In this document: piece by piece, positions 1 to 40,673 of the stretch
Numbering within the stretch: position 1 is the stretch's first letter
Layout: each line of letters opens with the position of its first letter
Source of the DNA: Halomarina oriensis
GTDB lineage: Archaea > Halobacteriota > Halobacteria > Halobacteriales > Haloarculaceae
Assembly: GCF_009791395.1 (NCBI RefSeq)
Contig: NZ_WSZK01000033.1
Location: 1 to 40,673 of the forward strand
DNA: 40,673 nt
Reading direction: 5' to 3'
Position numbers and translations under genes: made by a program
Notes under the pieces: generated by a model
Told to the model about the DNA's origin: nothing
What the model saw: the letters and a program-made list of their open reading frames with translations, nothing else
Databases searched by the model: none

Positions 1-828
1 CACCTCTCGACGGGACTCGGACTACTACACCCGCGAGAACGAAAGCGCGACCGACCTCGCCAACGTTCTCCTGGACGGCGCCGGACACTTCGAGGAGATC
101 GCTCAAGCACCCGGGCCACGGGCTTCGACTTCGTCCCGTCACTGAATCTCGAACGCGTCGTCGACGAGCTCTCGAAGGACCTCGGTGCTCGCGAGCGATC
201 TTGAAAATGAAAAAACGAGTTCGTCGACCCGCTGCTCGACGAGGGCGAGTACGACTACATCCTGTTCGACCTCCCGGGCTCGCGAAACAAGCTGACGAAC
301 AACGCGGTCGTCGCTGCGCCGAACGCTATCCTGCCATTGATGCCTGTCCCGGAGGCACTGAACGGTCTCAGGGAGACAGCAACGAAGTTGGTCGCACCGA
401 TTCGCCAGCAACTCGGCGAGTTCGACATCCTTGCGACCGTCCCGAACGACCTCTCGCGACGGGTCGACCAGAATACGAAGGACCGTCGACTACTGGAGTC
501 GATGAACACCGACGAGCACTTCGCGAGCTACCTGATGGCGGGCTACGACGGCGTCGACCCCGACTCTGGCGACCTCCCCGAGGGAACGACCGTCGAGGAG
601 GTCCTCGACGCGCACATCCCACCGTTCGCGCGCGTGACCGCCGAAGAGTGGGACGCCATCGACAACGGCGAGATGGCACCACCGAAGATTCCAATCCGAC
701 ACAGCGCGGCGTTCGGCGACGCCTACGAAGAGCGCCAACCGCTCACGGCGTACGATCCCGACCATCCCCAGCTGGACCACTTCGAGACACTGGCGCGTAT
801 CGTCGAACAAGGAGGTGTCCAGGCGTGA
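1..828 (+). CDS. parA: ParA-type partition ATPase, 5'-truncated and frameshifted
   Basis: Intact from about base 217, where the protein contains the switch motif FDLPG, then PLMPVPEALNGL and a C-terminal helical region typical of haloarchaeal plasmid ParA/MinD-like ATPases. These partition replicons together with a small DNA-binding partner. The Walker A loop is missing because the gene enters from outside the window. Upstream the reading frame changes several times: frame 1 to 2 near base 22, 2 to 1 near 110, then two in-frame TGA codons at 202 and 208 that two compensating indels around 198-216 (beside runs of A) would remove. Residues on both sides stay ParA-like, for example DYYTRENESATDLANVLL. 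I read this as poor consensus at a contig end more than decay, though a pseudogene is possible. The downstream gene overlaps its stop. Confidence 0.7.
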
Positions 829-1178
829 GCTTCGACCTCGGCGATGCGGCCGACGATGCTGATGACGACGAGGAGGAAGTAGAAGAGGAGTCGACCGAGA
901 AGACGGCCGACCAAGAGGAGCCGGCAGACCCTCCCGAGAAGACGCCTGCGTTCGGCTTCGAGAACCAGTGGCAACGGCAACTCTACCCGCGCCCCGAGTC
1001 GTGGGAGCGCCTTGAGGACGCGATGACGCTCGACATGGAGCGGGTGTTCCGCGAGCATGGCGTTCGGAACATGTCGAAGCGAGAGATCCACGACGCGCTG
1101 GTTCGGTTCAGCGCAGCCCACGCTGAGGAGGTCGCGCGGCTGGCGCTCGAAGAGCGTGGGGTCGACATTGAGGAGTAG
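825..1178 (+). CDS. Small acidic ParA-partner protein
   Basis: 117 residues starting at a GTG that overlaps the ParA stop (GTGA), with a good Shine-Dalgarno GGAGGTG at 811-817. Residues 1-50 are a low-complexity acidic tail (runs of D and E). Residues 50-117 form a helical basic/acidic domain (NQWQRQLYPRPESWERLEDAM, then EIHDALVRFSAAHAEEVARLAL). I see no recognised catalytic motif. Position and translational coupling fit the small second component of an archaeal par operon, which in known systems binds the centromere or activates ParA, so that role is inferred. The frame is open further upstream, but that is read-through antisense to nothing and overlaps ParA, so the GTG is preferred. Confidence 0.7.
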   Translation: MSFDLGDAADDADDDEEEVEEESTEKTADQEEPADPPEKTPAFGFENQWQRQLYPRPESWERLEDAMTLDMERVFREHGVRNMSKREIHDALVRFSAAHAEEVARLALEERGVDIEE

Positions 1179-1362
1179 CCGAGACGGTCAGCTCACGGTT
1201 CGTGGGCAAAGGCCGGGGAGAACGACCCCTGTTTTTGGCACAACAAGTGGGTACGTTAGCTCCGGCCCTGTCGATAGTAGCGGGTTCACCATCAAAAGCG
1301 TATGCCTCTCCTTTACACACTCCTTGGATACGCCTTTGAGCGGTGGGTTCGGACGAGTAGTC

Positions 1363-1638
1363 ATGAGTGAAGCCTCCAAAGTGGATGACGATCGCCTCGT
1401 CGAGCGGGTCGTCGCGACGGTCGACGCCCAGACCTCGCCGAAGCAACCCGACTCGGTGCCAGAGCACGTCATCGTTCGAGCCCTGTCGTGGGACCGTCGC
1501 GATGGTGCTGGGCACATCGAGGAGTCTGTCGTCTCTGCCAGTGATGTCGAAGCCGCAATCGAGCGGGCTGTCGACGAAGAGAGACTCGTCGTCGATGACG
1601 AGGAAGAACAACCGCGCCGGTATCGAGTCGAAATTTAA
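1363..1638 (+). CDS. Small winged-helix-like protein
   Basis: 91 residues from ATG at 1363. The C-terminal half (VSASDVEAAIERAVDEERLVVDD followed by RRYRVEI) has the helix-helix-strand-strand pattern of a small winged helix, and the N-terminal half is helical. Haloarchaeal replicons carry many such short regulators. A DNA-binding role is inferred from this pattern alone. It lies 184 bases after the par genes, so it may have its own promoter: TTTACAC near 1311 is the best TATA candidate and is weak. A strong hairpin follows it at 1681-1702. Confidence 0.6.
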   Translation: MSEASKVDDDRLVERVVATVDAQTSPKQPDSVPEHVIVRALSWDRRDGAGHIEESVVSASDVEAAIERAVDEERLVVDDEEEQPRRYRVEI

Positions 1639-1680
1639 TGGTCATGACAATCATGTCGTGTTAACCGAAAAGTCCGACAG

Positions 1681-1702
1681 CACCTGACGAGTTCGTCAGG
1701 TG
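1681..1702. terminator. Perfect hairpin after the small winged-helix gene
   Basis: CACCTGACGA-GT-TCGTCAGGTG is a 10-bp perfect stem with a two-base loop, followed by an AT-rich stretch (GGATTATTGTT). It lies 43 bases after the stop at 1638. It could end the par-side transcript or be an operator for the membrane-protein pair at 1788. Confidence 0.45.
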
Positions 1703-1755
1703 GATTATTGTTCCAGAGTAACTGAGTCCTCTTCTTTGTCCGATTCCGCCGCAAA

Positions 1756-1779
1756 CGTTAAAGTAATCGAGACTTAACG
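1756..1779 (+). promoter_or_regulatory. TATA box inside a CGTTAA/TTAACG inverted repeat
   Basis: CGTTAA (1756-1761) and TTAACG (1774-1779) are perfect inverted halves 12 bases apart. The left half merges into a TATA-like TTAAAGTA centred 28 bases before the ATG at 1788, the spacing of a leaderless haloarchaeal promoter. Confidence 0.4.
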
Positions 1780-1787
1780 GACTGCTG

Positions 1788-1994
1788 ATGACATTGATTG
1801 GTGCACTGACTGGAGCGGTAAAGTGGCTCTTCGGCAGTGGAGCAGGTTTCCTCGGTGTCGTTGTTGGCCTGATGGTGATCGGGGCGGGAAGTACAGTGGC
1901 TTCGACGATAGCGGGCGGCCTCATCTTCGTCCTCGGTGTCGGCTTCATAATGTGGGGCGAGCAAAGCCGTCGAGCGGCGGTGGGTGGTCGGTAG
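1788..1994 (+). CDS. Two-helix small membrane protein
   Basis: 68 residues with two hydrophobic segments (about 15-35 and 38-58: GFLGVVVGLMVIGAGS and IAGGLIFVLGVGFIMWG) and a short basic tail. No signal peptide or motif ties it to a family. It is translationally coupled to the next gene: its TAG stop overlaps the next GTG (TAGTG at 1992-1996). The pair resembles the tiny tandem membrane proteins common on haloarchaeal viruses and plasmids. Function unknown. Confidence 0.6.
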   Translation: MTLIGALTGAVKWLFGSGAGFLGVVVGLMVIGAGSTVASTIAGGLIFVLGVGFIMWGEQSRRAAVGGR

Positions 1995-2206
1995 TGGGGT
2001 TTTTCGGAAAAGGACTCGTGTTCCTTGGCTCGCTGACGGCTGCGTCTTGGATGCTCACGAAAGCCGAATTCTTCGACATGGTGGGCATGTCTGGTGGCAT
2101 GTTCGCCTGGGTCGGCCTATTCCAGAGCGTTCCTGTATTCGGGGAGTGGGTGGCTCCTGCACTGATTCTCTTCATCGTAGGTCTGGCTGTGAAAGCCGCG
2201 CTATAG
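1994..2206 (+). CDS. Second small membrane protein of a coupled pair
   Basis: 70 residues from GTG at 1994, with two predicted membrane segments (about 4-22 and 50-69) separated by a loop containing DMVGMSGGMFAWVG. The frame is open further upstream, but the TAGTG overlap with the preceding stop is the natural start. The gene converges with the minus-strand gene at 2207: the stop codons abut with no bases between them (TAG/CTA). Function unknown; it probably acts with the preceding protein in the membrane. Confidence 0.55.
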   Translation: MGFFGKGLVFLGSLTAASWMLTKAEFFDMVGMSGGMFAWVGLFQSVPVFGEWVAPALILFIVGLAVKAAL

Positions 2207-2533
2207 CTACTCCGACGACCCGCTGCGCTTCGGATTCACCGGCGAGAGATACTCAGATTTCGTTTTTCCGTCTTCCCACCACTGATAGTAGTAGTACTGA
2301 TTGCCGTCGATGGTCTTCGTCACGATGTTCGCCTTTCCAGGGACGCCATCGGGTCGATCGGCGTCGGCGACCTCGTCGGGGACGTCCTCTTCTTGGTCGG
2401 CTTCCTTCCAGTCGGCGAGCGCCTCGGCGTACTCTGCGAGCTGACGCAGCATCGGTGGCTTCTGTCGGTTAAGACCATCGACGATGTACTGTACGGCGTT
2501 GTTTGGGGGAGCTGGACGCTTAGCTTCGGCCAT
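2207..2533 (-). CDS. Small conserved haloarchaeal protein (YYYYQWWEDGK motif)
   Basis: 108 residues. The N-terminal half is helical (AVQYIVDGLNRQKPPMLRQLAEYAEALADW), followed by an acidic linker, then ITKTIDGNQYYYYQWWEDGK-type sequence ending in K-S-E-Y-L-S-P. The last part resembles the Y-Y-x-x-W-R-E-G-x-K-x-x-S-x-Y-L-G-P motif of short proteins widespread in archaea, often beside recombinases, whose function I do not know. The ATG at 2533 lies 30 bases from a TATA box (GATATAAG, reverse strand of 2560-2567), so the mRNA should be leaderless. An inverted repeat encloses that promoter, so tight repression is likely. Confidence 0.7.
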   Translation of the reverse strand: MAEAKRPAPPNNAVQYIVDGLNRQKPPMLRQLAEYAEALADWKEADQEEDVPDEVADADRPDGVPGKANIVTKTIDGNQYYYYQWWEDGKTKSEYLSPVNPKRSGSSE

Positions 2534-2537
2534 TCTC

Positions 2538-2577
2538 TAACCAAGGATGGCGGCAGTGTCTTATATCGTCTTGGTTA
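2538..2577 (-). promoter_or_regulatory. Promoter enclosed by TAACCAAG / CTTGGTTA half-sites
   Basis: TAACCAAG at 2538-2545 and CTTGGTTA at 2570-2577 are perfect inverted halves 24 bases apart. They enclose the TATA box (2560-2567) of the 2533 gene. The same arrangement with a 23-base gap recurs at 35269-35307. I read this as operator half-sites of one regulator. Confidence 0.55.
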
Positions 2578-2713
2578 AGAGGTGAGGTTGCTGTCGCTGA
2601 GGTCTTGCAAGAGAGGAGGGGACCCCGCATCCAAGAGAAAATGAGCGCCAAAACGTTGCATTCGTCGATAGCAACGTCGAGATGTTCGTAGTCTTCAACG
2701 ACTGGAGTGTGAG

Positions 2714-3859
2714 TTACTCCTGATCGGCTTCTCGGTCGTTGCCCTCGTCTTCGAGGGGAGGTAGCGGTTCGTCGACGCCGACAGCCATCTCCTCGTCGGT
2801 GAGGTAGCGGGTAGCCAATCCTTTCGTGTAATAGTGAGGGATGCGCGAGGAAAGCGTAGTCTCGAGCGTGCCACCCCCCATCCTCGTGCAAATGGCCACC
2901 CAGATGACGACAGCAACGACCCCACACGCTTCCGTTAGAACCTCTTCAGTCGAGTAACCGGGGTGAAGGACACGAACGGCAGTAACCGACCACTGAAATA
3001 CCGCAGAGACGATTGGTGAGGGCTGTTCACGTCCGGCTGCCCATAGTTCGTCGAGGATGATGTCTCCGAGTGTCGGGTTGTGGTACCCAGATGTAGCCGG
3101 GTCGACCGTGTAGTCTATCCCCTGAAACAGGGTGTCGAATATGTCAGAGGGGGGCCCGAACGTTTGTAGTTCTTCTACCGCGAGCGCCGCGTTGACACCC
3201 TTCATCATCTCTTTCCCAAGCGTGACCTTCGGTATCTGGCCTGTGAGGCGCATTTGTTCAGCGACCGATGTGAGGTCCATCGCTCCTTGGATTGCTTGGG
3301 TCGTCGGGGTAAAGCCGGAGGAGGCGTGCATGGCCTGGATGGCCGGAGATATATCGAGTGCTCCGTGCAGCGCTTGAACGGCTGGCGAAATATCGTTGCT
3401 GGCGCCAACCAGTGTTGGTGCAATGTCTGCTGCGCGGAGAATCTCGTTGGCAGGCAGGTGCGCTGCCGTGAGGGTCGAGGTGATGGTGCTGGAGTCACCG
3501 AGGACGCTTTGAGCCATCGTTGGACTCATCACATCTGCTGCATCCACTTCTGCTCCTGTGAGCGCGGTGGTGAGCGTCGAAGCCTCGGTTGGTGTGGGGG
3601 TGAAGTCTATGAGGTTCGCGGTTTCGACCGCCGGTCCGAGATTGTTGAGCGCGCTCGCCTCGCCGAGAGCACCCTTCATGGCGAGTTCGAGGCTGGAATT
3701 TGCATCAACGGGTGTTCCAGCCATTCCAGCAACTGTAGCGGCGTCAAGTGTTGAAGAGTCGAACGCCGCCGCTAGTATCTCACTCGTCCCGGCGACTTCC
3801 TCGGACACAGCATGGAGGGCTGAGAATTTCGAGATATCTGAGGTCATTCCGAAGACCAT
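2714..3859 (-). CDS. Repeat-rich helical protein with a C-terminal membrane segment
   Basis: 381 residues. A long helical, Ala/Thr-rich N-terminal part includes tandem 13-residue repeats at about 157-195 (ISPAVQALHGALD, ISPAIQAMHASSG, FTPTTQAIQGAMD). A predicted membrane helix lies at about 311-326 (CGVVAVVIWVAI) and the tail is acidic. The ATG at 3859 is 28 bases from a TATA box on the reverse strand (3884-3891), so this start is preferred over the second ATG at 3847. A GCGCGTACGCGC palindrome sits just upstream. The protein matches no family I can name. Repeats of this kind occur in phage tape-measure-like and some defence-linked proteins, and the place beside an integrase suggests accessory cargo; both points are inference. 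Its codon use is less GC-biased than the large operons. Confidence 0.65.
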   Translation of the reverse strand: MVFGMTSDISKFSALHAVSEEVAGTSEILAAAFDSSTLDAATVAGMAGTPVDANSSLELAMKGALGEASALNNLGPAVETANLIDFTPTPTEASTLTTALTGAEVDAADVMSPTMAQSVLGDSSTITSTLTAAHLPANEILRAADIAPTLVGASNDISPAVQALHGALDISPAIQAMHASSGFTPTTQAIQGAMDLTSVAEQMRLTGQIPKVTLGKEMMKGVNAALAVEELQTFGPPSDIFDTLFQGIDYTVDPATSGYHNPTLGDIILDELWAAGREQPSPIVSAVFQWSVTAVRVLHPGYSTEEVLTEACGVVAVVIWVAICTRMGGGTLETTLSSRIPHYYTKGLATRYLTDEEMAVGVDEPLPPLEDEGNDREADQE

Positions 3860-3898
3860 GTATAGTCACATTTCACGGTTGTAATATTTAAGATTCAC

Positions 3899-3910
3899 GC
3901 GCGTACGCGC
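3899..3910. promoter_or_regulatory. GCGCGTACGCGC palindrome
   Basis: Perfect 12-bp palindrome directly upstream of the TATA box of the 3859 gene, in the divergent region shared with the integrase. Position fits a regulator-binding site. Confidence 0.35.
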
Positions 3911-3957
3911 ACAGATTCGGTATCGCGTGATATGGTTTAAACAAATTACAGGTGGGT

Positions 3958-4055
3958 GAATATCTGCGCCTTGAGGCCTGTATCGGCGTTGAGGGCCGGT
4001 TCAGATATTCCGGGATGCCACTATGTTGTAAAGACACACAACCAAGTAGATATTT
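3958..4055 (+). promoter_or_regulatory. Integrase promoter with AT-rich inverted repeat
   Basis: GAATATCTG (3958-3966) and CAGATATTC (4002-4010) are perfect inverted halves. A third related site, AGATATTTCCGG, starts at 4048 and contains the likely TATA box, 35 bases before the integrase ATG at 4087. The CAGATATTCCGG and AGATATTTCCGG similarity suggests repeated binding sites, perhaps arm sites of the recombinase or sites for its regulator. Confidence 0.35.
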
Positions 4056-4086
4056 CCGGGGCCTCGCCCTCGGGTCGTCGTACGAG

Positions 4087-5262
4087 ATGGAACCCACCGA
4101 GACGGCCGTTACTCCCGGGGACGACGGCCAGCAAACATCGCTGCAGATAGCGGCCGAGCGCTACCTCCGGTCGAAGTCGACAGGTCGAGATGACGACGGT
4201 GACCCGACCGGCGCGTACGTCGACGCCGCGGGCTCGGAGCTCCGGCGGTTCATCGGCTGGATGCACGCCCGCGGTCGTGACCTCGACGACCTCGCCGGTG
4301 ACGATGGACCGCTCGTGATGCGTCGCTACGCCGAGCGTCTCGATGACCGTGTCACTGCGGGTGGTATCGCGGGTTCGACCGCGAACTCGTACTTTTCGTA
4401 TCTATCTGGGTTCCTCACCTACTGCGTCCGTGACGATCGCCTCCCGACGAACCCTGCCCTCACCAACGCCGCCCAGGAGGCGCTCCCGGCTGGCGAATCC
4501 TCGCGAACAGACCAGCAGTTCTGGACGACCGAGCAGCGTCGCCAGCTCGTCGGCTACGTCGACCACCGCGCAGCGGAGGCTGTCGACGAGAAGGGGTTCG
4601 ATGCGACCACTGAGGCACGTGACCGAGCGCTCGTGCGCGTGCTCGCGTACTCGGCCGTTCGTGGCGCGGAGGTGCTGCGCCATCCGAAGGACGACCGTGA
4701 GGGGCGTCAGGGCCTTCGGTGGGGCGACGTCGACCTGGAGGGCCAGACGATGCGCATCCTCGGGAAGGACCTGCACCTCGGGCCCGCAGCGCTCCCACAG
4801 AAGTCGGCGGTCGGCCTCGAACGGTGGCAGGCTGTCCAGCGCCCCGTAAGCGAGGATTGGCCGGTGTTCCCGACCGGGCACGCCCCCTCGAAGTACGACG
4901 CCGTTCGCACAGTGCTGGGGGACGATGTCGACGTCGCCAACCTCGCGTCGGAAGCGGGCGGCATCGACTCACTCCTTCGCGAGCGCGATCTCGCTCCACC
5001 ATCGCTTACGACCGAGGGCGCACGCACTGTCATGAAGCGACTCACCACCGAGGCGGGTATCGAAGTTGAGGACCGAGCGGGCTACCTCCAACTCCACGGC
5101 GCTCGTCGAGGCATCGTCGGCGAGGTCTACCGGCGCGATCGGGGCGACGCCCAGGACCTCGCTCGGCACAAGGATCTCTCGACGACCCATGCCGCCTACC
5201 AGCACATCGACGTCGAGGAGCAGACCGAACGCTTCGACGACCATCTCTCTAACATCGATTGA
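4087..5262 (+). CDS. Tyrosine recombinase/integrase (XerC/D-like)
   Basis: 391 residues from ATG 4087. An N-terminal SAM-like core-binding domain spans about 17-135. The catalytic domain spans about 145-385 with the full set of family residues: R192 (SAVRGAEV), K227 (ILGKDLH), H337-x-x-R340 (LHGAR), H361 (ARHKDL) and the nucleophile Y371 (AAYQHI). Family members cut and rejoin DNA at att sites through a 3'-phosphotyrosine, usually in tRNA genes in archaea. Here it would integrate, excise or resolve this element. The upstream in-frame extension to 3952 crosses the promoter repeats and is not used. The only tRNA-like sequence seen is at 31237-31280, far from this gene. Confidence 0.9.
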   Translation: MEPTETAVTPGDDGQQTSLQIAAERYLRSKSTGRDDDGDPTGAYVDAAGSELRRFIGWMHARGRDLDDLAGDDGPLVMRRYAERLDDRVTAGGIAGSTANSYFSYLSGFLTYCVRDDRLPTNPALTNAAQEALPAGESSRTDQQFWTTEQRRQLVGYVDHRAAEAVDEKGFDATTEARDRALVRVLAYSAVRGAEVLRHPKDDREGRQGLRWGDVDLEGQTMRILGKDLHLGPAALPQKSAVGLERWQAVQRPVSEDWPVFPTGHAPSKYDAVRTVLGDDVDVANLASEAGGIDSLLRERDLAPPSLTTEGARTVMKRLTTEAGIEVEDRAGYLQLHGARRGIVGEVYRRDRGDAQDLARHKDLSTTHAAYQHIDVEEQTERFDDHLSNID

Positions 5263-5268
5263 ATTCTT

Positions 5269-5289
5269 CGGCCTCTGATATATCCAGGT
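5269..5289 (+). promoter_or_regulatory. Promoter of the methyltransferase operon, duplicated at 32061
   Basis: CGGCCTCTGATATATCC followed by AGGT matches 32061-32081 at 20 of 21 positions. The TATA box (GATATATC, 5277-5284) is centred 27.5 bases before the ATG at 5308, exactly as at the other copy, so both genes should give leaderless mRNA under the same control. Confidence 0.65.
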
Positions 5290-5307
5290 GACTCACGAGG
5301 ATGTGAT

Positions 5308-5730
5308 ATGGCCTCAGAGGTCACCATCAACGACGATACGGAGGACTACGCCGAATACGAGGCGCGTTGCGACGAACTCAACGAAGGCCTGTTGAAGGCC
5401 TACGCCGCTGGGTTCTCGAAGGCGCTCGAAACGTTCGACGTCCAGGTGGACTTCGACACCGACCCGGAATCGATTCAGGAAAACCGGTTCGTCATGGAGA
5501 GCCACTACTACTTCTGGGACGGCCGGCTGAAGCCGCTCAAACTGTTCCTCCGTGACCAGTTCCACCTCGACGAAGACGACGACCGGGCTGCTCCGAGATG
5601 CTACGAGGACGGGTGTGACGAGGAGGCAACGCACGTCTCGGCGGGTGGAGACGTCCTGTGCGGCGAGCACCGTCATGACGGGGACGCCCCGCTCGCTGTC
5701 TTCGAGGACTACGAGGTAAACGATGAGTGA
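5308..5730 (+). CDS. Acidic zinc-binding protein, first gene of the methyltransferase operon
   Basis: 140 residues. Residues 1-90 are acidic and helical (YEARCDELNEGLLKAYAAGF, ESHYYFWDGRLKPLKLFL). Residues 97-122 carry C-x4-C (CYEDGC) followed by C-x2-H-x-H (CGEHRH), a likely small zinc site of the type seen in host-cell-like or viral adaptor proteins. I do not recognise a named family. It heads a run of nine genes to 8933 in which each stop overlaps the next start (here ATGAGTGA), so they are almost certainly cotranscribed. Confidence 0.65.
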   Translation: MASEVTINDDTEDYAEYEARCDELNEGLLKAYAAGFSKALETFDVQVDFDTDPESIQENRFVMESHYYFWDGRLKPLKLFLRDQFHLDEDDDRAAPRCYEDGCDEEATHVSAGGDVLCGEHRHDGDAPLAVFEDYEVNDE

Positions 5731-5878
5731 CGCGAAACCGCCGCAGGAGGTATTTCAATGCCCGGAGTGTGGCTATCAACCGCGTCAGTGCGCCGAACCG
5801 GGCGACGAGGGGGCGTGCGCGTCCTGTGGCGTTGAGTTTCCAGTCGGCGCGACGAGAAAGGTGGTCAGTCGTGAGTGA
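5723..5878 (+). CDS. 51-residue zinc-ribbon protein
   Basis: Short gene with ATG overlapping the previous stop. Two knuckles, C-P-E-C-G at about 13-17 and C-A-S-C-G at about 32-36, make a textbook zinc ribbon. The gene ends in GTGAGTGA, overlapping the next GTG start. Haloarchaea have many such one-domain zinc proteins of regulatory or protein-contact type. No specific role can be read. Confidence 0.6.
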   Translation: MSDAKPPQEVFQCPECGYQPRQCAEPGDEGACASCGVEFPVGATRKVVSRE

Positions 5879-6092
5879 CCGACGCTCGCAGGAAGTTCAG
5901 CAGGACGGCGACGGCCAGAACGTTTGGATAATCACTGTTCGAGACTCCGACTCGGGGAAGTGGACGCGAGACGTGTTCATGGCGTACACACTCAATAACG
6001 CCAAGCATCAGGCGAAGTACGCCGTGCGAGACACCTACGACGAACCGCAGGTAATCTACACTGAGGAGGTGGCTACCGATGTCTCGGCCTGA
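5871..6092 (+). CDS. Small protein of the methyltransferase operon
   Basis: 73 residues from GTG 5871, coupled to the preceding stop. The core is strand-rich with a helix (VWIITVRDSDSGKWTRDVFM, then TLNNAKHQAKYAVRDTYDEPQVIYTEE), consistent with a small alpha/beta fold. No motif recognised. The frame is open upstream to 5727, but that part would encode an Arg-rich sequence out of character with the protein and overlaps the zinc ribbon, so it is not used. Confidence 0.55.
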   Translation: MSDRRSQEVQQDGDGQNVWIITVRDSDSGKWTRDVFMAYTLNNAKHQAKYAVRDTYDEPQVIYTEEVATDVSA

Positions 6093-6294
6093 TAAGCTCT
6101 CCACGAGCGACGGTCGAGACGGTGACTCGTCGCAGGGGATGTATCACTTCGAATGTGGCAAGTGCGGATGGGTAGAGAAAATCGACGGTGCTGGCGACGC
6201 CGAGCGAGAAGGTATGAGCCACGAAGACCACGCAGGTGTCGGTCACAGCGTCACTATCACGCGAGAACGTGACGGGCGGGTGATTCACCCATGA
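6079..6294 (+). CDS. 71-residue Cys/His zinc-type protein
   Basis: Starts inside the previous gene with a clear ribosome site (GAGGAGGTGG ending 7 bases before ATG 6079). C-G-K-C at about 27-30 (FECGKCGWVEKI) followed by H48, H51 and H56 (MSHEDHAGVGHSVTI) gives a C-x2-C/H-x2-H-type candidate zinc site, a layout common in haloarchaeal small proteins. Stop overlaps the next ATG (ATGA). Function unknown. Confidence 0.6.
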   Translation: MSRPDKLSTSDGRDGDSSQGMYHFECGKCGWVEKIDGAGDAEREGMSHEDHAGVGHSVTITRERDGRVIHP

Positions 6295-6515
6295 GTGAGT
6301 GGAAATTCGAGGACGGCGACCTGATTCGAGAGACTGAACAGCAGTTTGCCCCCGGCGGTATCGCTGTCGAGAAAGCCGAGTACGCCGTCACGCACTTACT
6401 CTCTGAACCGGACGGGACGCGGTACTACCACGTCGAAGCGACTGACTCCGGCGAAGGGTCGCTTTACCGCGCGAAGACGCTCGAACTGAACTACGAGGTG
6501 TCTCCCCGTGAGTGA
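6291..6515 (+). CDS. Small acidic protein before the methyltransferase
   Basis: 74 residues, strand-rich (WKFEDGDLIRETEQQF, TRYYHVEATDSGEGSLYRAKTL), no Cys. Its end overlaps the methyltransferase start (GTGAGTGA at 6508-6515). Not recognised. The coupling suggests it is made in step with the methyltransferase. Confidence 0.55.
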   Translation: MSEWKFEDGDLIRETEQQFAPGGIAVEKAEYAVTHLLSEPDGTRYYHVEATDSGEGSLYRAKTLELNYEVSPRE

Positions 6516-8019
6516 CAGACCCTCCATGAGAACCGATAGCCTCGTCGCCGTCGACCTGTTCTGCGGCGGTGGTGGGTTTTCGACTGCACTCGCGCTCGCG
6601 TGCGAACAGTTGGAGCGTGACGCTCGCCTCATCGCTATCAACCACTGGACGAAGGCCATCGAGACGCACAAGCGGAACCACCCGTGGGCGGAACACCACA
6701 ACGCGAAGGTTGAGGAACTCCACCCACCCGCTGTCGTCGGGAAGGACGATGTTGATCTCCTCGTCGGCGGTCCCGAGTGTACGCACTTCTCGTCGGCGCG
6801 GGGCGGGAAGCCCGTCAACGAGCAGAAGCGGGCGAGTCCGTGGCACGTCGTCGACTGGGTGCAGAAGACCCGACCGAAGCACCTCATCATCGAGAACGTT
6901 CCCGAGCTGGAGTCCTGGGGACCAGTCGACGAGGACGGGAAGCCGTCGCGGAACGGCGAGACGTTCGAGGCGTGGATAAACGCACTCCACTCGCTCGGCT
7001 ACTCAATGGACTGGGACGTGCTAAACGCCGCCGACTACGGTGACGCGACGAAGCGACGGCGGTTGTTCATCGTCGGCCAGCGCAACGGACGAGCGACGTT
7101 CCCGACGCCGACCCACTCGAAGACGCCGGACGAGGACACCGCACCGTGGCGGAGGGCGGCGGACATCCTGAACCACTCCCACCGTGGCGGCTCTGTCTGG
7201 GAGCGGTCGCGGCCACTCTCGGACAACACGATGCAGCGAATCGCACAGGGCTTACGAGAACACTGTGGCGACGAGGTCGCCGCGTTCGCTGACGCTATCG
7301 AGGAACTCACCCCGGACGACGTCCACCAGATGCAGGAGGACATCGTTGCTGTTGATGACTTGGACTCGGCACTCGTTGAGCGCACCGAACCGTTCTTCGT
7401 CGCAGCTCCAGCCGTCGCCGCCGATGGCGGCAGTGTTGCCGAGTCGGAGACGGGGACGCGGATGGTGATGGGCCAGCAGTCGAACGCTCGCGCCCTCGAC
7501 GCCGACGACGCGCCCGTTCCGACCATCGCCACCCGGGGCGCTATCCACTACATTGAGGCCGAGCCGTTCGTGAAGCCTCGGAACGGCCCGCGTCGTGGCC
7601 TCCACAGCAACGCCACGTACCAACCAGACGAGCGACCGCTGCACACCGTGACTGCGAAGAACCACGACGGCCACCTCGTCTCGCCGTTCCTCGTCGAGTA
7701 CTACGGGAACAGCGACACGGCCTCGCTCTCGGATCCAGTCCCGACGGTGACGACGAAGGACCGACACGCGCTGTGCGTGCCGGAACTCTCACCGTGGGGG
7801 CTGGACCTCCGTTACCGGATGCTCCAGCCGGACGAACTCGCCGCTGCACAGGGCTTCCCGCCCGAGTACGAGTTCGTCGGGAACAAAGGCGAGACGACCG
7901 AGCAGATTGGGAACGCCGTGCCGGTGAACATGGCGAAGGCGCTCATCGAGAACGTCCTAACCGACGAAGCGGTCTCACTCACGAGTTTCGGCAACGAGGA
8001 GGTTCCTACGGATGACTGA
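6508..8019 (+). CDS. C5-cytosine DNA methyltransferase (orphan)
   Basis: 503 residues with the ordered C5-methyltransferase motifs: SAM site VDLFCGGGGFS (motif I), catalytic motif IV GGPECTHFS with C91 in P-E-C instead of the common P-P-C, motif VI IIENV at 128-131, TKRRRLFIVG (motif VIII), and GNAVPVNMAKALI (motif X). The stretch of about 240-430 between VIII and X is the target-recognition region and is longer than usual. It methylates cytosine in DNA. The site cannot be read from sequence. No restriction endonuclease gene lies nearby, so it may protect the element from host restriction or act as a regulator. GTG 6508 overlaps the upstream stop; ATG 6526, just before VAVDLFCGG, is an alternative. 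The preceding GAGGTG could serve as ribosome site. Confidence 0.9.
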   Translation: MSDRPSMRTDSLVAVDLFCGGGGFSTALALACEQLERDARLIAINHWTKAIETHKRNHPWAEHHNAKVEELHPPAVVGKDDVDLLVGGPECTHFSSARGGKPVNEQKRASPWHVVDWVQKTRPKHLIIENVPELESWGPVDEDGKPSRNGETFEAWINALHSLGYSMDWDVLNAADYGDATKRRRLFIVGQRNGRATFPTPTHSKTPDEDTAPWRRAADILNHSHRGGSVWERSRPLSDNTMQRIAQGLREHCGDEVAAFADAIEELTPDDVHQMQEDIVAVDDLDSALVERTEPFFVAAPAVAADGGSVAESETGTRMVMGQQSNARALDADDAPVPTIATRGAIHYIEAEPFVKPRNGPRRGLHSNATYQPDERPLHTVTAKNHDGHLVSPFLVEYYGNSDTASLSDPVPTVTTKDRHALCVPELSPWGLDLRYRMLQPDELAAAQGFPPEYEFVGNKGETTEQIGNAVPVNMAKALIENVLTDEAVSLTSFGNEEVPTDD

Positions 8020-8362
8020 CAGCGATAGCTTCACGTCAAGCACTCCCCTCGCTGACCGCGTCGAGGTTGTCGGTGGCGAGTACGACGTTCGACTTGTCTT
8101 CCACACCGAGTACGTGCTGGAGGGCGTCGTCGCGGGCCACTACGACAATGACGCGGTAGAGGTGGCCGAGACTCTCGCGCTACACGGGCGGCACTCGAAT
8201 CCCGCCGACCGTGACCCCGTCCACAGCGAGGTCGAGCGTACGCGGGATGTTTTCGAGGACGACGTGGCCGCCGAGCGAATCGACTGGGTCGACGGCCCGA
8301 CCGCACCGAGCGAGTCGACGTTCTGGGACGACACCGCCCACTTCCAGGAGACAGACCAGTGA
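8012..8362 (+). CDS. Acidic protein coupled to the methyltransferase
   Basis: 116 residues. ATG 8012 overlaps the methyltransferase end, with ribosome site GAGGAGGTT at 7998. Sequence is acidic with a strand-rich first half (VEVVGGEYDVRLVFHTEYVLEGVV) and a helical acidic second half. No motif or family recognised. Its stop overlaps the next GTG. Confidence 0.55.
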   Translation: MTDSDSFTSSTPLADRVEVVGGEYDVRLVFHTEYVLEGVVAGHYDNDAVEVAETLALHGRHSNPADRDPVHSEVERTRDVFEDDVAAERIDWVDGPTAPSESTFWDDTAHFQETDQ

Positions 8363-8613
8363 CCGCGACCGATGACCAGTGGTACGACGGTCTCGAAGAG
8401 GGTGACCGCGTTCCGCTCATCGACGAAGTACCGAGTGAGTACCGCCTGCAGAAAGTACTCCCCGAGAACGGTATCGACGGCGATCTCCTCATCGCGAGCA
8501 CCGACTACAGCCACATGGGGTCGCACCCTGCGTGGATAGAGGTCGACCAGCGCGTCATCTGTCCAGAATGCGGGACGCTCAACCTCACCCGAACGCAGGA
8601 GTTGAACGCATGA
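8359..8613 (+). CDS. 84-residue protein with one Cys knuckle
   Basis: Starts at GTG 8359 inside the preceding stop (GTGA). A strand-rich body (YRLQKVLPENGIDGDLLIAS) is followed by a single C-P-E-C-G knuckle near residues 70-74, which would need a second knuckle from a partner or dimer to bind zinc. ATGA overlap with the next gene. Function unknown. Confidence 0.55.
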   Translation: MTATDDQWYDGLEEGDRVPLIDEVPSEYRLQKVLPENGIDGDLLIASTDYSHMGSHPAWIEVDQRVICPECGTLNLTRTQELNA

Positions 8614-8933
8614 CTGCTCGGGACAGCTCGGAAACGTCGGCGCATGGCGAGTGTGAGGACTGCAGCACCGAGTGGTGGGGTGCGGAACCGAAGCGCTGCC
8701 ACCACTGTGGCCACCCGACTGCCGCCGGCGAGAACTGGACGACGTCTGGCCTGGACCGTGACGTTCTCGAAGCACGAGGCTGGGACTACTGCTCGGACCA
8801 GACGGAGCGCCATCCCATTCTCGGCGATGTCACCCTCCAGGAACTTGATTTAGTTGACGGACACGCGGTAGTCGCCTTCGATGAGGACGGTGAGCACCTC
8901 CACTCCACGGTTGTAGTTGAGGTCCGAAGGTGA
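8610..8933 (+). CDS. 107-residue double-knuckle zinc protein, last gene of the operon
   Basis: ATG 8610 overlaps the preceding stop. C-E-D-C (about 15-18) and C-H-H-C-G-H (about 30-35) form a zinc ribbon. The C-terminal half (VTLQELDLVDGHAVVAFDEDG, then HSTVVVEVRR) is a small beta-rich domain. Nothing follows in the same direction for about 670 bases, so the operon ends here. No specific function recognised. Confidence 0.6.
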   Translation: MTARDSSETSAHGECEDCSTEWWGAEPKRCHHCGHPTAAGENWTTSGLDRDVLEARGWDYCSDQTERHPILGDVTLQELDLVDGHAVVAFDEDGEHLHSTVVVEVRR

Positions 8934-9070
8934 CTGCAACATAGGACTCTGTGTGTAACCTCTGTGACTATACTTTTTTGCACCGGAACCATCGTCTCGT
9001 CTCTGTTCCTCAGAAGCGATGAATTCGGGCACCAAAGACCGTGATGGGAGGTCTGACTTTGTTGCACGTC

Positions 9071-9105
9071 TTCATCGACGCGAATTCATCGACGTATTTT
9101 TATAA
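9071..9105 (+). promoter_or_regulatory. TATA box preceded by tandem TTCATCGACG operators
   Basis: TTCATCGACG occurs at 9071-9080 and again at 9085-9094, followed at once by a strong TATA stretch (TATTTTTATAACGG, 9095-9108). Transcription would start near 9127, where the first copy of the 23-bp repeat begins. No gene with a start codon follows at that distance. Confidence 0.5.
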
Positions 9106-9126
9106 CGGCGTACCTTTGAGACATCT

Positions 9127-9447
9127 ACCGGTTAGAGGTGTGGGGTCCTCCGATTAAGAGTTGGAGGCACATTTCCACACTGACTCAACCCCGACCAGAA
9201 CAATCTAAATTTCGTGTGGGTCGGCCCCACATGGGCTACACGCCAGTGCTAAAGAGCCGAATCAGCCAGACAACGATTCGGACTCCGAGGAGGACTCTTT
9301 CGAGTACCTCCTTCGACGGGCCACGGGGATTGCCCTCTTCGTTTGGCTGGCTATCCGACGAAGGTGTTGAGATGTTCTCACCTCCGTTCAAGTGCCCGAA
9401 CTCAAGGACAGGGAGAACTCGATCACCGGTTAGAGGTGTGGAGTCCT
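9127..9447 (+). ncRNA. Candidate non-coding transcript bounded by direct repeats
   Basis: The segment begins at the predicted start site of the 9095 promoter. A 23-bp sequence (ACCGGTTAGAGGTGTGG then RGTCCT) opens it at 9127-9149 and recurs at 9425-9447 with one mismatch. Just inside the first copy, CCTCC and GGAGG (about 9146-9166) can pair as a small hairpin. No start codon with a credible protein is seen. It could be an ncRNA, a decayed gene or a recombination scar. Confidence 0.3.
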
Positions 9448-9560
9448 GTGCCAGCGGGTAGGTCTTCGTGCCCTCGCGTTGGCACGCTTACTTGTACCGC
9501 AGTATCTGCCCCAAGTTAAACCCTTGGAGTCGGGGGGGTTTGGGGGTAGAAATTGCATTG

Positions 9561-9568
9561 ACAATATA
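9561..9568 (+). promoter_or_regulatory. TATA box for the Toprim gene
   Basis: ACAATATATC gives the best TATA box before the 9694 gene. Transcription would start near 9590, leaving a leader of about 100 bases that contains the 9608 mini-gene. Confidence 0.4.
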
Positions 9569-9607
9569 TCTCACAGTACTGATGACCACGCAAGTCTCAG
9601 CCTGTTC

Positions 9608-9694
9608 ATGTATACTACGACTTCTCCAGCGACAGAAGCCATTGCCCACTATCCTGCCTCTGCTATTCCCGGGGTCACCCGACACACCGAGTAG
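9608..9694 (+). CDS. Possible 28-residue leader peptide
   Basis: ATG 9608 opens a 28-residue frame whose TAG overlaps the GTG start of the Toprim gene (TAGTG). It contains no known domain. The exact stop/start overlap suggests translational coupling, but such a short frame could occur by chance. A longer in-frame version from 9479 starts before the TATA box and is less likely. Confidence 0.25.
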   Translation: MYTTTSPATEAIAHYPASAIPGVTRHTE

Positions 9695-11277
9695 TGACTG
9701 ACGACCTCCACCTCTCCGACCTCGTCACCGAGCGTGGTGAGCTCCGCGACCTCCGAAGTCGCCTGAAGCAACTCCGGGACGACCTCAACGTCGAGCGCGA
9801 CCCGACCGAACAGCTCGACATCGCCGACGTCCTCGCGCTCTCACCGAAGAACGACGCTGGGTACATCCGCCCCTCAGACCTCGAGAAGGCAGAGTGGTTC
9901 GCTGACCTCTACGAAGCGCAGGGCAAACCGGACGTCCACCCCCGCGGCTTCCACTATATCATCATCCACGAAGACGTTGAGCGTCGCAACGGCGACCCGT
10001 ACGGGAACACGACAGCCTGCTGGCGCGAGCTGAAGGAGGGGACGTTCTGGGCCCAACTGCTGGGCCTCGTCGATGCCGACCGAATTGGTGACTCGAAGAA
10101 CGACCGCGAGCCGGTGACGAGCGCGTTCGACACGTCCGACCGTCCGCTGCCACGGTGGGACCGACCACTCGACCCGCGTCGGACCAGCGTCGAGCACGCC
10201 GTCGACGACGGCTACCGGCGAGCGACCATTCCGCGCGAGCTCGGGCCTGCCCGCGTAGAGGAGGTCGACGTCGAGGCGTTCATCGACCAGCAGGTCGAGC
10301 GTGTCGTGAGGGCGGCGTTTGACCGTATCCAGTACCACCACCAGGCACGACAGGACTACTACGTCGAGGTGTGGGCTGAGAAGTCCGGTGTCATTCCCAC
10401 CGAGACGGTGACGGACTACGGCGCCACCGTTCGCGAGGCCGACGGTGGGGAATTCTCCTATCAGATGTGTCGGTCGGCCATCGAACTCGCCGCTGCTCGC
10501 GACCAGGACCTCGCCATCGTCGTCGTCGCTGACTACGACCCGAAGGGCCACGACATGAGCAAGTCGGTCGCCCGAAAGGTCGAAATCGAGTCGCTGTTCC
10601 ACGACTGCGAGGCCGAAGTCGTCCACGGTGCGGTCACCAAAGAGCATGTGCGCGCGTTCGCGCTCCCGGGTACGCCAGCCTCCAAGCCTCGCGGGCTCGA
10701 CCACGGGAATCGCGGTGCCGTCTCCTACGAGACGCACAAGGATCTGTTCCGGAACTACGCCGGTCAGGAGCCAGTTGAGATACAGGCGTTCTCCTCACGG
10801 TACCCTTCGGCGTTCCGGCAAGCCCTCGAAGACTGTCTGCGCCCATACGTCGACGAGTCGCTGTCGTCGCGTATCGACCAGGCCATCGAGGACGCGCGGG
10901 CAGACGCGCGGGATGGTGTTCGGGCGGCGTTCCTCAAGCGTGATGAGGACCTCGCCACCGCGCTCGGCGAGTTGGAGACCGCGGTGGAGCGGTATCAAGA
11001 GCGGATGAACCCCCACTTCGGGGCTGCTGAGTCTGGGTTGGATGCTCTCCACGTCGAAGACCAGAACGTCCGGCGAGAGGAAGGCGTCCCCGATCGGCGC
11101 GACGCGTTCGTCGACATCGTCGAGTCGGTCGACTGGGAGGGGGCCCTCGCGGATGTATCGCTGGAGCTCCCTACTGCCGAGGTCGACCTGTCCGACGGCG
11201 CCGTGCTGGACACGCGGCGCTCGCTGCTGGACCAACTGGATGCCTACAAACGGTTCGACATGCGCTACGACGAGTAA
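9694..11277 (+). CDS. Spo11/Topo VI-A-like Toprim protein
   Basis: 527 residues. A helical N-terminus is followed by a winged-helix-like region (about 64-140) in which RGFHYIIIHED places Y88 where Spo11 and Topo VI-A carry the DNA-cleaving tyrosine, and GLVDADRIGDSKND matches the conserved stretch after it. A Toprim domain follows: acidic E229 in VWAEKSGV and the D-x-D pair D280/D282 in VVVADYDPKGHDMSK. The C-terminal 180 residues are helical. The family cuts DNA through a 5'-tyrosyl link with Mg bound at the Toprim acids. No B-type ATPase subunit is encoded nearby, as in the stand-alone Mini-A-like proteins of mobile elements. The start is GTG 9694 in TAGTG. It could nick or nuclease-process the element for replication or transfer; that is inference. 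Confidence 0.7.
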   Translation: MTDDLHLSDLVTERGELRDLRSRLKQLRDDLNVERDPTEQLDIADVLALSPKNDAGYIRPSDLEKAEWFADLYEAQGKPDVHPRGFHYIIIHEDVERRNGDPYGNTTACWRELKEGTFWAQLLGLVDADRIGDSKNDREPVTSAFDTSDRPLPRWDRPLDPRRTSVEHAVDDGYRRATIPRELGPARVEEVDVEAFIDQQVERVVRAAFDRIQYHHQARQDYYVEVWAEKSGVIPTETVTDYGATVREADGGEFSYQMCRSAIELAAARDQDLAIVVVADYDPKGHDMSKSVARKVEIESLFHDCEAEVVHGAVTKEHVRAFALPGTPASKPRGLDHGNRGAVSYETHKDLFRNYAGQEPVEIQAFSSRYPSAFRQALEDCLRPYVDESLSSRIDQAIEDARADARDGVRAAFLKRDEDLATALGELETAVERYQERMNPHFGAAESGLDALHVEDQNVRREEGVPDRRDAFVDIVESVDWEGALADVSLELPTAEVDLSDGAVLDTRRSLLDQLDAYKRFDMRYDE

Positions 11278-11281
11278 CTGT

Positions 11282-11407
11282 TCAGGTTTCGGGAACCACC
11301 TTTTCGAAGAAGCCGTTACCGCATGCCCCGCACTCGTTAGGGGTCATGAATGGTGCGTATACGACTCCACAGTCCTTACAGGCGTAGAATGTACGCTCTT
11401 TCGCCAT
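11282..11407 (-). CDS. 41-residue zinc-ribbon protein
   Basis: A short gene converging on the Toprim gene with five bases between stops. The sequence runs MAKERTFYACKDCGVVYAPF, then C-G-A-C-G, ending in PET. Two C-x2-C knuckles about 17 residues apart make a complete zinc ribbon, and there is no room for any other domain. Haloarchaeal proteomes contain many such zinc micro-proteins. Role unknown; its small size means it is easily missed. Confidence 0.65.
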   Translation of the reverse strand: MAKERTFYACKDCGVVYAPFMTPNECGACGNGFFEKVVPET

Positions 11408-11857
11408 TTGCAGCTGACTGTTCGGGGTCCACTAACTCAAAGCTCATGGAGAAGGTGATTACCGATTACGGCGGAGTAGAGGCTGAGGCGCACTCTACTC
11501 TCGCTACCCGTCACTGGTCCACACAGCTTACTAATCAGCGACATCCCGCCGTCTGGCTCCTGATCGGAGGATGAGCGTTTGGCGCGCTTACGATTGGAGT
11601 GGGTCGACAGCGACGATTCGCTCTTTGTCGATATCGAACAGCTTGGCTGTGAGCATCGAACCAGCCAAAGTCAGTGTCATTACTTGAAGGCCGATACCCT
11701 CTCGACAGCCCTCCTTCCTCCCCCAGCAGCGGGACGACCCCGACGGGCCCCCGACCCGACACCTTGGTGTCGGTCTGTGGTCCAGTTTTCTATTAGTTGG
11801 CTCTGACTCTATCCGATACGGTATACATCGCACAGGCGGGTGGACGCGGGACGCTGG

Positions 11858-11896
11858 CTACTGTACCTACTGTACCTGTTCGTCCTACTGTACAGT
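11858..11896. repeat. Three CTACTGTAC iterons ending in a palindrome
   Basis: CTACTGTAC at 11858, 11867 and 11885, i.e. steps of 9 and 18 bases. The last copy extends to the perfect palindrome ACTGTACAGT at 11887-11896. The phasing suggests a protein-binding array. Confidence 0.5.
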
Positions 11897-11904
11897 CAGG
11901 TGGG

Positions 11905-11943
11905 GCATCCACCAATCCGCCAGTCCGTTCAGTCGGTGGATGC
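11905..11943 (-). terminator. Stem-loop after the long minus-strand array
   Basis: GCATCCACC (11905-11913) pairs perfectly with GGTGGATGC (11935-11943), loop of 21 bases, starting 15 bases after the stop codon of the last gene. Likely transcript end or mRNA 3' structure. Confidence 0.4.
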
Positions 11944-11958
11944 TGTGTGGTGATGTGG

Positions 11959-13100
11959 TTACCCCATCACGACGAGCTTCGAGGAGACGGCGTCTACACG
12001 CGACTCCCGAGAGAGCGTCTCGATGGTGTCCCGAACTTCCTCCTCGCGCAGTCCCTTCTTCCGGAACTCCGTGACGACCGTCTCGCGGTGGACACCCCAG
12101 TCGCTTCCCTCGTCCATGTGTTCCTCGACGAACGCAACGATGCGGTCGCTCAGCTCGGCGGAGTCCGCACCGACCTCCTGGTACTCGTCGACGTCGAGGT
12201 CGAACGCTTCAACATAGGTCTTCAGCTTCGTCTCGTTCTGCTTCGGGAGCGTGTCGAAGACGCCGACGACCGTCACCCGGTCATCGACCCCCATCCGGTC
12301 ACAGAGGTCGTCTTTAGCGAACACCGTAACTGCCGGCGGACTGTCGAGTTCGGTGTCCTGTGGGATGAGGACGACCTCCTGAAAGTCGACGAGGTCGGAC
12401 TCACGCTCGTTGAACACGAACGGGCCCTGGTTCTCACAGGCGCCACAGATGCTCGGCTCGATCATCTTTCCGGCCGACTGCTTCATCCGCGTCATCGTCC
12501 CGCAGCGCTGGCACTCCCAGGCAGCCTCGCTCGCGAACGGAACGACACCTTCTGTCTCGATGACGGTGCCCGTGAGGGCGATGAGGTGGCCCAGATGCCG
12601 CGTGCGCTGTTTCCCGACCCGGTAGGTGTGTTCGGTAGGGAGGTTCCGGATGCGGACGTTGAGCCGAGCGTGGCGGCCCGCGTGCCGACGTTGGCGTTCG
12701 AGGTCCGGTCGGAGGTTGACCAGCGCTTGCTCGGCGAGGACTCGCTGCTGCCGTGGATCCTCGCGCAACTGCTCGGCGAGGCCGCGGTCGAAGTCAGAGA
12801 ACGCCGCCCAGTCCAGCCGGACCGAGCAGCGGCCGGGGCCGTACTCGTCGGCCAGTGAATCAACCGCCTCGCCCATCTCCTGGGCGAGGAACTCACGGAA
12901 GCGCTGGGCGTTCGGCGGGAGTTCGCCCTCGTCGGTCTGGTCGTAGTGTTTCGGCGAGAGGACGAATTGACACCCCCCACAGCGATGTCCCGTCCCGCCG
13001 GCGGTTTCTTGACGCACTCCCAACGTGGCTCATCGGTGCCACAGCCGGGGCAGGCGTCGATAGCGATTCCACTCTCGGTGTCGTGTGTTGCGTGGCTCAT
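11959..13100 (-). CDS. MCM-like DNA-binding protein lacking the AAA+ motor (one frameshift)
   Basis: The protein starts at ATG 13100 (MSHATHDTESGIAIDACPGC), four bases after the ATPase stop. After GTDEPRWECVKKPPAG the frame must shift by one base (near 12970-13010) to continue as HRCGGCQFVLSPKH. Joined, the parts make an N-terminal zinc ribbon (C-P-G-C and C-G-G-C). Then come the MCM N-terminal helical region and OB fold: LTGTVIETEGVVPFASEAAW, C-Q-R-C-G and C-G-A-C zinc knuckles, DLVDFQEVVLIPQ, DRVTVVGVF. The C-terminus is an MCM-type winged helix (VVTEFRKKGLREEEVRDTIE). The Walker A/B ATPase block of true MCM (about 300 residues) is absent, so it should bind DNA, perhaps as a ring, without unwinding it. 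Coupling to the HerA/VirD4-like ATPase suggests a joint DNA-handling role (inference). The frameshift may be a sequencing error. Confidence 0.75.
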
Positions 13101-13104
13101 CGAC

Positions 13105-15525
13105 TCACTCCATGAGTTGAATCTCGACTTCGTCCCAGTCGATTCGGCACACTCGCGTGCCCACAGGCGTCAGCTGGTAGAAGCCCTGTTCGTCCGTCTC
13201 GTAACACGGTGAGAGGTTGCTGTCGGGGCCACAGTGGTTCCGAAGCGTCGAGACCGGGATGGCTGGGTCGGTGAGCCGCTCGGCCCACTGGTCTTGCGTC
13301 CGCACCTCTCCTTCGGCGAGCCCTCGGCAGGCAGCGACCAACCGATCACGGATATCGGGCTTCTTGTCCAGCCAGAAGCGAATCGCGTTCGGTATCTCGT
13401 GAATCTCGATGAGTTCCTCGCGGATGCTCTTCTGGTCGACAGCGGTCAGTTCGAGGTCGCGCTGCCGGTCGGCCGCGCCCGTGCGCTGAAGCCGAAGCTC
13501 ACTCGGAATGGAATACGGTCGCCGGCGACGCAGCGCCCGTTCGAGGACGTCGCCCGGTACGACGTCGTCCGTCTCCCGCTCGTCTCGCGGTTCGTACGCG
13601 GGCAGGTCCGACGGCAGGAGATACCACGTTCCGATTGGGGGTTTGCGGTCGTCGGTTAGGGTCCGCCGGCCGGTGTTGGCCTCGACCCACCACTCCGGGC
13701 GGCCGTTCCCGGCGGTCCACTTCGCGTGTTCGCTCTCGCGGACCCGAGCGCCCCACGCGATACCGTAGCGGTCACGCCACGACCGATCACCGTACCCGAG
13801 GCCGCACGGCGCTCCCCGCCACTCGATGGGCCAGTACGCCTTCCCGTTCGCGATGATCATGCCCTGGCCAATCGAAAACTCCGAGAGCTGGCGCTGTTGC
13901 TCGTAGCTGAAGTTGTAGACCTTCCCCAGCGTGTCGATTTCGTCCTCACCGAGCTGGAGGAGAATCTTCGTTGCCATGTTCGAGCGAATCGGTTTGTAGA
14001 CGTCGTTGTACTTCTGCGTCGAGGCGAGCATCATCACCCGCCGCGAGCCACCTTGTGTCGAGAGGAAGAACAGCGTCTGCCGGAGGGGCTTGATGGCGTC
14101 CTTGTACGGAACGTCGGCCCATTTGCTCGGTGCCAACGCCTTCAGTTCCCGCAGTTCGAGACACACCCGGGGTAACCGCGAGTTCCGGTCGCGGGCCTTG
14201 AAGATGAGTCGCAGCCAGAGGTCGATGATGGTGTACTTCAGCGCCTCCTGGTCTTCTTCCATCATCGAGCAGCACAGAACAGCCGCCTGTTCCTGATTGG
14301 CGATGACACCGTCCATGTCGATGTTCGTCGCTGCATCCGGCGAGGTGATGAGCCCCTCACCGGCGAGCCGAGCCAGTTGGGCGGCCGCCTTCCGGAGTGC
14401 GTCCGCTGCGGGCATGGAGTAGGAAGCCTGGTACGTCGAGACCGAGTCACCACCTCCCTTCTTCTCGCGTATCTCGGTCCACTCGATGGTCGCGTCCGTT
14501 TCGTGCGCGTAGACCTGTAGGCGCGTCACCAACTGTGAGACGTCACCGCCGTTCTCGATGGTCTCCGACAGCGCTCGGCCGATGCGCCCCTCGATGTCGG
14601 CGTCGGACTTCGTGACGCCGCTCAGTCGAAGGACCATGTTCGGCGTCAAGCGGTCGATGCCGATAGTGAACTCCCGGAAGTTCGCTGGGAGTCGGTCGGG
14701 GACGCCCGGCATCCGCGGGACGAACACTTCAGCGTCCATCGCTCGCGGGCCCTGGCCCATTCGGTCGAGGTTCTCCTTGATGGCGGGCTCGTCGGCCGGG
14801 ACGGCCGTCATCGGCGTCTCCATCCGGCCGTCGTCGTAGATGCTGAAGTACGAGTAGCCGTGTTCACGCTTCAGGTTCATGCCAATACTCGCCAGTGTCG
14901 AATCCTTCCCGCGCCTCGGCAAGGCGACCGTCAGGATGTGGTCACACGACTGGTGCGGTATCTCGACGATACGGTCGTCGAGCGAGCGCGTCGACGTTGC
15001 CCCGACACGGATACGCCCCACTGGCGACGGTGTCTCGACGTTCGTCTGCGTCCCCGGCTCGTTGATGCCCTCCAACCGGACGGGCGCGTAGCGCGACATG
15101 TCGCGCACGCCGGCGATATACTCCTGGGCACGGGCGACCTCGACGAGTATCTTCAACTCCGTCTCCAGCCCCGGTTGCTTGCCTCGACACCGGTCGCGAT
15201 GGACGGCCCGGAAGCCGACCTGCGCCCACGGTTCGAGGTCACTCCCCGGGTGGAGGACACGCTCACGCTCGGGGTCGCACCACAGGAACCAGTGCAGCAC
15301 CCGGATGTTCTCGGCGGCCCCGACGAGGTCGTCCTCGGCGAGTGTCGTCTCGACGGCCTTGATTTTCTCCCGGACGGTCGCCTCAATCTCCAGGTTCTCC
15401 TCGTGGACACGACGCTCTGCCCGCTTCCGGATCTTGTTCTCGATGGCCGTCGATGGCGTCGTCTCGTCAGGCGACTGGATGGCACTGTACTGCTGTCGGT
15501 ACTCAAGCTGGTCGTTGGAACTCAT
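13105..15525 (-). CDS. HerA/VirD4-type ATPase (coupling-protein-like) with unusual P-loop
   Basis: 806 residues. Residues 1-180 form a helical and beta-rich N-terminal region. The ATPase core begins near 195: DHILTVALPRRGKDST holds the P-loop, in which the usual G-K-S/T is G-K-D and the first glycine is Ala. The block RVCLELRELKALAP occupies the Walker B position with Glu where Asp is usual. MLASTQKYNDVYKPIRSNMA matches the ATQ-motif region of HerA, VirB4 and VirD4 proteins. No membrane segment is seen, so the membrane partners encoded upstream must anchor it. The family pumps DNA or protein through membranes (conjugation coupling, DNA translocation). The start is preceded by the CTAACC element. 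The C-terminal 200 residues look like winged-helix or docking sequence. Confidence 0.7.
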   Translation of the reverse strand: MSSNDQLEYRQQYSAIQSPDETTPSTAIENKIRKRAERRVHEENLEIEATVREKIKAVETTLAEDDLVGAAENIRVLHWFLWCDPERERVLHPGSDLEPWAQVGFRAVHRDRCRGKQPGLETELKILVEVARAQEYIAGVRDMSRYAPVRLEGINEPGTQTNVETPSPVGRIRVGATSTRSLDDRIVEIPHQSCDHILTVALPRRGKDSTLASIGMNLKREHGYSYFSIYDDGRMETPMTAVPADEPAIKENLDRMGQGPRAMDAEVFVPRMPGVPDRLPANFREFTIGIDRLTPNMVLRLSGVTKSDADIEGRIGRALSETIENGGDVSQLVTRLQVYAHETDATIEWTEIREKKGGGDSVSTYQASYSMPAADALRKAAAQLARLAGEGLITSPDAATNIDMDGVIANQEQAAVLCCSMMEEDQEALKYTIIDLWLRLIFKARDRNSRLPRVCLELRELKALAPSKWADVPYKDAIKPLRQTLFFLSTQGGSRRVMMLASTQKYNDVYKPIRSNMATKILLQLGEDEIDTLGKVYNFSYEQQRQLSEFSIGQGMIIANGKAYWPIEWRGAPCGLGYGDRSWRDRYGIAWGARVRESEHAKWTAGNGRPEWWVEANTGRRTLTDDRKPPIGTWYLLPSDLPAYEPRDERETDDVVPGDVLERALRRRRPYSIPSELRLQRTGAADRQRDLELTAVDQKSIREELIEIHEIPNAIRFWLDKKPDIRDRLVAACRGLAEGEVRTQDQWAERLTDPAIPVSTLRNHCGPDSNLSPCYETDEQGFYQLTPVGTRVCRIDWDEVEIQLME

Positions 15526-15557
15526 TGGTTAGGTCTGTGTAGAACGTGGTTAGGTCT
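15526..15557 (-). promoter_or_regulatory. Two CTAACCA elements before the ATPase start
   Basis: TGGTTAGGTCT occurs at 15526-15536 and 15547-15557, exactly 21 bases apart. On the mRNA strand this reads AGACCTAACCA, the nearer copy running into the ATG. The same CTAACC-ATG context precedes three other genes of the array. Confidence 0.5.
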
Positions 15558-17215
15558 CAGTCGTCGGCGACGGCAATATCGGTCGCCTGCTGCTCGGGTG
15601 CAGAGACGAAGAACGGCGCACGCTGGGCGCGAAGGTCCACGTCGGGCGGCGAGTACCGAGTGTCGAACTCGCGAGCGCGGAACTCGTCGGCGAACGCCGC
15701 CTTCGTGACGGCGATGGAGCGGTCGAGTTCCTCGCTTCGGGCACGGACCGCGGTTATCTCGCGGGTCTCGCCGTTGGGACCCTCAACCTCGATGGTCTCC
15801 TCGACGAGGCCGTGGGGGACGAGGTCACGGTAGCACTCAGCGACGAGGTCAGGATCACGGCCGAAGCCGACGAAACGGAGGCCACGCCAGACGTATCGGC
15901 GGTCGTCCTCGATGACGGCGTCGAACAGCACTTCTTTGGGTATCATCCCGAGTTCGGCGTCCTGAACGCGGCCGACGAGTTGCTGGAGGACGTCGTAGCG
16001 TTCCTGGTCGCGCCACTTCCCGAGCGAGGGGATCTTGCGGCGGAGACACCACGCGAAGCGTTCTTCGAGCGCGGGCGCAGGATGCTGGCCGCGGGCGCGA
16101 TGCAGTGAGCGGGTGGCGAGGACGCTGGCGAGGCGGTCGAGGTCGGTGGAGGCGTAGCTGCGGCCGTTGACGAAGCCCATCGCCATCGTCACCTCGTCGG
16201 TCTCGACGGTCTTGACGAACACCGAGAGCTGGTCGACGGTGACGTTCGTCTCCTCAGCGCGGAGCTGGGCGAGCTTTCGCTGGTCGAGCCAGTCACGGAC
16301 CCGGTACTGGATACCCGAAACCGCGCCGGCGAGTGCCAGGAGGACCGGGTAGACCCACCACGCGACCCACAGCTGCACGAGCAGGAGTTCGGCGACGAAC
16401 AGCGCGAGCGTCGGGACGGCCCAGCGCCAGAGGATCTTCTCCTCGTCGAACGTCGTGGCGAGGTCCATCCACGCGAGCTTCCGCGTCTCGCGGTCATCAC
16501 GAACAGACGCCTCGTCAGTCTCAGCCACCTCGGGGACGGGTGCGAGACTCGTTGGCTGGAGCGCGAGTGGCTCCTTGGTCTCCGCAGGGTCCGCACGTTC
16601 GGCCAGCTTGATTTCTTCATCCGTGACGTCCTCGCCGGCGAGTCGAGCGCGGATGCGCGCTGTGAGTTCCTCGACGTCGTCGTCGTGGAACGCGATGACT
16701 CGACGCGAGCCGTCAGCGGTCTTCGCCTCCATCGCCAGCTGGTCGACGGTCGCCCGCGAGTAGCCCGTCGAGCACGCGACCTTGGTGGTGACCGTCCGGC
16801 CGAGGAGGAACAGGTAACTCCGGAAGTAGAACGCCAGCAGCAGGACGAACACCGGTCCAGAAGTACCGAAGCTGAACATGAACCGCAGGAACGGCCCCGA
16901 GGAGCCCGAGGCACCCTCGGCGTCTAGCAGTGCGTACAGCATCCCGACGACGGCGATGAACAGCCCGAGGCCGATGCCCCAGACCTGGAGACGACTGCCG
17001 AAGTCACCACCGTCGCCGAACAGCGCGTAGCGGACCCGCGCCGCCGAGCGCTGGGCAAATCCGAGCAGGGCCGAGAGACCACGACCGACCGCTCGGAGGA
17101 GTGTTCGGTGGGCCCCAGCGTAGACGCCTGCACCGAGTAAGATGAGCGCCCCCAGCGCCGCGCTGAGGACGAGCGGACTCACCGGTAGACCGGCGAGTTG
17201 CGCGGGGTCAGTCAT
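15557..17215 (-). CDS. Multi-spanning membrane protein of the export-like cluster
   Basis: 552 residues from ATG 17215, which overlaps the upstream stop (ATGACTGA). Membrane segments lie at about 13-34, 74-97, 107-130 and 235-275 (VPTLALFVAELLLVQLWVAW and following). Between them and after them lie large cytosolic domains, the last 250 residues soluble, with a winged-helix-like end (LVEETIEVEG, RSIAVTKAAFADEF). No known catalytic motif. It precedes the ATPase by about 30 bases and probably anchors it, by analogy with VirB/VirD4 membrane partners; that is inference. An in-frame extension to 17269 is Arg-rich and not used. Confidence 0.65.
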   Translation of the reverse strand: MTDPAQLAGLPVSPLVLSAALGALILLGAGVYAGAHRTLLRAVGRGLSALLGFAQRSAARVRYALFGDGGDFGSRLQVWGIGLGLFIAVVGMLYALLDAEGASGSSGPFLRFMFSFGTSGPVFVLLLAFYFRSYLFLLGRTVTTKVACSTGYSRATVDQLAMEAKTADGSRRVIAFHDDDVEELTARIRARLAGEDVTDEEIKLAERADPAETKEPLALQPTSLAPVPEVAETDEASVRDDRETRKLAWMDLATTFDEEKILWRWAVPTLALFVAELLLVQLWVAWWVYPVLLALAGAVSGIQYRVRDWLDQRKLAQLRAEETNVTVDQLSVFVKTVETDEVTMAMGFVNGRSYASTDLDRLASVLATRSLHRARGQHPAPALEERFAWCLRRKIPSLGKWRDQERYDVLQQLVGRVQDAELGMIPKEVLFDAVIEDDRRYVWRGLRFVGFGRDPDLVAECYRDLVPHGLVEETIEVEGPNGETREITAVRARSEELDRSIAVTKAAFADEFRAREFDTRYSPPDVDLRAQRAPFFVSAPEQQATDIAVADD

Positions 17216-18533
17216 CGGATGGCACCCCACCAGCGCGGCCGGTCGTCGACGGGAGCGACCCGCCGACACCGCTCTCGAGTTTCACGTTGTCGATGAGCAC
17301 TTCGAGGCGCTGGGCGGCCTCGCCGTAGCGATGCGACTGGCCGTACTGCGAGCCCATGTACTCACAGACCGACTTGACTTGCCCGAGCGCCTGGACGACG
17401 GTCATGTTCCCGTTGCGATGCACGGGTTCGAGCCACGACTTCCCGTTCCGCAGGCTCTCGACGGTGAGGTCCTCGACGCCGTAGTGGACGACCTGCGTCT
17501 CGCCGGTCTCGTCACGCTTGACGTGGCCGCGGGCCGCGAGATTCGCCAACTGCGCCGGTGAGAACGTCCCGAGGCCGTCCTCCCAGTAGACGGCGTCCGA
17601 GCCGATGGCCGGCACGTCTCGCAGCGACTCCTCATTGGCCGTCTGGACCTGCCGTTCGTTCGCCGACTTCAGCTGGTCGATCGTCCGGCGAGCCTTCCCG
17701 GGGTCGTTGTTGACGATATCGAGGATACCGCCGTACTTCCCGGCGAGGAACTTCCCCGCAAGAACGAGCAGGCCGAGGACGACCGCCCACAGGATGGGGT
17801 TCGTCCCGGCGGCGACGATGATGGCGAGCGCCTGCATCGCCTTCTGGCCGAGCCAGCTGTCGATGAGGTCCGCTCGCTCCTGGATGAAGTCGAGATAATT
17901 CTCCATCCCCTCGTTGGTACATTCGTAGCCCTTCGCCTCGGCGTCCTCACACAGCTCGGCGAGAACGGGTTCCTTGTCTTCGAGGCGGGCGGCCGCAACG
18001 CTCACGTCCGTTTTCTGGGCGTACAGCGAGACGTTCGTCGAGCTTCCATCAGTGAAGAACAGTTCGAGCGTGTAGAGGGACGCCTCGGAGTCGCCGGCGG
18101 CATCGTCGTCGTACTCGACGCGGACCTGCTGGCCCCCGGCGAGGACGTCCGCACTCGCCTTCGGCTGGCTGATGCGCGCCGCCTCCAGTGGCTCGTCGAC
18201 GTCGAGGACGACGAACGGCCCGGTCGTGTTGAACGCCTCGTCACGCTGGGTCGTCTCCACCGTCAGGAACGGCTCGGAGAACTCGACGGGCGTGATTCGA
18301 GCCCGTGAAGCGGCATCTGGCCGCCCCGAATCTGGGGTTTCACCGTAGCGATACGTGCTATTCGTCGAGTTGTTCTCCGCGACCGGCGTCGGCGTGGTCG
18401 GGGTTGGTGTGGTCGTCGAGCTATCCTGCTGGTAGTCGAGTGCCGCGGCTGGCGTGGCGAACGCACCGCTCACGAGCACGAGCAACACGAGCGCCCAGCG
18501 GATGGACGCGCGGCTCAGTGGGTTGCGAATCAT
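17208..18533 (-). CDS. Exported single-pass protein with cytosolic winged-helix-like tail
   Basis: 441 residues. Sec signal-like segment at about 10-31 (WALVLLVLVSGAFATPAAA), a Thr/Pro-rich linker, an extracellular beta-rich domain (about 75-200), a membrane segment near 240-275 (AIIVAAGTNPILWAVVLGLL), and a cytosolic tail with a winged-helix-like block (PAQLANLAARGHVKRDETGETQ). This topology, outside domain plus inside tail, fits a part of a trans-envelope machine. It ends in the overlap with the next gene, and its start is preceded by CTAACCC. No named family recognised. Confidence 0.6.
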   Translation of the reverse strand: MIRNPLSRASIRWALVLLVLVSGAFATPAAALDYQQDSSTTTPTPTTPTPVAENNSTNSTYRYGETPDSGRPDAASRARITPVEFSEPFLTVETTQRDEAFNTTGPFVVLDVDEPLEAARISQPKASADVLAGGQQVRVEYDDDAAGDSEASLYTLELFFTDGSSTNVSLYAQKTDVSVAAARLEDKEPVLAELCEDAEAKGYECTNEGMENYLDFIQERADLIDSWLGQKAMQALAIIVAAGTNPILWAVVLGLLVLAGKFLAGKYGGILDIVNNDPGKARRTIDQLKSANERQVQTANEESLRDVPAIGSDAVYWEDGLGTFSPAQLANLAARGHVKRDETGETQVVHYGVEDLTVESLRNGKSWLEPVHRNGNMTVVQALGQVKSVCEYMGSQYGQSHRYGEAAQRLEVLIDNVKLESGVGGSLPSTTGRAGGVPSDD

Positions 18534-18562
18534 GGGTTAGGTTCTGGTCTCTGGGTTCGGTC

Positions 18563-19630
18563 TCAGTCGTCGCTCGGTGCGGCTCGCTGCCGGTCCATCT
18601 CGGCGACCTCCGACTGGGAGGTCGGGTGGCGCTGGGCACCGCTCTGCTGGACGGTGTAGGACTGCTGTGGGTACATCTGTGGGAGTGACTCTTGGAGCGT
18701 CGCTATCTTCTCGGCAAGACGCTCGATCTGGTCGTCGTCAGAGAGGTTGACCTTCCGACGGAGACGGGAGATCTCCATCTGTGCCTCGCCCAGTTGGGCG
18801 TCGAGGCTCTCGGCGTACTGCTCCATCTTGCTCATCCGCTCCTCGCGGTCGAGATGCACCTCGTACGGGACCGTGATGGGCGTCCGATAGCTGTAGTGCG
18901 CCTCGGCGTCGGGGTCGATGACACCCTGCTGGTTCGTGTTCGCGCGGCGGCCACGAGTCCGGACGACCCACTCGTCGGGGCCGACCTCCGCGGCCTCCTT
19001 CGGTATCTGGTGGGTCACAGGTTCGCCGGGGAACGGCGTCTTTCCCCGCAGTGACCGGACGTCGCCGGCTAGTCGACGCTTCCCGAACAGGCCGAGGAAT
19101 CGCGTCTCGTAGGACTCAGCGACGATAGGGCGACCCTCGGAGTCCTTCTTGACGGTTCTCGTGTCGTAGTAGACGATTTCGGTGCTGTCGATGCCGCCGT
19201 CTTCGTCCTCGTAGATGACTTCGATCTCTCCGCGGAAGCGGTCCTGTCGACGGGCGGCAGCGAGGCCGATGATAGCCGCTGTGACCGCGATGGCCCCGCC
19301 TTCGAGCGCCCAGACGTACGGCAGTTCGATGGGCGCACCGCCCTTGAACGTGAAGTAGAGGTAGACGCCGGCCCCGATGACCAGCAGGTTCGCCGCCAGC
19401 CCCGCGATTTTCGCGGGCAGGGTGTAGCGGTTGAACCGCGCCCGTAGCGGGAACGCGATGGAGTACCCTGACTGGTCTTCCCGGTCGACCTGCCGCTGGA
19501 TGCGGTCGGTCGCCGTTGTGTCCTCACCGCGGTCGCCGATGACGCCGAAGCGGACGAGTGCGAACAGCGTCCCGAACAGTGCGACCAGGCCGATGAGTGC
19601 GACCGCGATGAACGTCGTGTTCAACGGCAT
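18563..19630 (-). CDS. Three-helix membrane protein with C-terminal coiled coil
   Basis: 355 residues. Hydrophobic segments lie at about 5-27, 73-93 and 108-127. A soluble region includes IPKEAAEVGPDEWVVRTRGR. A coiled coil follows near 270-325 (KMEQYAESLDAQLGEAQMEI, then QIERLAEKIATLQESL) with a Gln-rich tail. No enzymatic motif. The ATG abuts the TAG of the upstream gene with no spacer. The coiled coil suggests assembly with partners encoded in the cluster. Function unknown beyond membership of the membrane complex. Confidence 0.6.
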   Translation of the reverse strand: MPLNTTFIAVALIGLVALFGTLFALVRFGVIGDRGEDTTATDRIQRQVDREDQSGYSIAFPLRARFNRYTLPAKIAGLAANLLVIGAGVYLYFTFKGGAPIELPYVWALEGGAIAVTAAIIGLAAARRQDRFRGEIEVIYEDEDGGIDSTEIVYYDTRTVKKDSEGRPIVAESYETRFLGLFGKRRLAGDVRSLRGKTPFPGEPVTHQIPKEAAEVGPDEWVVRTRGRRANTNQQGVIDPDAEAHYSYRTPITVPYEVHLDREERMSKMEQYAESLDAQLGEAQMEISRLRRKVNLSDDDQIERLAEKIATLQESLPQMYPQQSYTVQQSGAQRHPTSQSEVAEMDRQRAAPSDD

Positions 19631-20302
19631 CTACGCGCCCTCCTCGTCTGTACTGTCGACACCGCCGTCGGTCACGGCCGCACCGGCAACGCCCGAGGAG
19701 GCTTGCTGGTCGGCAACCACCTGTGCGGCCTCATCCGCCGAGGCGACTGCAGAGGTGACGTCGGCGTTGATGCGGCGGTACAGCTCCCACCCCGTCGTTG
19801 CGAGTTCGGAGTAGTCGGGACCGTCGTTGACGAACTGGCGAATCTGGTGGCAGTTGTTCGCCGCCGCAAATCGCTCGTAGCGCTGCTGGACCTCGACGGG
19901 CTCGGCGTCCCGCTCGCGGAGTGTGTCCTGGAGGCGCTTGCGAGCCTCTCGCTCGTCGGGGTCGATGAACACCGGACAGCGCGTTCCGTAGTGGGGACAG
20001 CCCTGGCAGGCGTCCGGAAAGAACGACTCGCCGTCGTCGCGGCCGGCCTTCGTCGGTCGGCGCATGTCGTACTCGCCGACCTCGTCGCCGTCTTTCAGGC
20101 GGAGGTCGGCCAGCTCTCGCTCGATGTGAGCGAGGCGGTCACTCGACTGGAGGCTGTCGACGGTCTCCAGCCAGGCCATCGCCTCCCGCTTGAGGTTTGC
20201 GTCGGAGACGTACAGGAGGTTGTCGTGCAGGTGTTCAGCGATACGGTGGATGCCGCGTGTGCGAGCGGGTGCGCCGCTCTGTGAGGATGAGTGTTGGAAC
20301 AT
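19631..20302 (-). CDS. Cytosolic protein with C-x2-C-x5-C cluster
   Basis: 223 residues from ATG 20302. Helical N-terminus (IHRIAEHLHDNLLYVSDANL), then DACQGCPHYGTRCPVF near 108-123, followed by helical sequence containing another Cys (AAANNCHQIRQF). The Cys spacing could hold zinc or an iron-sulfur cluster. No membrane segment, so it is probably a soluble part of the complex or a regulator. An upstream in-frame extension is Arg/Ser-rich and overlaps the neighbouring gene, so it is rejected. It lies 16 bases after the 99-residue gene. Confidence 0.6.
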   Translation of the reverse strand: MFQHSSSQSGAPARTRGIHRIAEHLHDNLLYVSDANLKREAMAWLETVDSLQSSDRLAHIERELADLRLKDGDEVGEYDMRRPTKAGRDDGESFFPDACQGCPHYGTRCPVFIDPDEREARKRLQDTLRERDAEPVEVQQRYERFAAANNCHQIRQFVNDGPDYSELATTGWELYRRINADVTSAVASADEAAQVVADQQASSGVAGAAVTDGGVDSTDEEGA

Positions 20303-20318
20303 GGATGGATTGTGTCGG

Positions 20319-20618
20319 TCAGCGAGTCGGTTCGGCCGGTGTCGAGGCCGGCGAGGTGGTCGCATAGTCTCGGAGTTCGTCGAACTCCTGGCAGAGGCCC
20401 GGCGGTGGGTCAGGCACCCGGACCGGGTACGTGTCGGGGCCGAGCGCCTCGATCGGCAGGACGAGCAGGCCGCCGTTCGGCAGAGCGTGTGCGACACACG
20501 CCGTGTCGTCGCCGATTGGATGGTCGATGAGACGCGAGTCGTTGACGAACTCGCTCCCGAGATACGCGTTCAGACCACGCCCGTTCTGGCGGAGTGTGAG
20601 TCGCGTGAAGTCGGTCAT
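20319..20618 (-). CDS. 99-residue soluble protein of the cluster
   Basis: Small beta-rich acidic protein (LRQNGRGLNAYLGSEFVNDS, ACVAHALPNGGLLVLPIEAL) with a Pro/Thr-rich tail. No motif recognised. Unlike its neighbours it has a 115-base leader region upstream that holds two TATA-like boxes, so it may open a second transcript covering the ATPase and MCM-like genes. Confidence 0.55.
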   Translation of the reverse strand: MTDFTRLTLRQNGRGLNAYLGSEFVNDSRLIDHPIGDDTACVAHALPNGGLLVLPIEALGPDTYPVRVPDPPPGLCQEFDELRDYATTSPASTPAEPTR

Positions 20619-20660
20619 CGGTCGAGCCCTCTCGAAGCCGTCGAACGCCGACCAACCCAG

Positions 20661-20679
20661 ATTATACTCGGATTATAAC
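20661..20679 (-). promoter_or_regulatory. Internal promoter of the minus-strand array
   Basis: Reverse strand carries TATAATC and GTATAAT boxes about 10 bases apart, 46-56 bases before the ATG at 20618. This is the only clear TATA sequence in an intergenic gap between 24000 and 13100, so it probably adds transcription of the downstream ATPase half. Confidence 0.45.
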
Positions 20680-20733
20680 GCCGCGAACGACGGAACTGAC
20701 GGCTTGAACCCGTGTCTCGATGGTTGAACATGG

Positions 20734-21033
20734 TTACTTGTCACCCCAGTTCGACGCGGTGGCACGGAGGTCCGTCCCGCCGGCCTGTTTCGCGTTCGAG
20801 CTGTTGCCGAGCGCGAGGAAGACACTCCACGTCGCGATGGCCATGCCGATGACCATCAGCGGAAGGATGCCCGTGATGAGCATGATGCCGCCGACGAGGA
20901 TGCCCGAGAGGTTCTGCATCGTCGCGCTGAGCGCCCCGGCTCGTCGAGCGTGGCCCGGCGACCGGCGGAACAACAGGAGGCCGATAGCGAGACACACGAC
21001 AAACAGCCCGCCGATGATGAGCAGCTGGCTCAT
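20734..21033 (-). CDS. Small membrane protein
   Basis: 99 residues from ATG 21033, which overlaps the upstream stop (ATGA). Two long hydrophobic segments: 3-20 (LLIIGGLFVVCLAIGLLLF) and 43-75 (ILVGGIMLITGILPLMVIGM onward). The basic loop between them, RRSPGHARR, is probably cytosolic. Its small size and position recall VirB2/B3-like subunits of secretion systems, but there is no sequence evidence for homology. Confidence 0.6.
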   Translation of the reverse strand: MSQLLIIGGLFVVCLAIGLLLFRRSPGHARRAGALSATMQNLSGILVGGIMLITGILPLMVIGMAIATWSVFLALGNSSNAKQAGGTDLRATASNWGDK

Positions 21034-21308
21034 CGCCGGCCCCACTGGTCGTTCGAGCCGCCCTTGTTCTGCTTCCGGTTCGACCCGCCGATGACGTCCT
21101 GGATGTCCGTCCGACGTGACTTCGCGCCCATGTGGCGGTTCTCCCACGCCCTCGTCCCCGTCCGGACTGCGAACCGGCCACCGAGGAGGCTCGCGACCAC
21201 GGCGACCGCCAGCGCAGCGGCGATGTAGAAGCCCGCACCCGCAATGATGGCGGGGAGAAACGCGATTGCCGCGAGCCCGACGACGACGCGCAGGTAGGTG
21301 TCGCTCAT
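21030..21308 (-). CDS. Small membrane protein with basic tail
   Basis: 92 residues. Hydrophobic N-terminal half (VVVGLAAIAFLPAIIAGAGF, AALAVAVVASLL) making two membrane helices, then a strongly basic, Asn/Gln-rich tail (NRKQNKGGSNDQWGRR). The ATG directly follows the upstream TAG. The basic tail could contact nucleic acid or the acidic partners. Function unknown. Confidence 0.6.
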   Translation of the reverse strand: MSDTYLRVVVGLAAIAFLPAIIAGAGFYIAAALAVAVVASLLGGRFAVRTGTRAWENRHMGAKSRRTDIQDVIGGSNRKQNKGGSNDQWGRR

Positions 21309-22250
21309 CTACCGGCCCTCCTCGAGGAGCGTGGTGTCGATCGCGAGCGCTCCGAACAGGTCACCGATACCACCGAAGAACCCACCGAGGTCGCCGAAGC
21401 CAGCCCTGTAGCCGGCCAGCTGGTGGTCGAACTTGTCGCCGTGGTCGGGGTTGGCGACGAACTTGACCGAGACGTTCGACTGGGTGAACGTGAACTGGAC
21501 GGTCTCGTCGCCCGGTTCACGGTAGAACGCCGGGTCGTCGACATCCTTCGAGATGGGCCGCCAGTCGTCCTCACCGACGCGGTAGTAGCCGAGCCACTCC
21601 TCGACGGTGCGGCCATCGGTGTCGTTCGTGAGCGAGACAGTGATCGTCTTCGTGCTCTCGCTCTCCGGCGAGAACTCGTAGCTTCGTTGTTCCAGGTCAT
21701 CGTGAAAGAGGTCGTTCCAGAACTGCTGTGCCCCGTCGAAGAGGCCCGAACCGGTTTCCTTCGCCTTCGCCGCCCACGAGAGCGTCTCGATACGCGCCGA
21801 GCTCGGGGCGAACGTCACGCTCTCGTGTGCCCCGAGCGTGAACTCGACGCTCGTGTACGTCTCGTTGCCCTCGAAGTCGGCCATCGCCCGCCACATCGCC
21901 GTCTGGTTGCCGTTCGACGCGCCGACCTCGCCCACCTCGGAGGGGGCGACGACGCGCTCGGAGAGCTCGATGACGAACCGAACGCAGTAGCCGTTCGGGT
22001 TCTCGCCCTTGACGCGGACGAACCCAGGCGCTTGCTCGACCGTCACACGGGTGTTGTCCCGCACGGACGCGGCCGAGACGTTCGCCGCTGCGCGGATGGT
22101 CGACTCGTCCGTCCGGAACGCGTCGTGAACGACCCGCGTCTCGCAGGTCGTCTCGGCGCTGGCTGTCGGGGTCGCGCCGATCGGGGCGACGCCGGCGACG
22201 GTAGCGACCAGGAGACAGGCAACAAGCAGTGTCTGGACCACTCGATTCAT
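21309..22250 (-). CDS. Secreted beta-rich protein with amphipathic C-terminus
   Basis: 313 residues from ATG 22250 (ATGA overlap with the upstream stop). Signal peptide at 1-32 (TLLVACLLVATVAGVAPIGA). The body is beta-rich with several N-x-S/T sequons (NVSA, NQTA, NETY, NDTD, NVSV). A Gly/Phe-rich amphipathic stretch near the end (GDLGGFFGGIGDLFGALAI) could insert in or lie on a membrane. Probably an exported, cell-surface part of the apparatus. The frame is open to 22493, but that extension overlaps the neighbouring gene. Confidence 0.6.
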   Translation of the reverse strand: MNRVVQTLLVACLLVATVAGVAPIGATPTASAETTCETRVVHDAFRTDESTIRAAANVSAASVRDNTRVTVEQAPGFVRVKGENPNGYCVRFVIELSERVVAPSEVGEVGASNGNQTAMWRAMADFEGNETYTSVEFTLGAHESVTFAPSSARIETLSWAAKAKETGSGLFDGAQQFWNDLFHDDLEQRSYEFSPESESTKTITVSLTNDTDGRTVEEWLGYYRVGEDDWRPISKDVDDPAFYREPGDETVQFTFTQSNVSVKFVANPDHGDKFDHQLAGYRAGFGDLGGFFGGIGDLFGALAIDTTLLEEGR

Positions 22251-22589
22251 CGGCGAAGCCTCCCGAAGACACCCGTGGCGGTCTCCGTCGTCTCGTCGTA
22301 GGCTTCCTCGCCTGCCTCGCCGCTGTAAAGCGCCCGTGCAGCACCCTTGAACCGGCCCGTCGGCAGGACGATTTTCAGCATGACCGAGAGAGCGACACCC
22401 GCCAGCAACGCCACGAGCAGTGGCGTGGTCTCGACGAGTGTCAGCGCGAGGAGGCCAAGCATGATGCAGAAGAACAGTCCTTTCCCGAGCCACCCGGCGG
22501 CGGTCCGAGCCGACGGGATGGCTCCACGAGGCGAGTTGGGGAGCGAGCGACCACCGGCGTTTCTAACCAAGCGTCTGATATCAGGCATG
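22247..22589 (-). CDS. Small membrane protein
   Basis: 113 residues from ATG 22589. Basic N-terminus, two adjacent hydrophobic segments near 35-75 (LGKGLFFCIMLGLLALTLV, LLVALLAGVALSVML), and a polar tail rich in Glu and Thr. The ATG follows a CTAACC element. A GTG at 22603 (118 residues) overlaps the upstream stop as GTGACTGA and is a real alternative. No family recognised. Confidence 0.6.
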
Positions 22590-22595
22590 GTTAGG

Positions 22596-23147
22596 TCAGT
22601 CACGCTCCCAGAGCGGCACGTCGTAGTCGTTCTTGATGGGCAGGCGGCCGGTCACCCGTTGCCACGTCTTGTTCACGCCCGGGTTGAGGCGAGCGAGAGC
22701 GACGAGCATGAGCGCAACACACGCGCCCGCGAGGACGAGCGTCGTCCCCAGCGAGATGACGCCGAGGAAGACGAACGTGATGGCCAGGCCGGACGCGGCG
22801 TAGAACATCCGGTCCCGTGAGGTGTCGCGGATTCCCAGCGCTGCGGGGACGGCGTCGACGTAGAACTGGATGTTGTCAGCGAGCGCTGGCGGCATCGCGC
22901 GGTCGAAGCCGAAGCCGCCGACGAACGACCGGGCGTTGCGGGCGGTCGGGCCGAGCGACCCGAGAACGGCGTAGACGACCGTGAGCGGAAGCAGGACGAG
23001 TGTCTGTGCCGTCCGCAGGAGAAACACGGTGACGTCGACGAGTGTCTCGCCACCCAGACGAGCCGTTCGTCGGGTCGCCGATTCCCAGCGTGACTTCGCC
23101 GCCTCACGGTGGTGCGTGGACTTCTCGCGGCGTTTGTCTCCCCACAT
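22596..23147 (-). CDS. Membrane protein with basic N-terminus
   Basis: 183 residues. A Lys/Arg-rich first 30 residues is followed by a membrane segment near 38-60 (VFLLRTAQTLVLLPLTVVYA) and a hydrophobic hairpin near 118-155 (AITFVFLGVISLGTTLVLAG onward). ATG 23147 shares one base with the upstream stop (TGATG). The positive-inside rule puts the N-terminus in the cytosol. Probably a structural part of the membrane complex; no homology recognised. Confidence 0.6.
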   Translation of the reverse strand: MWGDKRREKSTHHREAAKSRWESATRRTARLGGETLVDVTVFLLRTAQTLVLLPLTVVYAVLGSLGPTARNARSFVGGFGFDRAMPPALADNIQFYVDAVPAALGIRDTSRDRMFYAASGLAITFVFLGVISLGTTLVLAGACVALMLVALARLNPGVNKTWQRVTGRLPIKNDYDVPLWERD

Positions 23148-23887
23148 CACTCAGCCTCCGAGTCCGATTCGAGGAAGTCGAAGGTACCGTAGACGAACCC
23201 GTTGTACTGCGCACCCTTCCGAGCCGCATAGGTGCGTTCGGGCGTCTCGTTGGCCTCGACGTACTCGTCGGTGAACGCCTCCAGGTCGTCGGGGAGTTCC
23301 TCGGTCGCCAGGCCGGTGAGGACGATCTCTTCGTCGACGACCCGCTCGGTCGCACTCGGTTGCTGGACCTCGAAGTTCTCATAGACGAGCTGACCGTCAC
23401 GTTCGACGACGTCGGCCGTCGCGATGACGGATGTCTCGTTCTCACCCAGCCGGCAGGTGATGCGGAGGACGTCACGCGACTCGCTGGCTGTGATGCGGTC
23501 GTTGACGTACGTCGTGTAGGCCGCGCTATGCTGGTTCAGCTCGTGGTGAATGTCCTCGGCACACTCCGCGTCCGTTCGGACGGGCTCGTGCCACGGCGTG
23601 CCTTCGGAGAACGTCTCGTACCAACCGCGCTTGAGCGCTGCGTGCGTCTCGGTCAACCAGGCGGTGGCACTGTCGGTGAACGATTCGAGGCTCTCGACCG
23701 GATGCGTCACGCGGTGGGTGACGCTGGCGAGAAGCCCCCGCTCAACGTCTTCCTCGGGGGCGCTCCCAAGCAGGGCGTCGGAGATGTCGGAGTCCGCACT
23801 TCCCGCGGTCGCGGTCGTGACCCCGACAGTCGAGGTCACCACCAACACCGTGGCGAGAAGCGCGAACGCTCGCTGTGTGGATATCAT
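23147..23887 (-). CDS. Secreted protein of the cluster
   Basis: 246 residues. Signal peptide at 1-28 (AFALLATVLVVTSTVGVTTA). The mature part is helical then beta-rich and strongly acidic, with one Cys pair (C-A-E-D and I-T-C-R) that could form a disulfide outside the cell. There is no membrane anchor after the signal. A 153-base gap separates it from the upstream secreted protein. Not recognised. Confidence 0.6.
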   Translation of the reverse strand: MISTQRAFALLATVLVVTSTVGVTTATAGSADSDISDALLGSAPEEDVERGLLASVTHRVTHPVESLESFTDSATAWLTETHAALKRGWYETFSEGTPWHEPVRTDAECAEDIHHELNQHSAAYTTYVNDRITASESRDVLRITCRLGENETSVIATADVVERDGQLVYENFEVQQPSATERVVDEEIVLTGLATEELPDDLEAFTDEYVEANETPERTYAARKGAQYNGFVYGTFDFLESDSEAE

Positions 23888-24040
23888 GGATGGGTTCGTG
23901 GGCTGTTCTGAAGGCGATACGGAGTGCCCGCGGTCGGCGTGAGCGACCTTGGCGGCGTGACCGCAACGGGCGAACCAAACCTCGGCCTCACAGGCGGAGG
24001 TCAGAGTGACAGACAGGTACGAGCGAACCGCTCGGCGCGG

Positions 24041-25027
24041 TTAGAACAGCGACGGGAACTCGAAGTCGAGACCGGCCGTCGACCAGAAGCCGAAGACGTC
24101 CATCTGCTTCCAGATGCCGACGTTCGTGTTGATGAAGACCTCGTCCATGGACTCGGCGTCCTCGAAGGACTCACCGTACTCGACGACGACCGAGTCGTTC
24201 GCGACGTCGTAGACTGCGTAGGTGTCCGTCTCGGTATCGACCTCGTCAGGAACTTCTTCGTTGTAGAGGTTCGCGACGACAGCCGTGTCGTCGTTCGTCA
24301 CGAGGATGGGCACGCGCTTGATGCGCTCGCCGTCGTCTTTCTCCTCGGCGGCCATCTCCAGACGGTCGGCGGCGTCGCCGTCGTAGAAGTACGTCGTGCT
24401 CGCGTTGGCGTCAGAGCCGTTCACGGTGACGTCCTCATCCGAGATGGTGGCGAAGTTGTCCGCCGTCCAGAAGTCGAAGCCGGCGATGGAGAAGCCGTCA
24501 GTACCAAGATCGACGAACTCCGAGGCGTTCCCGACCGTCCGGGCCGTCTGGGCACCGGGTGCCGTGTGGGTCAGCGTGAGCGTTGAGTTGTCGAAGACCG
24601 CACTGCTGTTCGACAGTTCGATGTCGACGGTCTCGTTGCCGACCTGGTTGATGATTTTGTTGTTGCCGGTCTCGACAGCGACGATGTCCGTCGCGGCGAC
24701 CGCCTGCGTCGTGTCGAGCGTGACGGTCATCGTCGAGGTACCGGTGTTCTTCACTGACGCGATGTCGGCATCGACACCGGCGATGGAGACGTTGACGTCA
24801 GCTGCGTTAACGCGCTGGACGTCGGACTGCTCGTAGTCGATGACGACTTTCTTCAGGTCGCCCGCTGCGGAGGCGTTGATGTCGTAGGCGTGGTTCGTCG
24901 CCGTCAGTGCGGCGGTGCTATCCTGGGTCGCAGTGGTGGTCGCTGCACCGGCCATCCCACCCGTCATGATGACGGCGAGAACGGCCAGCGCGGCTACGAT
25001 ACGTGTGCTGAAGCTGTTGCTGAACAT
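24041..25027 (-). CDS. Secreted acidic surface protein (S-layer-like character)
   Basis: 328 residues. Sec signal at 1-30 (IVAALAVLAVIMTGGMAGAA) and a Thr/Ala/Asp/Val-rich mature chain with at least seven N-x-S/T sequons and no Cys, the makeup of haloarchaeal surface glycoproteins. The tail is aromatic (GIWKQMDVFGFWS, FEFPSLF) instead of a membrane anchor, so it may self-assemble or bind a partner. Gaps of about 150 bases on both sides suggest its own promoter; a TATCACC sequence near 25063 is the best candidate. Possible roles are pilus or particle coat subunit. No family named. Confidence 0.6.
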   Translation of the reverse strand: MFSNSFSTRIVAALAVLAVIMTGGMAGAATTTATQDSTAALTATNHAYDINASAAGDLKKVVIDYEQSDVQRVNAADVNVSIAGVDADIASVKNTGTSTMTVTLDTTQAVAATDIVAVETGNNKIINQVGNETVDIELSNSSAVFDNSTLTLTHTAPGAQTARTVGNASEFVDLGTDGFSIAGFDFWTADNFATISDEDVTVNGSDANASTTYFYDGDAADRLEMAAEEKDDGERIKRVPILVTNDDTAVVANLYNEEVPDEVDTETDTYAVYDVANDSVVVEYGESFEDAESMDEVFINTNVGIWKQMDVFGFWSTAGLDFEFPSLF

Positions 25028-25177
25028 GTGAATCTTTAGTGGAAACGAAGGGGTTGATCTGTCGGTGATACATCGGAAACGCGGTGTCTCAGCGGTGTAG
25101 AGGCGGTGGGACGCACGGTGGCGGCCACCGGGTCCAGCGTTGGGGTGGCGGTCGATCCTCTCTGGTCAGGCCGGCCA

Positions 25178-25948
25178 TCAGAACCAGCCCCACGGGTCGA
25201 GCGAGATGTCCGCGTTCCCGGCGTCGTCGAGGCCGAACCACGACCAGAGCTTGATGAGACTCGTCTGGTTCGAGCCCTCCTTCCACCAGCTCGGCCGCGC
25301 GTGCATCACGGCCGGATCGGCGATGGCGTCCTGGTGGATGGACGTCCAGCCGTCGTCGTACCACTCCTCCAGCGCGGTCGTGCCGTCGGTGAGCTCGATG
25401 AGGTCGCCCTCCTCGCGCGTGAGCGTGTAGTGATGGTGTGGGTTGAACGGGTAGAGCAGTGGCCGGCCCTCGCTGTCGGCCTGCCACGCCGCGGCCGTCG
25501 CCCGGAACCAGTGGTAGCCCGCGTAGTCGACGCGGAGGACGTCACCGAACTGGCCGTCGTCCTGGCGAACCGTCACCAGCACGGGCTCGTGGTCGCCCCA
25601 GTGAGAGTCCGAGAATAGACCGTACCCGCTGAACCAGCCCGTCTGCCGACGGTACTTCGTCCAGTACGAGAGGACTGCGTAGGGCTGGTCGGCGTACTCG
25701 GCGACGTACGACGCCATCTCGATGGGCTTCTGTTCGAGGTGGCCCGTCGCGAGCCGAGGCTGGTAGCGCCGTAGCAAATCCTCGTCGTAGTAGGTCGAGA
25801 CGTACTCGGGGACGCCACCGAACAGCGTGCCCGCCGCAGCGCTGGTCGAGGTCGTGCGTGCCGCCGACCCGAGCATCGTGCTCACGGTGACGGTCCGGAG
25901 GAAGCGACGGCGAGTGACACCGCTGGCGCTGGAGTGTGTTTCTGTCAT
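25178..25948 (-). CDS. Tat-exported protein of unknown function
   Basis: 256 residues. Twin-arginine signal RRRFLRTV at about 13-20 followed by a short hydrophobic stretch and AAAG, so it is exported folded. The mature part is rich in Trp, Tyr and His (GYGLFSDSHWGDHEPV, FNPHHHYTL, ARPSWWKEGSNQTS), which could form a metal-binding or hydrolase-like site. I do not recognise the family. The start follows a CTAACC element 22 bases after the protease gene. Co-export with the subtilisin suggests linked roles at the cell surface. Confidence 0.6.
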   Translation of the reverse strand: MTETHSSASGVTRRRFLRTVTVSTMLGSAARTTSTSAAAGTLFGGVPEYVSTYYDEDLLRRYQPRLATGHLEQKPIEMASYVAEYADQPYAVLSYWTKYRRQTGWFSGYGLFSDSHWGDHEPVLVTVRQDDGQFGDVLRVDYAGYHWFRATAAAWQADSEGRPLLYPFNPHHHYTLTREEGDLIELTDGTTALEEWYDDGWTSIHQDAIADPAVMHARPSWWKEGSNQTSLIKLWSWFGLDDAGNADISLDPWGWF

Positions 25949-25970
25949 GGTTAGGTTTCTGAGTTCGTGG

Positions 25971-27584
25971 TTAGACCCGCCACTTCGCCCAGCCGAACAG
26001 CTTGCGAGTGCCGTGCCAGTTGCCGCTCAGCCCGCGATTGTACGCATCACGCCCGTCGGCGGCGTCGTTCTGGACCGCTATCTGTGCCTTCTCACTCGGT
26101 TGGTTCTCGAGCGCCCGCTCGAGGTGGACGAGCCCACCGGGGCCGACCTCGGTCTCGCCGGCTCCCTTCAGGCGGGTGCCGGTCGTCACGAGTCGGTCGC
26201 GGACCTGCTTCGCGTTCAGCGATGGGTCCTCAGCGCGAAGGATACCCGCGTAGGCGGCCACCGTCGGCGTCGCCATCGACGTACCCGAGAGTGTCACAGC
26301 GCCGTCCGGTGTGGGCGCTGTCGTATTCATCCCCGGGGCAGCGATATCGGGCATCGCACCCTTCGTCCGTGCGCCGGAGAAGTCACCGAGGCCGCTGTCG
26401 GGACCGACACACGAGAAGTAGGCGCTCTCGGCGGCGACTGCGCCGCCCATCTCCTCGGTGGGAGCGTTCGTCGCCGTCACTGTCAGAACACCCGACGCCC
26501 GGAGGTCGCCCGGTGAGCCGATCCACCGCGTCGACTGGCGAGAGTTGCCCGCCGCGATGGTGAAGACGACGTCCTCCTTGTCGATGGCGTCCTCGATGAG
26601 GTCCGCCTGCTGCTCGGCGTAGATCGAACTGCCCAGCGACATGGAGACGACATCCGCGTTCTGCTCGATAGCCCACTCGATACCGTTCGAGACCGAAACC
26701 GTCGAGCCGCTGCCGTCGTCGCTCAGGACCTTGGCGATGAGGAGGTCTGCACCGGGTGCGTGGTCGTGGATACAGCCCGCACACCAGTCACCGTGGCCGT
26801 TCCCGTCTTCGATAGGGGTGTAGTCCCCACCGGCGGGGTCGGCCTCGGTATCCTCGACCGCGTTGTAGCCGGCGACGACCGAGTCGCCGTACTGCGCGTT
26901 GTCGTAGGTGAGACCAGTGTCGAGGATGGCGATGCGTGCGCCGGTGCCGTCGGGTTGGCCGCTACCACCGGTGAGCTCACGGACGCGTTGCATGTCCGCC
27001 TCCGGAGCGTTGGCGTTGTAGGCCACGCCCTCCGTCGTCCACTCGCCGTTATCGCCGAACCAGCCCCACGCACTCGAGAAGCCACCGGCCCACCAGCCGC
27101 CGGGAGCCTCCACGGCGTCTGCGGCGAGGTGTTGACTCGGTAGGAGCGGCTCGACGATCTCGACGCCGAGGTCGAAGTCGACGTGTTCGACGACGCTGAT
27201 GTCCTGGAGCTTGTCGTCGCGGTCCCACCACCCCTGGAGGACGTCGAGCATGGGGGCGGCGACTGTCGCCCGACCCGTGTCGCCGTCTCCGGCGACCGAC
27301 TCTTTCACCGAGAGAAGCTCGCGTCCGTCGATGTCGCGGACCCACTTCTCGATGTCTTGGGTCCCGTCACCGCGGTTGTCGAACCGCACCGAGAAGATGG
27401 GGTTGCCCATCTCCGAGCGCCGCACCGTCTCGGGGAGGTTCAGGTCGAACCACCCGTCGGTCCCGCGAATCGCCGGCGAGAGCGCACCATTGTCCGCCCG
27501 CGCCGGTCGAGGACCAGCGGCGAGGGTTGCGGCCGTCGCGCCCGCACCCGCGAGGAACCCACGGCGAGAGACGCTGTCGGTCAT
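25971..27584 (-). CDS. Tat-exported subtilisin-like serine protease
   Basis: 537 residues. Tat signal SRRGFLAGAGAT at 6-17, a long N-terminal region to about 200 (propeptide-like), then the S8 catalytic domain with the full triad: D222 (AILDTGL), H264 (GNGHGDW), S436 (SGTSMATP) and the oxyanion N347 (AAGNS). Folded export through Tat is the rule for haloarchaeal halolysins. Here the protease lies inside the gene array, overlapping the surface-protein stop (ATGA), so it may mature or release the secreted partners, or open the S-layer during transfer; this is inference. The tail after 490 lacks the usual pre-peptidase C-terminal domain. Confidence 0.9.
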   Translation of the reverse strand: MTDSVSRRGFLAGAGATAATLAAGPRPARADNGALSPAIRGTDGWFDLNLPETVRRSEMGNPIFSVRFDNRGDGTQDIEKWVRDIDGRELLSVKESVAGDGDTGRATVAAPMLDVLQGWWDRDDKLQDISVVEHVDFDLGVEIVEPLLPSQHLAADAVEAPGGWWAGGFSSAWGWFGDNGEWTTEGVAYNANAPEADMQRVRELTGGSGQPDGTGARIAILDTGLTYDNAQYGDSVVAGYNAVEDTEADPAGGDYTPIEDGNGHGDWCAGCIHDHAPGADLLIAKVLSDDGSGSTVSVSNGIEWAIEQNADVVSMSLGSSIYAEQQADLIEDAIDKEDVVFTIAAGNSRQSTRWIGSPGDLRASGVLTVTATNAPTEEMGGAVAAESAYFSCVGPDSGLGDFSGARTKGAMPDIAAPGMNTTAPTPDGAVTLSGTSMATPTVAAYAGILRAEDPSLNAKQVRDRLVTTGTRLKGAGETEVGPGGLVHLERALENQPSEKAQIAVQNDAADGRDAYNRGLSGNWHGTRKLFGWAKWRV

Positions 27585-30500
27585 CGCAGGTCACCTCGGC
27601 GGCGTCCGACCAGCGGAACCAGCAGGCCAGCGAACACGCCCTCCGTCGGTGTGACGGTCAGCGGCAGGAGGCCGGTGATGGACCCCAGCGAGATGTTCGG
27701 CGTGATACCTGCCAGCCAATGCGTGAACCGGTCCAGGAAGCCGGGGTCGTTGTTCACCTGGACGGTGAGCGTCCCGTCGTCATCGGTCTCGGTCGTGATG
27801 GACGTCCCCGAGTTGGTCTCGGTGACCTGGCCGTAGCCGTTCGAGCCGGGCATGCGCAGGACCTCTCCGTCGCCGCGGTAGAGCAGTGCGTTCTCGGCGA
27901 GCGTCCCCGTGTGAACGACGACGCCGACCGACTCGTTCAGCGCTTCCTCGGTCGGGCCCTCGACGACCGAGAGCGAGACCGTGTGGTCCGGGGCGACCGA
28001 GAGGCCACTAAGGTAGACGTGGACCTGGCTCGGAACGTCGCCTGTCGGCGTGACCGCGGTGATGTCGATGTCCTGGTCTCCCTCGCTCAGTTCGAGCGAG
28101 CCGCGTTCTAGACCACCACCGACGGCGAGGTGTCGTCCGGTCGGACCGGAAACGGCCATCACACGCGCCACATCGGGCTGGTCGGTGTCGGTAGCCTTCA
28201 GCCGGTAGGTCTGGGAGAACTCCGTGTTCTCCGTGTTCGTCCACGTCGCACGGATGTGGTAGTACCCAGAGCCGTTCGTAGCGAACTGAGCGGTCTTTCC
28301 ATCGAGCGTCGTCTGGAGCTCCGTGGCGTCGGGTGCGTGGATCGTAACGTTCTGCAGGTCGTTGAACACGGCCGGGTCCTCAGGCGTCAGCTCCATCGTG
28401 ACGATTTCGTCCGGGCCGGGTTCGAGCGTCGAGAAGCGAGTCGACGCCAGCGAAGGCGTCTCGCCCCCGAACGCCGGGTTACTTGCACGCGTGTTCGCAC
28501 TCCCGAGGTCGGTCTCGGTGGCGACATCGTAGCGAAGTTCGACACCCGGCGCGTTGCCGATTGGGTAGTCCTCAACGGAGACACGCGTCTCGGTCGTCTC
28601 CAGCCCGAAGTTCGGCGACTGGTCGAACGAGAGGTACTCCGCGGGCACGGGTGCCGTCGTCCCGTTGGCGAAGTGGGCGGTCACCATCACCTGGTCGGGG
28701 TCGAGCGGGCGGGTGAACGTCGCCCCGCCGTTGAACAGTCCGTCCTCGTCGATGTCGGCGACTGGATCCTGGGCTTCGATGCTGCCCTGGAGTTCCGTGA
28801 TGGCCTGCTGGAGCGACTCGATGCGCTCGCGCTGCTCGGCGTTGTCCAGCCCGGAGATGTTGACGTTGACTTGTGGGTTCTCGATACCTGTCCGGTTCTC
28901 CAAGATAGCGCGGTAACGGTCTCGGAGTTGTTCGTTCGAGTCCGAGAGGTTCTGCATCTGGCCGTGGAGTTCGTCAAGGCGCTCATCAGACGTCTCGTTC
29001 AAGAGTTGCTGCATCGCGGACGGGAGGTCACCGAACGAGCCGTTCTGCAGGTTCGAGAGCCACACCTCGAATTGCTCGTTGACCTCACCGTAGCGCCCAC
29101 AGAAGTCTGGGGAGCGGGCCTCGACCATCGTCAGTTCGACAGACGAGTTGGGGTTCTGGGGCACCTGCACGCGCTCAACCTCCGTCGGCGAGTAAAAGGA
29201 CGAGCGGAGGTTGACTTGCTCGCACATCGCGCTGAAGTTCTGGTAGTTCAGCGTCGACGGGTCGACACCGCTCGGAACGCTCGACTCCGGAACCTTGAAC
29301 GCGTAGACGCCCACGGTCTTGAGGTTCTCGTCGGCGATGTCGAAGCTGAAGCTCCCGTTGGCGTTCGTCGTCGTGGTGACGCGGGTGAACACGCCGTTAT
29401 CGAGGTACTCCTGGACCTGCTGGGACTGCTGGCTGAGCTGGCCGTCCAGCGTCGGGAGGTCCGGCGAGATGAACGACGAGGCGTCGCCCACGCGAATCAT
29501 GTACGACGTCCCAGTTTCGCCGTCGACTCGGGGAGTCACCTTGTAGTGGCCCGCCGGAAGCGTGTACGTCGCGTACTGCAGCGTGTCGGGGTCGAGGAAC
29601 GTCGATCCACTCGATTTGTTCAACTCCAGTTCGACAGGCCCGTTGATACCCTCGTTCGAGGGGCCGACCTGCTCGATGACCACGGTCGCTTCGGAGAGGG
29701 AGGTCCCGGGCAGTTGGCGGTCCCACTCACTGGTCTGGATACCGAACGTGCCGGTGTTCGTGGGGTCCCACACGGTGAAGATAGCTGGTTCGCCCTCGCC
29801 GAGGACGACCTGCGGCTCTGAGATGTCACCCTTGTCCAGCACGGCAGGGGCGGTGTTGATGCCCGTCTGGGAGACTGCGACGTAGTTCGCGTCTGCCGAG
29901 GAGAACAGGCCGTCGTCCTCGACGAGGCTGAAGCCATCATCCATCTGCGTCCGCCAGTCACTCGGCACCTTATCGGCAACCGACTGCAGCGTCTGCCGAG
30001 CGTTCGAGGTCGTGTCGGCGACCGAACCGCGGTTGACCTCCGGATGGGAGTAGTCCACCGCGTAGCCGACGACCTGTGCGCCAGACACGGGGGAGCCGTC
30101 TGTCGTCTTTACGACCCCGGAGATGTCGCCAGTCTGAGACTGTGAGAAAGAACCAATAGTGTGTTTGGTAGCCGCACGGACCACCGAAGCCGAGGGATGG
30201 GGTTGATATTCGTTCAGAACACTGCCGCTGGCCCCCGAATCCTCTATCTCAACGACGTTTCCGTTATCCAATCCAATCCAGAAACCAGACGAATCGGACC
30301 TCAGCGCGATCTCAGTATATTGGTTTGCCTCGCCGGGGAGGGATACCTGCCAAACCTGATCCCCCGTTTCAGCATCTATCTTTCTCGAAGTGCCATCATA
30401 CGAACCTGTGTAAACATAGTCTCCAGATTTGTCGGTCCAAACTGCCGAAACTGTTGTCGTATGACCACTAAACGACCACTTTTGACTCCCGTTCGATGCA

Positions 30501-31177
30501 TTTAGCGCCCGGACCGTGCCATCCTGCGAAGCGGTGTAAACAGTCGAACCGTCTGGCGAGGGAGATACCGAGTCTACATATCCGGTGTGTCCAGTGAACG
30601 ACCACAGTTCACTCCCGTCCGAGGCATCCAGCGCCTTTACCGTTTGGTCAGCAGAAGCAGTGTATACGACCGACCCATCAGGGGACGGAGCAACGGACAT
30701 GACATTGCTCGTATGTCCAGTGAACGACCACAGTTCACTCCCATTAGATGCGTCCAGCGCCCTCGCCGTAGCATCTTTAGACCCTGTGAAGACGGTCGAA
30801 CCATCGGGGGAGGTAGTAACAGATGAAATGGTACTCGTATGTCCAGTGAACGACCACAGTTCACTCCCGTCTGAAGCATCCAGCGCCTTTACCGTGTCGT
30901 CGGAGGACCCCGAGAATACTGTCGAACCATCGGGAGAAGCGGCAAGGCCGAGTATAGGAGCCGAATGACCAGTGAATGACCACAGTTCACTCCCGTCTGA
31001 AGCATCCAGCGCCTTTACCGCGCTTTCGGAAGATGTGAACAAGACCCCTCCGTCGGCAGATTGTATATTGCTGGTCGAAGCCTGTGCCCCTGCTGGCACG
31101 AACGCCACAACCCCGCCAGTAATTATTAACAAAGCAAGAACGCACGACGCGACTCGGGAGTCTATCAGCCGACTCAT
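27581..31177 (-). CDS. Giant secreted WD40/PQQ-propeller plus fibre surface protein
   Basis: 1198 residues from ATG 31177. Signal peptide at 1-33 (VASCVLALLIITGGVVAFVP). A beta-propeller at about 45-330 is built of 42-residue repeats such as VKALDASDGSELWSFTGHT. Next comes a carboxypeptidase-regulatory-like domain near 345-400, a long beta-rich region with sequons, a coiled coil near 735-845 (RLDELHGQMQNLSDSNEQLR), more beta domains, and a hydrophobic C-terminus ending in VGRRRGDLR that looks like a membrane anchor. It should stand on the outer surface. The propeller part is lower in GC than the rest. It opens the minus-strand array. A bait or adhesion role in cell contact, or a coat role, is inferred. 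Confidence 0.7.
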   Translation of the reverse strand: MSRLIDSRVASCVLALLIITGGVVAFVPAGAQASTSNIQSADGGVLFTSSESAVKALDASDGSELWSFTGHSAPILGLAASPDGSTVFSGSSDDTVKALDASDGSELWSFTGHTSTISSVTTSPDGSTVFTGSKDATARALDASNGSELWSFTGHTSNVMSVAPSPDGSVVYTASADQTVKALDASDGSELWSFTGHTGYVDSVSPSPDGSTVYTASQDGTVRALNASNGSQKWSFSGHTTTVSAVWTDKSGDYVYTGSYDGTSRKIDAETGDQVWQVSLPGEANQYTEIALRSDSSGFWIGLDNGNVVEIEDSGASGSVLNEYQPHPSASVVRAATKHTIGSFSQSQTGDISGVVKTTDGSPVSGAQVVGYAVDYSHPEVNRGSVADTTSNARQTLQSVADKVPSDWRTQMDDGFSLVEDDGLFSSADANYVAVSQTGINTAPAVLDKGDISEPQVVLGEGEPAIFTVWDPTNTGTFGIQTSEWDRQLPGTSLSEATVVIEQVGPSNEGINGPVELELNKSSGSTFLDPDTLQYATYTLPAGHYKVTPRVDGETGTSYMIRVGDASSFISPDLPTLDGQLSQQSQQVQEYLDNGVFTRVTTTTNANGSFSFDIADENLKTVGVYAFKVPESSVPSGVDPSTLNYQNFSAMCEQVNLRSSFYSPTEVERVQVPQNPNSSVELTMVEARSPDFCGRYGEVNEQFEVWLSNLQNGSFGDLPSAMQQLLNETSDERLDELHGQMQNLSDSNEQLRDRYRAILENRTGIENPQVNVNISGLDNAEQRERIESLQQAITELQGSIEAQDPVADIDEDGLFNGGATFTRPLDPDQVMVTAHFANGTTAPVPAEYLSFDQSPNFGLETTETRVSVEDYPIGNAPGVELRYDVATETDLGSANTRASNPAFGGETPSLASTRFSTLEPGPDEIVTMELTPEDPAVFNDLQNVTIHAPDATELQTTLDGKTAQFATNGSGYYHIRATWTNTENTEFSQTYRLKATDTDQPDVARVMAVSGPTGRHLAVGGGLERGSLELSEGDQDIDITAVTPTGDVPSQVHVYLSGLSVAPDHTVSLSVVEGPTEEALNESVGVVVHTGTLAENALLYRGDGEVLRMPGSNGYGQVTETNSGTSITTETDDDGTLTVQVNNDPGFLDRFTHWLAGITPNISLGSITGLLPLTVTPTEGVFAGLLVPLVGRRRGDLR
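30591..31001 (-). repeat. 126-bp tandem repeats encoding propeller blades
   Basis: The same sequence block (CCAGTGAACGACCACAGTTC and following) begins at 30591, 30717, 30843 and 30969, exactly 126 bases apart, with a decayed copy at 30465. DNA identity is much higher than protein conservation needs, so copies were recently exchanged or amplified. Confidence 0.8.
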
Positions 31178-31236
31178 GGCCGGCCCCCGACGGGCGATGC
31201 TACTCGGAGATTGTTCTGGGATTGCATGATGTTGAG

Positions 31237-31280
31237 GCCAGCACTCGGAATCGAACCGAGGCGAGACACCAGTCACTGGC
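31237..31280 (-). other. tRNA 3'-end-like fragment, candidate attachment site
   Basis: On the reverse strand the T-arm CTCGG-TTCGATT-CCGAG is perfect and has a canonical TTCRA loop. It is followed at once by TGCTGGC, an acceptor-strand-like heptamer. GCCAGTG at the other end can pair with that heptamer (two wobbles), but the D and anticodon arms are missing. Tyrosine integrases of archaeal elements commonly recombine in tRNA 3' halves, so this may be attP. The tRNA species is not identifiable from this piece. Confidence 0.4.
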
Positions 31281-31320
31281 GAGGTCGCAGGCCGCAGGAA
31301 GAGCAGCGGGGAGAACGAGA

Positions 31321-31848
31321 CTACTGGTCGAACGGATCGGGGCCGCGCCGAAGTTCGGTGACGAGTTCGCGCATGTTCGTCTTGTCGTGCATCCCGTCTT
31401 GCTTCCGACGACGCGCACGCGTGGCGAGGTCGCGCCCACGACTCGATGGAACATCGCCGATACCGTCCAGCACCGTCGAGACGATCTCCATGAACTCGCC
31501 GGCCGGGCGGTCCTGGAGGTGGCCACCCCAGACGATGTGTCCACGCGCACGACAGGTCCGATGGCGGCGGTGGTCGCCGTACATCTCGACGTGGAACCCA
31601 TCAGCGTCGACGAGCTGGCTCAGCGGTGGATACTCACTCGGGTCCTCAAGGATGACGTGGTCGTCGTGCTCGTCGGCACACATCGGGCAGGTGTAGGTGG
31701 CTCCCTTCGCCAACAGGGCGTGAGCGACGTACTGCTCGTAGCTCGTCCCTGCCAGCGCTGGGCCATGGCCCGACTCGTGATACTCGTCTTCCGATGCTCC
31801 CCAAAAGTTCTCCCTCGAACCGAGGGCGGTGCTGTTGCTCGAAGACAT
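31321..31848 (-). CDS. Zinc-binding cytosolic protein
   Basis: 175 residues from ATG 31848. TYTCPMCADEHDDH gives a C-x2-C-x3-H-x2-H-type zinc site. The later stretch (FHVEMYGDHRRHRTCRARGH) adds His and Cys, and the tail is Arg/Lys-rich and helical, suited to nucleic-acid contact. No named family. The start is uncertain: a TATA-like box (31863-31870) lies only 19 bases before this ATG, while a stronger one near 31995 would fit a TTG start at 31965. It could be a regulator of the divergent gene at 32100. Confidence 0.55.
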   Translation of the reverse strand: MSSSNSTALGSRENFWGASEDEYHESGHGPALAGTSYEQYVAHALLAKGATYTCPMCADEHDDHVILEDPSEYPPLSQLVDADGFHVEMYGDHRRHRTCRARGHIVWGGHLQDRPAGEFMEIVSTVLDGIGDVPSSRGRDLATRARRRKQDGMHDKTNMRELVTELRRGPDPFDQ

Positions 31849-31998
31849 GACGATAGGATTGGCATAAATTGGCCCGCGGCGAATCGGTTCGAGCGCCCGG
31901 AGACGCCCGATTCTGTGTTGCCGACTGGCAGGGCACAGGAGGCATATCGCGACCGTCGCCGCCAACTATCAGGTGAGAGGGAGTTGACCCGTATATAA

Positions 31999-32043
31999 TT
32001 GACGCTGGGCAGAACGTCACCCCTACGTTGGTATTAGCGTCAA
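31999..32043. promoter_or_regulatory. Nested 45-bp inverted repeat
   Basis: TTGACGCT-N6-AACGT-N7-ACGTT-N6-AGCGTCAA: an outer 8-bp and an inner 5-bp pair of perfect inverted halves sharing one centre, with equal 6-base gaps. It lies beside a strong TATATAATT box (31993-32000) in the region between the 31848 and 32100 genes. Likely an operator for a dimeric or tetrameric regulator. Confidence 0.55.
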
Positions 32044-32060
32044 CTTTCTCCCCAACAACG

Positions 32061-32081
32061 CGGCCTCTGATATATCCGGGT
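32061..32081 (+). promoter_or_regulatory. Second copy of the CGGCCTCTGATATATCC promoter
   Basis: Matches 5269-5289 at 20 of 21 bases. The TATA box (32069-32076) is centred 27.5 bases before ATG 32100. Both copies continue to a GATATGGC start context. Confidence 0.65.
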
Positions 32082-32099
32082 CAGGTCAACAGAGGAGAT

Positions 32100-32372
32100 A
32101 TGGCACCGACACTGGGCGCGAGCCAGAGCCACGACTCTGACGATCCAGGCCCGACGGACGAGGTCCTCGTCGTCCTGCGTAGCTGTGGTGGTTCGTTCGG
32201 CTCGGAGGACACACCGACGTACCACCGCGAAAGCGATTCCCGTTCGCTTCGACCGCCGTGTGGCCCGGCACGATCGGACGGGCAGAAGATGCCCCGTGGC
32301 TCGGCGGAGTCCGTCCTCGAAGCCAAACCGTGTCCAAAGTGCTTTCCAGGCCTCGGCGAGCGCCGCGCGTGA
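32100..32372 (+). CDS. Small Ser/Arg-rich haloarchaeal protein
   Basis: 90 residues from ATG 32100, chosen because the promoter places the start there; the open frame reaches back to 32028 across the promoter. Polar N-terminus (APTLGASQSHDSDDPGPTDE), a core VLVVLRSCGGSFGSEDTPTY, and a C-terminal single C-P-K-C knuckle. No family recognised. It shares its promoter with the methyltransferase operon, so the two should respond to the same signal. Confidence 0.5.
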   Translation: MAPTLGASQSHDSDDPGPTDEVLVVLRSCGGSFGSEDTPTYHRESDSRSLRPPCGPARSDGQKMPRGSAESVLEAKPCPKCFPGLGERRA

Positions 32373-32760
32373 GCCGTTAGGGGAGTCGAAATCAGCCCGT
32401 CAGCGGCCGCGAGGCTATACTGATTGATAGGACAGTTGCCACGAGGGAAATTCACCGGCTGTAGCGAGAGCGTCTGTACCTGCCGATAATGCTGTGTTAA
32501 GGCCCTGGCAACGTTGTTCAACGGAAGATTTACTCAATATAGTGAATGATAGGAATTTAGGATAGACTTATGTTCACAGAGTTTTTCGTATCGGATGAAG
32601 CGGATCAGACGCTCACGGAAGAAGGTGAAAGGATGGCGCGGTGGGATGACCCACCACGCTTGAAATCGCCGCGCTTTCGCGCTCTATGAGCCTGTACTAT
32701 GGCTTGCGTGATAAGCGTAGCGGCCGGACTCCGGGGAACTGTCCGCGACAGAACACAACC
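32373..32760 (+). other. 388-base AT-rich region before the pilins
   Basis: Contains the candidate short gene at 32570-32689 with an AATATAGT box (32536-32543) about 30 bases before it, and weak TATA-like sequences near 32695 and 32707 for the pilin genes. GCGCTTTCGCGC (near 32671) forms a small hairpin. Nothing else is recognisable. Confidence 0.4.
32570..32689 (+). CDS. Possible 39-residue protein
   Basis: MFTEFFVSDEADQTLTEEGE followed by a basic tail (RMARWDDPPRLKSPRFRAL). Acidic helix then basic end, with a TATA-like AATATAGT centred 30 bases before the ATG, the usual leaderless spacing. No domain recognised. Short enough to be chance, but codon choice and promoter spacing favour a gene. 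It sits directly before the pilin pair and could regulate it. Confidence 0.35.
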   Translation: MFTEFFVSDEADQTLTEEGERMARWDDPPRLKSPRFRAL

Positions 32761-33213
32761 ATGATGCAAAAAATCAAATCGATGCTCAACGCGGACGACC
32801 GCGCAGTCAGTCCCGTTATTGGCGTGATACTTATGGTGGCCATCACGGTCATCCTCGCCGCTGTGATTGCCTCGCTGACGCTCGGCCTCGGTGACTCCGC
32901 CCAGACCGCCCCGACCGCGAAGTTCGACTTCGATCAGGGAGCTGCGTCCGGTTCGGGCGACGCTGATGTCACCGTCACGCACGCAAGCGGTGCCTCGATT
33001 GACGCAGACCGTATCACTGTCACCTACAGTGGCGCTTCCCCCGCGGACCAGGACGGCACAGCCTTCAGTGGTGCTGACGCAGATAACCCTATTTCCGCAG
33101 GTGACAGCCTGACTCTGTCCGACGTCTCGGAAAATGAGCAGATTAAGGTTATCTGGACGAGCGAAGACGGTGGCACGTCCTCGACGCTCGCGACCTACAC
33201 CGTTCAGGAATAA
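32761..33213 (+). CDS. Archaeal type IV pilin (PilA-like), first of a pair
   Basis: 150 residues from ATG 32761 (a second ATG follows directly). Short basic leader MMQKIKSMLNADDR, then the class III signal and pilin helix AVSPVIGVILMVAITVILAA and onward to about residue 50. Cleavage by the PibD prepilin peptidase is expected just before the hydrophobic helix. The C-terminal head is a small beta-rich acidic domain (VTVTHASGASIDADRITVTY, IKVIWTSEDGGTSSTL). It would build an adhesion or transfer pilus. The window carries no PilB/PilC, so the host assembly machine must be used. The stop shares a base with the next ATG (TAATG). Confidence 0.9.
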   Translation: MMQKIKSMLNADDRAVSPVIGVILMVAITVILAAVIASLTLGLGDSAQTAPTAKFDFDQGAASGSGDADVTVTHASGASIDADRITVTYSGASPADQDGTAFSGADADNPISAGDSLTLSDVSENEQIKVIWTSEDGGTSSTLATYTVQE

Positions 33214-33776
33214 TGAACCTACGTAAGTTCATTGATGCTGAGGACAGGGCAGTCAGTCCCGTCATTGGCGTGATACTTATGGTGGCCATCACGGTCATCC
33301 TCGCCGCTGTGATTGCCTCGCTGACGCTCGGCCTCGGTGACTCCGCCCAGACCGCCCCGACCGCGAAGTTCGATTTCAACCAGAAGACGGTCACCTACAA
33401 CGACCCTAACGACGGGGATTCGATGGAAATCAAGACAGTCGATATTAGCCACATGTCTGGTGCCTCCATTGACCAGGGGCGTCTTGCAGTTACCGTCAAC
33501 GGCGAAGAAGCCTACACCACCGACGGCGACTCTGAAGCTGTCAAGCTTTGGGACAGCGATGGCACAATGGTCACAGCGAGTTCGTCTACTACGATCTCTC
33601 TACACTCTATCGCTACGTTCAGCCCCGACACCAAGGTCACTATCACCGACCCTGCTGGGGCTGACCCGTCGCTCGATGTTGGTGAGTCGCTTGAGTCGGG
33701 TGACACGGTTCGTATTATCTGGACGTCTGAAGACGGCGGTAGCTCGTCTACCCTCCAGGAATACACCGTTCAGTAA
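33213..33776 (+). CDS. Archaeal type IV pilin (PilA-like), second of a pair
   Basis: 187 residues. Leader MNLRKFIDAEDR, then the same helix AVSPVIGVILMVAITVILAA as the first pilin; from base 33249 to 33373 the DNA matches the first gene with one mismatch. The head is about 40 residues longer (KTVDISHMSGASIDQGRLAV) but ends with the same fold signature (VRIIWTSEDGGSSSTLQ, then EYTVQ). Co-translation with the first pilin suggests a mixed pilus of major and minor subunits. The membrane helix anchors it before assembly. Confidence 0.9.
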   Translation: MNLRKFIDAEDRAVSPVIGVILMVAITVILAAVIASLTLGLGDSAQTAPTAKFDFNQKTVTYNDPNDGDSMEIKTVDISHMSGASIDQGRLAVTVNGEEAYTTDGDSEAVKLWDSDGTMVTASSSTTISLHSIATFSPDTKVTITDPAGADPSLDVGESLESGDTVRIIWTSEDGGSSSTLQEYTVQ

Positions 33777-33888
33777 ACCACGCGAATCCCCACGATTCGC
33801 ACTCTGTTCCACCCACGCGGGCAACCCCCCACGATGCTGCCCTACCGTGGCGTTTTATTTTGACTCACCACCGAGCGATAGCTACCGC

Positions 33889-35070
33889 ATGGCCCTCGAC
33901 GACTCTATCGCCCGAGCGCTCGCCGAAACTTACACTGGCGATGCCGTCGAACGGGTCGAGCAGTACGCCGAGGTACAAACATATGCCGAGGACCACCCCG
34001 ACGAGGCTTCGGGGGCTGTCGCAACTGCTCTCGGCCTGTCGCGCTCACGAATCCGTCCCTGGCTGAGCGGGTCGAAACCCGACGCCGTGCGAGGCATCGA
34101 CGCTGCGACCGATTACGGCTGGCTCGACCCCTCGCTGGAATCGCTTCGAGCGCTCACGACACTCGTGGCGTGGGTGTTCTCGGCGGGCTCGATTGCCACC
34201 GAGACCTACACGCCGGTATTCACGGTCAACACCGACGACAAACACCAGCGGCTCACAACTGCTCTCGATTTGCTCGAACTCGCTTACACCGTCACCGAGC
34301 GTGAGAGTCGGGCGACCCAGGCGACCGTCGACGAGGATGCCTCGCTGCTCGGCCGGACACTGGTCGCCTACGGTGCGCCGATCGGCTCGAAGGCCGACTT
34401 GGACCTCACCGTCCCCGAGTACATCGACGATGCACCCAGCGCAGTTCAGGAAACGTTCGTGGCGACGTACGTGCAGAACCGCGCGGGCCGGCGGATAGAG
34501 CCCGGTCTGGGCATCGCCTTCCGAGAGGACCGAACGGACGACTACCTCGACGCGCTCGCCGAGTTCATCGCCGCCGTCACCGACGCGGAGACCAGCCGCT
34601 CGGAGAAGAACATCTGGCTCACCGCCGAGGCGGTCGACGCCGTCCTCAACGTGCAACTCACCGGCTTGGCACCATCGGCCGACACTGAACCACAGTTGAC
34701 TGACCGAGAGGCCAAGCTCGTCGAGGAACTCCGACGCGTAGCCGCTATCGTCGACGGGACTCCTCGCCACGAAGACCTCCGGGAGCACGCCGAGGTACCC
34801 TATCACCACTTCCTCAATGCGTTCGGCTCGCTCACGGTGGCCCAGTTGGCCGCTGGACTCCCGCCGAACCAGCCCGGGAATCTTCCAGATGAGTTCCTGC
34901 TCGCCGAACTCGACGCTGTCTGTGAGGCCGTCGGCCGCGCCGTGACGGGTCCAGAGTTCGAGGACCGCTCGCAGTTCACCGCTCGCGTCTACATCCATCG
35001 CTGGGGAACCTGGAACGACGCCATCCGAGAGACCGGACGTGAGCCCCGCATCGAGCGAAGTCAGGAGTGA
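33889..35070 (+). CDS. HTH protein with homing-endonuclease-associated repeats
   Basis: 393 residues from ATG 33889, 32 bases after a TTTTATTT box. An N-terminal helix-turn-helix lies near 35-60 (SGAVATALGLSRSRIRPWLS). A middle domain (LTTLVAWVFSAGSIATETYT and on) resembles LAGLIDADG-type endonuclease folds of haloarchaea, without clear catalytic acids. Two C-terminal repeats match the HNH-associated repeat: DGTPRHEDLREHAEVPYHHF, then NAFGSL, and a second ending HRWGTWNDAIRETGREP. These repeats bind DNA. It may be a DNA-binding regulator or a homing-type nuclease. It stands alone between the pilins and the next promoter. The very long upstream open frame is read-through of the pilin genes. 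Confidence 0.65.
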   Translation: MALDDSIARALAETYTGDAVERVEQYAEVQTYAEDHPDEASGAVATALGLSRSRIRPWLSGSKPDAVRGIDAATDYGWLDPSLESLRALTTLVAWVFSAGSIATETYTPVFTVNTDDKHQRLTTALDLLELAYTVTERESRATQATVDEDASLLGRTLVAYGAPIGSKADLDLTVPEYIDDAPSAVQETFVATYVQNRAGRRIEPGLGIAFREDRTDDYLDALAEFIAAVTDAETSRSEKNIWLTAEAVDAVLNVQLTGLAPSADTEPQLTDREAKLVEELRRVAAIVDGTPRHEDLREHAEVPYHHFLNAFGSLTVAQLAAGLPPNQPGNLPDEFLLAELDAVCEAVGRAVTGPEFEDRSQFTARVYIHRWGTWNDAIRETGREPRIERSQE

Positions 35071-35101
35071 GCGTGGCCACTCCGGAGCGTTGAAACAGCG
35101 A

Positions 35102-35152
35102 GGTGAAGCTGAAAGGGACTTCACCCCGCGAGCCACCAGTCGAACGACTGGT
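35102..35152. terminator. Two hairpins after the HTH gene
   Basis: GGTGAAG/CTTCACC (35102-35108 and 35119-35125) and ACCAGTCG-AA-CGACTGGT (35135-35152) are perfect stems that start 31 bases after the stop at 35070. Probably the transcript end, since no T-run follows and the promoter of the next gene lies beyond. Confidence 0.4.
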
Positions 35153-35268
35153 ACGTGGGCCGCGACAGTCACACGACCGCGCATATGAGTGGCAGAACCA
35201 CCAGGGTATAGTCGTTTCGTCGTCTGCTGAATGCCCCACTCCAGAGTGACGTATCTCCGGCCCCGACC

Positions 35269-35307
35269 TAACCAAGGTTGCAGGCGCTCTTTTCTAATCC
35301 TTGGTTA
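35269..35307. promoter_or_regulatory. TAACCAAG / CTTGGTTA inverted repeat, second copy
   Basis: TAACCAAG (35269-35276) and CTTGGTTA (35300-35307), 23 bases apart. The symmetry extends to CCTAACCAAGG/CCTTGGTTAGG, 11 bp perfect. It lies 63 bases before the 35370 gene, whose TATA box is at 35337-35346. Same layout as 2538-2577. Confidence 0.6.
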
Positions 35308-35369
35308 GGCCCGATAGACCAGTTCATTCACAGAACGTTTTTGTCTAACGAGCAGTGCCTGCCGGTACG

Positions 35370-35831
35370 ATGGTCGCACAGAACATTGCGTACCTCCGAG
35401 AACACGGCCCAAGCCCGATTGCTGAGCTTCCAGGCAGACAGATCCGCCCGGCCGATCGAAAAGCCGATATCCGGCGGTTCACGTTGACCGTCTCCGGTGG
35501 GACGCGTATCGGTGGCAGCTGCTCGACAGTCGCGTATCTTGCTGCGCACGATCGAAAAGCCGTCCTTCGGACGTTCCTCGAGGACAACCCCGGTGTCATC
35601 GCCAATCGCCGGTTCCGGGACTTCCAGAAGCTTCTCTCGGAAATGAACCGTGAGTGGAAAGCCCCGTCTCGGGAGATTCGAGACGAGTTCTTCGACAAAC
35701 CAGACGAGAAGGACGCTGACGGGCATCCCCAACCCAGCGAGCAGGAGTGTCCACACTGCGGGGACGCGGTGTCGTTCGGAGAGATTCCAAACCACATCCG
35801 CAACGGCTGTGAGGCGTTCGCGGAGGTGTGA
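35370..35831 (+). CDS. Winged-helix and zinc-finger protein
   Basis: 153 residues from ATG 35370, 29 bases after CGTTTTTGTC (TATA). N-terminal winged-helix-like stretch MVAQNIAYLREHGPSPIAEL, a form I recognise from many haloarchaeal small regulators, then a basic helical middle (RRFRDFQKLLSEMNREWKAP). The C-terminal C-P-H-C-G with H-x4-C later (CPHCGDAVSFGEIPNHIRNG, then C) is a C2HC zinc finger. The upstream inverted repeat also occurs at the 2533 gene, so this protein is a candidate to bind it. It precedes the replication genes. Function inferred as DNA-binding regulator. Confidence 0.65.
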   Translation: MVAQNIAYLREHGPSPIAELPGRQIRPADRKADIRRFTLTVSGGTRIGGSCSTVAYLAAHDRKAVLRTFLEDNPGVIANRRFRDFQKLLSEMNREWKAPSREIRDEFFDKPDEKDADGHPQPSEQECPHCGDAVSFGEIPNHIRNGCEAFAEV

Positions 35832-35948
35832 TAGAAACCAGTAGGGAGACGGCCCCGGAGGCGAGCGAAACCAGTATCGGAAAGAATCGGAAACGGGTCG
35901 AAATCGTGCTGAACAGCCGTATCGGAGGAAGCAAAGGCGGTTTTCGTG

Positions 35949-35977
35949 ACCATGCTACTCTTTCTGGCACTTCTGGC
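35949..35977 (+). repeat. 29-bp repeat before orc1
   Basis: ACCATGCTA followed by two bases and CTTTCTGGCACTTCTGGC. Recurs at 37300-37328 with only the two central bases changed. It ends 48 bases before the orc1 ATG. It may be an origin-recognition box or a common operator. Confidence 0.6.
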
Positions 35978-36025
35978 GGCGACACCCCTGCCATTTTATT
36001 CCCGTTCGACTAACCTGCCCGGTAG

Positions 36026-37030
36026 ATGATTACCGACGCACGCGTTCTGCAGGCGGATTTTACCCCGCGGGACGTCCGCCACCGCGACTCGGAGGTCGAT
36101 GCCCTCACGACGGTGCTCGACCCGCTCGTCCAGGGCGACTACGCCGACCCAGCCATCCTGTACGGCCCATCGGGTGCGGGCAAGACCTGCATCGCCAACT
36201 ACACTGTCGAGCAACTTCGCCAAGCCGTCCTCGATGTCGACTACCAGTACGTGAATTGCTGGCAGAACTACTCGGGCTATCGGACGCTCTATCGTATCCT
36301 GGAGGGCCTTGGCAAGACAGTCGACGTCCACCGGCGCTCGACTCCGCTCGACGAACTGCTCGAACGCCTCCAGAACTACGACGGGCCACCGGTCGTCGTC
36401 ATCCTCGACGAGGCCGACCAGCTCGAACACCAGCAGACGCTGTATCACCTCAACAACCTCCCGAAGTTCGCTATCGTCCTCATCGCCAACGACGAAGCCG
36501 ATATCCTCTCGGGAGCCGACGATCGCGTCCGGAGTCGGTTCGTCGGTGCCGAGCGCATCAAGTTCTCGCGGTACTCGATGGCCGAACTCGTCGGGATTCT
36601 CGAAGACCGTGTCCGATGGGGCTTCCAACCGGATGTGGTGACCGAGTCGACGCTCGAACACATCGCTGACAAGGCAGCGGGTGACGCCCGCGCTGCGATT
36701 TCGATGCTTCGGAGTGCTGCTCGCCACGGCACTGAGGAAGGACTCGAACAGATCACGCCCGACCTCGTCGACGATACGGAATCCGACGCCCGAGAAGAGG
36801 TCCACCGCAAGAACGTCGATACGCTCACACCACACCAGCGAGCGCTATACGATTGTCTCCAGGTGAACGGTGAGATGGAACCTGCAGAGCTCTATCAGGC
36901 CTACCGCGAGCGCGTCGAGGACCCACGCGCCGACCGGACCATCCGGGACTACCTCCTCAAACTCGCTCGATACGACCTGATTCGCGTCGAAGGGACCAGC
37001 CGTGACCGGCGCTACGGGCCGGTGGAGTAA
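36026..37030 (+). CDS. orc1: Orc1/Cdc6 replication initiator
   Basis: 334 residues, short for the family (about 400). Walker A GPSGAGKT at 47-54, Walker B VVVILDEAD at 123-131, a sensor-1 region IVLIANDE near 150, arginine-rich sensor-2 region, and a C-terminal winged helix (LTPHQRALYDCLQVNGEMEP). It binds origin boxes near its own gene and loads the MCM helicase of the host. The ATG is 28 bases from a TTTTATTC box (35994-36001), so the mRNA is leaderless. Flanking repeats at 35949 and 37300 and the runs TATCGGAAAG/AATCGGAAACGGG near 35877 are candidate origin boxes. The gene faces the RadA-like/polB operon. Confidence 0.92.
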   Translation: MITDARVLQADFTPRDVRHRDSEVDALTTVLDPLVQGDYADPAILYGPSGAGKTCIANYTVEQLRQAVLDVDYQYVNCWQNYSGYRTLYRILEGLGKTVDVHRRSTPLDELLERLQNYDGPPVVVILDEADQLEHQQTLYHLNNLPKFAIVLIANDEADILSGADDRVRSRFVGAERIKFSRYSMAELVGILEDRVRWGFQPDVVTESTLEHIADKAAGDARAAISMLRSAARHGTEEGLEQITPDLVDDTESDAREEVHRKNVDTLTPHQRALYDCLQVNGEMEPAELYQAYRERVEDPRADRTIRDYLLKLARYDLIRVEGTSRDRRYGPVE

Positions 37031-37373
37031 CGCTACTCGGGGGCGGTCCGCTCCAAGTGCCCATATCTGACCAGTACTGGACAACGTTGTCTAATGAGAC
37101 AAAAAGCGTCAATAGAATACCTTGTGTGAAGTATGATACAGGGTGTCAGAGGCCCCTGTTGTTGCGAACGAATTCGGTGGTGTTCGGGAAACCATCGCAG
37201 TCGGCGGCCTGTCTACTCGACTTCTGGCGAGAATAGCGGTCTTCTGGCGGACAGTTTCACCGAGGTGGAAACCGAGTGCGGGCGCAGTGGCGACCCCCCA
37301 CCATGCTATGCTTTCTGGCACTTCTGGCACCGACTCGGGTCGCGTTATCTGTCAGTCGATGCTGAGTATCAGT
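37031..37373. other. Candidate replication origin region with CTTCTGGC repeats
   Basis: 343 bases between orc1 and the next gene. CTTCTGGC occurs near 37218, 37239 and 37321 and TTTCTGGC near 37311. GTTTCACC and GGTGGAAAC flank 37255-37273. The 29-bp repeat lies at 37300-37328. Non-coding: upstream starts for the next gene would cross these repeats. Confidence 0.5.
37300..37328 (+). repeat. 29-bp repeat before the RadA-like gene
   Basis: Second copy of the 35949-35977 repeat, 27 of 29 bases identical. It ends 45 bases before ATG 37374, almost the same distance as before orc1 (48), so it may bind the same factor at both promoters. Confidence 0.6.
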
Positions 37374-38093
37374 ATGCATCGTACGCACTCGACGGTCGCA
37401 CAGGAGACCGGCGCTGGAACGCCGGCTCTTCCCACGCTCCGGCCGGGCGTCCGCTTGCTGGAGGCGGGCAACCCATCGGCGACGGCCCGGCAGCACCACG
37501 CCGCTTCGACGACGATCGTGCAGACGCTCGTCCTCGACCACCTGTTACTGAACGGTGGGGAGATTCAGTGGGTCGACGCCGGTGGCCATGCGACGACCCA
37601 TCCGCTGGCGCGACTCGCACCGAGCAAGCGAAGTCTGGAGCGCATCGCTGTGGGCCGGGCGTTCACGCCCTACCAGCACCTTCGACTCCTCGAAGAGGTG
37701 GCCCAGCGCGTCGATGACGACACGTCACTCGTCGTGTGTCCCGCCCTCGACCTGCCCTACCGGGACGACGACTGCTCGCGGGATGCCGACCGACTTCTCC
37801 TGCGAGCGCTGGCGACCGTCGCCGGTGTCGCCCGTCAGTACGACGTTCCAGTGTTGGTGACCAGAGCCGGCGTCGACGAGTTCACCGAACCCATCGCCGA
37901 AGCCAGCGACGAGCGTATCGAGTACCAGGAGACCCGCCACGGCCCGCGCTTCGCCGGCGAGGAGTTCGAGACACTCGTCTATCCAGCGGGCCATGGCCTC
38001 GTCCAGACGACGCTCGCGTTCTGGCGACAGACCATCGAAGCTCGTCGACCGCTGTACGATGACGCCGAGATCGGACTGCTCGCGAGGGCCTGA
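37374..38093 (+). CDS. RadA/RecA-like protein with degenerate P-loop
   Basis: 239 residues from ATG 37374, 27 bases after a GTTAT box; ATG 37359 and an open frame to 37143 are possible but would overlap the repeats. The fold signature follows RecA/RadA: LEAGNPSATARQHH where the Walker A loop should be, IQWVDAGGHATTHPLARLA, SLVVCPALDLPYRDDD, and RALATVAGVARQYDVPVLVT. The Walker A lysine and serine are missing, so ATP binding is doubtful. The gene precedes a small protein and polB, an order seen in other haloarchaeal plasmids. It may help the polymerase at single-stranded DNA. Role inferred. Confidence 0.6.
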   Translation: MHRTHSTVAQETGAGTPALPTLRPGVRLLEAGNPSATARQHHAASTTIVQTLVLDHLLLNGGEIQWVDAGGHATTHPLARLAPSKRSLERIAVGRAFTPYQHLRLLEEVAQRVDDDTSLVVCPALDLPYRDDDCSRDADRLLLRALATVAGVARQYDVPVLVTRAGVDEFTEPIAEASDERIEYQETRHGPRFAGEEFETLVYPAGHGLVQTTLAFWRQTIEARRPLYDDAEIGLLARA

Positions 38094-38095
38094 AG

Positions 38096-38362
38096 ATGGG
38101 GCGAACAAATCTCACCTTCCGCGACCTGCTGCGCGGTGTTGAGGACCGGTGGGCGGACTTTCGCCGAGCGCTGCGTCGAGACGACCAGTTCGTCCTGGAC
38201 CGACTGTTCGAGTACGCTCACGAACACGCCGACGCGGGCAGTTACCTCAATCACCGCTCGCCGCTGATGCCGGTGTTCGTCAGTATCGACCTCGAACAGG
38301 AGAAGCGTATCGACGAACTGGAAGGTCGCCTCGACGATATCGAAGATGACCTGAATCGCTGA
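38096..38362 (+). CDS. Small helical protein between the RadA-like gene and polB
   Basis: 88 residues, two bases after the RadA-like stop. Basic helical N-terminus (LTFRDLLRGVEDRWADFRRAL), aromatic middle, and an acidic coiled-coil end (EKRIDELEGRLDDIEDDLNR). The next gene begins three bases later, so the three are cotranslated. No family name. Its place suggests a polymerase accessory or scaffold, which is inference. Confidence 0.6.
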   Translation: MGRTNLTFRDLLRGVEDRWADFRRALRRDDQFVLDRLFEYAHEHADAGSYLNHRSPLMPVFVSIDLEQEKRIDELEGRLDDIEDDLNR

Positions 38363-38365
38363 GTC

Positions 38366-40549
38366 GTGGTCTACAAAATCGACTACCGGGACGACTGCGT
38401 CTGGGAGTGGACGCTCACCGACGACGGGGCAACCGTCGAACGGAATCCAGAGTACACACCGACGCTCTACGCGACGACCGCGCCACCGCTCCCAGATGGG
38501 ACTCCCTCACAGGTTGGGCGGTTGACTCGACTCACTAAGCGCCTACGAAATCTACCGCACGTCGAAGCCGTTCGTACCGTCTCGAAGCGACCGGGCTTTC
38601 GCTATCCTGTACAGGAGGCGCTCGCCATCGACGTCTGTGACCTCACCGCTGTCGAAGAGGTCGCGTGGTTCGTCTCTCGATACGACCGACCGGGGCGATT
38701 CCGCCTGTTCAACGTCGACCTTCACCGCGAGTTCCGCTACTGTCTCGAAGAGGACATCCAGCCCGTGGCATCGAGAGCGCTTCGGACAGTCGAGATAGCG
38801 ATTCCATCCGAGCAGATGGCGAGTGGCGACCTTCAGCGGGTAGTGGTCGACGGGGAAGCGACGACCGGGACCGATTGGGACATCCTCGATGCGGTTCGAG
38901 ACCGCCTCAACGAACGCGATCCAGACGTGCTCGCGGTGAACACAGGCGACGTCGTGCCGGCGCTGTTCGACGTCGCCACCAGCCACGACGTCCCGCTGCG
39001 CCTCGGGCGAGCACCGGGGTACGACCAGCTCGCAGGAAAGTCGACCTACCAGTCATACGGTCGCGTCGGGCACTCACCCGCTCGGTACAACGTTCCCGGA
39101 CGGGTACTCATCGACACCTCGAACGCGTTCTTCTGGGACGAATCGAATCTCGACGGCATCCTCGACCTCGTCGAGCGCTCGGGGAAACCTCTGCAGGAGG
39201 TGGGGTGGGCCAGCATCGGGAACGTCCTGACGGCGATTCAGATTCGGGAGGCACTGTCGCGGAGCGTGCTCGTTCCCTGGAAGGCGTGGCGACCAGAGCG
39301 GTTCAAGACGATGCGACAACTCCACGCCGCTGACCGCGGTGGGACGACGCTCTCTCCGGAGGTGGGCCTCCACCGCGACGTTCACGAGCTCGACTTTGCG
39401 AGTCTCTATCCCAACATCATCTGTACGCGAAATCTCTCGCCCGAGACGGTTCGCTGTGACTGCCACCCCGATCGACGCGACCTCGATAGCCTGGACTACG
39501 CGGTGTGCCCCGACGATGGCTACCTACCCGACGTCCTCCAGCCGATCATCGACGACCGTGCGGCCATCAAGCGCCGGATTGCGGAGACCGACGACCCAGA
39601 CGAGCGAGCCGCTTTGGAGGGGCGCTCGTCGGCGTTGAAGTGGATTCTCGTCTCGTGTTTCGGCTACCAGGGGTTTGCGAACGCGAAGTTCGGGCGCATC
39701 GAGGTCCACGAAGCCATCAACGCCATTGCACGGGATATCCTGCTCTCGGCGAAAACGACGCTCGAAGCCGGTGGGTGGGAGGTCCTCCATGGCATCGTCG
39801 ACTCCCTCTGGGTGACGCCCAGCGCTGCGGACCCAACGTCGCTCGACGAGCTGGCCGCCGCGATTACTGCCGATGTCGGTATCGAACTGGAGTACGAGGG
39901 GGCGTTCGACTGGGTCGCGTTCGTCCCCCAACGCCACGCCGAGGCCGGTGCGCTCACGAAGTACTTCGGGAAGCGGACTGGCATCGACCGTACTGAGGAG
40001 AAGGCGTTCAAGTTCCGTGGTATCGAGTGTCGCCAGCGCTCGACCCCACCGTTCGTCGCTGCCGTCCAGCGGGACCTAATCAGAACACTTGACAAGCACC
40101 TCGCCGCCGGCAAGCCCGCCGACGAGGCACCTGCGGCCGTCTGCGACGGGCTGCGCGTCCATCTGTCTCGCCTTCGACGCGGGGACGTGCCAACCGACGC
40201 TCTGGCCATCGACCAGCGGATGTCGAAGGCCCGTGACGAGTATCACCACGAGACGCGCACCGTCTCCGCGCTCGCCAGAGCTTCCGACTACGGCCTCCCG
40301 GTGAGTTCCGGGCAGTCCATCCGGTACGTCGTCGTCAACGACGAACGACGTGGTCGGGAGCGTGTTCGACTCCTCGAGGAATGTTCGAGCGGTGAATACG
40401 ACACCGAGTTCTACGCCGACCTGGTAATCAGGGCGACGGCGAGCGTCCTCTCACCGCTCGGTTGGCGTAAGGAAGAGGTTCAGGGATGTCTTGATTCTTG
40501 GAAGAACCGACCGCTTGAGTCGTTCAGGGCGGGTCTCGAAAGTCGTTAG
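38366..40549 (+). CDS. polB: Family-B DNA polymerase (short, plasmid-type)
   Basis: 727 residues from GTG 38366. Palm motif A DFASLYPNII has D343, motif B KWILVSCFGYQG starts at K425, and motif C is HGIVDS with D479. The usual Y-G-D-T-D-S is reduced to one acid, but the retained Asp is the catalytic second one. The N-terminal half keeps the family layout, but the exonuclease acids (D-x-E) are not recognisable, so proofreading is doubtful. Length is about 100 residues below host PolB. No terminal-protein-priming insertions are obvious. With orc1 it would replicate the element. It is followed by 68 bases of non-coding sequence and the terminal palindrome. Confidence 0.9.
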   Translation: MVYKIDYRDDCVWEWTLTDDGATVERNPEYTPTLYATTAPPLPDGTPSQVGRLTRLTKRLRNLPHVEAVRTVSKRPGFRYPVQEALAIDVCDLTAVEEVAWFVSRYDRPGRFRLFNVDLHREFRYCLEEDIQPVASRALRTVEIAIPSEQMASGDLQRVVVDGEATTGTDWDILDAVRDRLNERDPDVLAVNTGDVVPALFDVATSHDVPLRLGRAPGYDQLAGKSTYQSYGRVGHSPARYNVPGRVLIDTSNAFFWDESNLDGILDLVERSGKPLQEVGWASIGNVLTAIQIREALSRSVLVPWKAWRPERFKTMRQLHAADRGGTTLSPEVGLHRDVHELDFASLYPNIICTRNLSPETVRCDCHPDRRDLDSLDYAVCPDDGYLPDVLQPIIDDRAAIKRRIAETDDPDERAALEGRSSALKWILVSCFGYQGFANAKFGRIEVHEAINAIARDILLSAKTTLEAGGWEVLHGIVDSLWVTPSAADPTSLDELAAAITADVGIELEYEGAFDWVAFVPQRHAEAGALTKYFGKRTGIDRTEEKAFKFRGIECRQRSTPPFVAAVQRDLIRTLDKHLAAGKPADEAPAAVCDGLRVHLSRLRRGDVPTDALAIDQRMSKARDEYHHETRTVSALARASDYGLPVSSGQSIRYVVVNDERRGRERVRLLEECSSGEYDTEFYADLVIRATASVLSPLGWRKEEVQGCLDSWKNRPLESFRAGLESR

Positions 40550-40617
40550 TTCGATATCGACCGAGCGCCGGAGTGCCCGCGGGAGATAGAACGTCATCAC
40601 CGGTCAAATCGACAACT

Positions 40618-40673
40618 ACTTTGCCCACAGCTTACAACGGCGGGTACCCGCCGTTGTAAGCTGTGGGCAAAGT
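40618..40673. repeat. 56-bp perfect palindrome at the window end
   Basis: Each arm is 28 bases, opening ACTTTGCCCACAGCTTACAA, with the axis at GGGT|ACCC (40645/40646). The window stops inside the right arm, so the full length is unknown. Either a hairpin end or terminator, or a fold-back artefact of assembly. Confidence 0.8.

Follow-up and report, generated by a model that had tools for sequence, protein, structure and literature searches.

The densely packed minus-strand gene array of this Halomarina oriensis contig is very probably the plasmid-vesicle module of a pR1SE-type plasmid, with a role in vesicles. Such plasmids have been termed apHPVs, i.e., plasmids potentially transferred in self-encoded plasmid vesicles, for which the defining features are six marker ORFs and a pair of syntenic clusters (PMC10818511). 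The window, by which we mean the whole stretch of DNA analyzed, is one entire contig of 40,673 nt from an assembly of 4.07 Mb in 50 contigs, and its segment 13105-31848 on the minus strand is the counterpart of ORF5-ORF9 and ORF14-ORF25 of Halorubrum lacusprofundi pR1SE. A sequence-only reading of the same DNA had suggested an undescribed haloarchaeal export, conjugation, or vesicle system, and its question is settled by the assignment to the pR1SE type: the pR1SE-like vesicle route that it envisaged finds support in genes that are directly homologous to those of pR1SE and collinear with them, and the term export fits only insofar as structural proteins of vesicles are meant. The system is not undescribed, because pR1SE was described in 2017, and Lucking et al. 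generalized the block to 41 apHPVs in 2023 (PMC10818511).

Contact-free transfer of pR1SE in vesicles carrying plasmid-encoded proteins has been reported (PMC10818511; PMC10384203). As the authors of the 2023 paper themselves say, vesicle transfer has been shown for pR1SE only (PMC10818511), and by analogy with pR1SE the present element may be transferred in the same way. Three features that go beyond the 2023 paper look new, namely a motor-less MCM beside the ORF25 ATPase, a conserved topoisomerase-like flank, and a larger conserved block; with these two overlooked conserved neighbors of the ATPase and the larger block, the choice of plasmid DNA and its movement into vesicles become testable.

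Gene Array and Collinearity with pR1SE

About 17-18 closely packed genes were found on the minus strand at 11959-31848, in line with the approximately 17 read previously. They are listed here with the gene that flanks them on the plus strand.

31321-31848 (start approximate), minus: ORF5 homologue; phmmer against pR1SE, E=1e-8; HMM family in 8 of 14 plasmids at equal position
27581-31177, minus: ORF6, giant Sec-exported protein with N-terminal WD40 propeller and apHPV-specific C-terminal region; phmmer against pR1SE ORF6, E=1e-88
25971-27584, minus: ORF7, Tat-exported subtilisin-like protease (S8); Pfam Peptidase_S8, 1.6e-37; TAT model; pR1SE ORF7, E=1.5e-39
25178-25948, minus: ORF8, Tat-type exported protein; pR1SE ORF8, E=2.6e-9; HMM family in 14 of 14; RRRFL motif read in the sequence
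24041-25027, minus: ORF9, Sec-exported putative coat protein; pR1SE ORF9, E=1.3e-7; HMM family in 14 of 14
23147-23887, minus: ORF14, exported protein; HMM family in 14 of 14 at equal position
22596-23150, minus: ORF15, membrane protein; HMM family in 12 of 14 plasmids
22247-22603, minus: ORF16, small membrane protein; syntenic phmmer matches in 7 of 14 plasmids
21309-22250, minus: ORF17, Sec-exported vesicle protein; pR1SE ORF17, E=7.5e-45
21030-21308, minus: ORF18, small membrane protein; HMM family in 14 of 14
20734-21033, minus: ORF19, small membrane protein; pR1SE ORF19, E=1.8e-7; HMM family in 14 of 14
20319-20618, minus: ORF20, small soluble protein; the only one of 608 window ORFs to match an ORF20 model trained without the window sequence (E=0.0016)
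19631-20302, minus: ORF21, vesicle-associated in pR1SE; pR1SE ORF21, E=5.7e-17
18563-19630, minus: ORF22, membrane protein for which a beta domain and a coiled coil are predicted; pR1SE ORF22, E=1.3e-33; in 14 of 14 plasmids
17208-18533, minus: ORF23, exported, membrane-anchored protein; pR1SE ORF23, E=6.6e-65
15557-17215, minus: ORF24, polytopic membrane protein; pR1SE ORF24, E=5.6e-49
13105-15525, minus: ORF25, P-loop ATPase; 40% identical to pR1SE ORF25; phmmer E=4e-173
11959-13023 (start uncertain), minus: MCM derivative, MCM_N and MCM_OB without AAA+
9694-11277, plus: topoisomerase-like (TOPRIM-type) protein; homologous gene in pR1SE at 28254-29834; conserved on the flank of the cluster

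The protein types that had been read from the array were recovered. Hydropathy predicted transmembrane segments in seven ORFs (five in ORF24, three each in ORF22 and ORF19, two each in ORF23 and ORF15, and one each in ORF16 and ORF18), where at least six membrane proteins had been claimed, and N-terminal hydrophobic signals in ORF6, 9, 14, 17, and 23 account for the several Sec-exported proteins. The two Tat-exported proteins, one of them a protease, correspond to the ORF7 subtilase (Tat model) and ORF8 (RRRFL), and the giant surface protein corresponds to the exported, WD40-containing ORF6, which has been proposed as the major plasmid-vesicle protein in pR1SE. The C-terminal part of ORF6 without WD40 still matched pR1SE (E=2.6e-46), so that the homology is independent of the WD40 repeats. 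A NEP1-like fold has been given for the ORF8 family (PMC10818511). Conservation of ORF8 and ORF9 was weak in single-sequence comparison, and for ORF16 direct phmmer matches alone were used because HMM iteration drifted into ORF17. Structural models of ORF22 (pLDDT 65.8) and ORF24 (pLDDT 64.6), both of modest confidence, gave no PDB match at E<=0.001, and a phage-scaffold match of ORF22 was rejected, being within the coiled coil and below the cut-off.

Comparison of all window genes with the ORFs of 14 related plasmids yielded one-to-one pR1SE homologues for ORF5-9, 14-19, and 21-25, and all 16 genes tested were collinear with pR1SE and on one strand, an arrangement that is therefore not due to chance. 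Every core ORF of pR1SE (6-9, 17, 21, and 23-25) has a homologue in the window, with phmmer E-values of 1e-7 to 1e-173. An apHPV is recognized by at least five of the six markers ORF6, 8, 17, 21, 23, and 24; all six were found here, as judged by phmmer against pR1SE and not by the published HMM thresholds. The two apHPV gene clusters are present in conserved order, as are the ORF7 subtilase (Pfam S8) and, by homology, the packaging-type ATPase ORF25, both of which are apHPV features. Some HMM families were trained on the plasmids that they score, which makes their E-values partly circular, and gene position and order provide the independent evidence.

Recurrence of the set as a block had been named as a check, and we found that the genes travel together in each of the 14 related plasmids that were inspected; the sole rearrangement seen was that of ORF6, which is placed differently in Halorussus vallis, and a scattered distribution was not seen. 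Conservation and synteny extend to ORF14, 15, 18, 19, 20, and 22, and the block is thus larger than the ten published genes. The region between ORF9 and ORF17 has been called highly variable (PMC10818511); ORF14 was present there in 14 of 14 relatives and ORF15 in 12 of 14, and ORF18, 19, and 22 were each present in 14 of 14. Both pR1SE (KX687704; host Halorubrum lacusprofundi R1S1) and pR1SE2 have the core genes in the order and strand of the window, and members of the apHPV group of 41 elements, such as pHTUR05 and pHALXA03, likewise carry both clusters with the ORF9-17 stretch between them. The nearest relative by path on the ORF25 tree is plasmid unnamed4 of Halorussus vallis XZYJT10, to which most cluster genes (for example, ORF6, 8, 15-18, and 21-24) also had their best match in single-sequence comparison but which, unlike the window, has ORF6 after ORF8 and a full-length MCM as well. 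The best megablast hit to plasmid records had 72.6% identity over 6% of the block, which indicates that the element is no near copy of any record in the plasmid collection searched.

ORF25 ATPase and Its Distribution

The single translocase ATPase of the sequence-only reading is ORF25, an ATPase-like protein in which the motif PRxGKDST is invariant among 15 homologues. ORF25 had no Pfam match, and its identification with a solved translocase by sequence profile was rejected, the one match being implausible. VirB4 and TrwB are among the proteins with which the fold of ORF25 has been compared in the literature (PMC10818511), and the proposed packaging role of ORF25 is derived from this comparison and from its absence from vesicle proteomes. 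With tblastn, ORF25 was detected in 15 haloarchaeal plasmids including pR1SE (38% identity over 99%), all of which were typed as non-mobilizable. In addition, ORF25 was found at 14 loci of the genome collection and in 27 of 391 sampled genomes of the class, representing 17 of 86 genera, and is single-copy in its own genome. On a Natronorubrum daqingense plasmid (22558-24225), a second, partial ORF25 directly follows the first and precedes the MCM derivative.

Motor-Less MCM Derivative

The protein encoded next to ORF25 consists of an MCM N-terminal domain, with a zinc Cys4 site and an OB fold, and a C-terminal winged-helix-like tail, in keeping with the earlier description of a DNA-binding MCM derivative: MCM_N and MCM_OB were its only matches. 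The Cys4 site and OB fold are common to the N-terminal domain of haloarchaeal and viral MCM replicative helicases; unlike these, the derivative has no AAA+ motor. In an alignment of the window protein and ten homologues (about 313-355 aa), with a 704-aa full-length MCM as a control, the AAA+ motor with Walker A/B was absent from all 11 copies, in each of which the OB fold is directly followed by the short winged-helix-like tail. Since the motor is missing, the derivative cannot act as a helicase alone, and this corrects the published reading of the ORF25-adjacent MCM as a replication helicase in every copy aligned.

With few exceptions, elements that carry the MCM derivative, pHTUR05 and pHALXA03 among them, have it directly downstream of ORF25. 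Among the matches listed in the class survey, all 16 places that match the tail adjoin ORF25 on the same strand, and the lower-scoring matches stop short of the tail and are nearly all in much longer frames, like ordinary MCMs. The distance to ORF25 is within about 120 nt, with the exception of Natronorubrum daqingense, where the partial second ORF25 intervenes. On the ORF25 tree, the trait requires one change, with support of 100/100, whereas shuffled labels required 9.9 on average; the root of the tree is unsure, so this one change may be a gain or a loss. pR1SE and its branch of the tree are without the MCM derivative, and hence it is not essential for vesicle transfer in general. Upstream of the window copy, at 12930-13110 on the minus strand, zinc-ribbon-like halves (CPGC..., ...CGGC) lie in different frames, which suggests a frameshift, natural or from assembly, in an N-terminal extension that is absent from the homologues.

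Topoisomerase-Like Flank

At least 11 of 14 plasmids encode a homologue of the plus-strand protein at 9694-11277 next to the cluster or not far from it. They include pR1SE, whose gene is convergent just downstream as in the window. About two-thirds of elements have this protein as a flank of the cluster. Of the full-length copies in the class survey, nearly all were located near ORF25; that of one genome was not. PHROG 6247, annotated as DNA topoisomerase, matched 12 of 12 members, and phage proteins, several of them annotated as topoisomerase, aligned at 25-31%. By eye, the motifs EK...GxG...DxDxxG are TOPRIM-like and resemble Topo VI-A/Spo11, and the putative catalytic tyrosine (5Y-CAP) was also assigned by eye only; on this reading, TOPRIM-like motifs would be common to the window protein, the phage DNA topoisomerases of PHROG 6247, and type IIB enzymes (Topo VI-A and Mini-A). 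Direct hhalign comparison with haloarchaeal Topo VI-A did not establish the protein as a Topo VI-A, as the probability of 4% was not significant although the alignment spans the expected DxD, and the topoisomerase label is therefore tentative. Mobile-element forms of Topo VI-A-type enzymes such as Topo VIII and Mini-A are known (PMC8185306). The 2023 apHPV paper makes no mention of a topoisomerase (PMC10818511).

Proposed Mechanism and Alternative Explanations

We suggest a division of labor between the two clusters. Cluster 1 (ORF6-9) would provide the exported coat, the protease, and the membrane-interacting proteins of the vesicle, and cluster 2 (ORF17-25, here together with ORF14-16) would provide membrane proteins and the ORF25 ATPase, which may recruit plasmid DNA and drive it into the budding vesicle; the vesicle would then carry the plasmid into another host, with no need for contact between cells. 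As for the motor-less MCM, it may not be a replication helicase but may serve ORF25 as a DNA-binding adaptor or loader, and the topoisomerase-like protein of the flank may prepare DNA for packaging or replication. These two suggested roles are much less certain than the identification as an apHPV, and the adaptor idea derives solely from the fixed adjacency and co-inheritance with ORF25. It is a doubtful generalization that in one major apHPV branch a motor-stripped MCM ring has become the fixed DNA-binding partner of the packaging ATPase, in the place occupied elsewhere by a relaxase or small terminase, with a plasmid-specific topoisomerase-like helper.

A role in replication, through origin binding or modification of the host MCM, is at least as likely for the MCM derivative as an adaptor function, and taken by itself has not far from an even chance; it competes with the adaptor idea alone. 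N-domains of MCM are known to bind DNA and to assemble into rings, and mixing with the host MCM is conceivable; Orc1/Cdc6 and PolB genes are present on the same contig. The 2023 paper, which found no conserved replication module in apHPVs, treated MCM (n=20) as a likely replication gene together with Cdc6 (PMC10818511). On the other hand, the derivative has its place at ORF25, with which it is co-inherited, and not at Orc1/Cdc6 or the polymerase gene.

As for the array as a whole, a degenerate, non-functional apHPV remnant kept on a secondary replicon is improbable: many incomplete relatives have been reported (PMC10818511), the MCM derivative has a possible N-terminal frameshift near 12930-13110, and the contig is linear, but all core ORFs are intact and full-length, unlike those incomplete relatives, nearly all of which have one cluster only (PMC10818511). 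Conjugation, which the sequence-only reading had also considered, found no support, and a T4SS-like cell-contact system with ORF25 as coupling protein is very improbable. The VirB4 and TrwB folds of the published comparison might point to it, as might a VirB2/TrbC match of ORF19, which we rejected as evidence of a pilin since it was weak (E=0.036) and confined to one of 14 family members; moreover, pR1SE transfer is contact-free, the 15 plasmid relatives are non-mobilizable by typing, and, as had been noted by eye, no VirB or relaxase family exceeded the Pfam cut-off in the array proteins scanned. We attach hardly any weight to an enveloped virus or provirus, to which the infection-like life cycle of pR1SE and the virus-type proteins elsewhere on the contig (PolB and integrase) could be ascribed, given that no ORF25 relative was found among 50,697 phage records or on any IMG/VR contig and that, as the earlier absence of a capsid protein would predict, neither a capsid homologue nor a structural PHROG at a credible score was found at the sequence level.

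Remainder of the Contig

Outside the array, the following genes of the element were identified.

3952-5262, plus: tyrosine recombinase/integrase, related to integrases of 8 of 14 related plasmids, that of pHTUR05 included
36026-37030, plus: Orc1/Cdc6 replication initiator; NCBIfam TIGR02928, 7e-55, above cut-off
38366-40549, plus: family B DNA polymerase (NF004418 type); NCBIfam, 1.6e-294

Unlike pR1SE, the window has an MCM derivative next to ORF25 and encodes a PolB of its own, and its Orc1/Cdc6 gene lies on the other side. The contig is linear in the assembly, and no terminal direct repeat was found that would mark a closed circle; the perfect palindrome of 56 nt with which it ends on the right (40618-40673), and of which the assembly has no second copy, is either an assembly fold-back or a genuine terminal structure. 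A 35-nt repeat (89% identical) lies on both sides of the Orc1/Cdc6 gene, at 35949-35983 and 37300-37334, and possibly represents origin elements. A type B polymerase resembling that of the window is encoded on the Natronosalvus amylolyticus apHPV plasmid, and a weakly RadB/Rad51-like ATPase gene (37143-38093, plus) is located just upstream of the window polymerase. A C-5 cytosine DNA methyltransferase is encoded at 6508-8019 (plus), with no restriction partner among the neighboring genes scanned. Two tandem archaeal type IV pilin-like genes at 32686-33776 (plus) have a common 147-nt segment with 95% identity, and related pilin genes are found on pHTUR05 and on the Natronosalvus halobius plasmid.

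Follow-up and report, generated by a model that had tools for sequence, protein, structure and literature searches.

Does the perfect palindrome at the last base of a Halomarina oriensis contig mark the end of a linear DNA molecule, or the place where an assembly broke off? The window, meaning the whole 40,673-nucleotide stretch of DNA that was analyzed, is the entire contig C27 of a draft assembly of 50 contigs and 4.07 Mb. Thus, the palindrome is cut by the end of the contig and not by the choice of window. The original prediction offered two readings, a hairpin end and a fold-back artefact. The evidence described here suggests that the palindrome is probably an assembly break and not the end of a linear molecule. 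It also brings in a possibility absent from that prediction, which fits at least as well as the artefact: the palindrome may be real and finite, and the assembly graph may break at it.

The palindrome and its rarity

The right end of the window holds the following features:
38366 to 40549, plus strand: type B DNA polymerase gene polB (PF00136; NF004418, 978.7 bits against a cut-off of 692)
40550 to 40617, no strand: 68-base stretch from the polB stop to the palindrome (from the sequence)
40618 to 40673, no strand: perfect palindrome at the contig tip (from the sequence, the tip survey, and the hairpin energy)

The palindrome is 56 bases long, with two arms of 28 bases and no spacer, and the window and the contig both stop at its final base. 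Recomputation finds it exactly where it had been reported. Its arms, described as identical, match perfectly over 28 bases but are, more precisely, reverse complements of each other. The chance of such a match, calculated by hand from the base counts of the window, is about 0.267^28 per axis and about 4e-12 for the window, and the palindrome is far beyond chance. The next-longest spacerless palindrome within the window has 16 bases. As single-stranded DNA, the 56 bases fold with -34.9 kcal/mol (z -13.5). Near the axis lies a short GGGTACCC core, itself a short natural palindrome. The two window ends share neither a direct overlap of 9–300 bases nor an inverted repeat of 6–300 bases. A circular junction from position 40673 to base 1, proposed as a check in the original prediction, is likewise absent within the contig, a result to be expected if contig C25 separates the two ends.

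The arm is unique in its own genome, where it is present only as the palindrome’s own pair, and no other contig carries it with up to three mismatches. A 22-base piece of the arm had no match with up to two mismatches in 194 other genomes, and a 23-base piece had none among viral contigs. A 20-base piece gave one match in a genome contig collection from which the H. oriensis genome itself may be missing; this match, in a Butyrivibrio MAG, is taken as chance. Positions 40540–40673 gave only short matches to plasmid and phage sequences (best E about 1). A transposon end or mobile repeat was rejected because the arm is unique in the genome and the pieces of it that were searched are absent from the 194 others and the viral contigs. 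A conserved palindrome 3′ of polB was also rejected, since 19 relative loci lack hairpin arms longer than 11 bases; these loci extended no more than 1,500 bases beyond the match, and the match often stopped inside polB.

Perfect spacerless palindromes longer than 32 bases (arms longer than 16) were absent from about 1.5 Mb, comprising 709,633 bases of the same genome outside the window (374,393 + 335,240) and 787,750 bases of relatives (387,750 + 400,000). This survey yielded one imperfect hairpin, from a relative, with 28-base arms, 24 of 28 positions paired, and a loop of 8. In the compared stretches of five related plasmids (247,551 bases), the arms of perfect spacerless palindromes reach 15 bases at most. 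Elsewhere in the genome, contig C1 carries a 32-base perfect spacerless palindrome near its start (L136:299-330), and a tip of contig C14 ends about 20 bases short of this C1 palindrome.

Alternatively, the palindrome could mark the border of a far longer inverted repeat, or of a plasmid dimer in inverted orientation, with the assembly having captured no more than 28 bases of the second copy. Since the contig is cut at the palindrome, the sequence is also compatible with arms that exceed 28 bases. However, the related plasmids have no palindrome arms longer than 15 in the stretches compared. Positions 38600–40673, palindrome aside, have a single other match in the genome (C8, 73%, about 150 bases), a point of limited weight as a collapsed repeat would stay hidden. 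This explanation is considered improbable.

A pR1SE-like plasmid, probably in two contigs

The remaining features of the window are as follows:
1 to 828, plus strand: ParA-like gene, 3′ part, with single-base indels near the tip, overlapping the end of C25 (from the letters and relatives)
3952 to 5262, plus strand: integrase (tyrosine recombinase; PF00589, 26 bits, just below the cut-off of 27.1; annotated integrases of relatives)
13105 to 31276, minus strand: pR1SE-like core block (nine tblastn matches)
27581 to 31276, minus strand: 1231-aa gene, first of the core block
25971 to 27584, minus strand: S8 peptidase gene of the core block
13105 to 15525, minus strand: 806-aa gene, last of the core block
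36026 to 37030, plus strand: orc1/cdc6 replication initiator (TIGR02928, 186.3 bits against a cut-off of 181.3; Cdc6_lid)
37137 to 38359, plus strand: two open frames found 5′ of polB both here and in relatives (polB cassette)

Judged from its gene content, C27 is a pR1SE-like haloarchaeal plasmid (apHPV). With such plasmids (PMC10818511), it shares the gene order of the core block, an S8 peptidase, Cdc6-like, integrase, and ParA-like genes, and a size of about 50 kb. C27 carries the two core gene clusters in conserved order that mark this group, and nine matches along its core block (31276 down to 13105) follow the order of pR1SE 6665–27743. The core block together with C25 appears as an apHPV of about 51 kb spread over two contigs, with the polB cassette beside Cdc6. 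This cassette sets C27 apart from its pR1SE-like relatives. It is present in one of five compared, Halorussus vallis, over at most 50,000 bases of each (the first 50,000 for four of the five). The 1231-aa protein, which matches the first large pR1SE core gene, scores as WD40/PQQ beta-propeller repeats, and its gene shows a 126-base DNA period near 30588–30980. The ParA-like gene has no Pfam match, and its name comes from the letters and relatives. Viral contigs searched with polB, Cdc6, and the 806-aa protein and its alignment contained no relative.

According to the text of the apHPV survey, 23 of 41 contigs are circular, and in 16 plasmids the origin may lie at repeats, direct or palindromic and 25 bp or longer, that stand just before ORF6 or after ORF25 (PMC10818511). 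The C27 palindrome is unlike these repeats in lying 9.3 kb away from the ORF6-like gene. The same text gives plasmid-vesicle transfer as known for pR1SE only (PMC10818511). Halomarina is not named in the main text of that paper (PMC10818511).

The left tip of C27 and the end of C25 (10,855 bases) coincide along about 349 bases, where they differ by gaps only, with no substitutions; thus, C25 precedes C27. These gap-only differences resemble weakly covered tips with indel errors. In the genome as a whole, two ParA-like genes are divided over four tips (C25 end, C26 start, C27 start, and C31 start), and identity pairs C25 with C27 and C31 with C26. A further contig, C45 (84,824 bases), is probably a second circular replicon, as its start matches its end in opposing orientation (279 bases, 99.3%).

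Gene order beyond the palindrome

The right-hand junction between C27 and C25 is absent from the assembly, and its likely form is suggested by related plasmids. All ten whose record topology was checked are circular. They come from four of 107 records matching polB [Halorussus vallis, Halorarius halobius, Halomarina sp. PSR21 (NZ_CP119993.1), and Haladaptatus salinisoli] and seven of 15 matching the core block [pR1SE (NZ_KX687704.1, 50,329 bp), Halomontanus rarus, pHTUR05, pHALXA03, Natronosalvus halobius, H. vallis again, and Natrinema thermotolerans CP031299.1].

The circular H. rarus record NZ_CP119801.1 has the annotated order ParA, integrase, core block, pilin, Cdc6, mostly plus-strand genes, and ParA. 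Its integrase, core block, and Cdc6 match C27 in tblastn, with Cdc6 corresponding to C27:36026-37027. After Cdc6 follow a match to C25:1195-1491 on the opposite (minus) strand (39%, 59 aa) and then one to C25:4278-5636 on the same (plus) strand (28%, 259 aa). The ParA correspondence with H. rarus is annotation-based; in tblastn, the C25 ParA-like fragment matches pR1SE but not H. rarus. The 385-aa protein encoded by C25:4278-5636 has relatives in six plasmid records, two of which carry the core block (NZ_CP119801.1 and CP031299.1). On its other strand, the circular CP031299.1 has an AAA ATPase gene, an opposite-strand regulator, the 385-aa relative, and a run of small genes, an arrangement taken from annotation. 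C25 has a similar run of small genes, then the ParA-like gene that continues on C27. A gene like the PadR-type genes of C25 adjoins polB in two of six relative stretches (G005 and G007).

The gene order in these two circular relatives, together with the ParA-like gene shared by C25 and C27, would place the start of C25 beyond the right end of C27. We infer that the two contigs would then close as a circle of about 51.2 kb plus a gap. If this order holds, polB (plus strand) and C25:49-753 (minus strand) converge on the gap. Outside the core, gene order in the pR1SE-like family is loose or shuffled, as far as these matches indicate. In Natronosalvus NZ_CP099999.1, the interval from integrase to core block holds a match to C25:6782-6988, and the one from Cdc6 to ParA holds a match to the C27 methylase. 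The HTH relative in NZ_CP144124.1 is upstream of Cdc6, i.e., on the other side. Among 145 genomes, the C25:52-753 protein occurs only in H. oriensis itself, G007, and G169, and in G007 it is on contig C14 and polB on contig C12 of that genome.

An unlikely hairpin telomere

If the plasmid were linear, at least in part of its population, a protelomerase-like enzyme, here an unrecognized archaeal resolvase, might have formed the palindrome as a covalently closed hairpin end. The TelN site of N15 provides the nearest likeness, since its palindromic core is also 56 bp (PMC12624138), though the length in C27 is set by the contig end. The C27 right tip also has no overlapping partner, and a linear plasmid opened exactly at the C27-C25 junction would show the same gene order as the circle.

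Other features separate C27 from hairpin telomere sites. The telomere resolvase (protelomerase) family PF16684 has no match in the genome at E 0.001, although an unrelated enzyme is conceivable; the same search gave a match in one of 14 control genomes. A hairpin-ended replicon should have palindromes at both termini, and no second palindromic tip exists among the 98 readable tips of the assembly, including the free end of C25. The polymerase belongs to the cellular type B families (PF00136 and NCBIfam type B), with no protein-primed polymerase family listed. A circular form is indicated by the relatives, which are circular, by their gene order, which supplies C25 as the neighbor past the palindrome, and by the overlap of C25 with C27. 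Among the 12 of 123 papers listed for haloarchaeal linear plasmids and hairpin telomeres, none mentions haloarchaea, which is not proof of absence. Both the linear plasmid and its hairpin end are thus held to be highly improbable, and the palindrome is very unlikely to be a telomere. Of the two readings first offered, the hairpin end is not supported, given the circular relatives, the C25 neighbor, the single palindrome, and the missing PF16684, and the artefact keeps a real though lesser chance.

Finite palindrome or fold-back artefact

The survey of contig tips took in 400 bases at each end of the 50 contigs; both tips of C46 read N, which leaves 98 readable. Only the C27 right tip ends in a palindrome of at least 10 bases at 90% or more. 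Many tips in this draft are plain assembly breaks: 47 of 98 match another tip in opposing orientation yet remain unmerged, and 51 have no partner. Exact sharing between tips amounts to 22 bases in five pairs, 49 in one, and 79 in one. A de Bruijn artefact at k = 55 (56 = 55 + 1) was rejected, as no tip pair shares 55 bases. The right tip of C9 (L064) ends in 21 bases that repeat, in inverted form, a near-palindromic element lying 211 bases farther in. This tip was not counted as a fold-back habit of the assembly because the element is itself near-palindromic and looks natural; at 16,660 control positions inside tips, inverted matches of 20–24 bases occurred three times.

Two explanations carry most of the weight. 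The preferred one, to which we give an even chance, is that the right end of C27 is a contig break in a circular pR1SE-like plasmid of about 51 kb and that the palindrome is real and finite. The plasmid would consist of C27 and C25, with the C25 end overlapping the C27 start and the C25 start a short gap past the C27 end, and the palindrome would lie where the 3′ ends of polB and of a C25 gene converge. A k-mer walk entering it would read the second arm from the k-mers of the first, meet a two-way fork (onward, or back along its own strand), and stop at the palindrome’s far edge. The palindrome may have originated by a template switch at the GGGTACCC core, and its role would be at most a hairpin between two converging transcripts.

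The competing explanation is a fold-back in library preparation or assembly at the short GGGTACCC palindrome. In that case the first arm would have been copied to give the second, and the true sequence would continue from about 40645–40650 toward C25. It is a serious possibility, if a somewhat doubtful one. Human capture libraries are reported to contain palindromic chimeric reads that arise in library preparation (PMC10908179), and fold-back reads are described in long-read data (PMC12870357). C27 resembles such chimeric reads in that its weak contig tip has inverted arms flanking a short palindromic core; its palindrome is seen at the level of the assembly. The poor tips of this draft, with the indel-only differences between C25 and C27 and the unmerged overlaps, also suit this explanation, as does the lack of a comparable palindrome in the 1.5 Mb surveyed. 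Conversely, a palindromic tip occurs only once among the readable tips and in none of 50 tips of unrelated viral contigs, a small comparison drawn from the 25 of 85 loci present whole and from other assemblers. Additionally, the palindrome lies outside the polB frame, where an artefact need not be.

A toy walk separates the explanations further. It used k = 23 and random DNA with 40 runs per case, and it lacked rules that real assemblers apply. A finite 56-base palindrome halted the walk at a two-way fork and left a terminal palindrome in all 40 runs, of exactly 56 bases in 26 and of 58–64 bases in the other 14, where the flanks matched by chance. A true hairpin end left at most 6 bases (40/40), which also argues against a telomere. 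Fold-back reads left at most 10 bases among normal coverage (40/40) and at most 2 at a coverage gap (40/40), so that neither setting produced a long terminal palindrome in 80 runs. The hairpin and gap dead ends are taken as walks that ran back along the template. This result favors the finite palindrome, and the five 22-base tip sharings are as expected at k-mer forks.

Several observations weigh against the finite palindrome. A fork should leave an arm on a second contig, and no contig carries one; the arm piece from the other side would have to be short and dropped, and its absence suits a fold-back. Two tip pairs share 49 and 79 bases instead of 22. The arms are perfect despite indel errors at the other C27 tip, which fits a walk-back copy equally well or better. 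The placement of C25 beyond the C27 right end comes from gene order alone, in an assembly where about half of the tips are partnerless. The missing second arm contig, the perfect arms, and the lack of a parallel are the reasons why the artefact retains substantial though lesser credence. Overall, the finite palindrome is slightly favored.

Implications

A replicon end here, if true, would be striking, since it would be a hairpin telomere on an archaeal plasmid. On present evidence, the palindrome should not be counted among archaeal telomeres, and it is an ordinary feature whether it is a finite palindrome or a fold-back. A short perfect palindrome at a contig tip calls for caution because a simple k-mer walk that meets a finite palindrome ends in just this way. 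The gain is instead a pR1SE-like plasmid of about 51 kb that would lie in two contigs of the H. oriensis draft.
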